64,000 bases of DNA from Pegea sp. RAD2-039. Lineage: Eukaryota; Chordata; Thaliacea; Salpida; Salpidae. Where the stretch lies: positions 62,001 through 126,000 of the forward strand of contig JAQGEQ010000147.1 in the NCBI GenBank assembly GCA_034620365.1, read 5' to 3'. Position 1 is the stretch's first letter. Every line of letters begins with the position of its first letter. The translations under genes were made by a program, and so were the position numbers. Shown here in pieces: positions 1-64,000 of the stretch. Under the pieces are notes generated by a model that was not told the origin of the DNA, did not search any database, and worked only from the letters and a program-made list of their open reading frames with translations.

Positions 1-360
1 ATGGTTTCAAATTAGATGGTTTCAAATTAGATGGTTTCAAACTAGATGGTTTCAAAATAGATGGTTTCAAACTAGATGGTTTCAAACTAGATGGTTTCAA
101 ATTAGATGGTTTCAAATTAGATGGTTTCAAAATAGATGGTTTCAAACTAGATGGTTTCAAATTAGATGGTTTCAAAATAGATGGTTTCAAAATAGATAGT
201 TTCAAATTAGATGGTTTCAAAATAGATGGTTTCAAATTAGATGGTTTCAAAATAGATGGTTTCAAATTAGATGGTTTCAAAATAGATGGTTTCAAATTAG
301 ATGGTTTCAAATTAGATGGTTTCAAACTAGATGGTTTCAAATTAGATGGTTTCAAATTTT
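1..360. repeat. 15-bp minisatellite, 24 units
   Basis: Perfectly phased 15-bp unit ATGGTTTCAAANTAG, in which the variable base is A, C or T. Apart from that base there is only one visible change (ATAGTTTC near 197). The array begins at the window edge, so its true length is unknown. It is not coding: every unit carries an in-frame TAG. The near-absence of change outside one position points to recent expansion or active homogenisation. Confidence 0.97.
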
Positions 361-3300
361 GGCGTCATTTGAAAATTTATTGTTGACGTGAAAAAACATT
401 CGACAAATTTGATGTAAAATTCTCTTCACAAGTTATTTACCAACAAACAAACTGATTTCCTACACCAAAGTAGGTTGAAGTTGAAGGGGTTTTGTAGATC
501 ACTAAGCTATCTCCACTCTGAAAGTCCACTGACTTGTGACCACTGACGTCCAGTTACCGGGGACAGTGATATTGAGACCAACAGGTGGTAGATTTTCTGT
601 TGTAACTTTTTATATGATTTTAAAGAAGTTGTGTTGGATGAAAACCAGAAGTAACCTTAGAATCTTGCTAAAGTTCTTTTTTGATTTTTATATAAGACTT
701 TTTTTATGTTATCCGTCAAAGAAATAATTGGCTCCTAGTGATGAATTGAAATCATTGACAACAAGAAGTAGTAAACACCTTCGCTATTTACCCATCACAT
801 ATGAGGATTACTAATATTTTATCAAAAAGTAGTAACTTCTTGTAATTATCTGATAGAAAGTTTTTGAAGATGTTCAATCCTCCAGAAGTGTAAAGGGAGT
901 GACAATTTCATGATCGAAGGCTCTATACATCAATGGTCGAAGGTCGAAAGAAGAAAATATTTTGATCTTAACTAAAAATAAAAAAAGACTTTGCACTTGA
1001 CCAGGAAGCTAAACAAACTCACTTTGTGCTGATCAGTGTCTTATGACGAAAATTAACTTTTAAAGTTTTGGATTTTAATTTTTTTCAGCAAGTTTCCAAA
1101 TTGACCGATTTAAAGATCGAAATAAAGTATGATTCAGTATTGAAAAAAGTAAACTGATTTTAGTACAATTCTAAAGAAACTTGAATTAGTTTACTAAAAA
1201 ATATTTACTCAAATAAGCTTCTATTTCTTAAAAATTACAGCAATTAGTTTGAATTACACTAATGCCTAATTAATAGATTACTCTGTGCTTTTTATTTGTT
1301 ATTGAAATATTTTCGTAAGATTTTAATTTTATGTGTATAATTTTGTAACAAAATAATTAAATATAATTTGTTCATGTCTTATTTGAATTGCATTAAATTA
1401 GTTATATTTTGATTTAAAAGAATAAACTGGTTTGATGATTCTGAATTAAAAAAAACCTTTTCGTTTAATAAATACTGCGCTGATATTTCTCATTTAACAG
1501 CGATTGTAAGTTTTTATTAGAATATAATAGTAGATTTATTGAAATATACTGATTACTTACTAAATAGATTAGCTTAACTAAAATGCTTGCAAGTATTAGT
1601 ATACTTGTTATAACTTTAATAGTAGTTTTAAAATTTGGCCACTTTTGATTATGACCATTTTACTGACAAAATTTAAACTAATAAAAACAGTTTTTAATTT
1701 GGTAATAGTATAAGATCAAATTATATAAAAAATATTTGTTATTATTTTTCAAAATTATTAATTTTTATTAATTTAAGTAAAGTCTCGTAATAGATTTAAA
1801 TAGATTTTATAAAATTGTTTTTGTTTTCTTCTATTTTTACTTATATTGTTTTTTATGTTACACTTTTTTATCAATTTTTTATTCATTAATAAAACTATTT
1901 TTTTGCTTCTAATATTATTTTAGGGGAATGCAATTAGCAAAAAGTTAAATTAATTAATTACTTCTCTTAAAAAATATAAAACTGGATTTTATTACATCTT
2001 TATTTTTGATAATTTAATTTTTTATAAAAAATTCTGTTTCTACTTCTTACTTAAGATTTCAATTTTTATAATTATCTAATTATTATTTTGTGATTATATT
2101 AAATAAATTGTTTGTATATAATCAAACATATTATTTTCTAATAATTTATCCTTTATACTTCATATTTCTTATAATTTCTTCAATTTCTTTAATTCAATTA
2201 TTGATTCAACCAACTTATCTACTTAAATTATTCTAAATTCATCCAAACATTTAATAAACTTTTACATCCAACCATAAATCTGTGTTTGATGTTTCTATCC
2301 AATTTCTTAAATATTATTTTTTACAGTCTAATGAAAACAATTTTGTTGACAAATGCATTATGCAGTTTTCTTTGTATTTTTTAGTAATTTTTTGATTGTT
2401 TTATACCCTTGTTATCTTATGATTTTTGTTACTAATTCTGTTTGTCACTTGTTGATTAATTGAATTATATTAGAATGGTATTTATGACTTTTATTTAAAA
2501 TATCTCTACAGTTAGTGGTTTGTGAATATTTTGTAAAATTTATAAATATTTTGCTAAAAATTTTTCAATAATCTTCATCAGAAGTGAATAGAAGAAAATT
2601 ATGAATGGAATGATTTCGAAAAAGTTGTAATTTATTCAAAATTCTTAAAAGTAGGTCTTTAAATCTAAATAATTAAAAAGAACAATTTGATAAAAGTTGT
2701 TTTAGAAAAAATAAATGAAAAATATTTTCAAAAGTCTAAATTTCAAACTAATTTTCAAGTTAGTTTTAGGTTCTTACAAAGGAGAAACAAGAATTTGGAA
2801 AAAGATGTAGAAAAAGTTCTTCTTGTCATAATCAAAAGATGCTTTCATATTCTATCTGCTTTTATGTCTTTAAATTGTTGTTTTCTGATCTAAAGAATTC
2901 GAAAGGTAAGAAGTTCTCTTTTTTAAATTTGATTAAATTTTCTAACTGACCTAATATGGTTTTTTATCTGATAGAAATAAGAAAAATTCGAATTTAAATC
3001 ATTTTACTGATGATTAAATAAGTTTGACAAATTCAAAAGTTATTACAAAACATTTATAATTATTATTTGATAATTATCATCTATTTTTAGTTCCTGAACT
3101 TAAATTAGTGAATTCTTGAAATTGAAATCAGAAAATATAAGAATAATTGTCACATCATCAACATCATTAAATATTTTTAATTTCATTTATAACTGTAAAG
3201 TTTTTTTCTTCTAATTTGTAGTTTTTGTAAAATGTTTTCAAATTGAAACAGAAAATCTTATATGAAGCTTCAGTAGGATAATTTCTTTGAAATGTTAATT

Positions 3301-3600
3301 TTATTGAAATAAAACTTTGAATTTTTTCTTAATGAAATAATTTGTTTAATTTTTTACATGAATAGTGTTTTGTTCGCTTCACTGGTTTCGAAGAGCCAAA
3401 TATTTCAGCAAGTTCTTTCAATTCATTTACCAAAAGTCATTAGTTCAACAGTAAAAACAAGTTTTTAAGCTTCTTGTTCTTACTTGATACATTCACATAA
3501 TCTTCTTCTAAAATAGTGACGTCATCAGCAAGAAATATCTATTCAGTTCATTTAATAAACATGAAATCTTCTTCACATGAAACTAATTTCTTCTTAATAA
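361..3600. other. AT-rich intergenic DNA, no gene seen
   Basis: About 3.2 kb of AT-rich sequence. Open frames of 60-70 codons at 536-727 and 2687-2893 have low-complexity translations and no recognisable motif, so I do not call them. One isolated TGACGTCA lies at 3517-3524. A slightly GC-richer patch at about 3600-3720 has no recognisable product. Confidence 0.6.
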
Positions 3601-3721
3601 CCGGTAACCTCCAGGTGTTCTTCGACGAGAAGTTCCTTTATGGCACAAAGCCAGGGCAGAGTTGACCATGCTTCTACTCTCCACGCCAACTCGGTGTACA
3701 AAACTCAAAAACCACATAATT

Positions 3722-4045
3722 TAATTGAACCTTCAGTTTGATGATTTCTTTTCCATTAGTCCTTCTCTCAAGTTACATCAATTCAGACGACACACATTAC
3801 ATCTTAATAAGCCCATATCACCTTGTAGGTTAATAAGAGAAAACATTATCATGATGCACAATTAGTAGATGGAACCAGCTGCCATCAGACATTGTCATGT
3901 CGGAGTCACTCGAGTTGTTCAAGCAGAAGTTGAATCGTTTCAAGCTTGCCCACATTACCATTTCAAAAATGTGAATTTTTCCCTTTTAGTATTATTATTA
4001 CTCTCAGTAATTGTTCATTGTTATATGCTTTGAGGACTACTGAAA
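3722..4045 (+). mobile_element. non-LTR retrotransposon 3' remnant
   Basis: This matches, in the opposite orientation, the repeats at 17590-17830 and 18340-18590. Translation around 3870-3945 gives the decayed end of a non-LTR reverse transcriptase reading frame, including LPSDIVMSESLELFKQKLNR. In families such as CR1, L2 and Jockey this 'WNxLP...V..S.S...FK..L' segment closes ORF2. Stop codons interrupt the frame just upstream, so this is a dead fragment. The assignment rests on the motif and on the better-preserved copies elsewhere in the window. Confidence 0.7.
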
Positions 4046-4586
4046 TGGCATGTGTCACATCTTTTGCTTTCTATATTTTTAACTTAATAAGTATTGTGTT
4101 TGTATACATCTTTCATTCATGTATTTCATTTATCAAATAAAATATCATTATTATAAAATAAACAAGCTTTTTGAAGAAATCTAATATAGTTTTTTGGAGT
4201 GTCTTTTTTGTAATAAAACTGTTGTTTATATTTGATTATACGCTCATATTGATATAACAAAGAGATATTAATTTAAGATGAAATATCAAAAGGTATTGTT
4301 GCTTGAAATATTTAAACTTCGTTTTTATCAAATTTATAAACAAACCAATATTAAAATATTAGATAATTTTGAGCGATGAAACTTTGAAAGTTATAAATAC
4401 TTTGTTTAAATGTAAAAGATGTTTTGTTTTCATTTAAAGAATTCGAATAAAAGAAATAAGTTAGATTTATAATAACTTCATAATAAACATCAAGTTTTGT
4501 TTATCAAAACAATTATCATATTTTATTATTTTAATTAAGTTGGTTGAAAATATTGAAACTAACAATAAAAACAAAATTAAAGGTTG

Positions 4587-4701
4587 TGTCAGAAGTGGGA
4601 TTCGAACCCACGCCCTCATACGAGGACCAGAACACTCACCACTGTATATCAGTGAAGCTAACGCTTGAGTCTGGCGCCTTAGACCACTCGGCCATCCTGA
4701 C
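4587..4701 (-). tRNA. tRNA-Leu(CAA) with intron
   Basis: On the minus strand the gene starts GTCAGGATGGCCGAGTGG and ends with a T arm containing GGTTCGAATCCC, then TTCTGAC and discriminator A. The acceptor stem pairs fully, allowing one G-U. Anticodon loop CTCAAG|T gives anticodon CAA. A 31-nt intron at 4633-4663 interrupts the loop one base 3' of the anticodon, the canonical eukaryotic position, and contains a CACTG/CAGTG hairpin. The variable arm is long, as expected for Leu. Confidence 0.95.
4633..4663 (-). other. tRNA-Leu intron
   Basis: 31-nt intron between positions 37 and 38 of the tRNA. Removing it restores the anticodon stem CCAGA/TCTGG and a seven-base loop. It can fold into a short hairpin (CACTG...CAGTG), which fits recognition by the tRNA splicing endonuclease. 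Confidence 0.85.
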
Positions 4702-4766
4702 TTGTGTTAATTAAAATTAGTTAAGAACTTTTACAAACAAAGTAATCACTAAGATCTTAAACAATT

Positions 4767-4848
4767 TTCCCTGTCGTGGAATCGAACCCCCGGTCTCATG
4801 TGTGACAGGTCTCAGGATAGACAGGACTCACTCATATGCTAACGAGGA
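4767..4848 (-). pseudogene. decayed tRNA-Asp-like copy
   Basis: The minus strand starts TCCTCGTTAGCAT and keeps GAGACCGGGGGTTCGATTCC, clearly related to the tRNA-Asp genes at 5181 and 49456. It has extra bases in the D-arm/anticodon region (82 nt against 72), and the anticodon stem can no longer form in the normal register. There is no clear T-run terminator downstream. Called a pseudogene. Confidence 0.8.
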
Positions 4849-4914
4849 CTATGACATCAAAAACTAAACTTAAATTATATCGATTTAAATTAATCTGGAT
4901 TATCGATTTATTAT

Positions 4915-5370
4915 TACATTGATGACATTAATCAATGTTTATTACGGAAGATGAGATGAGAGTTAAATAATGAGAAGTTACATCAAAGACATCTTAGAAG
5001 GATCTAGATTTGTATATATTGATCCCCCTAAGAAGTAAGATCAGATAATCTGTGAAAAATCTCATTAATTTCTAGAAATTGAATATTTTTAATAAAAATC
5101 TTAGAAATCAAAACAATTAGAAAAAACAAACAAATTAAAAACATAAAAAAAATTTCAAATTAGATCAATAAAAAAGAATCCTCCCCGTCGGGGAATCGAA
5201 CCCCGGTCTCCCGCGTGACAGGCGGGGATACTCACCACTATACTAACGAGGACCACAGTTGGCTTTTTCAATACACATTCAAAAACTAAAGTAAAAAATC
5301 TCCCTGAACCCAATAGACATACTTTGAGCTTTTTAAACATGCTCTGAGCCTCCTGAAGATATTTTATGTC
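4915..5370. repeat. tRNA-Asp duplication, left copy
   Basis: About 450 bp, including the tRNA-Asp gene, its 3' flank (with the string AAGAAGTAAGATCAGATAAT) and roughly 110 bp of 5' flank, recurs inverted at 49340-49785. Similarity continues well outside the tRNA on both sides, so this is a segmental duplication, not just two members of a tRNA family. Confidence 0.85.
5181..5252 (-). tRNA. tRNA-Asp(GTC)
   Basis: 72-nt tRNA read on the minus strand from TCCTCGTTAGTATAG. Anticodon stem CCCGC/GCGGG encloses CTGTCAC (anticodon GTC). The T arm GGGGTTCGATTCCCC is intact and discriminator G is present. A run of six T follows within about 12 nt of the 3' end, a suitable Pol III terminator. It is identical in the mature region to the copy at 49456-49527. 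Confidence 0.96.
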
Positions 5371-5408
5371 AATTGTAATTTTCTAATTAATATTTGATGA
5401 TAATATCA

Positions 5409-5475
5409 GCTGCGATGGCCGAGTGGTTAAGGAGTTGGACTTGAAATTCAATGGGGTCTCCCCGCATAGGAGTTC
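5409..5475 (+). pseudogene. broken tRNA-Ser(TGA)
   Basis: The 5' two-thirds of a tRNA-Ser are clear: GCTGCGATGGCCGAGTGG, an anticodon loop CTTGAAA (TGA) on stem TTGGA/TTCAA, and a variable arm TGGGGTCTCCCCG. The T arm is then scrambled and no acceptor 3' strand complementary to GCTGCGA follows. A B-box-like GTTCAAATC lies 70 bp further on at 5544-5552, which may mean that an insertion split the gene. It is probably not functional. Confidence 0.7.
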
Positions 5476-5529
5476 ATCTAACTTCATTATTCTTGATAAC
5501 TTTCCCCCAAAAAAAACACTGATTTTCAG

Positions 5530-5750
5530 TCATTTATGTATAAGTTCAAATCTCACGTCGTTGTCAACGATACGGCAAGCTGCGTTATGTTAATCCACTT
5601 GAACTTGCTCCGGGAGATGCGAGAAGAGATAAAATGGACAGAAAACTTCGACGTCACTGTTCCAAGTCTGGTTTACTGGACCAAGTCACAGATGCAGCAG
5701 ATCTAATGATTTGTTTATCGCTACAACTAAGTGCTACACACAGATAAAAA
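5530..5750 (+). other. GC-richer patch with two overlapping open frames
   Basis: In otherwise AT-rich DNA, about 200 bp has near-normal base composition. One frame from ATG 5537 reads 57 codons to TAA at 5704-5706 (starts MYKFKSHVVVND). A second frame reads through the same bases to a TAA near 5745 and contains KLRYVNPLELAPGDARRDKM. I recognise neither product and see no clear splice sites. It could be an exon fragment or a piece of a mobile element. Confidence 0.3.
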
Positions 5751-5759
5751 GATCATCAA

Positions 5760-8100
5760 CAGAACAGTCAACAATTTCTCATCTATTAATTTCTAGATTT
5801 ACTAATCAAGGTCTGCCGCTTTTAATACCAGCAACTATAGTTGGTATATGGCCTCAAAAAGACCCTTAAGTTTCTTAGAAACAATCTCTTAATACAAATG
5901 ATGGCTTTTCTTCAAGGAGATATTAATAAAATCGTAAATGAAAGGAGTAAGGTATCCTTTTTGTTTATTTTCTAGTCGATATTTTACTTCCTTATTCTAA
6001 TCCTGAAATAATCAGTGCATTCAGAGACAGCTTATTTTTCTGAAACCGCCTCGAAAGTTTTTAATATTTAAGGTCTGTAAAACATGGAACATTTTACAAC
6101 AAATTCTCTTAGAACAAAATTAGATAGAACTAGAGTTTGCGCTTTCGGCAATTAAATGTTGCCACTTTTTGTTGTCTGTAAGAATTTATTTAGTTAAAAT
6201 TGATTGAAAACTGTGATAAACTTTTATAGTAAAATATTCATTTTTTTTGAAAAATATTGGTTGTTTAAAACTGGTTTCAAAAAATTTATAACAAGTAGGT
6301 GAAGATTATTTATTTGCTTTTTCGGGCTTTTACGTCAAAGTCTAAATTGTAATCAATTTGTTCTTAGTTTTTGGTGAGTTGTTCACTATCTTCAATTTTG
6401 CAAAAATGTTTATAATATTTGAACCTATTTTTTAAAGTCCTTATTTTTATTTAAAAATTATTTAATTAAAGATAAATTTTCTTACTTGTTTTGAATTATT
6501 AATTTATTTTAATGTGAAATATTAATTTTAAAGTCGTTTTATTTAAAGTATTTTTTGTTTATATCCTTTTTTAGATTTGAAAGTTATTTTTTCGTTTTAC
6601 TTGGAAAATAAATAATTTCTTCTCAAATTTTATTCCTTTTAATTTTTTATACTTACCATGGATATCATATAATTTGATTTTAAAATTATACTTTAAATAA
6701 TATTTTAATTTTATGTTAAGTTTTTATTTATTTCATAAAATTTATTCTTAATATATTTTCTTATTTATTACTAAGATAAAGTTGTAAATAAATTTGTTTT
6801 AAAAACTATATAAATAAATAACTTTATTATTACTTTAAATGAAGAATTAAATGAATATCTAAATTATTTTATAATATTTTAAAAGTTTTATATTTTTTTT
6901 ACGAAACATTTAAAATAAATTTCTTAATTTATGAAATTATTTTTTTTGTTGTTTTTTTGTTTTTAAAAGTAAATTATTGATTTATATTTTTAGTCTTTAA
7001 CTATTATATTCAAAAATATATTTTTTTTCTGAGCTTTTCATAACTTAACCACCAATAAATTCAGTTAAAATTTTAATAATCTTTTATTTTACTTTTAAAT
7101 AGTTTATATATTCATAATTATAATTGAATTTTTCATGTTTTTAAACTATCATTTCATTTTATTATTTTTATATCAGCGTTTACAAATTATAAAATACAAT
7201 AGATTGTAGTATATGCTAAAACTTGTTTTTTTTCAATTTTAAAACCATATTTTAATGTAATAATTAAACTTAAGCTTATATTTGATTTGATTCTATAAAA
7301 AATATAAATTACATTTATATATATAATATTCATTTTAGTTATTGTATTAGTTGAAAATAATTTATATAATTTGATAATTTTCAGCTTGTAAACACTATTT
7401 TATAGAAAGATCAATTTTCATTTTGTATTTTAGTGTTACCAAATAATAATAATAATTATTATTGAATAACTTTTATAACTTCAAAGAGAAAAGTTATTTT
7501 CAGAAGCTAATAAATATAAAACTTTATAAAATTTTCAATCCAAAAAGTTTGATTTGTAGCTAGTTCTATAAAAAGTGGAAAATAAAATAAATTTGAAATG
7601 AAAGTTGAGTTATTTGAAGTGATTTATTGAATATATTTTCATTACTTATATTTATTGGAGATTCTTGAAGTAGAATCCTTTTTCTTCATGGAATTTTCCA
7701 TGTAATATCTACAGATATTTTTTGTAGTGTTGCCCTGGTAACCAAGTAAGGGGTTTCCTTAAGATGACTTCTTGCCCATATATCCTCTTTGTTTTCTGAC
7801 AGCTGACTTCAGGGACTGTTAGCAAGCTTTCTTCATTGTCTAAAGATACAGCTATAAATCTATTTTTATATCTTATTAGTTTTGAAGATATCTCAGCTTT
7901 TATTTTCATCTTTTTCACATCTTTTCAGCTTCTTTGCTTCAAGTATAATTTTTTGACTTTGTAGTTCTGAGATGAATTCACTTTTAAATGTTTAAAGAAG
8001 TTTTAAGTACAAAAAAGTTTAAATTTTTCAAAAATACCTCAAAAAAAAGTGTTTCAAATCTAAAAATTTTTAAACATTTATTTTTAAATCAACATTTCTT
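5760..8100. other. AT-rich intergenic DNA, no gene seen
   Basis: About 2.3 kb, extremely AT-rich at 6400-7560. A 69-codon minus-strand frame at 7709-7918 sits in a slightly GC-richer patch. It has no recognisable motif or paralogue in the window, so I leave it uncalled. Confidence 0.55.
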
Positions 8101-8137
8101 TATGTCATTTTTTAATTTTTTAAACTGATGACGTCAT

Positions 8138-8150
8138 TACTTTCTTGCAG
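8138..8150 (+). other. 3' splice or trans-splice acceptor before mrpl51
   Basis: A pyrimidine-rich tract ending TTTCTTGCAG finishes at 8150, only six bases before ATG 8157. This is either the 3' end of a 5'UTR intron or a spliced-leader acceptor. No upstream exon is evident. Confidence 0.6.
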
Positions 8151-8156
8151 CTAATA

Positions 8157-8738
8157 ATGAATTTAAGATTGTTGTTGCCATCGATGACGTCGTGGACAAA
8201 ACCACTGATGACGTCATCGACGCGAAACTTCTCCATTCAATTAAATCGTGACTGCAGCAAACGATACGTCGAACAGCCGCGCGGATTTCGACGTAAATTC
8301 GAAAATACAAAAAAATGGAAAAAACTCAGTTGCCATGGCAGCCATGATGACGTCACGTGGTTAGATTGTATCCCGACAGATCGGGAAATCCCCGAATGGG
8401 ATCGTTCAAACGCCTATTTTGGTCGTTTCGATTTTGTCGCGATTTTGGGTGATGACGTCACACTTCAACCGGAAGTGATGGCGAAAGGAGCGTCTTGGAT
8501 GAGAGAGGAAAGCGAATTAAAGCGTTTATTACGTATAAATCGTTATCAGGGACATCGAATGTTTATTGAAGATTACGACAAATTACAAAAACGAATTTCG
8601 TATCTTCGCGTTCGCGAGAACCGGAAGTCATTAGCAACGATGACGACACCAGAATATCGCGTTCATGGCATCTGTAAAGATCAAATTCGGAATAAATCCA
8701 AACAAAAAGCTCCTAGAAAAGCTTGGAGGACCCAATAA
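8157..8738 (+). CDS. mrpl51: mitochondrial ribosomal protein L51 (mL51)
   Basis: 193-residue single-exon frame. Residues from about 88 match the animal MRPL51 family: FGRFDFVAILGD aligns with FGVYDNIGILGN of the human protein, then the basic run ELKRLLRIN and the signature GHRMFIEDYDKLQKRISYL. MRPL51 is a component of the mitochondrial large ribosomal subunit. The basic N-terminus could serve as a mitochondrial targeting sequence. The protein is longer than the human one (128 aa), partly because several TGACGTCA palindromes lie within the frame and add peptides such as MTSS and DDVT (8209, 8348, 8453). ATG 8157 is chosen because it directly follows an acceptor. The stop abuts another TGACGTCA at 8739. 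The next gene starts 205 bp downstream on the same strand. The family assignment is from remembered similarity, not a database search. Confidence 0.85.
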   Translation: MNLRLLLPSMTSWTKPLMTSSTRNFSIQLNRDCSKRYVEQPRGFRRKFENTKKWKKLSCHGSHDDVTWLDCIPTDREIPEWDRSNAYFGRFDFVAILGDDVTLQPEVMAKGASWMREESELKRLLRINRYQGHRMFIEDYDKLQKRISYLRVRENRKSLATMTTPEYRVHGICKDQIRNKSKQKAPRKAWRTQ

Positions 8739-8943
8739 TGACGTCATCACTTCTGGATTATCTGATAATGAAGGCATCACTTAAAGATCTTCTAATGATG
8801 ACGTCATCACTTTTGTTATTTAAAAACTCAGTTTTATGACGTCATAACGCTTGACTTCGTATTAATTTAAATTTAAATTCAAATTTTATTTTTTTCAGCT
8901 TTTTATAACTTTTTTAAGAAACTTTTTTTCGTGAAGCAACTTA
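8739..8943 (+). other. mrpl51-C19orf47 intercistronic region
   Basis: 205 bp holding three TGACGTCA sites (8739, 8799, 8837) and a strong acceptor-like tract TTTATTTTTTTCAG ending at 8898, 45 bases before the next ATG. I find no AATAAA or ATTAAA here, so no conventional polyadenylation signal for the upstream gene. That is compatible with polycistronic transcription resolved by trans-splicing, but does not prove it. Confidence 0.5.
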
Positions 8944-10315
8944 ATGACGTCATCGCGTGAAGCGGAAAGCGACTTCTGGATGCAGTTCTTTGCATCAGCG
9001 GGTATTCCCCCGAATCTATCAAATGATTACGTTACTCTATTCATCACTCACCGGTAAGTTGATGACGTCATCAAGCCTTCGCGACACATCTTAATGATTT
9101 TCTAAAACCTCCAAAACTCATCTTTCGAAGATCTTCATCTTTAGAATTTTTAGATTTTACTCTTATGTCTCTATCTTCTGATCTTCATCATTTGATCTTC
9201 ATCTTTAGAATTTTTAGATTTTACTCTTATGTCTCTATCTTCTGATCTTCATCATTTGATCTTCATCTTTTTTTTAAATCTTTTAGAGTAAATATTTAAA
9301 TAAATGAAATTTTACGATATAAATATAAACCAACAAAATCGCGATTTTTGATGACGTCATTTCTAATTTTCAGAATCCAACCGAATCTTCTAAACGACTT
9401 GTCACGTGAGATTCTTAACGAGATGGGAATCGTTGCGATGGGTGACGTCATCGCTATTTTGAAGCGAGCAAAACAAGTGTCCATGTATGCCGAGGTGATG
9501 ACGTCATCACCAGTTCAAAATCATCACTAATGACGTCATAATTATAGATGCCAAAGAAAAACGTCAGCAAAAGTTCTGATGACGTCATCATCCAAAAAAC
9601 AACTTCCACTGATGAAGTCACTATGACGAAAAAGCCAAAAAGAGAAATCAAATTAAAAGTGATGACGTCATCGGTGGAAAAGAAGAAAAACTTTGATGAT
9701 GTTCCAGAACCGATGATGACGTCACCTTCAACGTCACCAAAAGTTAAATTCATTGGACTCGATGAAGCAGTGACGTCATCAACCGATGACGTCAGGATGA
9801 CGGCGGATGATGTTCGTCACGTCACTCGAATAAGCGATAATGACGTCATCAAACGAGTCGAGCGTGCGCGGTTAATGACGTCATCAAAACCTGTTGTCAG
9901 AGTGAAGACGTCAAAAGCAATGAAAGCTGCAATGACGTCATCACTACGAATGGATCAAGTTGATGACGTCATCGTCAAAAGTGACGTCAATGTATTTGGT
10001 CGTCTTGGTCGTCAGAAGCCAATCATGGTTGCTAAAAAACCGAAAACAAAAGTGATGACGTCATCAACGCGGATGGATGAAACGCCCAAGTCTGTTCGAT
10101 CTCGACTTGGTTATAAAAAGACGATGACGTCATCAGCGCCAAAAATCACTTCAAGGTTAATGCAAAATGACGTCATCAGAAGAAAGTTAATTGGTTCGAC
10201 ATTAAGAAGTGATGACGTCATCTACAAACCACGTGTGACGTCATCAGCTGGAATTTTCTCTTCTAAACCTTCTAATCAATCGAAAAACGTTTTCAGCCGA
10301 TTAGGGTTCAAATAA
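8944..10315 (+). CDS. C19orf47-like SAM-domain protein, three exons
   Basis: Exons 8944-9053, 9374-9494 and 9548-10315 give 332 residues. Both introns are GT...AG: one phase 2 (9054-9373) and one phase 0 and 53 bp long (9495-9547). Residues about 9-70 form a SAM domain of the C19orf47 type (FWMQFFASAGIPPN, then IQPNLLNDLSREILNEMGIV and GDVIAILKRAK), matching the human order EWIQFF..AGIPP, NRIQKSML and GDIIAILKHAK. The long basic C-terminal region carries the family's spaced (V)F.RLG boxes: NVFGRLG, VRSRLG and the final NVFSRLGFK. The function of the human protein is poorly known; SAM domains usually mediate protein association. Fifteen TGACGTCA copies lie in the last exon and are translated as MTSS or DDV(I). 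If the 53-bp intron is retained, translation stops after VQNHH, giving an 89-residue SAM-only form. Confidence 0.85.
9131..9272 (+). repeat. 64-bp direct repeat inside C19orf47 intron 1
   Basis: A 64-bp AT-rich unit starting ATCTTCATCTTTAGAATTTT occurs at 9131 and 9195 without visible differences, with a partial third copy from 9259. It lies wholly inside the first intron. Confidence 0.9.
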
Positions 10316-10426
10316 ATGACGTCATTGTCGTTGTAGTGAGACGTCATTATCGTCATATGTAGATATGCCTAGTACAAATGTGACGTCATCAGTTAAAAAG
10401 TTCGTTTTGTAAACTGATTCGTCAAA

Positions 10427-10432
10427 AATAAA
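10427..10432 (+). terminator. poly(A) signal of C19orf47 homologue
   Basis: AATAAA, 112 bp after the stop codon, followed by T-rich sequence. It is the first canonical signal downstream of the gene. Confidence 0.6.
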
Positions 10433-10497
10433 ATTTTAGAAAATTTTTCATTCTTTGTCGCTTTATTTTAAAACAATCTCGAAATTGTCGCCAAAAT

Positions 10498-12631
10498 TAG
10501 AAGCAAGTGAGTCTTCAGCACCTTCAACCACCAAACACAAGATTTGTTTCGAAGACAAGTTATTATTGACTTGGTGATGTTGGTCGAGGAGTTTTTACAA
10601 GTCAAGGTGTTAGAAGCAAGCGAGTCTTCAGCACCTTCAACAACCAAACACAAGATTTGTTTGTAAGACAAGTTATTATTGAATTGATGTTGGTGGTTGA
10701 GGAGTTTTTACAAGTCAAGGTGCTAGAAGCAAGTGAGTCTTCAGCATCTTCAACCACCAAACACAAGATTTGTTTGTAAGACAAGTTATTATTGACTTGG
10801 TGTTGTTGGTCGAGGAGTTTTTACAAGTCAAGGTGCTAGAAGCAAGCAAGTCTTCAGCACCTTCAACCACCAATCACAAGATTTGGTTGTAAGGCAAGTT
10901 ATTATTGACTTGGTGTTGTTGGTCGAGGAGTTTTTATAAGTCAAGGTGCTAGAAGCAAGCAAGTCTTCAGCACCTTCAACCACCAATCACAAGATTTGTT
11001 TGTAAGGCAAGTTATTATTGACTTGGTGTTGGTGCTCGAGGAGTTTTTACAAGTCAAGGTGCTAGAAGCAAGTGAGTCTTCAGCACCTTCAACAACCAAA
11101 CACAAGATTTGTTTGTAAGACAAGTTATTATTGACTTGGTGTTGTTGGTCGAGGAGTTTTTACAAGTCAAGGTGCTAGAAGCAAGCGAGTCTTCAGCACC
11201 TTCAACCACCAATCACAAGATTTGTTTGTAAGGCAAGTTATTATTGACTTGGTGTTGTTGGTCGAGGAGTTTTTACAAGTCAAGGTGCTAGAAGCAAGCA
11301 AGTCTTCAGCACCTTCAACCACCAATCACAAGATTTGTTTGTAAGGCAAGTTATTATTGACTTGGTGTTGTTGGTCGAGGAGTTTTTACAAGTCAAGGTG
11401 CTAGAAGCAAGCAAGTCTTCAGCACCTTCAACCACCAATCACAAGATTTGTTTGTAAGGCAAGTTATTATTGACTTGGTGTTGTTGGTCGAGGAGTTTTT
11501 ACAAGTCAAGGTGCTAGAAGCAAGTGAGTCTTCAGCACCTTCAACCACCAAGCACAAGATTTGTTTGTAAGACAAGTTATTATTGACTTGGTGTTGGTGG
11601 TCGAGGAGTTTTTACAAGTCAAGGTGTTAGAAGCAAGTGAGTCCTCAGCACCTTCAACCACCAAACACAAGATTTGTTTGTAAGATAAGTTATTATTGAC
11701 TTGGTGTTGTTGGTCGAGGAGTTTTTACAAGTCAAGGTGCTAGAAGCAAGCAAGTCTTCAGCACCTTCAACCACCAATCACAAGATTTGTTTGTAAGGCA
11801 AGTTATTATTGACTTGGTGTTGGTGCTCGAGGAGTTTTTACAAGCCAAGGTGCTAGAAGCAAGTGAGTCTTCAGCACCTTCAACCACCAAACACAAGATT
11901 TGTTTGTAAGATAAGTTATTATTAACTTGGTGTTGTTGGTCGAGGAGTTTTTACAAGTCAAGGTGTTAGAAGCAAGTGAGTCTTCAGCACCTTCAACCAC
12001 CAAACACAAGATTTGTTTGTAAGATAAGTTATTATTAACTTGGTGTTGTTGGTCGAGGAGTCTTTACAAGTCAAGGTGTTAGAAGCAAGTGAGTCTTCAG
12101 CAACTTCAACAACCAAACACAAGATTTGTTTGTAAGATAAGTTATTATTAACTTGGTGTTGTTGGTCGAGGAGTTTTTACAAGTCAAGGTGTTAGAAGCA
12201 AGTGAGTCTTCAGCACCTACAACCACCAAGCACAAGATTTGTTTGTAAGACAAGTTATTATTAACTTGGTGTTGTTGGTCGTGGAGTTTTTACAAGTCAA
12301 GGTGCTAGAAGCAAGTGAGTCTTCAGCAACTTCAACCACCAAACACAAGATTTGTTTGTAAGACAAATTATTATTGACTTGGTGTTGGTGGCCGAGGAGT
12401 TTTTACAAGTCAAGGTGTTAGAAGCAAGCGAGTCTTCAGCACCTTCAACCACCAAACACAAGATTTGTTTGTAAGACAAGTTATTATTGACTTGGTGTTG
12501 TTGGTCGAGGAGTTTTTACAAGTCAAGGTGCTAGAAGCAATAGAGTCTTCAGCACCTTCAACCACTAAACACTAGATTTGTTTGTAAGACAAGTTATTAT
12601 TGACTTGGTGTTGTTGGTCGAGGAGTTTTTA
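10498..12631. repeat. 113-bp minisatellite, about 19 units
   Basis: The tandem unit begins TAGAAGCAAGTGAGTCTTCA and ends in GAGTTTTTACAAGTCAAGG. Units stay in 113-bp register (for example equivalent positions at 10941, 11393, 12071 and 12297 differ by multiples of 113) and differ by scattered substitutions. 113 is not a multiple of three, so reading frames shift from unit to unit and the 60-67-codon minus-strand frames here are artefacts. It is GC-richer than its surroundings. Confidence 0.97.
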
Positions 12632-12639
12632 AAATATGG

Positions 12640-12870
12640 TAATTCTATTAAACTGGAGTATTTGCTGAATTATATATTAAGTGTTAATTTAAAATGTGTT
12701 TTCAATTTCTTTCTTATTATGTTTAAAGATAAAATAAATAATGTTTTTATTAAAATACATCTTTTCAAATGAAAAGAAATATCAATCAAACTTGAGAATA
12801 AACCATTTTCAATGATTTGTTAATAAAAGTAACCATAAATTAATTTAATATCAATAAAAAACTTTCACAA
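12640..12870. other. AT-rich spacer
   Basis: AT-rich sequence between the minisatellite and the tRNA-Asp-like copy. I see nothing in it. Confidence 0.5.
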
Positions 12871-12875
12871 AACTC

Positions 12876-12947
12876 CTCCCTGTCGGGGAATGGAACCCCG
12901 GTCTCCCGCGTGACAAGTGGGGATACTCACCACTATACTAACGAGGA
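12876..12947 (-). pseudogene. diverged tRNA-Asp copy
   Basis: 72-nt copy of the tRNA-Asp sequence keeping anticodon GTC. The B box is damaged (GGTTCCATTCC instead of GGTTCGATTCC), the anticodon stem has a mismatch (CCCAC/GCGGG) and position 32 is T. It lies just left of the lectin-like array, with a related intact copy in opposite orientation just right of it (49456-49527). Probably inactive. Confidence 0.75.
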
Positions 12948-12949
12948 CT

Positions 12950-13600
12950 TTGAATTTACTGAAGTATATTCTTGCCCAATAATAATAATTTTTGATAATT
13001 TTATCTGTGATGAAAGTTAATTTAAAAGAGAACTCCTATATTTCTACTTCATAGTTTAAAGACTTGTTAACTTGTTAGATCGTTGATAAAAGTTTACAGA
13101 TGTTATTTTTGAACATCCGGGAGCTTTTAACCTTCCTAGTTAACTTTGAGTTCCTCTAACATACTTTCTAAGCCCTTGAACCTCTAGATTCTTCTGAAGA
13201 TCTCCCAAGCCATCTGAATATGCTGGGAGCTCTTGAAATTGTTCTAAATCAACCAAAAGCATTTCTTACTGGTTTTTAATGTTTATATAAGTTAAGAAAT
13301 ATTCTCAACATAGTTATCTGTTCAAATTTTTTTATTGAAATTATTTAAACCAAGAAATTTAGGAACTATCCTGGAGTTCATAGCATATTTATGGGGCTTA
13401 GAAGATAGACACTAATAGGACTCTCTTAACATCGAATGGGGAATAGCCGATTATTTAAAATTGTTGAATGAAAAGGAAAATTCTCAAAACTTTTCACTGC
13501 AGAAGGACGAGTTAGCCAAAAAGTTAATTAAATCTAATAAAATGTTTCATACGAAAAACAATTATTTATTAAAATTTGACAGAAAAAGTTTTGAGATGTT
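12950..13600. other. AT-rich intergenic DNA with degenerate short repeats
   Basis: No gene seen. The stretch 13120-13260 contains loosely repeated phrases around CTTTGAGTTCCTC / CCCTTGAACCTC that resemble the flanks of the tRNA-Asp duplication and the 24.2-24.5 kb and 36.4-36.7 kb patches. It looks like an old dispersed repeat. Confidence 0.4.
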
Positions 13601-13699
13601 CTTTTAACTGTTTCCATCTTTCTTTATCTTTGAAATAATTTTGTTAAAGAAATATAAATCATTCAGATAATTAACTACAAAACATTTCATCAAAACAAA

Positions 13700-13890
13700 A
13701 ACCAAATTTGAAGTTAACAAAAACAAACTTTGAAAATGTTTTAATGGAATTCGTATACTTGTGTTTGCAACTTTGCATGGCTTTAGATACAGGAATTGGA
13801 ACTTTAGAAGAAGTTGGTTGAATATTTTCAACTGGAATTTTTATCTTAACATCCACATCAACTTCACTTTTATTACTTTCCAGATGTTTG
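13700..13890 (-). pseudogene. out-of-frame tail remnant of copy A
   Basis: After the premature stop of copy A, the frame that reads SEVDVDVKIKIPVENIQPTS and SSKVPIPVSKAM continues the ancestral short tail, shifted in phase. It shows that the truncation of copy A is secondary. Confidence 0.75.
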
Positions 13891-14469
13891 TTAGGCATCT
13901 ACAGCTACAGAACCTTCTACTACCTTTTTGCTTTTTTTAATCATCTTATATAAAAGAACTCCAATAAACACCAATAATATACAAACCAGTATTGAAGCAC
14001 CAATCACTGTTGATGATGAAACTGGTTTGTTCTTAGAACATAAGAATGAAAGTTCTTGCTTTTCATTGAAATATGGATCAAATAAAATTTGATTACAATA
14101 ACTTTTTTCTATAAAAAAAGTATTTCCATCTTTACTTGGAGCTAAGTCTTCATAAAACAAAGATTTTTGCTCATTAACATCCAATGGTGTCCCATCACTC
14201 CAAGAACCAGTTTTGTTTTTTACTGAAAGCCCAATCCGATACTGATTTCTTCTTCTCCCTTCTTCAGTACCAGTTACACCATGAAAATCAGTCTTGTAGC
14301 AATCTTCTAATTGGTCCAAAGTATCATTTAATCTCTTCTGATTGTTGATTGGAGCTAGCTCTTCACCAAACTGATGACAATAATCAACAGAATCTTTCCA
14401 GTTTTTCCACTTGTCAACTATTTGAACAAGCAAGCCATCAGTTTCAAAACAATAATTACAAGGCTTCAT
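13891..14469 (-). CDS. CTLD membrane protein A, tail truncated
   Basis: 192 residues from ATG 14469 (starts MKPCNYCFETDG). A C-type-lectin-like domain spans about residues 13-145: NWKDSVDYCHQFGEELAPI, the YRIGLSVKNKTGSWSDGTPLD core and the closing FLCSK. A membrane helix (VIGASILVCILLVFIGVLLY) and a basic stop-transfer KKSKK follow. The EPN/QPD and WND sugar/calcium motifs are absent, so canonical carbohydrate binding is not expected. Compared with copies B, D and I, the tail ends early: CAA has become TAA after VAVDA. The rest of the ancestral tail is still readable in another frame at 13760-13880. No signal peptide precedes the domain in this exon. An acceptor-like AACAG|AGTTTTG lies 45 bases before the ATG. 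It may be an expressed short-tail variant or a decaying copy. Confidence 0.7.
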   Translation of the reverse strand: MKPCNYCFETDGLLVQIVDKWKNWKDSVDYCHQFGEELAPINNQKRLNDTLDQLEDCYKTDFHGVTGTEEGRRRNQYRIGLSVKNKTGSWSDGTPLDVNEQKSLFYEDLAPSKDGNTFFIEKSYCNQILFDPYFNEKQELSFLCSKNKPVSSSTVIGASILVCILLVFIGVLLYKMIKKSKKVVEGSVAVDA

Positions 14470-14894
14470 AATGAAGTAAACCAAATTTGTTGACAGTTTA
14501 CAAAACAAAACTCTGTTAATAAATATTAAATATAAATGAAATTTTGCAAAAAAGTAATCCTGCGTTTCAAACAAACCAACAAAGTTTTTAGTAATTTTGT
14601 TTCATTAAATAAAACAAAGTTTGTAATCTAAAGTCATTAAAAACTTTTTAATGAAAACATTTTGTATAGACTTATTTTTCCTTTAACATTACAGATCTTA
14701 AAATATGAATTAGGTAATAAGTAAATAATAAAAAATCAAAGTATTAGTATTTAATGTAAAAAACAATCTAAGAAAACTTTAATGTTGTAGGACAAATTAT
14801 GTATAATGCTTTTGTACAGTAAGCTTTGAGTTCAGTATTTTTAAACATCAACAAAGAATCAGTCAATCTTAGAACTAATTATATAAATACTTTA

Positions 14895-15010
14895 ATCTGG
14901 TATGTGTGTCCTGATCTGTACCTTACGTCAAATTGAAAACTATAAACATCAGTCTTGTAGCAATTTTCTAAATGATCTAAAGAATCTTTTAATCTCTTAC
15001 CGTAGTGGAT
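14895..15010 (-). pseudogene. truncated CTLD fragment
   Basis: The minus strand reads a short piece of the family domain (LDHLENCYKTDVYSFQFDVRY) and ends in SGHTYQIKVF before a stop. Related fragments lie at 26551-26705, 28917-29027, 38983-39150 and 41341-41508, always just upstream of a minus-strand gene copy. It is too short to be a receptor alone: either a relict gene or an unused exon. Confidence 0.6.
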
Positions 15011-15019
15011 TTGTAGTAC

Positions 15020-15470
15020 TTTACCAGCATCCAACCTTTGATCTGAAATGAGACTTTATTCAGATAATCATGTCTTCAGAATGGAGAATAAACGTTCAAA
15101 TAAAATTCTATTACATCACAAACTCACATCTGATTTCAGAACAAAAATGTTTCAAAAACAGATCAAAAAGATCCTTGTACAAAACACTCAATTGTCTCAA
15201 CAGATCTTACATCATTGAAAAGTCTCTTCAACATACTTTGTAAGCAAATCCAGAGTCGACTCTGCAGCTAAAACAAGAAAGTAGCAAGATAAAAGATGTA
15301 CGATCATCAGATCTCAACCACCTCTCTGTAAAATATGAGGATGGATCTGATTTCCACACATTGAAGTTTTCAATCTCTAGTGATGGATATTTCATTCATC
15401 AGTAATTACATCAACAACATTAGCTTTGTAGCATCTTGCTAACAAACTAAAATATTCAAATAAATTTGAT
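15020..15470 (-). repeat. conserved spacer block of the array
   Basis: About 450 bp nearly unchanged between gene copies. Other copies are at 24625-25080, 26715-27180, 29015-29475, 36778-37235, 39155-39615, 41510-41965 and inverted at 48790-49255. It contains the perfect 14-bp palindrome CAGAGTCGACTCTG at 15251-15264, preceded on the minus strand by an acceptor-like CTTGTTTTAG. No long frame is conserved. It may be a former exon plus flank, or a regulatory region duplicated with each gene. Confidence 0.8.
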
Positions 15471-15724
15471 GAAAAATATCTTTCAATAAAAACTGAGAAT
15501 TTTTTTAATGTTTTAATAAAAGTAGAAACAATTTTGTTTATAAAATCATTAAATTAAAAAGAAATTATGAAAACAATTAGTTTGCTTCTAGGTATATAAA
15601 AGAAATAAACCGTTGGAGACAACAAAAAGACTTTAAGAAAATGTTAGAAATGAATTTGTAAGTAAACAGAAAACTTCAAAAAATAAGTTCTAGATTTAGT
15701 TTGGTTTTGTTGCAGCTTCTAAAA

Positions 15725-15840
15725 TTATCTGATCTTCTCACGATAAAGAAATAAGAAACAAACTAAAAAGATAAATAGAGAAGTTATAAGAATCTTTACT
15801 AAGATTGCTTCTCTATGATGACATACGAAAGATTTTGTCC
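15725..15840 (-). other. conserved membrane-helix mini-frame
   Basis: On the minus strand this reads HHREAILVKILITSLFIFLV followed by CFLFLYREKIR and a stop. The same frame is preserved in the equivalent place of other units (about 27450-27550, 37515-37610, 39890-39990 and, inverted, 48394-48515) while the surrounding sequence varies. It looks like a hydrophobic helix with a short basic tail, 3' of the gene copies. An alternative terminal exon is possible; no intact start codon is shared by all copies. Confidence 0.45.
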
Positions 15841-16059
15841 TATCAGCAGATTTCTTCAGGAATTATTTCAAACGAAAACATTTTACATTAAAATCTGACA
15901 AAGAAAGTTTTGAGATGTTCTTTTAACTGTTTACATCTTTCTTTATCTTTGAAAGAATTTTGTTAAAGAAATATAAATCAATTAAATAATAAATTACAAA
16001 ACATTTCAGCAAAAAGAAAAATAAATTTGAAGTGAACGAAAACAAACTTTGAAAATGTT

Positions 16060-16794
16060 TTAATGGAATTCGTATACTTGTGTTTGCAACTTTGCATTAC
16101 CTTTAGATACAGGAATTGGAACTTTAGAAGAAGTTGGTTGAATATTTTCAACTGGAATTTTCATCTTAGCATCCACATCAACTTCACTTTTATTATTTTC
16201 AGATGCTTGTTGGGCATCTACAGCTACAGAACCTTCTACTACCTTTTTGCTTTTTTCATTTATCTTATATAAAAGAACTCCAATAAACACCAATAATATA
16301 CAAACTAGTATTGAAGCACCAATCACTGTTGATGATAAAGATGAAACTGGTTTGTTCTTAGAACATAAGAATGAAAGTTCTTGCTTTTCATTGAAATATG
16401 GATCAAATAAAATTTGATTACCATAACTTTTTTCTATAAAAAAAGTATTTCCATCTTTACTTGGAGCTGAGTCTTCATAAAACAAAGATTTTTGCTCATC
16501 AACATCCAATGGTGTCCCATCACTCCAAGAACCAGTTTTGTTTTTTACTGAAAGCCCAATCCGATACTGATTTCTTCTTCTCCTTTCATTATTACCAGTT
16601 ACATCATGAACATCTGTCTTGTAGCAGTCTTCTAATTGCTCCAAAGTATCATCTAATCTCTTCTGATTGTTGATTGGAGCTAGCTCTTCACCAAACTGAT
16701 GACAATAATCAACAGAATCTTTCCAGTTATTCCACTTGTCAACTATTCTAACAAGCAAGCCATCAGTTTCATAATTATCTTTACAATTCTCCAT
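16060..16794 (-). CDS. CTLD membrane protein B, full short tail
   Basis: 244 residues from ATG 16794 (starts MENCKDNYETDG). CTLD about residues 13-144 with cysteines at about 31, 57 and 144; membrane helix about 156-177; tail about 178-244. The tail is acidic then Pro/Ser-rich (SEVDVDAKMKIPVENIQPTS, then KVPIPVSK). There is one N-glycosylation sequon (NKT, about 85-87) in the domain core. The 5' flank differs from the MKPC-type copies: no AGTTTTG exon start is seen, and TTTATTTACAAAT precedes the ATG. The copy in the equivalent position in module 2 is F. This is the best representative of the minus-strand MENC type. Confidence 0.78.
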   Translation of the reverse strand: MENCKDNYETDGLLVRIVDKWNNWKDSVDYCHQFGEELAPINNQKRLDDTLEQLEDCYKTDVHDVTGNNERRRRNQYRIGLSVKNKTGSWSDGTPLDVDEQKSLFYEDSAPSKDGNTFFIEKSYGNQILFDPYFNEKQELSFLCSKNKPVSSLSSTVIGASILVCILLVFIGVLLYKINEKSKKVVEGSVAVDAQQASENNKSEVDVDAKMKIPVENIQPTSSKVPIPVSKGNAKLQTQVYEFH

Positions 16795-17149
16795 AACAAC
16801 TTTAAAATTAATTATTTGTAAATAAAATTAAGAAATTAATATTTTATTTCAAACTTTTACATTTGTAATTGTAACAAATAAGAATCTTTTAAATTTTCGA
16901 TTATTAAAATTGCTTTATATTCATCTTTCACAATAAATGAAACGATATAGAAACTTTAAGTTAGAATTGAAATATTTCAAATTGATTTAAAATATTTTCT
17001 TTTTTTTAATTTTAATACTTAAACAATTTAAATTTTAATTTAAATACAATCTTATAATAATTTTAATTAAAAATGAAATTATCTAAATTGATGAAAAATG
17101 TTAAAGGATATACTAAAGGATAGAATAAGAAACAAAAAAGTAAATAAAA

Positions 17150-17830
17150 TATGCAAACAGAAATTCTAAATTACAATTTGTCAAACCACAAACCATTTAT
17201 TATACTTTTTTTAACACCTGATTTTTGTGTTGAAATGGATTTTGGAAGATTCCAAATTGTGGTCACTGTAATAAAACAAATCTTTATACAGAACTTTATT
17301 CAATTAAATAAGGTGACTAGCACAATGAAAATTATTAACAATTAATCACTAATTTCCAACACTTCAATACACCGAAAGACAGTATTCATAATTAAATTGA
17401 CCCAACCATGTGAATGACGAAACAACATATTTACGTCAGCGGTAAAATACTTTAAAACGTACATTTCAAATGTATCAAAGTCACCCTAGTGAAAAGGCTA
17501 ATAGTCCTTCAGTAGTCCTCAGAGCATATAACAGTGAACAATTACACAGAATGTTAATAACATAAAAAACGGGATCTTAGTTTAAAAATGACAATGTTGG
17601 CATTATTATAACGGTTCAACTTATTTTTGAACAACGCGAGCGACTCCGACATAACAATGTCTGATGGCAGCTGGTTCCATACACTAATTGTGCGGTATGA
17701 GAAAAAAATCGCTCTGATAAATGTAGTAGGTGATATCGGCTTATTAAGGGGTAATGTTTGTCGTCTGAGCTGATATAACTTGAGGGAAGTATTAATAGAA
17801 AAGAAATTATCAAACTAAAAGTCAATTAAA
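17150..17830 (-). mobile_element. non-LTR retrotransposon 3' end, copy 1
   Basis: On the minus strand the frame around 17640-17770 reads LRRQTLPLNKPISPTTFIRA and then WNQLPSDIVMSESLALFK, the typical C-terminal end of a non-LTR reverse-transcriptase ORF. About 500 bp of 3' untranslated sequence follows toward 17150. It is 5'-truncated at about 17830, where a second copy begins. Several stops upstream make it non-autonomous. Confidence 0.78.
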
Positions 17831-17859
17831 TAGGTAAAGAAATGATGTAAATAGAAGTC

Positions 17860-18018
17860 TAAAGTACAATTTGTCAAACCACAAACCATTTATTATACTT
17901 TTTTAACACCTGATTTTTCTGAAGTAATGGATTTTGGAAGATTCCAAATTGTGGTCAATGTAATAAAAATGAATCTTTATACAGAACTCAAATATCAATT
18001 TCAAATAAAAACTGCGAC

Positions 18019-18049
<31 letters not shown>

Positions 18050-19340
18050 GGTATTAACTATTACAATGAAAATTATTAACAATTAATCACTAATTTACAA
18101 CACAGCTAAAGCCGAACGACAGTCGTCATAATTACATTGATAGAAACAAGTGAAACAACCATATGGTTTGACACATTTACGTCAGCGGTAAAATACTTTA
18201 CTGTCCCACATTTCAAATGTATCAAAGTCACCCTAGTGAAAACGCTATTAGTCCTTTAGTACTCTTCAAAGCATATAATCGTGAACAATTACACAGATTG
18301 TTAATTATATTTAAAAAAGGGAAGAAATCACAGTTTAGAAATGACAATGTTGGCAATGTTATAACGGTTCAACTTCTGCTTGAACAACTCGAGTGATTCC
18401 GACATGACAATGTCTGATAGCAGTTGGTTCCAAGTACCAATTGTGTGACATGATAATATCTTTTCTCTTTTTAACGTACTAGGTGATATGCGCTAATTAA
18501 GATGTAATGTGTGTCGTATGAGCTGATATAACTTGAGGGAAGGTCCAATGAAAAAGAAACCATCAAACCGAAAGTCAATTAAATTGTTGATAATTTAACA
18601 AATAAGAATTAAGTCGGATTTAATCGGTCGAATTTCCAAAGTATCTAAATTGATGAAGCTGAGACGATGTTGATAACTATCATATTTAATATTAAGTTTT
18701 CTGCGTTTAGTGTTATTAAGTCGATTAATTCTTAAAGCCAACCTCCTATACTACGTGTATACTTACGTAGAACAGACTGCAATGTCTAAAGAAATCATTA
18801 AAAATAAAATGAAGAAAAACATAGATAATTTAAAATAAAATATCATCGAGCAAAAGGCGTAAATATTGCAGGGATTTAATATCAAGATAATAGAGATAAT
18901 AATAAAAATCTTTGAATGAGAAAAAGGGTACTTACATCTACGGAACGCTCTCTTGGTAAATGATCTTTAAACTCAATCAAGCTTCAAGATACCATTTTCT
19001 AAATGAGTATTTCTTACGAATGAGTTAACTTCTAGTTTAGGAAAAATGTATATGATAAGAAGTTTCAGCAGTGTCCAATAAATCTGGTGTTAAAACATTT
19101 GAGAATTTATTATGAAATAGATGAACTTATTCTAAGCAAACCATTTTTGTAGTGATTCTATTTATGTCGTTAGAGATGAGGATGCCTAAATCTTTAATGA
19201 CAGGTTACATTTGGACTTTTCTTACATAAATAGATTTAAATGATGTTGGTTAGAGTTTGAGAGTTAATTTATTGATGATAGAAACATCTTCTGCAGCTAG
19301 TTTGAGTTGTTCAGCTGTAAGTCAGCGATCAGTTTATTTA
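17860..19340 (-). mobile_element. non-LTR retrotransposon remnant, copy 2
   Basis: A longer minus-strand relative of copy 1. Around 19170-19210 it encodes VIKDLGILISNDINRITTKM, matching the 'KDLGV.....' motif found in the reverse-transcriptase region of CR1/Jockey/L2-like elements. The 'LLSDIVMSESLELFKQKLNR' end follows near 18370-18430, and the 3' part contains an (AAAT)n tract. It has many stops and indels. Deleted versions of the same element sit at 31195-32150 and 43135-44085, with an inverted one at 46490-47160, always beside the lectin-like genes. Confidence 0.75.
18019..18050. repeat. (AAAT)n microsatellite
   Basis: Seven to eight AAAT repeats within the 3' part of the retrotransposon remnant. 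A shorter tract lies at the same place in the related copy near 31362-31388. Confidence 0.95.
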
Positions 19341-19431
19341 GAATTCTTATTAAAATTATTCTTTTATTGAAAAACATCGAAGCGAAAAACATACGAAAAT
19401 TTGAAAAGTTTTTTTAAATTATATTTGTATA

Positions 19432-19582
19432 CATCTGTTTCGTCAGGATGCTTTTCACGATATCTGCGTCGCGACTCTTCGAACAAAGCACAGATACAAT
19501 TTCGATAATTTGGTTCAAATAAATTACCAGTCGAGTTGTAGTTGGATGATGTTGGTTGATTAGATGTAGTTTGATTATCATC
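19432..19582 (-). pseudogene. orphan long-tail piece 1
   Basis: The minus strand encodes DDNQTTSNQPTSSNYNSTGN, then an EPNYR...ICALFEESRRRYRE segment ending in DETDV, almost identical to the C-terminus of protein J (46252-46404). Here the stop TAA has become TAC, and no head is attached; a TGA lies just upstream in frame. It is placed inverted about 0.85 kb from the start of gene C, as in the two other modules. Confidence 0.75.
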
Positions 19583-20429
19583 TGCTCCTCTTCATCTGCT
19601 ATTCGCTATACAGCAAAAGTGATGACGTTGCAGAAGAACAAATTTTATTTTTATAAGGTTGTAGATAAAGAAAATTCTCATTGATATTTAATAAATAAAT
19701 AATTGGATAAATATTTTATTTGCAATAAAAAGTTTTTCTAATTTGTTTGTGATTTATTTAAATCTGTTTATTTAAATCAAAACATTTTCAGAATTAAATA
19801 CAAAACAATTTTTTAATTCAATCAAAAATTATTTTACTCCTTTTTATTTTTATGAAGTTTCTTCAAAACTTATTAGGAAACACAATCTTTGTTAACTTCA
19901 CTGAGAGCTCATAGATAAATTACTATGAGATTGATGATTTAAATGTTAGAATAGATGAGATGTTGTAGTCTAGTAAGTCGAGAAAATAAGTTAAAATTAA
20001 ATCTGTAAATTGTTAATTAGTTTAATTTTTAATTTTCGGCAAAGTTTTTGGATTTAAAAATTTTTTTGGATTACAATATTAAACTAAAACTAATTCTTTT
20101 GTTTCAAGCCTTTGTTTCAATTCTCTAATTTCAAGTATCTTTAATCAATCAAAGTTTTAGGAATTATTTATAAAGTTTTCGAAAGTTGATATTTTTTGAA
20201 AAAAAAAATTTTGTATAATAATTTGAAACATTTAAAAAAATCTTAATTTTATTGAAAGTTGTTAATTTGAAAAATCAATATTTTGACATCTGAAAAACAA
20301 ACTATCAGAAAATAATTACAATCTTGCTTCTACTTTAGCGAGAAAGTTTCAATTCTTTCATCATAAACTAATTTGCTTTATTGTTTCTGTGCAGAGTTTT
20401 GTCTGTTAACTTTTACAAAAAACGTCTTT

Positions 20430-21377
20430 ATGGAAAATTGTGAATATAATTATGAAACTGATGGCTTGCTTGTTCGAATAGTTGACAAGTGGAAAAACTG
20501 GAAAGATTCTGTTGATATTTGTCATCAGTTTGGTGAACAGCTAGCTCCAATTAACAATCAGAAGAGATTAGATGATACTTTGGAGCAATTAGAAGATTGC
20601 TACAAGACTGATGTTCATGGTGTAACTGGTACTGAAGAATGGAGAAGAAGAAATCAGTATCGGATTGGGCTTTCAGTAAAAAACAAAATTGGTTCTTGGA
20701 GTGATGGAACACTACTGGATGTTGATGAGCAAAAATCTTTGTTTCGTAATCATAAAATACGAACATCGACAGAAAATACTTTTTATATAAAGAAATTGTT
20801 ATTCAATGGAATCCGATTTGACTCATCTTACGATGATGAAGATAAACTTCCGTTCTTATGCTCCAAGATCCAACCAACAACAACACCACCATCAACAGAG
20901 CTGGTTAGAATATCAACACCAGTAAATTTTCAACCAAAAATAGCAACAACTGGTCGAAATGATACTTTGTCAGCAACAACATCATCAACAAGTTTGTTTT
21001 TAGTGGTTGGTACTTCACTCGGACTTATCATATTGTTGGTGATTATTGGAGTTCTTCTCTACAAGCTATTTAAGATCAACAAGCTAGAAATAAACTCTCC
21101 TATCGCCTTGGAATCTCAAAAACCAGCTGAGCTAGCTGTCAATAATACTTCAGCTGAAAATAACCAAATAATTTACAGTGAAAGTGGAAATCCTTTGGAA
21201 GATTCTGTTAATAATCAATTTGTAACAAATAATGAAGCTGTTTATGATGTTATTGTTCCATATAGAAATCATGAGAGAATATATTATAGGTTTGGAAATC
21301 CTGTTGGAACATCTGAAGATCATCAATCTACTTCCAATCAATCAGCATCCATCATCTACGATACACCTTGGTCATAA
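20430..21377 (+). CDS. CTLD receptor C, tyrosine-rich long tail
   Basis: 315 residues from ATG 20430. CTLD about residues 13-144 (NWKDSVDICHQFGEQLAPI ... YRIGL ... GSWSDGT ... FLCSK); Thr/Ser/Pro-rich stalk about 148-188; membrane helix about 189-211 (LFLVVGTSLGLIILLVIIGV); tail about 212-315. The tail has six tyrosines, including IIYSES, VYDVI, VPYRNH, IYYRF and IIYDTP. None is a canonical ITIM, and the YDVI...YYRF pair only loosely resembles an ITAM. A strong acceptor TTTCTGTGCAG|AG ends at about 20395, and the frame is open from it through the ATG, so an upstream exon could be joined here. The NKT sequon is lost (NKI). Closest relative is G; the head is shared with J, but the tail differs. 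Confidence 0.8.
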   Translation: MENCEYNYETDGLLVRIVDKWKNWKDSVDICHQFGEQLAPINNQKRLDDTLEQLEDCYKTDVHGVTGTEEWRRRNQYRIGLSVKNKIGSWSDGTLLDVDEQKSLFRNHKIRTSTENTFYIKKLLFNGIRFDSSYDDEDKLPFLCSKIQPTTTPPSTELVRISTPVNFQPKIATTGRNDTLSATTSSTSLFLVVGTSLGLIILLVIIGVLLYKLFKINKLEINSPIALESQKPAELAVNNTSAENNQIIYSESGNPLEDSVNNQFVTNNEAVYDVIVPYRNHERIYYRFGNPVGTSEDHQSTSNQSASIIYDTPWS

Positions 21378-21479
21378 ACCAACTTTTTCTTCAATTGATC
21401 TAAATGTAATCTTTTCTTAGGTTTATAAGAATTGATGAAATATTGTAATGTAGAAAGTTTATTGACAGCAAATTGCTAA

Positions 21480-22560
21480 AAATACTTTTTCTTGGAAACT
21501 TTTCTTTTCATTTCCTGAGTGTTACCTTCTTTCTGCTCCTTAATAATTTCGTTTTTAATTTAATTTATTCATTTTAATTTTAATTAGATTTAAAGTTCAA
21601 CCTGCTGATGGTCATTTTTCTATAGTTTTGTTTAATTCTCATTTCACATTCGTGTGCTTTTGTATATTAATAATTAATTTGGATCGAACATCGTAAAAGA
21701 TTAGAAAAAAGTTTTTAGATCTTTTAATTGCAAACAAGGTTGTGAAATGCAGCACTTAGTAAACCCTTCTTAGGGTAGTTCTTGACAATTCCAAATCTTT
21801 TATCGAATTAGAGTTTATCAAGTAGTTCAAGAATTGATTATTTCTTATCTAATTAAATTATGAAATATTTGTTCTTGATGTCGGCCATGGTGATTTACAA
21901 ATTTATTCTCAACTTTTACTAAAATGTTCTTTCCTGGCTTCTAATAAGCTAAAAGATATTCTCAATAAATTTAGGTCTCTTTATTCTTAGGACGTTTATC
22001 TTCTTGTCAATTACACCAATATAAATAAACAATTGAATAAAATAAGTTAGTTATGTATTATACATTTTTGTTTGAAAAATAATTCTATTTAATAAAACAT
22101 TTAAAAAAATTGAAACTGAAATACCTGAAATTGAGTTTTAGATAGCTTTGAAAACTTTTATAAAAATACAAATGAAAAAAATTTAAAGATTTTATCTATT
22201 TGATCTTCAAACATATAATAATTTTTTTGAGTTATTTAAATGTAAAAATTATATTACGTTTTGAATAAGTCAAAAATTTTCCTTCTAAAATTGATTTGAA
22301 AATTTAAAAAGTATATTTGGTAAAACCTTTAAATAAATATTATATTGTTTTTATTTCAACAGTTTTTAATCAGATTTTACAGAGTTTAATTGACCGCTTA
22401 ATCGATGAAAGCATTTATTACTTTTCATTTTATCAAAGTTTAAAGACTTTGCTATTTGAGTAAATTGATCTTGGTTATATATCTTGGAATTTATATACTT
22501 TCAACTATTATTTTATTTTTAGAAGTTCTCTAAAAAAAATTTTAAAAACTTATATTTAAA
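21480..22560. other. AT-rich spacer downstream of gene C
   Basis: No gene seen. Only part is shared with the shorter spacer downstream of gene G (34340-34732), so this module carries extra unique AT-rich DNA. Confidence 0.5.
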
Positions 22561-22561
22561 T

Positions 22562-24660
22562 GATAATTAAAAACCAATTAAGTTCAGAAGTCTTTGTAGC
22601 TTATTACAAAGAACATATAATTATTATTTAATGAAGACTTGTAATTTTGAAAACTTTAAATCTGTAGAAAATCTCTTATATTTCATCACCTTTATTCTTG
22701 TAGTTTTATTTTCATTAAGAATTAATATTTCATTTCAAACTTTAAAAACTATACATTTGTAATTGTAACAAATAAGAATCTTTTAAATTTTCGATTATTA
22801 AAATTGCTTTATATTCATCTTTCACAATAATTGAAAAGATATAGAAACTTAAAGTTAGAATTGAAACATTTTAAATTAATTTAAAATATTTTCTTTCTTT
22901 TTCAGTCTAATTTAAAATTTAAATACAATTTTTGAATAATCACAATTCAAATAAAGTAGCTTGATGAAACAAGATAAATTTTGTACAATACTGTAATAAA
23001 AATATAATGTTACAATAGAAATAACTAAGTTAAATAATCAAAATTAATTAAACTAGTAAGTAATTAAAAAACTGAACACTATTTATTACTACTTAATCTA
23101 ACAACTTTGGAAATATGCATTCATGTAGAAAAATTCAAGTAAAAATCATAAACACAAACTACTTAGTCAACAACGCAGCAACTTCTGAAGAAGAAATTGA
23201 TTAAAAGAGAAACCAAAAAAGATTATAATTCTATAAATAAGATGAGAGAACATAATTATAAGTGAAGCACAATTCATAAATGTTAAATAACCGACTAAAC
23301 CATAAGTTGTTGTTGTCATCCAAAGATTGTACAAAAGATTCTATTGATGACTAGTTGTTGTTGTAAACCAAATATTTTTACTGAAAGACTTTCCAGTACC
23401 AATCAACCTAAATGTAAATATCAAAAATCCTAAAAACTCCAAATAAAAGAATATAAAACAGAAATTTAAGGAAATATGGGAAGCAGATGCTAAAATACTT
23501 TCAGTTGCGATTAGTGGATTAGATATAACATAAAAGAAATTCTGAAAAGTTTATTAACAAATACCAGGAAAAATTCAAGAAGTTGAAATTCAAAAGATGA
23601 CATTGATGAAGATTTTAAATCCATACATTTAAGCAGATTAGAAAATAGAATCTTAAAAGCTTTTACATCAAAAAAATATTTAAAATATGAAACGTTGATG
23701 ATGAAGACGCGTTTCACATCCTTGACTGCTCCCTGTTCAACCTGATACATCTAAGATCAAAATCTTTTTACCAAACGGTTTGTCAACTTCTTGTTGGTCA
23801 TTACGCCGTTTCAGGGACACAAACTGAATCGGTGTTGCAAAGAATAACATCTTGCTTTACAGAAATGAGAAGATTTCGATAAAAAGAATTGTGTTGCTTG
23901 AAAATATTTCATCATGATTGAAATCAATTCAAATAAAATCATGAAATTAAACAAACAGAAGCAAACAGTTTGAAAGTTCTTGTATTAGGTTCAAGTTTTT
24001 ATTTTCTTAAATGATTTTCTTTAAAATATTCTTAACCGATTTATTAAAAATATTTCTTGTTTTCTAAATTAAATAAAATTCTAGAAAATTGTTTAATTAA
24101 AATGTCCTAAAAATTTTACTAAAAGTTGTTTGAAAAATATTTAGAAAATAATAATGTTCATCGACTTGAGAGCATTTTGAAGATGTGAAGAAGATGTTTG
24201 GGAGTTTAAAAAAATTTTCACAAAGTTTTAAGCATTTTTAGAGCGCTACAAAATGTTTACTGAGTCCAAGTGATGTCAGGGAGTTGGGGAAAAGTATCAG
24301 GGAAGTTAAAAAATATTTACAGGACCCAGAGAATGTTTACAGAATTCAAGAATGTCCAGGAAGCTACCTGAACCTTGTTTAGTGAGTTTTCAGAATATTT
24401 TCAGAGGGCTCAAAGTACTTCTAGGAAGTTCAGAACATATTCAGGAGGTTTAGAATTTCGTAAGAATTAGAATAATAGATCTCAAATATAGTTCTGTATA
24501 AAGCTGCCATTCTAACCACACATCTGCACAGATCCAAATATTGGGTCTTTTAAGGCAGCTACTTCTGGATTGTTTCCATCAACATTGACTTCTGAAACAT
24601 TCTATGCATCAAATGGTGATACTGTAGTGGATTTGTAGTACTTTACCAGCATCAAACCTT
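22562..24660. repeat. segmental duplication, left copy
   Basis: About 2.1 kb recurring at 34733-36800 in the same orientation, with a few percent differences and small indels. A 79-codon frame at 23511-23750 is broken by an indel in the other copy, which argues against coding. The patch 24200-24480 contains short degenerate repeats built on phrases such as AGGAAGTTCAGAACATATTC. On the minus strand 24530-24620 reads SEVNVDGNNPEVAALKDP, a possible relict of another family tail. Confidence 0.85.
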
Positions 24661-25080
24661 TGATTTGAAATAAGACTTTATTAAAGTAATCATGTCTTCA
24701 GAATGGAGAATAATCGTTCACATAAAATTCTATTACATCACAAACTCACATCTGATTGCAGAACAAAAGTGTTTCAAAAACAGATCAAAAGATCCTTTCA
24801 CAAAACACTCAATTGTTTCAACAGATCGTACATCATTGAAATGTCTCTTCAACATCTTTTGTAAGCAAATCCAGAGTCGACTCTGCAGCTAAAACAAGAA
24901 AGCAGGAAGATAAAAGATGTACGATCATAAGATCTCAACCACTCTCTGTAAAATATGAGGTTGGATCTGATTTTCACACATTGAAGTTTTCAATCTCTAG
25001 TGATGGATATTTTATTCATCAGTAATTACATCAACAACATTAGCTTTGTAGCATCTTGCTTACAAACTAAAATATTCAAA
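24625..25080 (-). repeat. conserved spacer block, copy 2
   Basis: Near-identical to the block at 15020-15470, including palindrome CAGAGTCGACTCTG at 24872-24885. It sits at the junction of modules 1 and 2. Confidence 0.8.
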
Positions 25081-25404
25081 TAAATTTAATGAAAAATATC
25101 TTTCAATAAGAACTGAGAATTTTTTTAATGTTTCAATAAAAGTAAAAACTATTTTATAAAATTATTAAATTAAAAAGAAATTATGAAAAGAATTAGTTTG
25201 CTTCTAGGTATATAAAAGAAACAAACCGTTGGAGACAACAAAAAGATTTTAAGAAAATGTTAGAAAAGAATTTGTAAGTAAACAGAAATAATTTTGTTAA
25301 AGAAATATAAATCATTTAGATAATTAAATACAAAACATTTTAACAAAACGAAAAACAAAATTGAAGTGAACGAAAACAAATTTGAAAATATTTTAATGGA
25401 ATCC

Positions 25405-26127
25405 TTATGCTTGTGTTTGCAACCTTGCATGACCTTTAGATACAGGAATTGGAACTTTAGAAGAAGTTGGTCGAATATTTTCAACTGGAATTTTCATCTT
25501 AGCATCCACATCAATTTCACTTTTATTATTTTCAGATGTTTGTTGGGCATCTACAGCGACAGAACCTTCTACTGACTTTTTGCTTTTTTTAATCATCTTA
25601 TATAAAATAACTCCAATAAACACCAATAATATACAAACTAGTATTGAAGCACCAATCACTGTATATGATGGAGATGAAACTGGTTTGTTCTTAGAACATA
25701 AGATTGGAAGGTTTTCTTTTTCATTGAAATATGGATCAAATAAAATTTGATTACAATAATCCTTTTCTATAAAATAAGTATTTCCATCTTTATTTGGAGC
25801 TGAGTCTTCATAAAACAAAGATTTTTGCTCATCAACATCCAATGTTGTTCCATCACTCCAAGAACCAGTTTTGTTTTTTACTGAAAGCCCAATACGGTAC
25901 TGATTGATCGTTCTCCATTCTTCAGTACTAGTTACACCATGAATATCTGTCTTGTAGCAGTCTTCTAATTGGTCAAAAGTATCATCTAATCTCTTCTGAT
26001 TGTTGATTGGAGCTAGCTCTTCACCAAACTGATGACAATAATCAACAGAATCTTTCCAATTTTTCCGCTGGTCAACTATTCTAACAAGCAAGCCATCAGT
26101 TTCAAAGCAATAATTACAAGGCTTCAT
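25405..26127 (-). CDS. CTLD membrane protein D, full short tail
   Basis: 240 residues from ATG 26127 (MKPCNYCFETDG). It has the family order of lectin-like domain, membrane helix and short tail, the tail ending SKGHARLQTQA. Differences from B lie mostly in the domain: IVDQRKNW, TSTEEWRTINQ and NLPILCSK. TTTACAG|AGTTTTG lies 45 bases upstream, and an in-frame TAA stands three codons before the ATG, so here the ATG is a firm start and no upstream coding exon can be joined in this frame. First gene of module 2. Confidence 0.77.
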   Translation of the reverse strand: MKPCNYCFETDGLLVRIVDQRKNWKDSVDYCHQFGEELAPINNQKRLDDTFDQLEDCYKTDIHGVTSTEEWRTINQYRIGLSVKNKTGSWSDGTTLDVDEQKSLFYEDSAPNKDGNTYFIEKDYCNQILFDPYFNEKENLPILCSKNKPVSSPSYTVIGASILVCILLVFIGVILYKMIKKSKKSVEGSVAVDAQQTSENNKSEIDVDAKMKIPVENIRPTSSKVPIPVSKGHARLQTQA

Positions 26128-26550
26128 TATGAATTAAACAAAATTTTTTAACAGTTTACAAAACAAAACTCTGTAAATAAATATCAAATATAAATAAAAT
26201 TTTGTAAAAAAGTAATCCTGCGTTTCAAACAAACCAACAAAGATTTTAGTAATTTTGTTTCATTAGATAAAACAAAGTTTGTAATCTAAAGTCATTATAA
26301 ACTTTTTAATGAAAATACTTTTTATGGACTTATATTTTCCTTTACAGATCTTAAAATACGAATTAGGTAATAAGTAAATAGCAAAAAATCAGAGTATTAG
26401 TATTTAATGTAAGAAACTATCTAAAACAAACTTTAATGTTGTAGGACAAATTATGTATAATGCTTTTGTACAGTAAGCTTTGAGTTCAGTATTTTTAAAC
26501 ATCAACAAAGAATCAGTCAATATTAGAACTAATTATATAAATACTTTAAT

Positions 26551-26705
26551 CTGGTATGTGTGTCCTGATCTGTATATTACGCCTAATTGAAAACTATGAA
26601 CATCAGTCTTGTAGCAATTTTCTAATTGGTCCAAAGTATCTTCTAATCTCTTATGATTGTTGATTGGAGCTAGCTCTTCGCTAAATTGCTGACAAATGAT
26701 CTAAA
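26551..26705 (-). pseudogene. truncated CTLD fragment
   Basis: The minus strand reads EELAPINNHKRLEDTLDQLE then NCYKTDVHSFQLGVIYRSGH and ends TYQIKVFI stop. It keeps the N-terminal third of the domain, then runs into unrelated sequence. It is longer than the fragment at 14895. Confidence 0.62.
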
Positions 26706-26714
26706 GAATATTTT

Positions 26715-27180
26715 AATCTCTTACTGTAGTGGATTTGTAGTACTTTACCAGCATCAAACCTTTGATTTGAAATAGAAACTTTATTAAGATAATCATGTCT
26801 TCAGAATGGAGAATAATCGTTTACATAAAATTCTATTACATCACAGTCTCACATCTGATTGCAGAACAAAAGTGTTTCAAAAACAGATCAAAAAGATCCT
26901 TGTACAAAACACTCAGTTGTCTCAACAGATCGTACATCATTGAAAAGTCTCTTCAACATCCTTTGTAAGCAAATCCAGAGTCGACTCTGCAGCTAAAACA
27001 AGAAAGTAGGAAGATAAAAGATGTACGATCATCAGATCTCAACCACCTCTTTGTAAAATATGAGGTTGGATCGGATTTTCACACATTGAAGTTTTCAATC
27101 TCTAGTGATGGATATTTCATTCATTACATCAACAACATTATCTTTGTAGCATCTTGCTTACAAACCAAAATGTTCAAATA
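26715..27180 (-). repeat. conserved spacer block, copy 3
   Basis: Copy of the 450-bp spacer between genes D and E, retaining the CAGAGTCGACTCTG palindrome near 26980. Confidence 0.8.
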
Positions 27181-27895
27181 AATTTAATGAAAAATACCTT
27201 TCAATAAAAACTGAGAATTTTTTTAAATCTTTTAAAAAAAGTAGAAACAATTTTGTTTGTAAAATTATTAAATTAAAAAAAATTATGAAAAGAATTAGTT
27301 TGCTTCTAGGTATATAAAAGAAATAAACCGTTGGAGACAACAAAAAGACTTGAAGAAAATGTTAGAAATGAATTTGTAAGTAAACAGAAAATTTCAAAAA
27401 ATAAGTTCTAGATTTAGTTTGTTTTTGTTGCAGCTTCTAAAATTATCTGATCTTCTCATGATAAAGAAAGAAGAAACAAACTAAAAAAATAAATAAAGAA
27501 GTTATAATAATCTTTACTAGGATTGCTTCTCTCTGATGACTATCAACAGATTTTGTTCTAAGAAAATATTTAAGACGAAAAATATTTTACATTAAAATTT
27601 GACAAAGAAAGTTTTGAGATGTTCTTTTTGCTGTTTACATATTTCTTTATCTTTGAAAGAATTTTGTTAAAGAAATATAAATCATTTAGATAATTAATTA
27701 CAAAACATTTCAGCAAAACGAAAAACAAATTTGAAGTTAACGAAAACAAATTTGAAAATATTTTAATGGAATCCTTATGCTTGTGTTTGCAACTTTGCAT
27801 GACCTTTAGATACAGGAATTGGAACTTTAGAAGAAGTTGGTTGAATATTTTCAACTGGAATTTTCATCTTAGCATCCACATCAACTTCACTTTTA

Positions 27896-28492
27896 TTACT
27901 TTCCAGATGTTTGTTGGGCATCTACAGCTACAGAACCTTCTACTACCTTTTTGCTTTTTTTAATCATCTTATATAAAACAACTCCAATAAACACCAATAA
28001 TATACAAACTAGTATTGAAGCACCAATCACTGTTGAAGATGAAACTGGTTTGTTTTTAGAACATAAGAATGAAAGTTCTTGCTTTTCATTGAAATATGGA
28101 TCAAATAAAATTTGATTACAATAATCCTTTTCTATAACAAAAGTATTTCCATCTTTACTTGGAGCTGAGTCTTCATAAAACAAAGATTTTTGCTCATCAA
28201 CATCCAGTAGTGTTCCATCACTCCAAGAACCAGTTTTGTTTTTTACTGAAAGCCCAATCCGATAATGATTTCTTCTTCTCCTTTCATTATTACCAGTTAC
28301 ATCATGAACATCTGTCTTGTAGCAGTCTTCTAATTGCTCCAAAGTATCTTCTAATCTCTTCTGATTGTTGATTGGAGCTAGCTCTTCACCAAACTGATGA
28401 CAATAATCAACAGAATCTTTCCAGTTTTTCCACTTGTCAACTATTCTAACAAGCAAGCCATCAGTTTCAAAACAATAATTACAAGGCTTCAT
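27896..28492 (-). CDS. CTLD membrane protein E, tail truncated
   Basis: 198 residues from ATG 28492 (MKPCNYCFETDG). Domain and membrane helix are intact. The tail stops at QQTSGK because TCTGAAAAT of full-length copies reads TCTGGAAAG here with one extra base, bringing TAA into frame. Copy A carries the same GGAAAG variant, so the change was shared by duplication or gene conversion. The NERRRRNHYRIGL segment is B-like except for H in place of Q. Confidence 0.72.
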   Translation of the reverse strand: MKPCNYCFETDGLLVRIVDKWKNWKDSVDYCHQFGEELAPINNQKRLEDTLEQLEDCYKTDVHDVTGNNERRRRNHYRIGLSVKNKTGSWSDGTLLDVDEQKSLFYEDSAPSKDGNTFVIEKDYCNQILFDPYFNEKQELSFLCSKNKPVSSSTVIGASILVCILLVFIGVVLYKMIKKSKKVVEGSVAVDAQQTSGK

Positions 28493-28916
28493 AATTAATT
28501 AAACAAAGTTTTTTGACAGTTTACAAAACAAAACTCTGTAAATAAATATCAAATATAAATAAAATTTTTTAAAAAAGTAATCCTGCGTTTCAAACAAACC
28601 AACAAAGTTTTTAGTAATTTTGTTTCATTAGATAAAACAAAGTTTGTAATCTAAAGTCATTAAAAACTTTTTAATGAAAACATTTTGTATAGACTTATTT
28701 TTCCTTTAACATTACAGATCTTAAAATACGAATAGGTAATAAGTAAATAGTAAAAAATCAAAGTATTAGTATTTAATGTAAAAAACAATCTAAAAAAACT
28801 TTAATGTTGTAGGACAAATTATATATAATGCTTTTGTACACTAAGCTTTGAGTTCAGTATTTTTAAACATCAACAAAGAATCAATCAATATTAGAATTAT
28901 TTATATAAATACTTTA

Positions 28917-29027
28917 ATCCGATATGTGTGTCCTGATCTGTACCTTACGTCAAATTGAAAACTATAAACATCAGTCTTGTAGCAATTTTCTAATTGATCC
29001 AAAGAATCATCTAATCTCTTACTGTAG
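28917..29027 (-). pseudogene. truncated CTLD fragment
   Basis: Short relict with the ending YRSGHTYRIKVF and the CYKTDVYSFQFDV core, as at 14895-15010. Confidence 0.55.
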
Positions 29028-29475
29028 TGGATTTGTAGTACTTTACCAGCATCCAACCTTTGATCTGAAATGAGACTTTATTAAGATAATCATGTCTTTA
29101 GAATGGAGAATAATCGTTTAGATAAAATTCTATTACATCACAAACTCACATCTGATTGCAGAACAAAAGTGTTTCAAAAACAGATCAAAAGATCCTTGTA
29201 CAAAACACTCAATTATCTCAACAGATCGTACATCATTGAAAAGTCTCTTCAACATCCTTTGTAAGCAAATCCAGAGTCGACTCTGCAGCTAAAACAAGAA
29301 AGTAGGAAGATAAAAGATGTAGGATCATCAGATCTCAACCACCTCTCTGTAAAATATGAGGTTGGATCTGATTTCCACACATTGAAGTTTTCAATCTCTA
29401 GTGATGGATATTTCATTCATCAGTAATTACATCAACAACATTAGCTTTGTAGCATCTTGCTTACAAACTAAAATA
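29015..29475 (-). repeat. conserved spacer block, copy 4
   Basis: Copy of the 450-bp spacer between genes E and F, with the 14-bp palindrome near 29274. Confidence 0.8.
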
Positions 29476-30041
29476 TTCAAATAAATCTAAGGAAAAATAT
29501 TTTTCAATCAGAACTGAGTATTTTTTAAATGTTTCAATAAAATTAGAAACAATTTTGTTTGCAAAATTATTAAATTAAAAAGAAATTATGAGAAGAATTA
29601 GTTTGCTTCTAGGTATATAAAAGAAATAAACCGTTGGAGACAACAAAAAGATTTTAAGAAAATGTTAGAAATGAATTTGCAAGTAAACAGAAAACTTCAA
29701 AAAATAAGTTCTAGATTTAGTTTGTTTTTGTTGCAGTTTCTACAATTGTATGATTTTCTCATGATAAAGAAAGAAGAAACAAACTAAAAAGATAAAGAAA
29801 GTTTTGAGATGATCTTTTTACTGTTTACATCTTTCTTTATCTTTGAAGGAATTTGTGTTAAAGAAATATAAATCATTTAGATAATAAATTACAAAACATT
29901 TCAGCAAAACGAAAAACAAATTTGAAGTGAAGGAAAAGAAAATTTGAAAATGATTTCATGGAATTCATATACTTGTGTTTGCAACTTTGCATGACCTTTA
30001 GATACAGGAATTGGAACTTTAGAGGAAGTTGGTTGAATATT

Positions 30042-30677
30042 TTAAAGTGGAATTTTCATCTTAGCATCAACTTCACTTTTATTATTTTCAAATGTCTGTT
30101 GGGCATCTACAGCTACAGAACCTTCTAATGCCTTTTGGCTTTTTTTAATCATCTTATATAAAACAACTCCAATAAACACCAATAATATACAAAATAGTAT
30201 TGAAGTACCAATCACTGTTGATGATGAAACTGGTTTGTTCTTAGAACATAAGAATGAAAATTCTTCTTTTTCATTGAAATATGGATCAAATAAAATTTGA
30301 TTACAACAACTTTTTTCTATAACAAAAGTATTTCCATCTTTACTTGGAGCTGAGTCTTCATAAAACAAAGATTTTTGCTCATCAACATCCAGTAGTGTTC
30401 CATCACTCCAAGAACCAATTTTGTTTTTTACTGAAAGCCCAATCCGATACTGATTTCTTCTTCTCTTTTCATTATTACCAGTTACATCATGAACATCTGT
30501 CTTGTAGCAATCTTCTAATTGATCCAAAGTATCATCTAATCTCTTCTGATTGTTGATTGGAGCTAGCTCTTCACCAAACTGCTGACAATAATCAACAGAA
30601 TCTTTCCAGTTTTTCCACTTGTCAACTATTCGAACAAGCAAGCCATCAGTTTCATAATTATATTTACAATTCTCCAT
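30042..30677 (-). CDS. CTLD membrane protein F, tail truncated
   Basis: 211 residues from ATG 30677 (MENCKYNYETDG). An earlier in-frame ATG at 30698 would add MKKFKVV, and I cannot decide between them from sequence. Domain and helix are intact (VIGTSILFCILLVFIGVVLY). The tail stops at KMKIPL: full-length copies read CCAGTTGAA where this has CCACTTTAA. Exactly the same two substitutions occur in copy H, which has a different (MKPC) 5' end; that is good evidence of sequence exchange between copies. Last minus-strand gene of module 2, equivalent to B. Confidence 0.72.
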   Translation of the reverse strand: MENCKYNYETDGLLVRIVDKWKNWKDSVDYCQQFGEELAPINNQKRLDDTLDQLEDCYKTDVHDVTGNNEKRRRNQYRIGLSVKNKIGSWSDGTLLDVDEQKSLFYEDSAPSKDGNTFVIEKSCCNQILFDPYFNEKEEFSFLCSKNKPVSSSTVIGTSILFCILLVFIGVVLYKMIKKSQKALEGSVAVDAQQTFENNKSEVDAKMKIPL

Positions 30678-31194
30678 AACAACTTTAAACTTTTTCATTT
30701 GTAAATAAAATTAAGAATTTAATATTTCATTTCAACCTTTAAAAACTATATATTTGTAATTGTAACAAATAAGAATCTTTAAAATTTTCGATTATTAAAA
30801 TTGCTTTATATTCATCTTTCACAATAAATGAAACGATATAGAAAGTTAAAGTTAGAATTGAAATATTTCAAATTGATTTAAAATATTTTCTTTTTTTTAA
30901 TTTTAATACTTAAACAATTTAAATTTTAATTTAAATACAATCTTATAATAATTTTAATTAAAAATGAAATTATATAAATTGATGAAAAATAAAAAAGTTG
31001 TACAATATACTAATGACAATGTGATGCAATCAAAATTATAAAATTAATCAAACTATTGATAGAGATAGCGAACATATAATTGGAAAGAAATAAAAGTCCA
31101 AAAGTTCATTAAAATTAAGGCTGGGAAAATATTAAACAAAAGTGCAGCAAAAGGATAGAATAAGAAACAAAATAAGTGAATAAAATATGCAAAC

Positions 31195-32150
31195 AGAAAT
31201 TCTAAATTACAATTTGTCAAACTACAAATCATTTATTATACTTTTTTAACACCTGATTTTTCTGAAGTAATGGATTTTGGAAGATTTCAAATTGTGGTCA
31301 TTGTAATAAAAATGAATCTTTATACAGAACTCAAATATCAATTTCAAATAAAAACTGCGACTAAATAAATAAATAAATAAATAAATAAGGCGACTATTAC
31401 AATGAAAATTATTAACAATTAATCACTAATTTACAACACAGCTAAAGCCGAACGACAGTAGTCATAATTACATTGATAGAAACACGTGAAACAACCATAT
31501 GGTTTGACACATTTACGTCAGCGGTAAAATACTTTACTGTCCCACATTTCAAATGTATCAAAGTCACCCTAGTGAAAACGCTATTAGTCCTTTAGTACTC
31601 TTCAAAGCATATAATTAAAAATAAAATGAAGAAAAACATAGATAATTTAAAATAAAATATCATCGAGCAAAGAGCGTAAATATTGCAGGGATTTAATATC
31701 AAGATAATAGAGATAATAATAAAAATCTTTGAATGAGAAAAAGGGTACTTACATCTACGGAACGCTCTCTTGGTAAATGATCTTTAAACTCAATCAAGCT
31801 TCAAGATACCATTTTCTAAATGAGTATTTTATACGAATGAGTTAACTTCTACTTTGGGAAGGATGTATATGATAAGAAGTTTCAACAGTGTCCAATAATT
31901 CTGGTGTTAAAACATTTGAGAATTTATTATGAAATATATGAACTTATTCTAAGCAAACCATTTTTGTAGTGATTCTATTTATGTCGTTAGAGATGAGGAT
32001 GCCTAAATCTTTAATGACAGGTTACATTAGGACTTTTAATCTTACTTAAATTGATTTAAAAGATGTTGGTTAGAGTTTGAGAGTTAATTTATTGATGATA
32101 GAAACATCTTCTGCAGCTAGTTTGAGTTGTTCAGCTTTAAGTCAGCGATC
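31195..32150 (-). mobile_element. non-LTR retrotransposon remnant, module 2
   Basis: Same element as 17860-19340 with an internal deletion of several hundred bases near 31610, which removes the WNQLPSD end. The KDLGILISND motif is still readable on the minus strand near 32000. Non-functional. Confidence 0.7.
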
Positions 32151-32246
32151 AGTTTATTTAGAATTCTTATTAAAATTATTCTTTTATTGAAAAACATCGA
32201 AGCGAAAAACAAACGTAAGCTTTAACAAATTTTTTAAATTTCATTT

Positions 32247-32402
32247 TTATACATCTGTTTCGTCAAGATGCTTTTCACGATATCTGCGTCGCGACTCTTC
32301 GAACAAAGCACAGATACAATTTCGATAATTTGGTTCAAATAAATTACCAGTCGAGTTGTAGTTGGATGATGTTGGTTGATTAGATGCAGTTTGATTATCA
32401 TC
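32247..32402 (-). pseudogene. orphan long-tail piece 2
   Basis: Minus-strand piece encoding the same C-terminal tail as J, ending DETDV with its TAA stop intact. It has no head, and a TGA lies shortly upstream in frame. Inverted, about 0.9 kb before the start of gene G. Confidence 0.75.
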
Positions 32403-33277
32403 TCCTCTTCTTCTTCATCTGCTATTCGCTATACAGCAAAAGTGATGACGTTGCAGAAGAACAAATTTTATTTTGATAAGGTTGTAGATAAAGAAAATTC
32501 TCATTGATATTTAATAAATAAATAATTTGATAAATATTTTATTTGCAATAAAAAGTTTTTCTAATTTGTTTGTGATTTATTTAAATCTGTTTATAAAAAT
32601 CAAAACATTTTCAGAATTAAATACAAAACAATTTTTAATTCAATCAGAAATTATTTTACTCCTTTTTATTATTATGAAGTTTCTTCAAAACTTATTAGGA
32701 AACACAATCTTTGTTAACTTCACTGAGAGCTCATAGATAAATTATTATGAGATTGATGATTTAAATGTTAGAATAGATGAGATGTTGTAGTCTAGTAAGC
32801 CGAGAAAATAAGTTGAAATTAAATCTGTAAATTGTTACTTAGTTTAATTTTTAATTTTCGGCAAAGTTTTTGTATTTAAATTTTTTTTTGGATTACAATA
32901 TTAAACTAAAACTAATTCTTTTGTTTCAAGCCTTTGTTTCAATTCTCTAATTTTAAGTATCTTTAATCAATCCAATTTTTAGGAATTATTTATAAAGTTT
33001 TCGAAAGTTGATAATTTTTGTAAAAAAAACTTTTGTATAATAATTTGAAACATTTAGAAAAATCTTAATTTTATTGAAAGTTGTTAATATATCAAATTCA
33101 TTGAAATTTGTAGCTTGAAAAATCAATATTTTGACATCTGAAAAACAAACTATCAGAAAATAATTACAATGTTGCTTCTGCTTTAGCAAGAAAGTTTCAA
33201 TTCTTTCATCATAAACTAATTTATTTTATTGTTTCTGTGCAGAGTTTTGTCTGTTAACTTTTACAAAAAACTTCATT

Positions 33278-34231
33278 ATGGAGAATTGTGAATATAATTA
33301 TGAAACTGATGGCTTGCTTGTTCGAATAGTTGACAAGTGCAAAAACTGGAAAGATTCAGTTGATATTTGTCATCAGTTTGGTGAAGAGCTAGCTCCAATC
33401 AACAATCAGAAGAGATTAAATGATACTTTGGACCAACTAGAAGATTGCTACAAAACTGATGTTCATGATGTAACTGATACTGAAGAAAGGAGAAGAAGAA
33501 ATCAGTATCGGATTGGGCTTTCAGTAAAAAACAAAATTGGTTCTTGGAGTGATGGAACAACATTGGATGTTGATGAGCAAAAATCTTTGTTTTTTAATCA
33601 TAAAATACCAACATCGACAGAAAATACTTTTTTTATACAGAAAGTGTTCTTCAATGGAATCCGATTTCACTCATCTTACGATGATGAAGATAAACTTCCA
33701 TTCTTATGCTCCAAGATCCATCCAATTTTACCAACAACAACACCAACAACAAAGCTGGTTAGAATATCAACACCAGTAAATTTTCAACCAAAAATATCAA
33801 CAACTGGTCGAAATGATACTTTGGCAGCAACAACATCATCAACAAGTTTGTTTTTAGTGGTTGGTACTTCACTAGGATTTATCATATTGTTGATGATTAT
33901 TGGAGTTCTTCTCTACAAGCTATTTAAGATCAACAAGCTAGAAATAAACTCTCCTATCGCCTTAGAATCTCAACAACCAGCTGAGCTAGGTGTCAATGAT
34001 ATTTCTGCTGAGAATAACCAACTATTTCACAGTGAAAGTGGAAATCCTTTGGAAGATTCTGTTAATAATCAATTTGTAACAAATAATGAAGCTGGTTATG
34101 ATACTATTGTTCCATATAGAAATCATGAGAGAATATATTATAGGTTTAGAAATCCTGTTGGAACATCTGAAGATCATCAATCTACTTCCAATCAATCATC
34201 ATCCATCATCTACGATACACCTTGGTCATAA
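33278..34231 (+). CDS. CTLD receptor G, tyrosine-rich long tail
   Basis: 317 residues from ATG 33278, the module 2 counterpart of C. Head, T/S/P stalk, helix (VVGTSLGFIILLMIIGVLLY) and Tyr-rich tail are all open. The tail keeps YDTIVPYRNHERIYYRF and the terminal IIYDTPWS. Differences from C are mostly amino-acid changes with the frame kept, consistent with a functional gene. The stalk has two extra residues (HPILPTTTPTTK). The NKT sequon is lost as in C. The acceptor TTTCTGTGCAG is conserved upstream. Confidence 0.8.
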   Translation: MENCEYNYETDGLLVRIVDKCKNWKDSVDICHQFGEELAPINNQKRLNDTLDQLEDCYKTDVHDVTDTEERRRRNQYRIGLSVKNKIGSWSDGTTLDVDEQKSLFFNHKIPTSTENTFFIQKVFFNGIRFHSSYDDEDKLPFLCSKIHPILPTTTPTTKLVRISTPVNFQPKISTTGRNDTLAATTSSTSLFLVVGTSLGFIILLMIIGVLLYKLFKINKLEINSPIALESQQPAELGVNDISAENNQLFHSESGNPLEDSVNNQFVTNNEAGYDTIVPYRNHERIYYRFRNPVGTSEDHQSTSNQSSSIIYDTPWS

Positions 34232-34339
34232 ACCAACTTTTACTTCAATTGATCTAAATGTAATCTTTTCTTAGGTTTATAAGAATTGATGAAATATTGT
34301 AATGTAGAAAGTTTATTGACAGCAAATTGCTAAAAACAC

Positions 34340-34732
34340 TTTTTCTTTGAAACTTTTCTTTTCATTTCCTGAGTTTTACCTTCTTTCTTTTCCTTAATAA
34401 TTTCGTCTTTAATTAAATTTAAAGTTCAACCTGCTGATAGTCACTACTTCCTAATTCTTGGTGTCGATTTTTTGTTAATGTAAATATTTTCTTTTAATGT
34501 TGATTCATTTATTCAAATTTATTAAGTTCTGAAAATTCTATTTTCAATTTTTTCTAAATTAAATTTTTTTCTCAAAGTTTCTTTATGTCGTTTTGTTTGT
34601 ACAAAACAATAAATTTCAATAAAATTTGTATTCTATTTTTCTTACTATCTTGCTTACTATCTATCGTTTTGTTTAATTCTCATTTCACATTCGTGTGCTT
34701 TTGTATATTAATAAAAGATCGAACATCGTAAA
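34340..34732. other. AT-rich spacer downstream of gene G
   Basis: No gene seen; shorter than the corresponding spacer downstream of gene C. Confidence 0.5.
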
Positions 34733-36800
34733 ATAATTAAAAACCAATTAAGTTCAGAAGTCATTGTAGCTTATTACAAAGAACATATAATTATTATTTA
34801 ATGAAGACTTGTAATTTTAAAAACTTTAAATCTGTAGAAAATCTCTTATATTTCATCACCTTTATTCTTGTAGTTTTATTTTCATTAAGAATTAATATTT
34901 CATTTCAAACTTTAAAAACTATACATTTGTAATTGTAACAAATAAGAATCTTTTAAATTTTCGATTATTAAAATTGCTTTATATTCATCTTTCACAATAA
35001 TTGAAAAGATATAGAAACTTAAAGTTAGAATTGAAACATTTCAAATTGATTTAAAATATTTTCTTTCTTTTTCAGTCTAATTTAAAATTTAAATACAATT
35101 TTATAATAATCACAAATTCAAATAAAGTAGATTGATGAAACAAGATAAATTTTGTACAATACAGTAATAAAAATATAATGTTACAATAGAAATAACTAAG
35201 TTAAATAATCAAAATTAATTAAACTAGTAAGTAATTAAACACTGAACACTATTTATTACTAATTAATCTAACAACTTTGGAAATATGCATTCATGTAGAG
35301 AAATTCAAATAAAAATCATAAACACAAACTACTTAGTCAACATCGCAGCAACTTCTGAAGAAGAAATTGATTGAAAGAAAAACCAAAAAAGTTAAAATTC
35401 GATAAATAAGATGAGACAACTTAATTATAAGTGAAGCACAATTCATAAATATTAAATAACTGACTAAACGATAAGTTGTTGTTGTCATCCAAAGATTGTA
35501 CAAAAGATTCTATTGATGACTAGTTGTTGTTGTAAACCAAATATTTTTACTGAAAGACTTTCCAGTACCAAGCAACCTAAATGTAAATATCAAAAATCCT
35601 AAAAACTCTAAATGAAAGAATATAAAACAGAAATTTAAGGAAATATGGGAAGCAGATGCTAAAATACTTTCAGTTGCGATTAGTACATTAGATATAACAT
35701 AAAAGAAATTCTGAAAAGTTTATTAACAAATAACAGGAAAAATTCAAGGAGTTGAAATTCAAAAGATGATATTGATGAAGATTTTGTAATCCATACATTT
35801 AAACAGATTAGAAAATAGAATCTTAAAAGCTTTTACATCAAAAAAATATTTAAAATATGAAACGTTGATGATGAAGACGCGTTTTACATCCTTGATTGCT
35901 CCCTGTTCAACCTGATACATCTAAGATCTAAATCTTTTCACCAAACGGTTTGTCAACTTCTTGTTGGTCATTACGCTGTTTCATGGACACAAACTGAATC
36001 GGTGTTGCAAAGAATAACATCTTGCTTTACAGAAATGAGAAGATTTCGATAAAAAGAATTGTGTTGCTTGAAAATATTTCATCATGATTGAATTGAATTC
36101 AAATAAAATCATGAAATTAAACAAACAGAAACAAACAGTTTGAAAGTTCTTGTATTAGGTTCAAGTTTTTATTTTCTTAAATGATTTTCTTTAAAATATT
36201 CTTAACCGATTTATTAAAAATATTTCTAGTCTTCTAAATTAAATAAAATTCTAGAAAATTGTTTAATTAAAAAGTCCTAAAAATTTTACTAAAAGTTGTT
36301 TGAAAAATATTCAGAAAATAATAATGTTCATCGACTTGAGAGCATTTTGAAGATGCGAAGAAGATGTTCGGGAGTTTAAAAACATCTTCAAAAAGTTAAA
36401 AGCATTTTTAGAGGGCTACATCATGATTACTGAGTCCAAGTGATGTCAGGGAGTTGGGGAAAAGTATCAGGGAAGTTAAAAAATATTTACAGGACCCAGA
36501 GAATGTTTACAGAATTCAAGAATGTCCAGGAAGCTGCTTGAACCTTGTTTAGTGAGTTTTCAGAATATTTTCAGAGGGCTCAAAGTACTTCTAGGAAGTT
36601 CAGAACATATTCAAGAGGTTCAGAACATAATAATAGATCTCAAAGATAGTTCTGTATAAAGCTTTATTCTAACCACACATCTGCACATATCCAAATATTG
36701 AGTCTTTTAAGTCAGCTACTTCTGGATTGTTTCCATCAACATTGACTTCTGAAACATTCTATGCATCAAATGGTGATAATGTAGTGGATTTGTAGTACTT
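34733..36800. repeat. segmental duplication, right copy
   Basis: Matches 22562-24660 in the same orientation, including the degenerate short-repeat patch at about 36350-36640. An extra base near 35784 breaks the reading frame seen in the left copy. Confidence 0.85.
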
Positions 36801-37235
36801 TACCAGCATCCAACTTTTGATTTGGAATAGAAACTTTATTAAGATAATCATGTCTTCAGAATGGAGAATAATCGTTCAAATAAAATTCTATTACATCACA
36901 AACTCACATCTGATTGCAGAACAAAAATGTTTCAAAAACAGATCAAAAGATCCTTTCACAAAACACTCAATTGTCTCAACAGATCGTACATCATTGAAAA
37001 GTCTCTTCAACATCCTTTGTAAGCAAATCCAGAGTCGACTCTGCAGCTAAAACAAGAAAGCAGGAAGATAAAAGATGTACGATCATCAGATCTCAACCAC
37101 CTCTCTGTAAAATATGAGGTTGGATCTGATTTTCACACTTTGAAGTTTTCAATCTCTAGTGATGGATATTTTATTCATCAGTAATTACATCAACAACATT
37201 AGCTTTGTAGCATCTTGCTTACAAACTAAAATATT
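36778..37235 (-). repeat. conserved spacer block, copy 5
   Basis: Copy of the 450-bp spacer at the module 2/3 junction, with the palindrome near 37029. Confidence 0.8.
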
Positions 37236-37912
37236 CAAATAAATTTAAGGAAAAATATCTTTCAATCAGAACTGAGAATTTTTTTAAATCTTTTAAAAAA
37301 AGTAGAAACAATTTTGTTTGTAAAATTATTAAATTAAAAAGAAATTATGAAAAGAATTAGTTTGCTTCTAGGTATATAAAAGAAACAAACCGTTGGAGAC
37401 AACAAAAAGATTTTAAGAAAATGTTAGAAATGAATTTGTAAGTAAACAGAAAACTTCAGAAAATAAGTTCTAGATTTAGTTTGTTTTTGTTGCAGCTTCT
37501 AAAATTATCTGATCTTCTCATGATAAAGAAAGAAGAAACAAACTAAAAAGATAAATAAAAAAGTTATAATAATCTTTACAAGGATTGCTTCTCTCTGATG
37601 ACTATCAACAGATTTTGTTCTAAGAAAATATTTAAGACGAAAAATATTTTACATTAAAATTTGACAAAGAAAGTTTTGAGATGTTCTTTTTACTGTTTAC
37701 ATCTTTCTTTATCTTTGAAAGAATTTGTGCTAAAGAAATATAAATCATTTAGATAATTAAATACAAAACTTTTCAGCAAAACGAAAAACAAATTTGAAGT
37801 TAACGAAAACAAATTTGAAAATATTTTAATGGAATCCTTATACTTGTGTTTGCAACTTTGCATGACCTTTAGATACAGGAATTGGAACTTTAGAAGAAGT
37901 TGGTTGAATATT

Positions 37913-38554
37913 TTAAAGTGGAATTTTTATCTTAACATCCACATCAACTTCACTTTTATTATTTTCAGATGCTTGTTGGGCATCTACAGCTACAGAACCT
38001 TCTACTACCTTTTTGCTTTTTTTAATTATCTTATATAAAAGAACTCCAATAAACACCAATAATATACAAATTAGTATTGAAGCACCAATCACTGTTGATG
38101 ATGAAACTGGTTTGTTCTTAGAACATAAGAATGAAAGTTCTTGCTTTTCATTGATATATGGATCAAATAAAATTTGACTACCATAACTTTTTTCTATAAA
38201 AAAAGTATTTCCATCTTTACTTGGAGCTGAGTCTTCATAAAACAAAGATTTTTGCTCATCAACATCCAGTAGTGTTCCATCACTCCAAGAACCAGTTTTG
38301 GCTTTTACTGAAAGCCAAATCCGATAATGATTTCTTCTTCTCCTTTCATTATTACCAGTTACATCATGAACATCTGTCTTGTAGCAATCTTCTAATTGAT
38401 CCAAAGTATCATCTAATCTCTTCTGATTGTTGATTGGAGCTAGCTCTTCACCAAACTGATGACAATAATCAACAGAATCTTTCCAGTTTTTCCACTTGTC
38501 AACTATTCGAACAAACAAGCCATCAGTTTCAAAAAAATACTTACAAGGCTTCAT
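37913..38554 (-). CDS. CTLD membrane protein H, tail truncated
   Basis: 213 residues from ATG 38554 (MKPCKYFFETDG; the second N-terminal cysteine of its relatives is Phe here). Domain substitutions YRIWLSVKAKTGSW replace the conserved G of YRIGL and remove the NKT sequon. The tail stops at KIKIPL by the same two-base change as copy F. Loss of conserved domain residues together with the truncated tail suggests relaxed constraint, though the frame is open. Confidence 0.68.
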   Translation of the reverse strand: MKPCKYFFETDGLFVRIVDKWKNWKDSVDYCHQFGEELAPINNQKRLDDTLDQLEDCYKTDVHDVTGNNERRRRNHYRIWLSVKAKTGSWSDGTLLDVDEQKSLFYEDSAPSKDGNTFFIEKSYGSQILFDPYINEKQELSFLCSKNKPVSSSTVIGASILICILLVFIGVLLYKIIKKSKKVVEGSVAVDAQQASENNKSEVDVDVKIKIPL

Positions 38555-38982
38555 AATGAATTAAACAAAGTTTTTTAACAGTTTACAAAACAAAACTCTG
38601 TAAATAAATATCAAATATAAATAAAATTTTTAAAAAAAGTAATCCTGCGTTTCAAACAAACCAACAAAGTTTTTAGTAATTTTGTTTCATTAAATAAAAC
38701 AAAGTTTGTAATCTAAAGTCATTAAAAACTTTTTAATGAAAACATTTTGTATAGACTTATTTTTCCTTTAACATTACAGATCTTAAAATACGAATTAGGT
38801 AATAAGTAAATAGTAAAAAATCAAAGTATTAGTATTTAATGTAAAAAACAATCTAAAACAAACTTTAATGTTGTAGGACAAATTATGTATAATGCTTTTG
38901 TACAGTAAGCTTTGAGTTCAGTATTTTTAAACATCAACAAAGAATCAATCAATATTAGAATTATTTATATAAATACTTTAAT

Positions 38983-39150
38983 CCGGTATGTGTGTCCTGA
39001 TCTGTACCTTACGTCAAATTGAAAACTATGAACATCAGTCTTGTAGCAATTTTCTAATTGATCCAAAGTATCTTCTAATCTCTTATGATTGTTGATTGGA
39101 GCTAGCTCTTCGCTAAATTGCTGACAAATGATCTAAAGAATCTTTTAATC
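38983..39150 (-). pseudogene. truncated CTLD fragment
   Basis: Relict encoding APINNHKRLEDTLDQLENCY and ending SGHTYRIKVF, as at 26551-26705. Confidence 0.6.
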
Positions 39151-39154
39151 TCTT

Positions 39155-39615
39155 ACCGTAGTGGATTTGTAGTACTTTACCAGCATCAAACCTTTGATCT
39201 GAAATGAGACTTTATTAAGATAATCATGTCTTCAGAATGGAGAATAATCGTTTACATAAAATTCTATTACATCACAAACTCACATCTAATTGCAGAACAA
39301 AAGTGTTTCAAAAACAAATCAAAAGATCCTTGTACAAAACACTCAATTATCTCAACAGATCTTACATCATTGAAAAGTCTCTTCAACATCCTTTGTAAGC
39401 AAATCCAGAGTCGACTCTGCAGCTAAAACAAGAAAGTAGCAAGATAAAAGATGTACGATCATCAGATCTCAACCACCTCTCTGTAAAATATGAGGTTGGA
39501 TCTGATTTTCACACATTGAAGTTTTCAATCTCTAGTGATGGATATTTCATTCATCAGTAATTACATCAACAACATTAGCTTTGTAGCATCTTGCTTACAA
39601 ACCAAAATATTCAAA
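39155..39615 (-). repeat. conserved spacer block, copy 6
   Basis: Copy of the 450-bp spacer between genes H and I, with the palindrome near 39408. Confidence 0.8.
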
Positions 39616-40195
39616 TAAATTTAATGAAAAATATCTTTCAATCAGAACTGAGAATTTTTTAAATGTTTTAATAAAAGTAAAAACAATTTTGTTTATAAAA
39701 TTATTAAATTAAAAAGAAATTATGAAAAGAATTAGTTTGCTTCTAGGTATATAAAAGAAATAAACCGTTGGAGACAACAAAAAGATTTTAAGAAAATGTT
39801 AGAAATGAGTTTGTAAGTAAACAGAAAACTTCAAAAAATAAGTTCTAGATTTAGTTTGTTTTTGTTGCAGTTTCTACAATTGTATGATTTTCTCATGATA
39901 AAGAAAGAAGAAACAAACTAAAAAAATAAATAAAGAAGTTATAATAATCTTTACTAAGATTGCTTCTCTCTGATGACTATCAGCAGATTTTGTTCTAAAA
40001 AAATATTTTACATTAAAATTTGACAAAGAAAGTTTTGAGATGTTCTTTTTGCTGTTTACATCTTTCTTTATCTTTGAAAGAATTTTGTTAAAGAAATATA
40101 AATCATTTAGACAATTAAATACAAAACATTTCAGCAAAACGAAAAACAAATTTGCAGTTAACAAAAGAAAATTTGAAAATATTTTAATGGAATCC

Positions 40196-40912
40196 TTATG
40201 CTTGTGTTTGCAACTTTGCATGACCTTTAGATACAGGAATTGGAACTTTAGTAGAAGTTGGTTGAATAATTTCAACTGGAATTTTCATCTTAGCATCCAC
40301 ATCAACTTCACTTTTATTATTTTCAGATGTTTGTTGGGCATCTACAGCGACAGAACCTTCTACTACCTTTTTGCTTTTTTTAATCATCTTATATAAAAGA
40401 ACTCCAATAAACACCAATAATATACAAACTAGTATTGAAGCACCAATCACTGTTGATGATGAAACTGGTTTGTTCTTAGAACATAAGAATGGAAATTCTT
40501 CTTTTTCATTGAAATATGGATCAAATAAAATTTGATTACAACAACTTTTTTCTATAAAAAAAGTATTTCCATCATTACTTGGAGCTGAGTCTTCATAAAA
40601 CAAAGATTTTTGCTCATCAACATCCAATGGTGTCCCATCACTCCAAGAACCAGTTTTGTTTTTTACTGAAAGCCCAATACGGTACCGATTTCTTCTTCTC
40701 CCTTCTTCAGTACCAGTTACACCATGAAAATCAGTCTTGTAGCAATCTTCTAATTGGTCCAAAGTATCATTTAATCTCTTCTGATTGTTGATTGGAGCTA
40801 GCTCTTCACCAAACTGATGACAATAATCAACAGAATCTTTCCAGTTTTTCCACTTGTCAACTATTTGAACAAGCAAGCCATCAGTTTCAAAGCAATAATT
40901 ACAAGGCTTCAT
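40196..40912 (-). CDS. CTLD membrane protein I, full short tail
   Basis: 238 residues from ATG 40912 (MKPCNYCFETDG), with complete domain, helix and tail ending SKGHAKLQTQA. Uniquely, an earlier ATG at 41017 is in frame and adds 35 residues rich in Phe, Leu and Ile (including FYLYLIFINRVLF), which could act as a signal anchor. Most relatives have no ATG or have stops there, so I take the shorter start. Only EERRR-type small differences from A lie in the domain. The 3' flank carries the membrane-helix mini-frame with a changed end (YHEKIIQL). Confidence 0.75.
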   Translation of the reverse strand: MKPCNYCFETDGLLVQIVDKWKNWKDSVDYCHQFGEELAPINNQKRLNDTLDQLEDCYKTDFHGVTGTEEGRRRNRYRIGLSVKNKTGSWSDGTPLDVDEQKSLFYEDSAPSNDGNTFFIEKSCCNQILFDPYFNEKEEFPFLCSKNKPVSSSTVIGASILVCILLVFIGVLLYKMIKKSKKVVEGSVAVDAQQTSENNKSEVDVDAKMKIPVEIIQPTSTKVPIPVSKGHAKLQTQA

Positions 40913-41340
40913 AATGAAGTAAACAAAATTTTTTAACAGTTTACAAAACAAAACTCTGTTAATAAATATCAAATATAAATAAAATTTTGCAAAAAAGTAA
41001 TCCTGCGTTTCAAACATACCAACAAAGATTTTAGTAATTTTGTTTCATTAAATAAAACAAAGTTTGTAATCTAAAGTCATTAAAAACTTTTTAATGAAAA
41101 CATTTTGTATAGACTTATTTTTCCTTTAACATTACAGATCTTAAAATATGAATTAGGTAATAAGTAAATAGTAAAAAATCAAAGTATTAGTATTTAATGT
41201 AAAAAACAATCTAAAACAAACTTTAATGTTGTAGGACAAATTATGTATAATGCTTTTGTACAGTAAGCTTTGAGTTCAGTATTTTTAAACATCAACAAAG
41301 AATCAATCAATATTAGAATTATTTATATAAATACTTTAAT

Positions 41341-41508
41341 CCGGTATGTGTGTCCTGATCTGTACCTTACGTCAAATTGAAAACTATGAACATCAGTCTT
41401 GTAGCAATTTTCTAATTGATCCAAAGTATCTTCTAATCTCTTATGATTGTTGATTGGAGCCAGCTCTTCACCAAATTGCTGACAAATGATCTAAAGTATC
41501 TTTTAATC
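41341..41508 (-). pseudogene. truncated CTLD fragment
   Basis: Relict encoding QQFGEELAPINNHKRLEDTL then a short run to YRSGHTYRIKVF. Same structure as 38983-39150. Confidence 0.6.
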
Positions 41509-41509
41509 T

Positions 41510-41965
41510 CTTACCGTAGTGGATTTGTAGTACTTTACCAGCATCCAACCTTTGATCTGAAATGAGACTTTATTAAGATAATCATGTCTTCAGAATGGAG
41601 AATAAACGTTCAAATAAAATTCTATTACATCACAAACTCACATCTGATTTCAGAACAAAAATGTTTCAAAAACAGATCAAAAAGATCCTTGTACAAAACA
41701 CTCAATTGTCTCAACAGATCGTACATCATTGAAAAGTCTCTTCAACATACTTTGTAAGCAAATCCAGAGTCGACTCTGTAGCTAAAACAAGAAAGTAGCA
41801 AGATAAAAGATGTACGATCATCAGATCTCAACCACCTCTCTGTAAAATATGAGGATGGATCTGATTTCCACACATTGAAGTTTTCAATCTCTAGTGATGG
41901 ATATTTCATTCATCAGTAATTACATCAACAACATTAGCTTTGTAGCATCTTGCTTACAAACTAAA
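41510..41965 (-). repeat. conserved spacer block, copy 7
   Basis: Copy of the 450-bp spacer. The palindrome near 41768 is intact; the base just after it is changed (CTGTAG instead of CTGCAG). Confidence 0.8.
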
Positions 41966-42348
41966 ATATTCAAATAAATTTAATGAAAAATATCTTTCAA
42001 TCAGAACTGAGAATTTTTTAAATGTTTCAATAAAATTAGAAACAATTTTGTTTGTAAAATTATTAAATTAAAAAAGAAATTATGAAAAGAATTAGTTTGC
42101 TTCTAGGTATATAAAAGAAATAAACCGTTGGAGACAACAAAAAGATTTTAAGAAAATGTTAGAAATGAATTTGTAAGTAAACAGAAAACTTCAAAAAATA
42201 AGTTCTAGATTTAGTTTGTTTTTGTTGCAGTTTCTACAATTGTATGATTTTCTCATGATAAAGAAAGTTTTGAGACAATCTTTTTACTGTTTACATCTTT
42301 CTTTATCTTTGAAAGAATTTTTGTTAAAAAAATATAATCATTTAGATT

Positions 42349-42429
42349 GAAGAATGTTTTACACAAAGTGATAAGTTATTGCAACATCGCAGGACACATA
42401 CTGGTGAGAAACCATTTGCTTGTAAATGG
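42349..42429 (+). pseudogene. C2H2 zinc-finger fragment inserted in the array
   Basis: 27 codons read CFTQSDKLLQHRRTHTGEKP then FACKW and a TAA. This is the helix half of a classical C2H2 finger, the TGEKPF linker and the first Cys of the next finger. Paralogous units lack these bases: their text runs from ATTTAGA directly to TAATTAATTACAAAAC. It is therefore an insertion of about 85 bp captured from a zinc-finger gene, on the strand opposite to the neighbouring lectin-like genes. Not a gene by itself. Confidence 0.85.
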
Positions 42430-42530
42430 TAAATAATTAATTACAAAACATTTAAGCAAAACTAAAAACAAATTTGAAATCAACGAAAACAAACTTTGAT
42501 TGAGAAACTAATATTTTATTTCAAACTTTA
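42430..42530 (-). other. scar of a deleted CTLD gene
   Basis: Sequence homologous to the 3' flank of copy B (…AACGAAAACAAACTTTGA) jumps at about 42500 to sequence homologous to B's 5' flank (ATATTTTATTTCAAACTTT). The roughly 750-bp gene expected here, by comparison with B and F, is missing. Confidence 0.65.
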
Positions 42531-42613
42531 AAAACTTTACATTTGTAATTGTAGCAAATAAAAATCTTTTAAATTTTCGATTATTAAAATTGCGTTATAT
42601 TTATCTTTCACAA

Positions 42614-42783
42614 TTTTTATTTTATATATATAAATGCGAAGGAGGGTGCCTAAAGAGAGCACATCGCACTAACACACATTCCCAGGAGTTTTATATGTCT
42701 CCGCCTGGGGTCGAACCCGGTACTTCCTAGCTAGATGTACCTTGTAGCTGGATGTAGTAACCGCTTCGCCACCAAGCAGGAAA
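42614..42783 (-). mobile_element. tRNA-derived SINE-like insertion
   Basis: The minus strand carries a Pol III A box TGGCGAAGCGG (42761-42771) and B box GGGTTCGACCCC (42707-42718), about 45 bp apart. A non-tRNA body and an AT-rich tail (ATATATATAAAATAAAAATT) follow. The equivalent sites at 16930, 22826 and 30820 are empty (CACAATAAATGAAA or close), so the insertion is bounded at about 170 bp. A possible 4-bp target duplication is AATT. A tRNA-like head, unrelated body and simple tail are the usual SINE structure. Confidence 0.75.
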
Positions 42784-43134
42784 TTAAATGAAAAGATATA
42801 GAAATTTAAAGTTAGAATTGAAACATTTTAAAATGATTTAAAATATTTTATTTCTTTTTAAAATTTAAATAAAATCTTCTAATAATTTTAGTTAAAAATG
42901 AAATTATCTAAATTCATGAAAAACATAAAAGTTGTACAATATACTAATGACAATATGATGCAATCAAAATTATAAAATTAATCAAACTATTCATAGAGAA
43001 CATATAATTGGATTGAAATAAAAGTCCAAAAGTTCATTATAAGTAAGGCTGAGAAAATATTAAACAAAAGTGCAGCAAAAGGATAGAATAAGAAACAAAA
43101 AAGTAAAGAAAATATGTAAATAGAAGTCTAAAGT

Positions 43135-44085
43135 ACAATTTGTCAAACTACAAACCATTTATTATACTTTTTAACACCTGATTTTTCTGAAGTAATGGAT
43201 TTTGGAAGATTTCAAATTGTGGTCAATGTAATAAAATGAATCTTTATACAGAACTTTATTCAAATGAATAGTGCGACTAACACAATGAAAATTATTAATG
43301 ATTAATCAATAATTTCCAACACACCCAAAGACCGAATGACAGTCGTCATAGTTACATTCACTGAATTAAGTTATTAATTAAGCATTCAGCACATTTACGT
43401 CAGCGGTAAAATACTTTACTATTTTACATTTCAAATGTATCAAAGTCATCCTAGTAAGAAAGCTATTAGTCCGTTTAATAGTACTAATTGGATTAATTCT
43501 TAATGACAACCTCCAATACTATATACGTAGAAAAGGTTGTAATCTCTACAGAAATCATTAGAAATAAGATGAAGAAAACCATAAATAATTTCAAATAATA
43601 TATGGTTGAGGAAAAGGCGTAAATATTGTAGAGATATAAAGATAATAGAGATAATAATAAAAATCTTTGTGTGAGAAAACGGTACCCACATCTAGGAAAA
43701 GCTCTCTTGGTAAATGATCTTTAAACGGAATCAAGCTTTAAGATACCGTTTTCTAAGTGAGTATTTCATACGAAAGAGTTAACTTCTACTTTGGGAAGGA
43801 TGTATATGATAAGAAGTTTCAACAGTGTCCAATAATTCTGGTGTTAAAACATTTGAGAATTTATTATGAAATATATGAACTTATTCTAAGCAAACCATTT
43901 TTGTAGTGATTCTATTTATGTCGTTAGAGATGAGGATGCCTAAATCCTTAATAACAGGTTACAATGGGACTTTTTGTTCTTACTTAAATAGATTTAAATG
44001 ATGTTGGTTAGAGTTTGAGAGTTAATTTATTGATGATAGAAACGTCTTCTGCAGCTAGTTTGAGTTGTTCAGCTTTAAGTCAGCT
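43135..44085 (-). mobile_element. non-LTR retrotransposon remnant, module 3
   Basis: Same element as 31195-32150, again internally deleted (near 43480). It retains the 3' untranslated part and the KDLGILISND region on the minus strand near 43940. Its inner part forms one arm of the inverted repeat whose other arm is 46240-46880. Confidence 0.7.
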
Positions 44086-44184
44086 ATCAGTTTATTTAGA
44101 ATTCTTATTAAAATTATTCTTTTATTGAAAAACAGCGAAGCGAAAAACAAATATAAGCTTCAAAATTTTTTTAAAATTATATTT

Positions 44185-44340
44185 TTATACATCTGTTTCG
44201 TCAAGATGCTTTTCACGATATCTGCGTCGCGACTCTTCAAACAAAGCACAGATACGATCTCGATAATTTAGTTCAAATAAATTACCAGTCGAGTTGTAGT
44301 TGGATGATGTTGGTTGATTAGATGTAGTTTGATTATCATC
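44185..44340 (-). pseudogene. orphan long-tail piece 3
   Basis: Minus-strand copy of the J tail with its stop intact, about 0.85 kb upstream of gene J and inverted to it. The same tail is also present in the sense orientation as the 3' end of J. Confidence 0.75.
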
Positions 44341-45198
44341 TGCTCCTCTTCATCTGCTATTAGCTGTACAGCAAAAGTGATGACGTTGCAGAAGAACAAA
44401 TTTTATTTTGATAAGGTTGTAGATAAAGAAAATTCTCATTGACATTTAATAAATAAATAATTTGATAAATATTTCGTTTGCAATAAAAGGTTTTTCTAAT
44501 TTGTTTGCGATTTATTTAAATCTGTTTATTTAAATCAAAACATTTTCAGAATTAAATACAAAACAATTTTTTAATTCAATCAAAAATTATTTTACTCCTT
44601 TTTATTTTTATGAAGTTTCTTCAAAACTTATTAGGAAACACAATCATTGTTAACTTCACTGAGAGCTCATAGATAAATTACTATGAGATTGATGATTTAA
44701 ATGTTAAAATAGATGAGATGTTGTAGTCTAGTAAGTCGAGAAAATAAGTTGAAATTAAATCTGTAAATTGTTAATGAGTTTATTGTTTAATTTTCGGCAA
44801 AGTTGTTGGATTACAATATTAAACTAAAACTAAATTCTTTTGTTTCAAGCCTTTGTTTCAATTCTCTGTTTTTAAGATTCCTTAATCCATCCAAATTTTT
44901 AGTATTTATTTATAAGGCTTTCGAAAGTTGATATTTTTTGAAAAAAAAAACTTTTGTATAATAATTTGAAACAATTAGAAAAATCTTAATTTCATTGAAA
45001 GTTGTTAATATATCAGATTTATTGAAAATTTTAACTTGAAAAATCAACATTTTAACATTGAAAAAACAAACTACCAGAAAATAATTATAATCTTGCTTCT
45101 GCTTTAGCGAGAAAGTTTCAATTCTTTCATCATAAACTAATTTGCTTTATTGTTTCTGTGCAGAGTTTTGTCTGTTAACTTTTACAAAAAACGTCTTT

Positions 45199-46404
45199 AT
45201 GGAGAATTGTGAATATAATTATGAAACTGATGGCTTGCTTGTTCGAATAGTTGACAAAAGGAAAAACTGGAAAGATTCTGTTGATATTTGTCATCAGTTT
45301 GGTGAACAGCTAGCTCCAATCAACAATCAGAAGAGATTAAATGATACTTTGGATCAATTAGAAGATTGCTACAAGACAGATGTTCATGGTTTAACTGGTA
45401 CTGAAGAAAGAAGAAGAAGAAATCAGTATCGGACTGGGCTTTCAGTAAAAAACAAAACTGGTTCTTGGAGTGATGGAACATTACTGGATGTTGTTGAGCA
45501 AAAATTTTTGTTTTTTGAAAAGTTAGCTCCAAATGAAAATGGAAATACTTTTTATATACAGAAAGTGTTGTTCAATGGAATCCGATTTGACTCATCTTAC
45601 AATGATGAATATAAACTTCCGTTCTTATGCTCCAAGATCCAACCAACAACAACACCAACATCAACAGAGCTGGTTAGAATATCAACACCAGTAAATTTTC
45701 AACCAAAAATAGCAACAACTGGTCGAAATGACACTTTGTCAGCAACAACATCATCAACAAGTTTGTTTTTAGTGGTTGGTACTTCACTAGGACTTATCAT
45801 AGCGTTGGTGATTATTGGAGTTCTTCTCTACAAGCTATACAGAATGAAGAAAAGCAAATTGGATGTTAACGATCCTACAACTGAAGAACTTGATCAAACA
45901 GCTGAGCTTGATGTAGATGACATTGATAACGATTTCGCTCAAGACCCCCAACAACCTTTTGAGCCCAATGATACAAGTGATGTTGTTCTTACAGAATCTG
46001 AAAAATCAGCAGCGCTTGCTTTGAATGAAACTAATGATGCTTCAACCATTATTCTCGGTGAAAATATCAAAGCAACTCACCCTAGAGTTCTCAATCCAAT
46101 AAAAGAATCTGATCAATTCAATTCAAGTTCAGTTATTCTTGTTCCTAGTGAAAATTTATCTGTTTTTTCAAATGAAAATCAGTATAAGCTTAATCGTAAG
46201 GTTAGAGATGATAATCAAATGTCTACTGGTTATCAATCTAGAAATTTTACTGATAATCAAACTGCATCTAATCAACCAACATCATCCAACTACAACTCGA
46301 CTGGTAATTTGTTTGAACCAAATTATCGAGAACGTATCTGTGCTTTGTTTGAAGAGTCGCGACGCAGATATCGTGAAAAGAATCCTGACGAAACAGATGT
46401 ATAA
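45199..46404 (+). CDS. CTLD receptor J, very long tail ending ETDV
   Basis: 401 residues from ATG 45199. Head as in C and G, with a domain loop that follows the minus-strand type (FFEKLAPNENGNTFYIQK). The NKT sequon is retained, followed by a T/S/P stalk and a membrane helix (VVGTSLGLIIALVIIGVLLY). A tail of about 190 residues then diverges after KLYRMKKSK: acidic, Asn/Ser-rich, with an EPNYRERICALFEESRRRYR segment and the C-terminus NPDETDV. ETDV fits a class I PDZ-binding motif (x-S/T-x-V). An AATAAA at 46462-46467 lies 58 bp after the stop. The last 51 codons also occur as inverted orphan pieces at 19432, 32247 and 44185. The upstream acceptor TTTCTGTGCAG is conserved. The most complete member of the family here. 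Confidence 0.82.
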   Translation: MENCEYNYETDGLLVRIVDKRKNWKDSVDICHQFGEQLAPINNQKRLNDTLDQLEDCYKTDVHGLTGTEERRRRNQYRTGLSVKNKTGSWSDGTLLDVVEQKFLFFEKLAPNENGNTFYIQKVLFNGIRFDSSYNDEYKLPFLCSKIQPTTTPTSTELVRISTPVNFQPKIATTGRNDTLSATTSSTSLFLVVGTSLGLIIALVIIGVLLYKLYRMKKSKLDVNDPTTEELDQTAELDVDDIDNDFAQDPQQPFEPNDTSDVVLTESEKSAALALNETNDASTIILGENIKATHPRVLNPIKESDQFNSSSVILVPSENLSVFSNENQYKLNRKVRDDNQMSTGYQSRNFTDNQTASNQPTSSNYNSTGNLFEPNYRERICALFEESRRRYREKNPDETDV

Positions 46405-46461
46405 AAATATAATTTAAAAAATTTTTGAAGCTTATATTTGTTTTTCGCTTCGATGTTTTTC

Positions 46462-46467
46462 AATAAA
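46462..46467 (+). terminator. poly(A) signal of gene J
   Basis: AATAAA, 58 bp after the J stop codon. The same sequence accompanies the orphan tail pieces on the other strand. Confidence 0.6.
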
Positions 46468-46489
46468 AGAATAATTTTAATAAGAATTC

Positions 46490-47160
46490 TAAATAAACTG
46501 ATCGCTGACTTAAAGCTGAACAACTCAAACTAGCTGCAGAAGATGTTTCTATCATCAATAAATTAACTCTCAAACTCTAACCAACATCATTTAAATCTAT
46601 TTAAGTAAGAACAAAAAGTCCCATTGTAACCAGTCATTAAGGATTTAGGCATCCTCATCTTTAACGACTTAAAAATAACCACTACAAAAGTGGTTGGCTT
46701 AGAATAAGTTCATCTATTTCATAATAAATTCTCAAATGTTTTAACACCAGAAATATTGGACACTGTTGAAACTTCTTATCATATACATCCTTCCCAAAGT
46801 AGAAGTTAACTCTTTTGTAAGAATTTATCGACTTAATAACACTAAACGAACTAATAGCCTTTTCACTAGGGTGACTTTGATACATTTGAAATTTAGGACA
46901 GTAAAGTATTTTACCGCTGACGTAAATGTATCAGCCCATATGTTTGTTTAAATATAATTATGACGACTGTCGTTCGGCTTTGGCTGCGTTGGAAATTAGT
47001 GATTAATTGTTAATAATTTTCATTGTGTTAGTCGCCTTATTCATTTGAATAAAGTTCTGTATAAAGATTCTTTTTTATAACATTGACCAAATTTGGAATC
47101 TTCCAAAATCCATTTCTACACAAAAATCAGGTGTTAAAAAAAGTATAATAAATGATTTGT
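46490..47160 (+). mobile_element. non-LTR retrotransposon remnant, inverted copy
   Basis: Plus-strand relative of the remnants above. VIKDLGILIFND is readable near 46633-46668, followed by an internal deletion near 46830 and the 3' untranslated portion to about 47160. Together with the J tail it forms the right arm of an inverted repeat with 43750-44340. Confidence 0.72.
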
Positions 47161-47535
47161 AGTTTGACAAATTGTAATTTAGACTTCTGTTTGCATATTT
47201 TCTTTACTTACTTTTTTTGTTTCTTATTCTATCCTTTTGCTGCACTTTTGTTTAATATTTTCTCCGCCTTGCTTATAATGAACTTTTGGACTTATTTTTC
47301 TTTCCAATTATATGTTCGCTATCTCTATCAATAGTTTGATTAATTTTATAATTTTGATTGCATCATATTGTTATTAGTATATTGTACAACTTTTATATTT
47401 TTCATCAATTTAAATATTTTCATTTTTAATTAAAATTATTATAAGATTTTATTTAAATTTAAAAAGAAAAAAAATATTTTAAATCAATTTGAAATGTTTC
47501 AATTCTAACTTTAAATTTCAACATCTCAATATTTC

Positions 47536-48078
47536 AAGTGGAAAAAATGGGAAGATTCTGTTGATATTTGTCAGCAGTTTGGTGAACAGCTAGCTCCAAT
47601 CAACAATCAGAAGAGATTAGATGATACTTTTGACCAATTAGAAGACTGCTACAAGACAGATATTTATGGTGTAACTAGTACTGAAGAATGGAGAACGATC
47701 AATCAGTATCGGATTGGGCTTTCAGTAAAAAACAAAACTGGTTCTTGGAGTGATGGGACACCATTGGATGTTGATGAACAAAAATCTTTGTTTTTTGAAG
47801 ACTTAGCTCCAATTAAAGATGGAAATACTTTTGTTATAGAAAAAAGTTATGGTAATCAAATTTTATTTGATCCATATATCAATGAAAAGCAAGAACTTTC
47901 ATTCTTATGTTCTAAGAACAAACCAGTTTCATCATCAACAGTGATTGGTGCTTCAATACTAATTTGTATATTATTGGCGTTTATTGGAGTTCTTTTATAT
48001 AAGATAATTAAAAAAAGCAAAAAGGTAGTAGAAGGTTCTGTAGCTGTAGATGTGCAACAAACAAACATCTGGAAATAA
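47536..48078 (+). pseudogene. CTLD gene K, 5' end lost
   Basis: Open from AAG TGG at 47536 (KWKKWEDSVDICQQFG) through the domain, FLCSK and helix (VIGASILICILLAFIGVLLY) to a stop at 48078. The first 18-19 codons of the family, including any ATG, are replaced by sequence homologous to the 5' flank of MENC-type genes. The tail is frameshifted by an AAAC insertion after VQQT, and the old tail frame is still readable at 48086-48170. It has the same orientation as J, and with its spacer it is an inverted copy of the minus-strand unit. Confidence 0.75.
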
Positions 48079-48393
48079 TAAAAATGATGTTGATGGGGAT
48101 GCTAAGATGAAAATTCCAGTTGAAAATATTCGACCAACTTCTTCTAAAGTTCCAATTCCTGTATCTAAAGCCATGCAAAGTTGCAAACACAAGTATAAGA
48201 ATTCCATTAAAACATTTTCAAAGTTTGTTTTTGTTAACTTCAAATTTGATTTTTGTTTTGATGAAATGTTTTGTAATTTACTATCTAATTGATTTATTTC
48301 TTTAACACAAATTCTTTCAAAGATAAAGAAAGATGGAAACAGTAAAAAGAACATCTCAAAACTTTCTTTTGTCAAATTTTAATGTAAAATGTT

Positions 48394-48515
48394 TTCTTAG
48401 AAATAAATCTGCTGATAGTCATCAGAGAGAAGCAATCTTAGTGAAGATTCTTATAACTTTTCTATTTATCTTTTTAGTTTGTTTCTTATTTCTTTATCAT
48501 GAGAAGATCAGATAA
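48394..48515 (+). other. conserved membrane-helix mini-frame, inverted copy
   Basis: Reads KSADSHQREAILVKILITFL then FIFLVCFLFLYHEKIR and stop. It preserves the frame seen on the minus strand at 15725-15840 and in the other units. It can be read from ATG 48333 as a 60-codon frame. Confidence 0.45.
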
Positions 48516-48789
48516 TTTTAGAAGCTGCAACAAAAACAAACTAAATCTAGAACTTATTTTTTGAAATTTTCTGTTTACTTACAAATTCATTTCTAACATT
48601 TTCTTAAAATCTTTTTGTTGTCTCCAACGGTTTGTTTCTTTTATATACCTAGAAGCAAACTAATTCTTTTCATAATTTCTTTTTAATTTAATAATTTTAC
48701 CAACAAAATTGTTTCTACTTTTTTTAAAAGATTTAAAAAAATTCTCAGTTTTTATTGAAAGGTATTTTTCATTAAATTTATTTGAATAT

Positions 48790-49255
48790 TTTAGTTTGTA
48801 AGCAAGATGCTACAAAGCTAATGTTGTTGATGTAATTACTGGTAAATGAAATATCCATCACTAGAGATTGAAAACTTCAATGTGTGAAAGTCAGATCCAA
48901 CCTCATATTTTACAAAGAGGTGGTTGAGATCTGATGATTGTACATCTTTTATCTTGCTACTTTCTTGTTTTAGCTGCAGAGTCGACTCTGGATTTGCTTA
49001 CAAAGGATGTTGATGAGACTTTTCAATGATGTACGATCTGTTGAGACAATTGAGTGTTTTGTACAAGGATCTTTTTAATCTGTTTTTGAAACACTTTTGT
49101 TCTGCAATCAGATGTGAGTTTGTGATGTAATAGAATTTTATGTGAACGATTATTCTCCATTCTGAAGACATGATTATCTTAATAAAGTCTTATTTCAAAT
49201 CAAAGGTTTGATGCTGGTAAAGTACTACAAATCCACTACAGTATCACCATTTGAT
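48790..49255 (+). repeat. conserved spacer block, inverted copy 8
   Basis: Inverted copy of the 450-bp block with palindrome CAGAGTCGACTCTG at 48975-48988. Downstream at 49255-49330, SEVNVDGNNPEVAALKD is readable, as at 24530-24620. Confidence 0.8.
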
Positions 49256-49339
49256 GCATAGAATGTTTCAGAAGTCAATGTTGATGGAAATAATCCAGAA
49301 GTAGCTGCCTTAAAAGACTCAATATTTGTATTAAAAGAA

Positions 49340-49785
49340 CTGAAAATATGTTCAAGAGGTTCAGTGCATGTTTATAAAACTCAAAGTATGTCTATTTGGT
49401 TCAGGGAGATGTTTTACTTTAAGTTTTGACTGTGTATTGGAAAAGTCGACCGTAGTCCTCGTTAGTATAGTGGTGAGTATCCCCGCCTGTCACGCGGGAG
49501 ACCGGGGTTCGATTCCCCGACGGGGAGGTTTTTTTTAAATTATTCTAATTTGAAACTAACAATCTTTTTTTCTAATTGTTTTGATTTCTTAGATTTTTAT
49601 TAAAAATATTAAATTTCTACAAATAGATAAAATGTTTTACAAATTATCTGATCTTACTTCTTAGGGGGATCAATATTTACAAATCTAGATCCTTCTAAGA
49701 TGTCTTTGATGTAACTTCTCATTATTTAACTCTCATCTCATCTTCCGTAATAAACATTGATTAATGTCATCAATAAAACTTCGTC
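49340..49785. repeat. tRNA-Asp duplication, right inverted copy
   Basis: Inverted counterpart of 4915-5370, with shared 5' flank, tRNA and 3' flank up to the ATTAATGTCATCAAT end. It marks the right edge of the lectin-like array. Confidence 0.85.
49456..49527 (+). tRNA. tRNA-Asp(GTC)
   Basis: 72 nt, TCCTCGTTAGTATAG to GACGGGGAG, with all stems paired, anticodon GTC in CTGTCAC and B box GGTTCGATTCC intact. A run of eight T follows (49529-49536) as Pol III terminator. Identical in the mature region to the minus-strand copy at 5181. Confidence 0.97.
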
Positions 49786-49789
49786 AGAT

Positions 49790-50880
49790 TAGAATAGAAA
49801 ATTTTTGCAAAAAAGTTGGAATCAAATAAAATGAATTTTAAAATTAAAAGTTACAGAAAAATCTTTTCAGAAGATTGATTTTATCTTTAAGTATCGAAGG
49901 ACACAGATCATGCTATAAAACGTCAAAGGCGTTCTAGGGGGCTTGGAGCATATTCAGAAGATCAGACAATAGGAACTCATCTAATTGGGTTCTATGAAGT
50001 CTTATCTGTTAAAGCTACTCAGCTTAACTTAGAAAATTCGAAATTGAGACTAAAAATTTGTTAAAATAAAAAAGTTAGTTGAAGAAGTGGTTTTTGTTAT
50101 TTAATCTCCAAATTAAAAAAGAGTTTCTCAAAGATTTTAAAAATGCGAGTCGAAGTGAATTTTGAAATTATTCTGTTCTGAAAACCATTAAAACTGTGCT
50201 AGGTTGAAAATCTCACTAATAGTTACTTGTAATTAGTTAAATGACCAATTTCTAGAAAAAATTCTATTTACTGATATCTAGCGGAAATCATAAAAAGTTT
50301 TATGATAACTAAAGATTGAAAATAATTATTTGGTTTTAAAATTATTAATTTATTTATTAGTTTAGTAAAAACATTTGATATTAAAATTGTTGTACAAATT
50401 TACAAACATAAATTTGAGTTTTTCATTTTAAAACTGATTTATTTTGTTATAGAAAAAATTATCTATAAAAATTATGTTTTTATAAGATATTAATTTTTTT
50501 ATTTTCAAATTTTTACTATTTTGAAGCAAACAAATACAATTTATGAAAAACATTAAAACTTTTCGTTTTTAAATAAAATTATTTTCATAAAAATATCAAA
50601 ATCATCAATTTATGTTCAATTTTAATTAAAAAATTTGAAATTGACATTTTTTTTGATAAAGAAAATATTTCAGCCTTTAAAATAAACAAAAAAAACTTTA
50701 TCAGAGTTTAAATCAACACAACAACGTTCAAAATATGTGAAAATTTTATTAAACTATTTCTAAATTAAACAAATTTAGTTGAAACATTAACTTTTAATTA
50801 AATCTGTTTTGCAGCATATAATTGTTATAAAATTTAATGTCAACAAAAGCTTCTGATAAAAAAATCAAAGTTCATAAAAA
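49790..50880. other. AT-rich intergenic DNA, no gene seen
   Basis: About 1.1 kb without a supported gene or clear repeat. Confidence 0.55.
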
Positions 50881-50883
50881 CAT

Positions 50884-51320
50884 GCTGACGTCATCAAGTC
50901 ATCAGCAAATTTGCTTTTATACAAAGTTAAAAAATCTTTGAAACTAATTTTATTTTTTTATCTTTTTTAAAATCTTTTAATTTTTTTCTGCTTTTTAAAA
51001 ATGCAATAAAGTTTTATTTTTTTTTTGTAACTTTTCTATACAGGAAACACATTTGAAATTTAATTAGACATTTTTGGAGCTTTTCATAAACTCCCTGCCC
51101 AACCACAACGCTGATGTCATCAATGCGGAAGTGATGAGAACTCGATTAGATCGCGTTTCTCCTTTCTGACGACACAGCCAACTAATCTTGCTTTATGCCC
51201 AAATATGGTAGAAAAATCTAAAATTACTCAACCGGAAAAACGCCACCAGGTGAATGTTTTAAACGTAACCATATAAGGTAAGGGCGCGTCTAACAGCGTG
51301 TATGACATCACAAAACGCAA
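50884..51320. other. GC-richer patch 3' of actin
   Basis: It begins with one TGACGTCA (50886-50893). 51090-51310 has much higher GC than its surroundings and contains a perfect CArG box CCATATAAGG (51269-51278). I find no exon with both a frame and splice sites. It might be a promoter or a distal actin element. Confidence 0.4.
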
Positions 51321-51342
51321 AATTGAAGTTTCTTGGATAAAA

Positions 51343-51348
51343 TTTATT
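51343..51348 (-). terminator. actin poly(A) signal
   Basis: TTTATT on the plus strand, i.e. AATAAA on the minus strand, 133 bp beyond the actin stop codon. Confidence 0.55.
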
Positions 51349-51480
51349 GAAATTCGCAACTCAAAACTAACAACAGTGTTGCCAAAATAAAAATGGAAAA
51401 GTTTCGCGCTGCTGCAAACTTCATGATGAAAAGATAATTATGACGTAATAATAGATGATGATAGAAGCGGAATTTTGGGT

Positions 51481-53067
<1,587 letters not shown>

Positions 53068-53090
53068 TTAAAATTAAGTCAAATTAATCT

Positions 53091-53103
53091 GAAAAATTTA
53101 TAG
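53091..53103 (-). promoter_or_regulatory. TATA-like or acceptor sequence before actin ATG
   Basis: On the minus strand, CTATAAATTTTTCAG lies about 55-65 bases upstream of the start codon. It could be a TATA element or the 3' end of a 5'UTR intron or a trans-splice acceptor; sequence alone does not decide. Confidence 0.4.
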
Positions 53104-53179
53104 ACTATTAGCTGACTGTTGCTGATTAACTATGATGTCTACACTGGTGCAATGACACGCCTTAAAAAACGCTTTGCTG

Positions 53180-53213
53180 CCTTATAAGGCGATTTTGACT
53201 GGCTATGACGTCA
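53180..53213 (-). promoter_or_regulatory. actin proximal CArG box and CRE
   Basis: Perfect CArG box CCTTATAAGG at 53180-53189 and TATGACGTCATA (core 53206-53213), 143-176 bp upstream of the actin ATG. CArG boxes bind serum response factor and are a known hallmark of animal actin promoters. The TGACGTCA core could bind CREB/ATF-type bZIP proteins. Confidence 0.75.
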
Positions 53214-53456
53214 TATCCGCGGGCAACGCCCAATTTAAAAATTGAACTTTTGAATAAAAATCAACTAAAACAAATTCAGACTTTGAATATAAAAAGATCA
53301 AAAAAAGAAGTTTAAAAACATATTTATGTGAGAATATTAAAGAAGAAAATATTTTGATGAAGTTTAAAGTTTAAAAGTAAAAATAAGAAAGTCTAAAAAG
53401 TTGAAAAACATCTTGAATAAAACTAAATTATCAAAATAGAAGTTTTAAGAAAATAT

Positions 53457-53570
53457 AAAATATAAAAAGCTTGAGATATAAAAAGCTTAAAATATAAAAA
53501 GCTTAAAATATAAAAAGCTTAAAATATAAAAAGCTTGAAATATAAAAAGCTTCAGATATAAAAAGTTGAA
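53457..53570. repeat. 16-bp tandem repeat
   Basis: About seven units of AAAATATAAAAAGCTT, the outer ones degenerate (TTGAGATATAAA, TTCAGATATAAA), fading into AT-rich sequence. Located about 420 bp upstream of actin. Confidence 0.9.
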
Positions 53571-54136
53571 GAGATAAAAACTTTAAAAGATAAAAGTATA
53601 AAAATAGAAAGATCAAAAGCTAAAAGATTAAAAATAGAAAGTTCAATCTCCAATTATCTCATTTGTCAATTCAATTAGCTCTAATTAAATCTAAATTTGA
53701 AACTTCAAAAGTTCAAATTAAAAAAAAGTTTAAAAACCTAAATTCAGAAAACTCTGCGCAGAAAAGGAAAAAGCCAAAAAAGTTACTTGAAGTCAACTTG
53801 AAAGTACCGAAGAATAATTGTAGCTACAAAAAATCTTTCTCTTTTTATATTATTTTTGCACTTTTCGTTCCGGTTGACTGCGTGCGCTAGACTGACGCGC
53901 GCAGCACACACACGTAAGCCGGTTCAGCCCGAAATACTCAAAATAAAAACTCAAAATTTGAGCGAAAAATCGAAATTTTCTTCAAAGTTTGATTTTAATT
54001 TTTCTGATTTTAAATCTTTCAACATTTTTTGAGCCGAAATTGTTTGTTTTTAACCTCATAAAACCAAAAATCATTGTTTCGCTGCCACCGCCTTGCTTGT
54101 GACGTCACGTACGCTATGCGGAAACTATTTTTCGCG

Positions 54137-54146
54137 CCAAATAAGG
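54137..54146. promoter_or_regulatory. distal CArG box
   Basis: CCAAATAAGG, a perfect CC(A/T)6GG match about 1.1 kb upstream of the actin start, close to two TGACGTCA sites. Confidence 0.5.
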
Positions 54147-54423
54147 TCACAAAGGCTTCGAATGTAAAACTGAGAACTTCCTTGTCCACCATATGCTTCT
54201 AGAAGCCGAGTGTGACGTCATTTCAGGAGCTTATGACGTCATCGCCTGGTCATTAGTCATTAGGGTCGTTTTGTGTTCGAAAAATCGACTTTTTTGGGCA
54301 AATTTTTTAATTTTTTAAAATTTATTTTATTTTGGATTTTTATGATCGAAATTGAATCGAGTTTTTTTAATAAATTCAAAAACTTTGAAAAAGAACTTAA
54401 AAAAATTCAATTTTTGAAAATTG

Positions 54424-54433
54424 CCAAATAAGG
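54424..54433. promoter_or_regulatory. distal CArG box 2
   Basis: A second CCAAATAAGG, 287 bp beyond the first, again flanked by a TGACGTCA (54457). Confidence 0.45.
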
Positions 54434-54999
54434 AAATTTCTGAGATTTTATGTAGCTGACGTCATCAAATTGAGAAAAATCGTTGAGTCACGATCACGTG
54501 ACGTCACAACGATTACTTAAGGATTAATGATTAATTCAAAATCAATAAAAGTTTTAAAATTTGAAAACTTGCCAAAAAATTTTTCAGTTTTTTACTAAAT
54601 TAAAAACTTGAAAACATTTTCCCAAAAATCAGAACGATGACGTCATAGAAGCGATAAAGATGAATTTTAAGATAAAAATGTCGAAGTAATGACGTCTAAA
54701 ATCGATTTTTGCGCTCTAACATCCAAAAAAGGATGTTTAAAGCTATTCGTGACGTCATCAACTTTTTGTTGAAGATAAAAATTTGAAATTGTTTCCAATT
54801 TGCAGTTTAAAACGGAAATGACGTCACAAGCATCACCACTTGCTGGTGATTAAGCAATAAAGAAGAATATTTGTTTGTCGCTGAAGCTTTATTTCCGCTT
54901 TGCTGACGTCACAATTTGATGATGTCACTGTCAGCTTTAGTTTAAACCCGGAAGTAGAAATGACCAAATTTGGTGCTTTTGATGACGTCATCAAAGCAT

Positions 55000-57900
55000 T
55001 TGTTCAAAATTAAGTTTTTTTAGTTAAAAAGTTAAAATCTATTTAAAGATGGATTAATATTTGTAAGTTTTTGAAAATCCTAACAAGTTTTTTCTTCTAT
55101 TGAGAAAATTTGTTGAAAATTGTTTTAATTTTTTGGTATAAAAGTTTGAAATTTTTTAATTTGAATAATTTTTTTAAGTTAAATTTAAAATTTGATTTTA
55201 ATTTAAAATTTTCTAAAATGATAATATTTTGATTTTATCTCAACAAAATTCTGAAAAAAAATCTATCTCTGTATTTTTTTTTCTATTTATTAGACTTTTG
55301 AAGATAAACATTTAGTTAAATACAACAATATTTATATTTTAATTTATTTTCGGTAATTTCAAATTAAATAATTTCAAATAAACATTTATAAATAATAAAC
55401 TTGAAACCTATTAAAATTTAAAAATAATTTTAAAAGCTTTATTGGTTTCAAACTGTTAGAAACTGTTGAACTTATAAAATTCTATTTTTATATTTCTTTT
55501 ATAGAATAAATAAAAACTTTAATTTCCGAAAACTTTTTATAACAATTTTGGTTTTCCTGAAATTATTCTTTATTTTTATTGACGTCTTTTCATTTATTCT
55601 CATCAAATATTTAAAATGTTTAAACAATTTTGTTAAAAGTATTTCAAATCAAATTAAACTTTATTTAACAGCTTTTAATTACTTCAATTTTAACCTTTTT
55701 CTGTTAAATAACCCAAAATTTTGGGTTAAAACAAATCATTTTATACTTTTAACTGTTATATTTTGACTTTTAACTTAAATATTTCAGTTCAACAACTTAC
55801 TTCAATCTTAACATTTATAAAAATTTTAAGTTTTTAGTTGGCAACACTGAAGTATTATTAATTAATTAATTTTTTCCATCATTTTTATTTTAATCTAATA
55901 ATCAAAAATGTTTTTTAATAGTTTTCAGTTTAATTTTTTTAAAGGCTTACTTAGAATAAGCATAACTTTGTTATTTTTTAAAATTGAAAAGTTTAAATAA
56001 TTAGTTTACAAATTTTGCTGCTAAACAATTTTGGCAATTTAATGAAATATTTTATCTGCAAATTAAAAAAAAAATTTTTTCATTTTGATTTCATTCAACT
56101 TATTGAGTTAGAAATATTTTTAATAAATCAGTTAAAAACATTTTAAAGAAAATAATTTAACAAAATAAAAACTTGAACCTAATACAAGGACTTTCAAACT
56201 GTTTGCTTCTGTTTGTTTAGTTTCATGAATTTATTATTTTAAAGTTTTTGAATTGATTTTTAATATTCACAAAAAGTATTTTGACAATTATTCAAAAGAT
56301 CAAACATTCTCCTAAATAAAACTACAGAACAACTCCCATATGATCTTAATATATAATAGAAGCTCCCGGTTAATCCCAGCATCCAGTATTAGGTCTAGTC
56401 GAAGTCATTATCCGATAGAAGCTCCCAGTACAGATCTAGTAACTTGATCTTAATATCCAACATTTTCAAAGAACTTTTGTAGTGGAGTTTGTTGACTTGA
56501 TTTAATTTCAACCCAAACTTGTTGTTGTAAATTAATTTATAGTTTTGTTTGATTAGATAATTGCTATTGAGAAAAAACTTCGAGAGCTTTCTCTTTTCTA
56601 GAAGCTAATATTGATTTTTTGATAATTTGAAAACGTTTTTTTTTATTTGAAGATCAAAAAATTCATTAAAAATTATATAAATGTTAGCGCCCACTAGCGG
56701 TAATCAAATTTGTTGTAAAAATTAAATTATTTAGAAATTTTAAACTTTGATTTTGATGCATAACTTCTTTGAAAATTAAAATGTTTTAAACAAAATTTAA
56801 AGATAGAAAATTGTAGAAAATTCTTGAATAAGAAACAAAAATTTATCAAAATATAAAAAAAATTGTGATAAAAATAATATTTTTTTATAAAACTAGAATC
56901 AAAATCAAAATCTTTTTTAGAGATTTCTCATCATTAATTAGATAAAGTGGAAATATTTTATTATATAATATTTAGTATATTTCAGCTGAAATTCTTAAAA
57001 TAATCAAAAGCTTAAAATTTATTTTTATCTTCAAACAAATTAATGTGGGAAATTTTGAAACTGATAAATGTTCAACGAATTGATAATTTAAATTAAAAAA
57101 AAGTCAAAAAAGTCCCTTTTCTTAATTATTAACTTTTAATTGCTTTGTAACAAACAGATTTCATTGAAAAGAAAAATTAAAACTTACAAAGTTATCAGAT
57201 TAGTTTTATATTCAATCTTTAATAAATAATTTCAATTTTTAATGTTTTAAAGTTTTTGAATTTCGTAAATATTTCATTTTCCTTTCAAACAAATCTAATG
57301 ATTAATTTAATAAAAAGATTCAAAGTTCAATATTCAAAATATCTATAATTAATTTAATTTCTTGTAATCTTTTCAAAACACAAATTTTCCAACAATTTTT
57401 ATTTCTTATTTTTACGGAGATATTGTCGATGTGAACCCTAAGTTATTTGTCGATGACTAGAAGTTGTCCATCTTCTTAAAATCTATGAAGATAAGTAGAC
57501 ATAGAAAATAAAAAGTTAAAAAAACAAAATAGTTTCAAATTTAAATGGAAATTTATGATTTTTCTCAGCTTGTGTCAAGTTGACTGATTTGTATATACAG
57601 TGGAAAGTTTGAAAAAAGTAAATTTGTGCCAAAAATTCAATAAATGATATTTAATGAAAATAACAGTTGAAAGTGAAAAAAAAAAGAAAAATAATCTTTA
57701 ATGGAAGTTAAGAAAAAGTTTAAAGTTCTTCGAAATAATTTTAGAAATTTTTGAAAAACTTAACTGAACGTTGATTGAGAAATTTATAAACTTTCTTTCA
57801 AATACCTGAAAGTAGCTTTCTATCTTTTTAGAATTATAAAAATCTGTATAAATGAAATATATAATTGTTGAAGATATACAATTTAACCTTTAGATGACTC

Positions 57901-58330
57901 ACGAATACCTCTTAATGTTTTTAGATGATTAGTTTGAGAAGCCAAATGATTGAAGACATATTAAACATTTATAATAATCTTAATTAAGAAGTTTTCTTTT
58001 CAGACAGATTCTTTTATAGTTTTTCCATTCTTTTGGTGATAACACTTAACAATAATCTTATCACTATTATCAACTCTGTGAGAAAGATTCTAATTTTATT
58101 CTAACTTTCTATTTGTTGGAGTTTTCGTCTGAAATTATCTTTTCAGCAGAAAATCTGATTTTTAATATTTCTGTTAAACAATTATGTTGTGATAATTGTG
58201 CTTTTTGAAAACCATATTTATTACTTGTAGCTAACTGCTTTTAAAAAGTTTATAATTTATTTCTGAATTTATATCTATAATTTTATGAAAAGAAAGTGAT
58301 AACAAAATGTATCATCTTAAATTCTCTTTA
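55000..58330. other. AT-rich intergenic DNA, no gene seen
   Basis: About 3.3 kb. A 72-codon frame at 55548-55766 is Phe/Leu/Asn-rich low complexity and not supported. A short phrase ATAGAAGCTCCC occurs twice near 56355 and 56415. No tRNA or recognisable element. Confidence 0.55.
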
Positions 58331-58331
58331 A

Positions 58332-58588
58332 AGAGATGGGAAGATATCAGAATGAACTGATGTAACTCTGAGACAAGTTGTTAGAGAGTTTGAAGATCAG
58401 AATAATTAGAAGATGAAGTCATGTTTGAATCTTCAAAAGAAGAGATGGGAAGATATCAGAATGAACTGATGTAACTCTGAGACAAGTTGTTAGAGAGTTT
58501 GAAGATCAGAATAATTAGAAGATGAAGTCATGTTTGAATCTTCATAAGAAGAGATGGGAAGATATCAGAATGAACTGATGTAACTCTC
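58332..58588. repeat. 109-bp tandem repeat, 2.4 units
   Basis: Unit starting AGAGATGGGAAGATATCAGA at 58332, 58441 and 58550. The first two units are almost identical; the third breaks off after GATGTAACTCTC. Confidence 0.95.
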
Positions 58589-58599
58589 ACGCAGCACAA

Positions 58600-59850
58600 T
58601 TATGATCTGCTTCCGTTGACATTAAAAAGAAGAAAACGTTTAAAGTTTAGAAAGTTTGGAATGAATTTGATTTTTTATTTTAAGTTGCACTATTGAGTAT
58701 TCTTAAGTTGCAATGAAAATAGTTTAAAGTTTTTTTCTTTTATTTGTTCAAATACATTATTCTTCAACTGAATAGAATTTCGTAATATTTTTTAATTAGT
58801 CGGTCAAGTTTGTTAGTAGTGATATTACCAACTTAATTAATATCTAGAAGTCTTAACTTGTTAGATTCTTCTTATTTGCTTCAATCTTATCTTATGTAAA
58901 CACTTTGAAATTTTCAATAAATTCAGGAATGGTTTGATTTGTAAACAATTTGAAAAAATATTAATTTGAAACTATCTAATATCAATTAAGTGGAAGTTAT
59001 TAGTAAATATGAACAACTAAAAGATAAAAAAATAAATTCTCCAATGTCCAGAGATAAATTAATTAGAAAAAATAGTTTTTGAAATTGGTAAATATACTTT
59101 TAGATTAAATAAATCTTTTTCTTTTAAATATTTTTAAATCTTTTAACTTTTTTAGTTTTTTTTTGTTTGATTTGTAGATAAATTGTTGTAGTTGTGTTTT
59201 TTTTTGTAAAATGTGACAAATAATTATCTACTTGTTGTTTCATCAGAATGAAATCAGATAATGATTCTTTGAAAAGTAACTTTTAAATTCATCAAATACA
59301 ATTCAATCTGAATATCTTCTGACTTCTGGAAAAGTAAATTAAACATTTCATAAAATCTTTTCAAATTCAACAATTTCATATTTTAACTTTCATAATTTCA
59401 TATTTTATGTTTCTTAGAATAACAAATCAGCAAATAGATATAAAAACTTTTAAATATTTCAGACTTCCTTTTGTATCATCCAAATTTTGATGGAGAGACA
59501 TGAGAGATGTAAGTTTAAGAATCATTTATTACTGAAACTGAAGATAAAAGTCAATTATTTCACATTTAAATACTTTTCCTTGATTGATGATTAATTCTAC
59601 AACAAGGTAGAAGTTGTAATATTTTTCATTCAAGAAGAAATTTAAAATTTTATTACAAATATCCATAACTTTATTACAACTGTATAATAACTATAATATA
59701 TTGTTTAATGATTTAAAAAATGATTAAAAAAATTGTTCGATTAAAACTAATTTTGCTTTTATATTTTGAGGATAAAAATAAAAATATTCAAAAAAGTTTT
59801 ACTTTAATAAAATTAAGAAAATTGAATTATTTACTACAAAAAAGTTACAT
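58600..59850. other. AT-rich intergenic DNA, no gene seen
   Basis: No gene, tRNA or clear repeat recognised. Confidence 0.55.
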
Positions 59851-59856
59851 TATGTT

Positions 59857-60039
59857 TACAGCAAACTATTTCTAGTAGAGATTGGTAGCAAGTACAATGT
59901 AACAAAACCATTTACTTTTAAAGCTATTAATATTAATAATAAATATTTTTGAAGTTTATATTTAGATGGTTTTATAAGATTACTTAACCAGGAAAAGTAT
60001 ATATAATTTAAATATTATAATTCTTGATGATTTCTAAGC
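59857..60039 (+). repeat. upstream region shared by the tRNA-Arg genes, copy 1
   Basis: About 180 bp directly upstream of tRNA-Arg, similar to 63691-63880. Best-kept parts are GTACAATGTAACAAAA, TACTTTTAAAGCTATTAAT and ATAAGATTACTTAACCAGG followed by AAAAGTATATA about 40 bp before the tRNA. The last may be an external Pol III TATA-like element, or simply conserved by recent duplication. Confidence 0.75.
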
Positions 60040-60112
60040 GTCTCCGTAGCGCAATGGATAGCGCGCTGGACTTCTAATCCAGAGGTTCCGGGTTCGAGTC
60101 CCGGCGGGGATG
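60040..60112 (+). tRNA. tRNA-Arg(TCT), copy 1
   Basis: 73 nt without intron. A box TAGCGCAATGG, anticodon loop CTTCTAA (TCT), T arm CCGGGTTCGAGTCCCGG, acceptor GTCTCCG/CGGGGAT with G-U pairs, discriminator G. A T-rich terminator (TTTCTTTTTTT) follows immediately. Confidence 0.95.
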
Positions 60113-60124
60113 TTTCTTTTTTTC

Positions 60125-63100
60125 AATGTGGGCGAGATATCGAGCTTAAAGTACATTCGACATGTGTGGGTGTTTTACTTCTCCAAATATTTGATTGAAA
60201 AATATTCTTTTAATATCAGGAAAATTTAGCTACAGAGTAAAATATCTTCGAAAATCTAGCAGAATGAATAAAGAAAGTTTATTTCATCGATTCGAGTTTA
60301 TTTTTTTTTAAACTTCGTATTCTAATCGTGTTTAACAAAAACTGAAAATCTTTTAATCTAGATCTTATCTGGATGAAGAAAAAGCGATACTCTCCAAAAA
60401 GCTCTCTTAGCAAAGAGGAAGATAAGGGACCTATGAGACCCCTTTTGCTAGGTGTGGTCTTTTTTACAAGAATAAAAGTCATTTTTATATTTGTCTCTCT
60501 TTCTTCTTACATCTTTCATTGAATCCATTTAAATTCTACTCAAATTTGATAAGAATTAAAACAACGATCACTAAAGACTTGAAAAATATGGTTTTAGTGA
60601 TTTCTACAAATTTCTAAATATAATATTTCAGAAATTTTCAAACAAATTTCTTGAAATACTTTCAAGCTGATGAAATGAGTCAAATTTATTGAGTTTTTAC
60701 AATTTTGTTTTCAGTTTAGATGAAAATTTATAATAATTTTTACGAACTTAATAGTTGTCGCAAAAAAATTAATTTTTTAATTAAAATGTTGATTCCAAAT
60801 ATCTGTTTTCAAATGTTAATAAAATTGGAAAGTATAAGAAGTATTTCTGTAAAAAAGAATTTATAAATTAATTTCAAATTCTTCTAATTTATATACTTTT
60901 AATAAAGTATGTAAAATAAGCTATTAATACAATTCGTGAAAAGTACTTTTTAAATTTAATTTTAAATAGAAAATGGAATTATAAAAACAGAAGAAAATAT
61001 CTTGAAGATAAAAGAACTTTTTAAGTTTTTTAAGAAAGCAAATTGAAGTATTAATAATTAAATATTGTGTTTATGTTAGTAAAATCTTAATTGTGTTTTA
61101 GAAATTGAAGTATAATCAAAGTTTATTAAAAAGTAAAATATCAAAGCGAAATAATATTTAGAATATTCGAAAATATCTTAATTTAAAGATTAAACTTTAC
61201 ATCATAAATCAAATAAAACCATCAACGTCAACATCTTCTATGAACCAAATTAAAACTGACAAAAGAAGAACAGAAAAACCTTTGACAACAAGATAAAAAC
61301 ACAAGAGTTTTGAAATACATCTAGAAAACGGTTAAGATTGTCACGTAACCAAACAACTGGCGACGCTGTCTCTACTTCTACAGACAGACTTTGTAGGTAG
61401 AGATTGTAAAAAATATTTCTCATTAACATTCAGATAAAATATTCTAATTACAAATTGCGGTTTCATATTAATCATATAAAGTCTCACTTAAAGAGCTTTA
61501 CTATAATCACAAAATTCGATTTGTTTAATTTGTAAATGTAACATTTGTCTGATAGAAATAACAATAAATTAAATTGATGATAACCTTCAATAAAAACAAA
61601 TTTTTGTATTTTAAAAGTTCAGTTTTTGAAATAAAAACTTACAAAACTTACCAGTTTCTTTGAAAGCTAATAAAAAATCAAAAATCTATTTCAGAAGAAA
61701 GTTTTTATTTGACTTCAATATAAAATTGTTTCAAAAGTAGACTTATAAAATTAATATTTATATGAAAGTAAAAACTTAAAAGATAAAAGAATAAATAAAA
61801 CATGTTCTAGCTAAATAGAAAAGTAAGAATTATAAAATATTTAAGATAGTTCTATAATTTAAAATATAATCAATTCTATAATTATAATAGAAGAACTACT
61901 TTTACTACTTATTACATTTACATCATCTATAACTTCGATAAATATATTTATTTAGTTTATTATTTTGACTTTTCACTTGTGAATTGTTTTTAGCTGTAGA
62001 ATAATTGACAGTTTAGTATTTGAATTATCAAATTATTACCTTTATTCAATTCTTCAAATTTTTATATTTTATTTATATTTTTGATTTAATTTTATTTTTT
62101 TGGAATTACTCAAAAAAGTACAGTCAATAATTAAGATCATTGTTGATCCTCACTTTTCCTAGTTTTAAAGAGTAAATTAAGGAATTAATTTTTAATAATA
62201 TTTTATAAAAATTAATATTTCTTTTTTATATTTTTTATCTTAATTAGATTAGAAAATGGTAAAAGTGAAAAATGTTTTTCAAATTTTTATTAACTTTTTT
62301 TTAATTTAATGGAAAGTTTAGAAATCAAGGAAACTACAAATTACTGAGTTTTAATAAATTGTCGACTTTCATTCAGAATTATTTTTAGAACAAAATTATC
62401 AATTCATAATTATCATATATAATTCAAATTAAATGTTAAATCGTTCAAGAATTTGTAATATTTGTAATTTCAATATAAGAAGTTATTTAAGGATTTTTTA
62501 AAGATTAAAGAAGTGTAAAAACTTCCACAGGTTGAAGGTTTTCAAATAAACCAGATATTTTAGATGTAGCTTCTATACTAAAGCTTCTAACAACTTAATA
62601 CTATTCAATTTCTTAGGATAAATACAAAAATAAATTATAAAAAAAGAAAATATTGTAATAATTTCCTTTTGTTTTGTTAATAACTCTTTTTTATTTATGT
62701 TTTCAATTTTATTTTGAATATTTCTGAGCTAATAATCAGAATATTTTATTGTTTTTTTGTATTTCAGTTTTATAAATTTTATTACCAATCAAGTATAAAG
62801 TAAATAATTCCAGAGTAGTTTATAATTTACCTTTTAGTATTGAGTTATTTACTTCTAATGCATCTGTTCAAATGAAATCCTTAAAAATATAAATAATAAG
62901 TTTTATCTAATTTACATTAACATCTTCTATCTATTTCTAATTTAGTTTTTCATCATCAACTCATCATTCAAGACTCATCATCAAGACTCAACTCAAATCT
63001 TTCATAAAATCAGTTTTAATCTCTTAATGGAAATCAATAAGAATTATTCTTAGCCGAAAAAGATTAGAGATTTTTTCAGTAATAGTGATAAATACTTTAT

Positions 63101-63680
63101 TGACAAAACTTTAATAAAAAATCAATTTCTTTTTAGCTTCTTCTTAACTAGTTTCGAAAATTTTATTTTAATTTTTTTAAATCTCAAATTATTTAAGTTT
63201 TTTTTGTGAACCTTCAAATTCGCAGAATTTTTTTGAATTCTTTTCTAATTTGCTTCAAAAAATTTTTTTTATTTTCTGTTAGCAAATAAAGCAAATGAGT
63301 CTTTTTATTGTTGATATCATTTCATCATAAAAAATAATAATTCTGAATTTTCGGTATAAATACAACAAATTCATCAAGTAGTATCTTCTTCATAATGATC
63401 TCTTAAAAAGAAATATTTTGTAGATTACAGCTTAGAGAATAGAATTTGAAAATTAGAAATTTTATTGTCCCTTAGAATAACTAGTCAACAGAAAAAACAA
63501 AGATATTTTATTAGATAAAAACGGCCATGCCAAAAAACTAAACAATGTAGAAGTAAACTAAACTCTATAAAATCTGTAATAATTTCAAAATGAAAAATAT
63601 AATGATAAAAAGCTCAATAAAAAAATTTCTAAATTTTAAGTTTGATTATTTATAAAAACTTAATATTGTTTTAAGCAATT
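60125..63680. other. AT-rich intergenic DNA, no gene seen
   Basis: About 3.6 kb between the two tRNA-Arg genes. A 67-codon minus-strand frame at 60279-60482 has no recognisable motif. No repeats beyond simple AT-rich runs. Confidence 0.55.
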
Positions 63681-63690
63681 CTAACAATTT

Positions 63691-63880
63691 TACAGCAAGA
63701 TATTTCTAGTAGAAAATGGTAGTAAGTACAATGTAACAAAATGAGTTACTTTTAAAGCTATTAATTTAAAGATGTAAATAATAAATATTTTTACAGTTTT
63801 TAAATAATTGGTCTTATAAGATTACTTAACCAGGAAAAGTATATACAAATAAATATTATAATTCTGGAAAGCTGGTATAT
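63691..63880 (+). repeat. upstream region shared by the tRNA-Arg genes, copy 2
   Basis: Counterpart of 59857-60039. Identical over ATAAGATTACTTAACCAGG and AAAAGTATATA; small indels elsewhere. Confidence 0.75.
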
Positions 63881-63953
63881 GTCTCCGTAGCGCAATGGAT
63901 AGCGCGCTGGACTTCTAATCCAGAGGTTCCGGGTTCGAGTCCCGGCGGGGATG
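63881..63953 (+). tRNA. tRNA-Arg(TCT), copy 2
   Basis: 73 nt, identical to the copy at 60040-60112, with six T directly downstream (63954-63959). The pair is a direct duplication 3.84 kb apart. Confidence 0.95.
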
Positions 63954-64000
63954 TTTTTTGACAACGTTAGCGAGTTATTAATCTGAAAATAGTAGCGTGT

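Follow-up and report, generated by a model that had tools for sequence, protein, structure and literature searches.

Neuregulin-1 has an extracellular N-terminal domain and an internal helix and is exported without an N-terminal signal peptide. Reverse-signal-anchor export of long N-terminal domains is uncommon. The tail motif of CLEC-2 reads DEDGYITLNI. The NK/Dectin receptors, which carry a C-type-lectin-like domain (CTLD), are type II proteins with an N-terminal tail and a C-terminal CTLD, and in Dectin-1 the residues DEDG precede the hemITAM (both from the accessible text of PMC11624271). In a chigger mite, 88 CTLD genes are reported in the accessible part of the source, a minority of them with helices, and the proteins mostly bear secretion signatures (PMC6275457). 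A survey of rotifer CTLDs took, by the accessible text, only leader-bearing proteins without a helix (PMC8878817).

The window, by which we mean the whole 64-kb stretch of DNA analysed here (GC 27.5%), contains 11 copies (A-K) of a gene for a single-pass membrane receptor with a CTLD (Table 1). Ten are ATG-started ORFs with one CTLD and one helix (A-J, 192-401 aa when the conserved Met is taken as residue 1), and K is an additional copy. The copies are near-identical and their coding sequence is a single exon. An earlier note on this DNA had described eleven copies on both strands, with an intronless lectin-like domain and a membrane helix, and our results agree; it had also given every copy a tail, and tails are indeed present, but in A, E, F, H and K they are cut short. 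Five CTLD fragments and three tail fragments within the array had been omitted. The three repeated modules of about 12 kb that it proposed recur at offsets of 12.2-12.8 kb and 24.8 kb, with identities of 94.5% (18794-21567 vs 31611-34421), 90.8% (18704-21069 vs 43472-45838) and 95.8% (22563-25288 vs 34733-37452).

Table 1. Receptor copies, fragments, repeated blocks and retrotransposon remnants, in window positions.
Feature	Position	Strand	Remarks
Copy A	13891..14469	-	CTLD + helix + short tail, type 1; tail ends early
Copy B	16060..16794	-	Type 1
Copy C	20430..21377	+	CTLD + Ser/Thr-rich stalk + helix + tyrosine tail (YDVI, YDTP)
Copy D	25405..26127	-	Type 1
Copy E	27896..28492	-	Type 1; tail ends early
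Copy F, from conserved Met	30042..30677	-	ORF starts 7 codons earlier; type 1; tail ends early
Copy G	33278..34231	+	Tyrosine tail (YDTI, YDTP)
Copy H	37913..38554	-	Type 1; tail ends early
Copy I, from conserved Met	40196..40912	-	ORF starts 35 codons earlier; type 1
Copy J	45199..46404	+	Long tail, terminus ETDV (class I PDZ-type C-terminus)
Copy K	47536..48075	+	5'-truncated, without residues 1-19; type-1 helix and tail; tail ends early
CTLD fragment (fossil)	14936..15022	-	
CTLD fragment (fossil)	26590..26697	-	
CTLD fragment (fossil)	28910..29044	-	
CTLD fragment (fossil)	38974..39129	-	
CTLD fragment (fossil)	41341..41487	-	
J-type tail fragment	19431..19591	-	46/53 residues identical to J
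J-type tail fragment	32250..32414	-	47/54 residues identical to J
J-type tail fragment	44188..44349	-	46/54 residues identical to J
First repeated module block (C side)	18704..25288	.	Pairwise alignment of modules
Second repeated module block (G side)	31611..37452	.	Pairwise alignment of modules
Third, partial module block (J side)	43472..45924	.	Pairwise alignment of modules
LINE-like reverse-transcriptase remnant	17554-17814	-	ORF, recognised by eye
LINE-like reverse-transcriptase remnant	18328-18492	-	ORF, recognised by eye

The search of the genome (105.7 Mb in 387 contigs) with tblastn resulted in 109 matches to the family, fragments included. Judged by these matches, the window holds one array of a large family spread far across the genome. 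Nematode cuticle collagen (PF01484) and arthropod cuticle protein (PF00379) gave no match in this genome, but they gave no signal in control genomes either, so these negatives carry little weight. The spliced leader of bdelloids and a Brachionus MMR-B primer sequence did not turn up, and a pattern search located rDNA in which the 18S starts within a microsatellite. The 11 window copies form one clade in the family tree (97/85), and so do the ectodomains of C, G and J (98/96). A literature search, judged by titles and the starts of abstracts, found no description of such receptors.

The assignment of the extracellular domain draws on several profile comparisons. Lectin_C is the only Pfam family among the matches listed for every one of the ten ORFs; copy A scores 23.0 bits, above the curated cut-off of 22.6, and the other nine score 15.7-21.4 bits, under it. 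The same family matches 22 of the 29 A2 members at E<=0.01. When the A2 profile was compared with the PDB, all the matches listed (60 of 69) were C-type lectin-like molecules, the best of those listed being a multi-CTLD chain (3e-5) and a single domain (0.0014). The alignment by hhalign with 12 canonical CTLDs from the same genome (94.9%, E 4.4e-8) covers residues 22-96, i.e., the first half of the domain only, the second half being without C2/C3; no cysteine pair at C2/C3 is common to copies A-J. The earlier reading of the domain as CTLD-like is thus borne out at the level of sequence. The only invariant cysteines among the 29 aligned members are C4, C31, C57 and C144, which suggests disulfides and hence a lumenal domain; Cys31 presumably pairs with Cys144. 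The sugar motifs EPN, QPD and WND, already reported missing, occur in none of the 50 copies read, from which protein ligands would follow weakly. Compared with the PDB over its whole length, copy J aligned in its helix with two sodium-channel beta-2 sequences and with nothing else (E 0.11-0.12), which we attribute to chance, and its match to KIAA1549 over helix and tail (Pfam 24.1 vs a cut-off of 24.0 bits) was taken as compositional.

Across 21 pairwise comparisons of seven type-1 copies, the CTLD and helix contain no indels, whereas the type-1 tail and flanks accumulate 4-6 frameshifting indels per kb, which argues that the array is more than chance. The dN/dS of the CTLD is 0.39 in C254, 0.52 in C247/8 and 0.45 in 27 C107 copies, with upper 95% limits below 1; in the type-1 copies it is 0.76, with an interval (0.44-1.50) that includes neutrality, and their tails drift (dN/dS 1.5). 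We do not claim positive selection on the CTLD, since dN/dS exceeds 1 in no CTLD set. Within the domain, pN peaks at residues 106-135 in the window copies, where pS is also high at 121-146, and at residues 61-75 and 106-135 in the C107 copies.

Three kinds of tail are attached to closely related ectodomains: tyrosine tails (C, G), a PDZ-type tail ending in ETDV (J) and tyrosine-poor, eroding tails (the other eight). Copies C and J share 127 of 150 residues in the CTLD vs 32 of 82 in the tail, and the tail of C matches C254_277 (61/97) and that of J C247_360 (73/188). On these alignments, sister ectodomains have exchanged tails; growth of the array by module duplication and conversion would mix ectodomains with tails. 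We counted motifs in 31 tails less than 60% alike. The half-ITAM/hemITAM pattern [DE]xxYxx[IL] occurs 20 times vs 3.2 expected (0 of 2000 shuffles reach 20), in 14 of the 31 non-redundant tails and, within the window, in C and G; the test of this pattern was made with the tails already in view, and tails from paralogues do not count as independent observations. YxxI is found 29 times vs 9.8 expected and YxxPhi at large 50 times vs 32.9, and in the same tails neither YxxP nor any of seven control motifs is enriched. The strict ITIM [SIVL]xYxx[ILV] (15 vs 8.6 expected, 12/31 tails) and the relaxed ITAM Yxx[IL]x(6-12)Yxx[IL] (3/31 tails vs 0.58 expected) are only weakly enriched (p 0.02 each), too little for us to adopt either reading. 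Conservation of the Tyr columns in 18 selected tails is 0.79 vs 0.50 (p 0.004). The genome also encodes candidate readers of such tails, one SHARK-like (SH2-Ank-SH2-kinase on L072) and one SHP2-like (SH2 and PTP domains on L071, with PTPN11 as best PDB match, 2e-32).

All copies with a readable N-terminus (49/49) start with M-x-x-C and none has a hydrophobic leader: the maximal 12-aa hydropathy in the first 40 aa is at most 1.30, whereas three CTLDs with a leader from this genome reach 1.63-2.51. Together with an in-frame stop within 15 codons upstream of the ATG in 32 of 47 copies, this makes it seem that the CTLD is exported without a signal peptide. The K/R content of the 15 aa flanking the helix averages 4.86 after it vs 1.16 before it and is higher after it in 49 of 50 copies (one helix, C254_260, being miscalled on a truncated ORF), which points to a CTLD outside. 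The distribution of N-glycosylation sequons does not support the assumed topology: the ectodomain has 102, no more than the 110.6 expected, and the tails have 71 where 50.8+-6.4 are expected, a modest excess. The CTLD appears to reach the cell exterior with no conventional export signal. The helix would serve as a type III reverse signal anchor, taking the CTLD into the ER and to the outside with no cleaved leader. Alternatively, an upstream exon that we missed may encode a normal signal peptide, in which case the proteins would be type I and the N-terminal novelty an artefact. Of 47 copies, 35 have a splice-acceptor-like YAG within 60 nt upstream of the ATG; A, C, G and J, among others, keep an open frame between acceptor and ATG; and L033, a more distant relative, shows a leader-like N-terminus within the same exon. 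However, 24 of these 35 copies have an in-frame stop between the YAG and the ATG, and Met1 and Cys4 are retained throughout. Furthermore, the 300 nt upstream of the type-1 copies diverge by 0.24, with frameshifting indels, although this comparison mixes two promoter types, and the more distant relatives L031, L032 and L036 also start with M-x-x-C and are leaderless. We regard a hidden leader exon as improbable.

The best explanation, to which we assign a probability of about 0.55, is that the family consists of cell-surface receptors for recognition that have diversified and signal through phosphotyrosine. Ligand binding would cluster the receptors, and tails with [DE]xxYxx[IL] and (V/I)YAVV (C, G and many elsewhere) would be phosphorylated and read by SH2 proteins, e.g., a SHARK-type kinase or a SHP2-type phosphatase. 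Copy J would link an ectodomain of this kind to PDZ scaffolds, and the tyrosine-poor copies may be decoys or partners, or may be decaying. More tentatively, these genes could represent a new receptor class: about a hundred leaderless N-terminal-CTLD receptors with a reverse signal anchor and hemITAM/ITIM-like tails acting on SHARK and SHP2, paired by tail exchange, as a convergent and inverted counterpart of the NK/Dectin receptors. The receptors may have an immune use or a part in self-recognition; with the same molecular reading they might serve gamete, mate or clonal recognition instead. Other animals use recombining, fast-evolving recognition arrays in reproduction, and the sequence holds no pointer to immune tissue, but we find such a use somewhat doubtful. 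An ordinary birth-and-death expansion of CTLD genes is a further alternative, in which the products would be surface proteins for adhesion or uptake, YxxI an endocytic sorting signal instead of an SH2 docking site, and most window copies genes turning into pseudogenes. Endocytic signals, too, have YxxPhi as their consensus. The drifting type-1 tails, the shortened tails of four full copies and K, the truncation of K and the at least eight fragments within the array all fit this account, as do large CTLD expansions in other animals, e.g., the chigger mite (accessible part of PMC6275457). Yet the enrichment concerns position +3 (I) and position -3 (an acidic residue), not YxxPhi at large alone, single tails carry several spaced motifs with conserved tyrosines, and the CTLD and helix are free of indels; we consider birth-and-death alone unlikely.

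If phosphotyrosine-signalling recognition is the correct reading, an animal outside the vertebrates would have evolved, independently, large and recombining repertoires of lectin-like receptors whose tails are of the immunoreceptor type, in a membrane orientation opposite to that of their vertebrate counterparts and lacking a signal peptide. Two matters would then become testable: how a folded N-terminal domain of ~150 residues is exported on this scale without a leader, and whether the expansion of recognition arrays always brings paired activating/inhibitory logic with it.

On our reading, the family would share with neuregulin-1 an outside N-terminal domain, an internal helix and the lack of a leader, but proteins such as neuregulin-1 are encoded by single genes with EGF/Ig domains and are unrelated; a literature search for a precedent of this kind of leaderless export found nothing. 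Like the CTLD expansions of mite and rotifers, it is large and lineage-specific, and sugar motifs are often missing in the mite cluster orthomcl1094 too, but the accessible texts describe no leaderless N-terminal-CTLD receptors with tyrosine tails for either group (PMC6275457, PMC8878817). The likeness to the NK-complex/Dectin-1 cluster (Ly49, CLEC-2, Dectin-1) lies in the clustering of single-pass CTLD receptors and in tails with acidic residues followed by Y-x-x-I/L. The DDAGYATINI of family members L039/L043 resembles the CLEC-2 motif. Here, in contrast, the CTLD is N-terminal to the helix, the tail is C-terminal, basic residues follow the helix, and some tails end in PDZ-type motifs. The comparison with NK clusters made in the earlier note therefore holds for the genomics and the tail motifs and fails for the topology, and we see no evidence of descent in this likeness. 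As in paired immunoreceptors, sister ectodomains within one array bear different tails, but one kind of tail is here PDZ-type and another tyrosine-poor and decaying, whereas opposed signalling is known only in the paired receptors. By analogy, the family resembles paired immunoreceptors with the NK/Dectin topology turned round.

The window is positions 62001-126000 of contig C200 in a eukaryote assembly that comprises 105.7 Mb in 387 contigs. The eleven gene copies of the window (type 1: A, B, D, E, F, H, I and K; the other three: C, G and J) have in their flanks a gene for mitochondrial ribosomal L51 and one, with introns, for actin. The C-type-lectin-like domain (CTLD) and the helix are intact in ten copies, copy K being without its first 19 residues, and the array also contains five CTLD fragments and three J-type tail fragments. 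Its blocks, 91-96% identical, recur at offsets of 12.2-12.8 and 24.8 kb. A satellite adjoins the array. With one mismatch at most allowed, GATGACGTCATC was counted 27 times across the window (0.04 expected), frequently within introns and ORFs, and not once in the array at 13600-49300. Its density elsewhere is uneven: 2.25/kb on contig C254, 4.3/kb in the SHARK-type locus and 0 on C248. One ORF is rich in MTSS/DDVI derived from the TGACGTCA motif and had zero matches in a Pfam search. The start of the 18S gene in a microsatellite is probably an assembly fault.

Coordinates of the features in the window and elsewhere in the same genome
Feature	Location	Strand	Basis
Receptor array, eleven copies of one gene	window 13.5-49.3 kb	both	ORF reading and tblastn
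GATGACGTCATC repeats	window 8127-10222 and 50884-54992; also loci L015-L018 and L072		motif count, at most one mismatch
113-bp satellite, 18.9 copies	window 10498-12631		
255-aa ORF	window 9548-10315	+	
L034, remote relative	C12:423301-424300		
18S gene start in ATCAACAAAATT microsatellite	L029 400-650, end of C1		

A tblastn search of the genome with copy J gave at least 109 matches at E ≤ 0.001, a lower bound that counts fragments and split matches; they lie chiefly on C107, C200 (the contig of the window), C254, C247 and C248, with remote matches on C100, C78, C22, C71 and others. We read 50 copies: 11 in the window, 27 on C107 (part of its set), six on C254, five on C247/C248 and one on C71. 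One more C247 copy has a printed sequence identical to a copy among the 50.

The Pfam family Lectin_C matches ten of ten window ORFs at E ≤ 1, its curated cut-off being exceeded only by A; with E ≤ 0.01 as the limit, it matches 22 of 29 family members. Searched against PDB, the family profile found 69 sequences at E ≤ 1, the best 60 of which are all C-type lectin-like, in alignments covering mostly residues 15-56. Against 12 canonical CTLDs from this genome, profile-profile comparison gave 94.9% and an E of 4.4e-8 over residues 22-96. Cys4, 31, 57 and 144 are invariant in the 29 aligned members, and the calcium/sugar motifs EPN, QPD and WND occur in none of the 50 copies in residues 86-150. 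Judged by sequence, this is surely an array of CTLD-type receptors. Lectin_C has 102 matches in the genome, mostly other, canonical CTLDs. Among 40 canonical CTLD exons examined, nine (on C19, C77, C249, C250 and C257) have same-strand tyrosine-phosphatase exons 2.9-4.5 kb downstream, as if the genome encoded CTLD-bearing receptor phosphatases.

The CTLD ORF begins M-x-x-C in all 49 copies with an N-terminus; the start was placed by alignment to J's first residue, so that this count measures conservation of the Met among alignable copies, matches that begin later being mostly outside it. Hydropathy over residues 1-40 peaks at 1.30 at most; three CTLD genes of this genome that do have a leader reach 1.63, 2.51 and 2.09. 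Of 47 copies, 32 have an in-frame stop in the 15 codons that precede the ATG, and in 24 of 35 such a stop separates the ATG from an acceptor-like YAG. Translation would thus begin at M-x-x-C, and splicing may attach a 5'-UTR exon shortly before the ATG. The remote relatives L031, L032 and L036 likewise start M-x-x-C, and the start of L033 is leader-like; L034, L035 and L037 show neither kind of start clearly. L034 is without helix and tail and ends in a hydrophobic stretch resembling a GPI signal. Lysine and arginine in 15 positions average 4.86 after the helix versus 1.16 before it, and are more numerous after it in 49 of 50 copies and equal in one (the helix of C254_260, whose ORF is cut, was miscalled in this count). 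By the positive-inside rule, this excess places the CTLD outside and the tail inside. The topology is unsupported by sequons (102 in ectodomains versus 110.6 expected; 71 in tails versus 50.8). The receptors are probably leaderless and outward-facing.

Across seven type-1 copies (21 pairs), the CTLD and helix have no indels, and frameshifting indels reach 4.4 per kb upstream, 4.0 in the tail and 6.1 downstream. Type-1 tails have a dN/dS of 1.5, in keeping with drift. Nonsynonymous differences in the CTLD are fewest in residues 31-60 and most numerous in residues 106-135 in the window, and in 61-75 and 106-135 on C107. Residues 106-135 come after the WSDGT strand, in the region that bears the ligand loop of CTLDs.

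dN/dS of the CTLD, with intervals by codon bootstrap
Set	dN/dS
Window A-J	0.67 (0.46-0.99)
Type 1	0.76 (0.44-1.50)
C, G and J	0.64 (0.37-1.14)
C254, five copies	0.39 (0.25-0.61)
C247/8	0.52 (0.28-0.97)
C107, 27 copies	0.45 (0.36-0.57)

Tail motifs were counted in 31 of the 50 tails (at least 30 aa, less than 60% alike), with expectations from shuffles. The pattern [DE]xxYxx[IL], selected after the tails had been inspected, occurs 20 times in 14 tails versus 3.2 expected, and none of 2000 shuffles was as high. YxxI (29 versus 9.8 expected) and Yxx[ILVM] (50 versus 32.9) are also in excess, and the controls FxxI, HxxI, NxxI, YxxK, YxxS, YxxE and YxxN are without enrichment in these tails. In 18 hand-picked tails, the five Tyr columns have a mean conservation of 0.79 versus 0.50 for 99 others (p 0.004). 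The repeated module reads D-x-x-Y-x-x-I-x10-Y, followed by a C-terminal (V/I)YAVVDK or IYDxP. Among the window copies, the tyrosine tails belong to C and G, and none of the eight type-1 tails has more than one tyrosine; J ends in ETDV, one of the class I PDZ-type C-termini (ETDV, ETQV, ETLV, QTQV) found in nine of the 50 copies. Signalling through phosphotyrosine is plausible. A search for SH2 exons matched the genome 33 times. On C34, same-strand phosphatase exons come after SH2 exons (top PDB match PTPN11, 2e-32), and on C127, SH2, ankyrin, SH2 and kinase pieces succeed one another, the order of the SHARK layout. The receptors may use these SH2 proteins.

In a tree that has good support for 14 of its 46 inner branches, all 11 ectodomains of the window fall into a single clade (97/85), within which C, G and J are grouped (98/96). 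The ectodomains of C and J are sisters, identical at 127 of 150 residues, and their tails agree at 32 of 82 aligned residues. Among seven copies compared, the tail of C is closest to that of C254_277 (61/97) and the tail of J to that of C247_360 (73/188). Either ectodomains were homogenised within arrays, or tails moved between arrays; paired-receptor-like sets result in both cases.

The combination of an N-terminal, leaderless CTLD with half-ITAM or PDZ tails was absent from the literature searched, and may still be published elsewhere; expanded CTLD receptors as such are of a kind already known.
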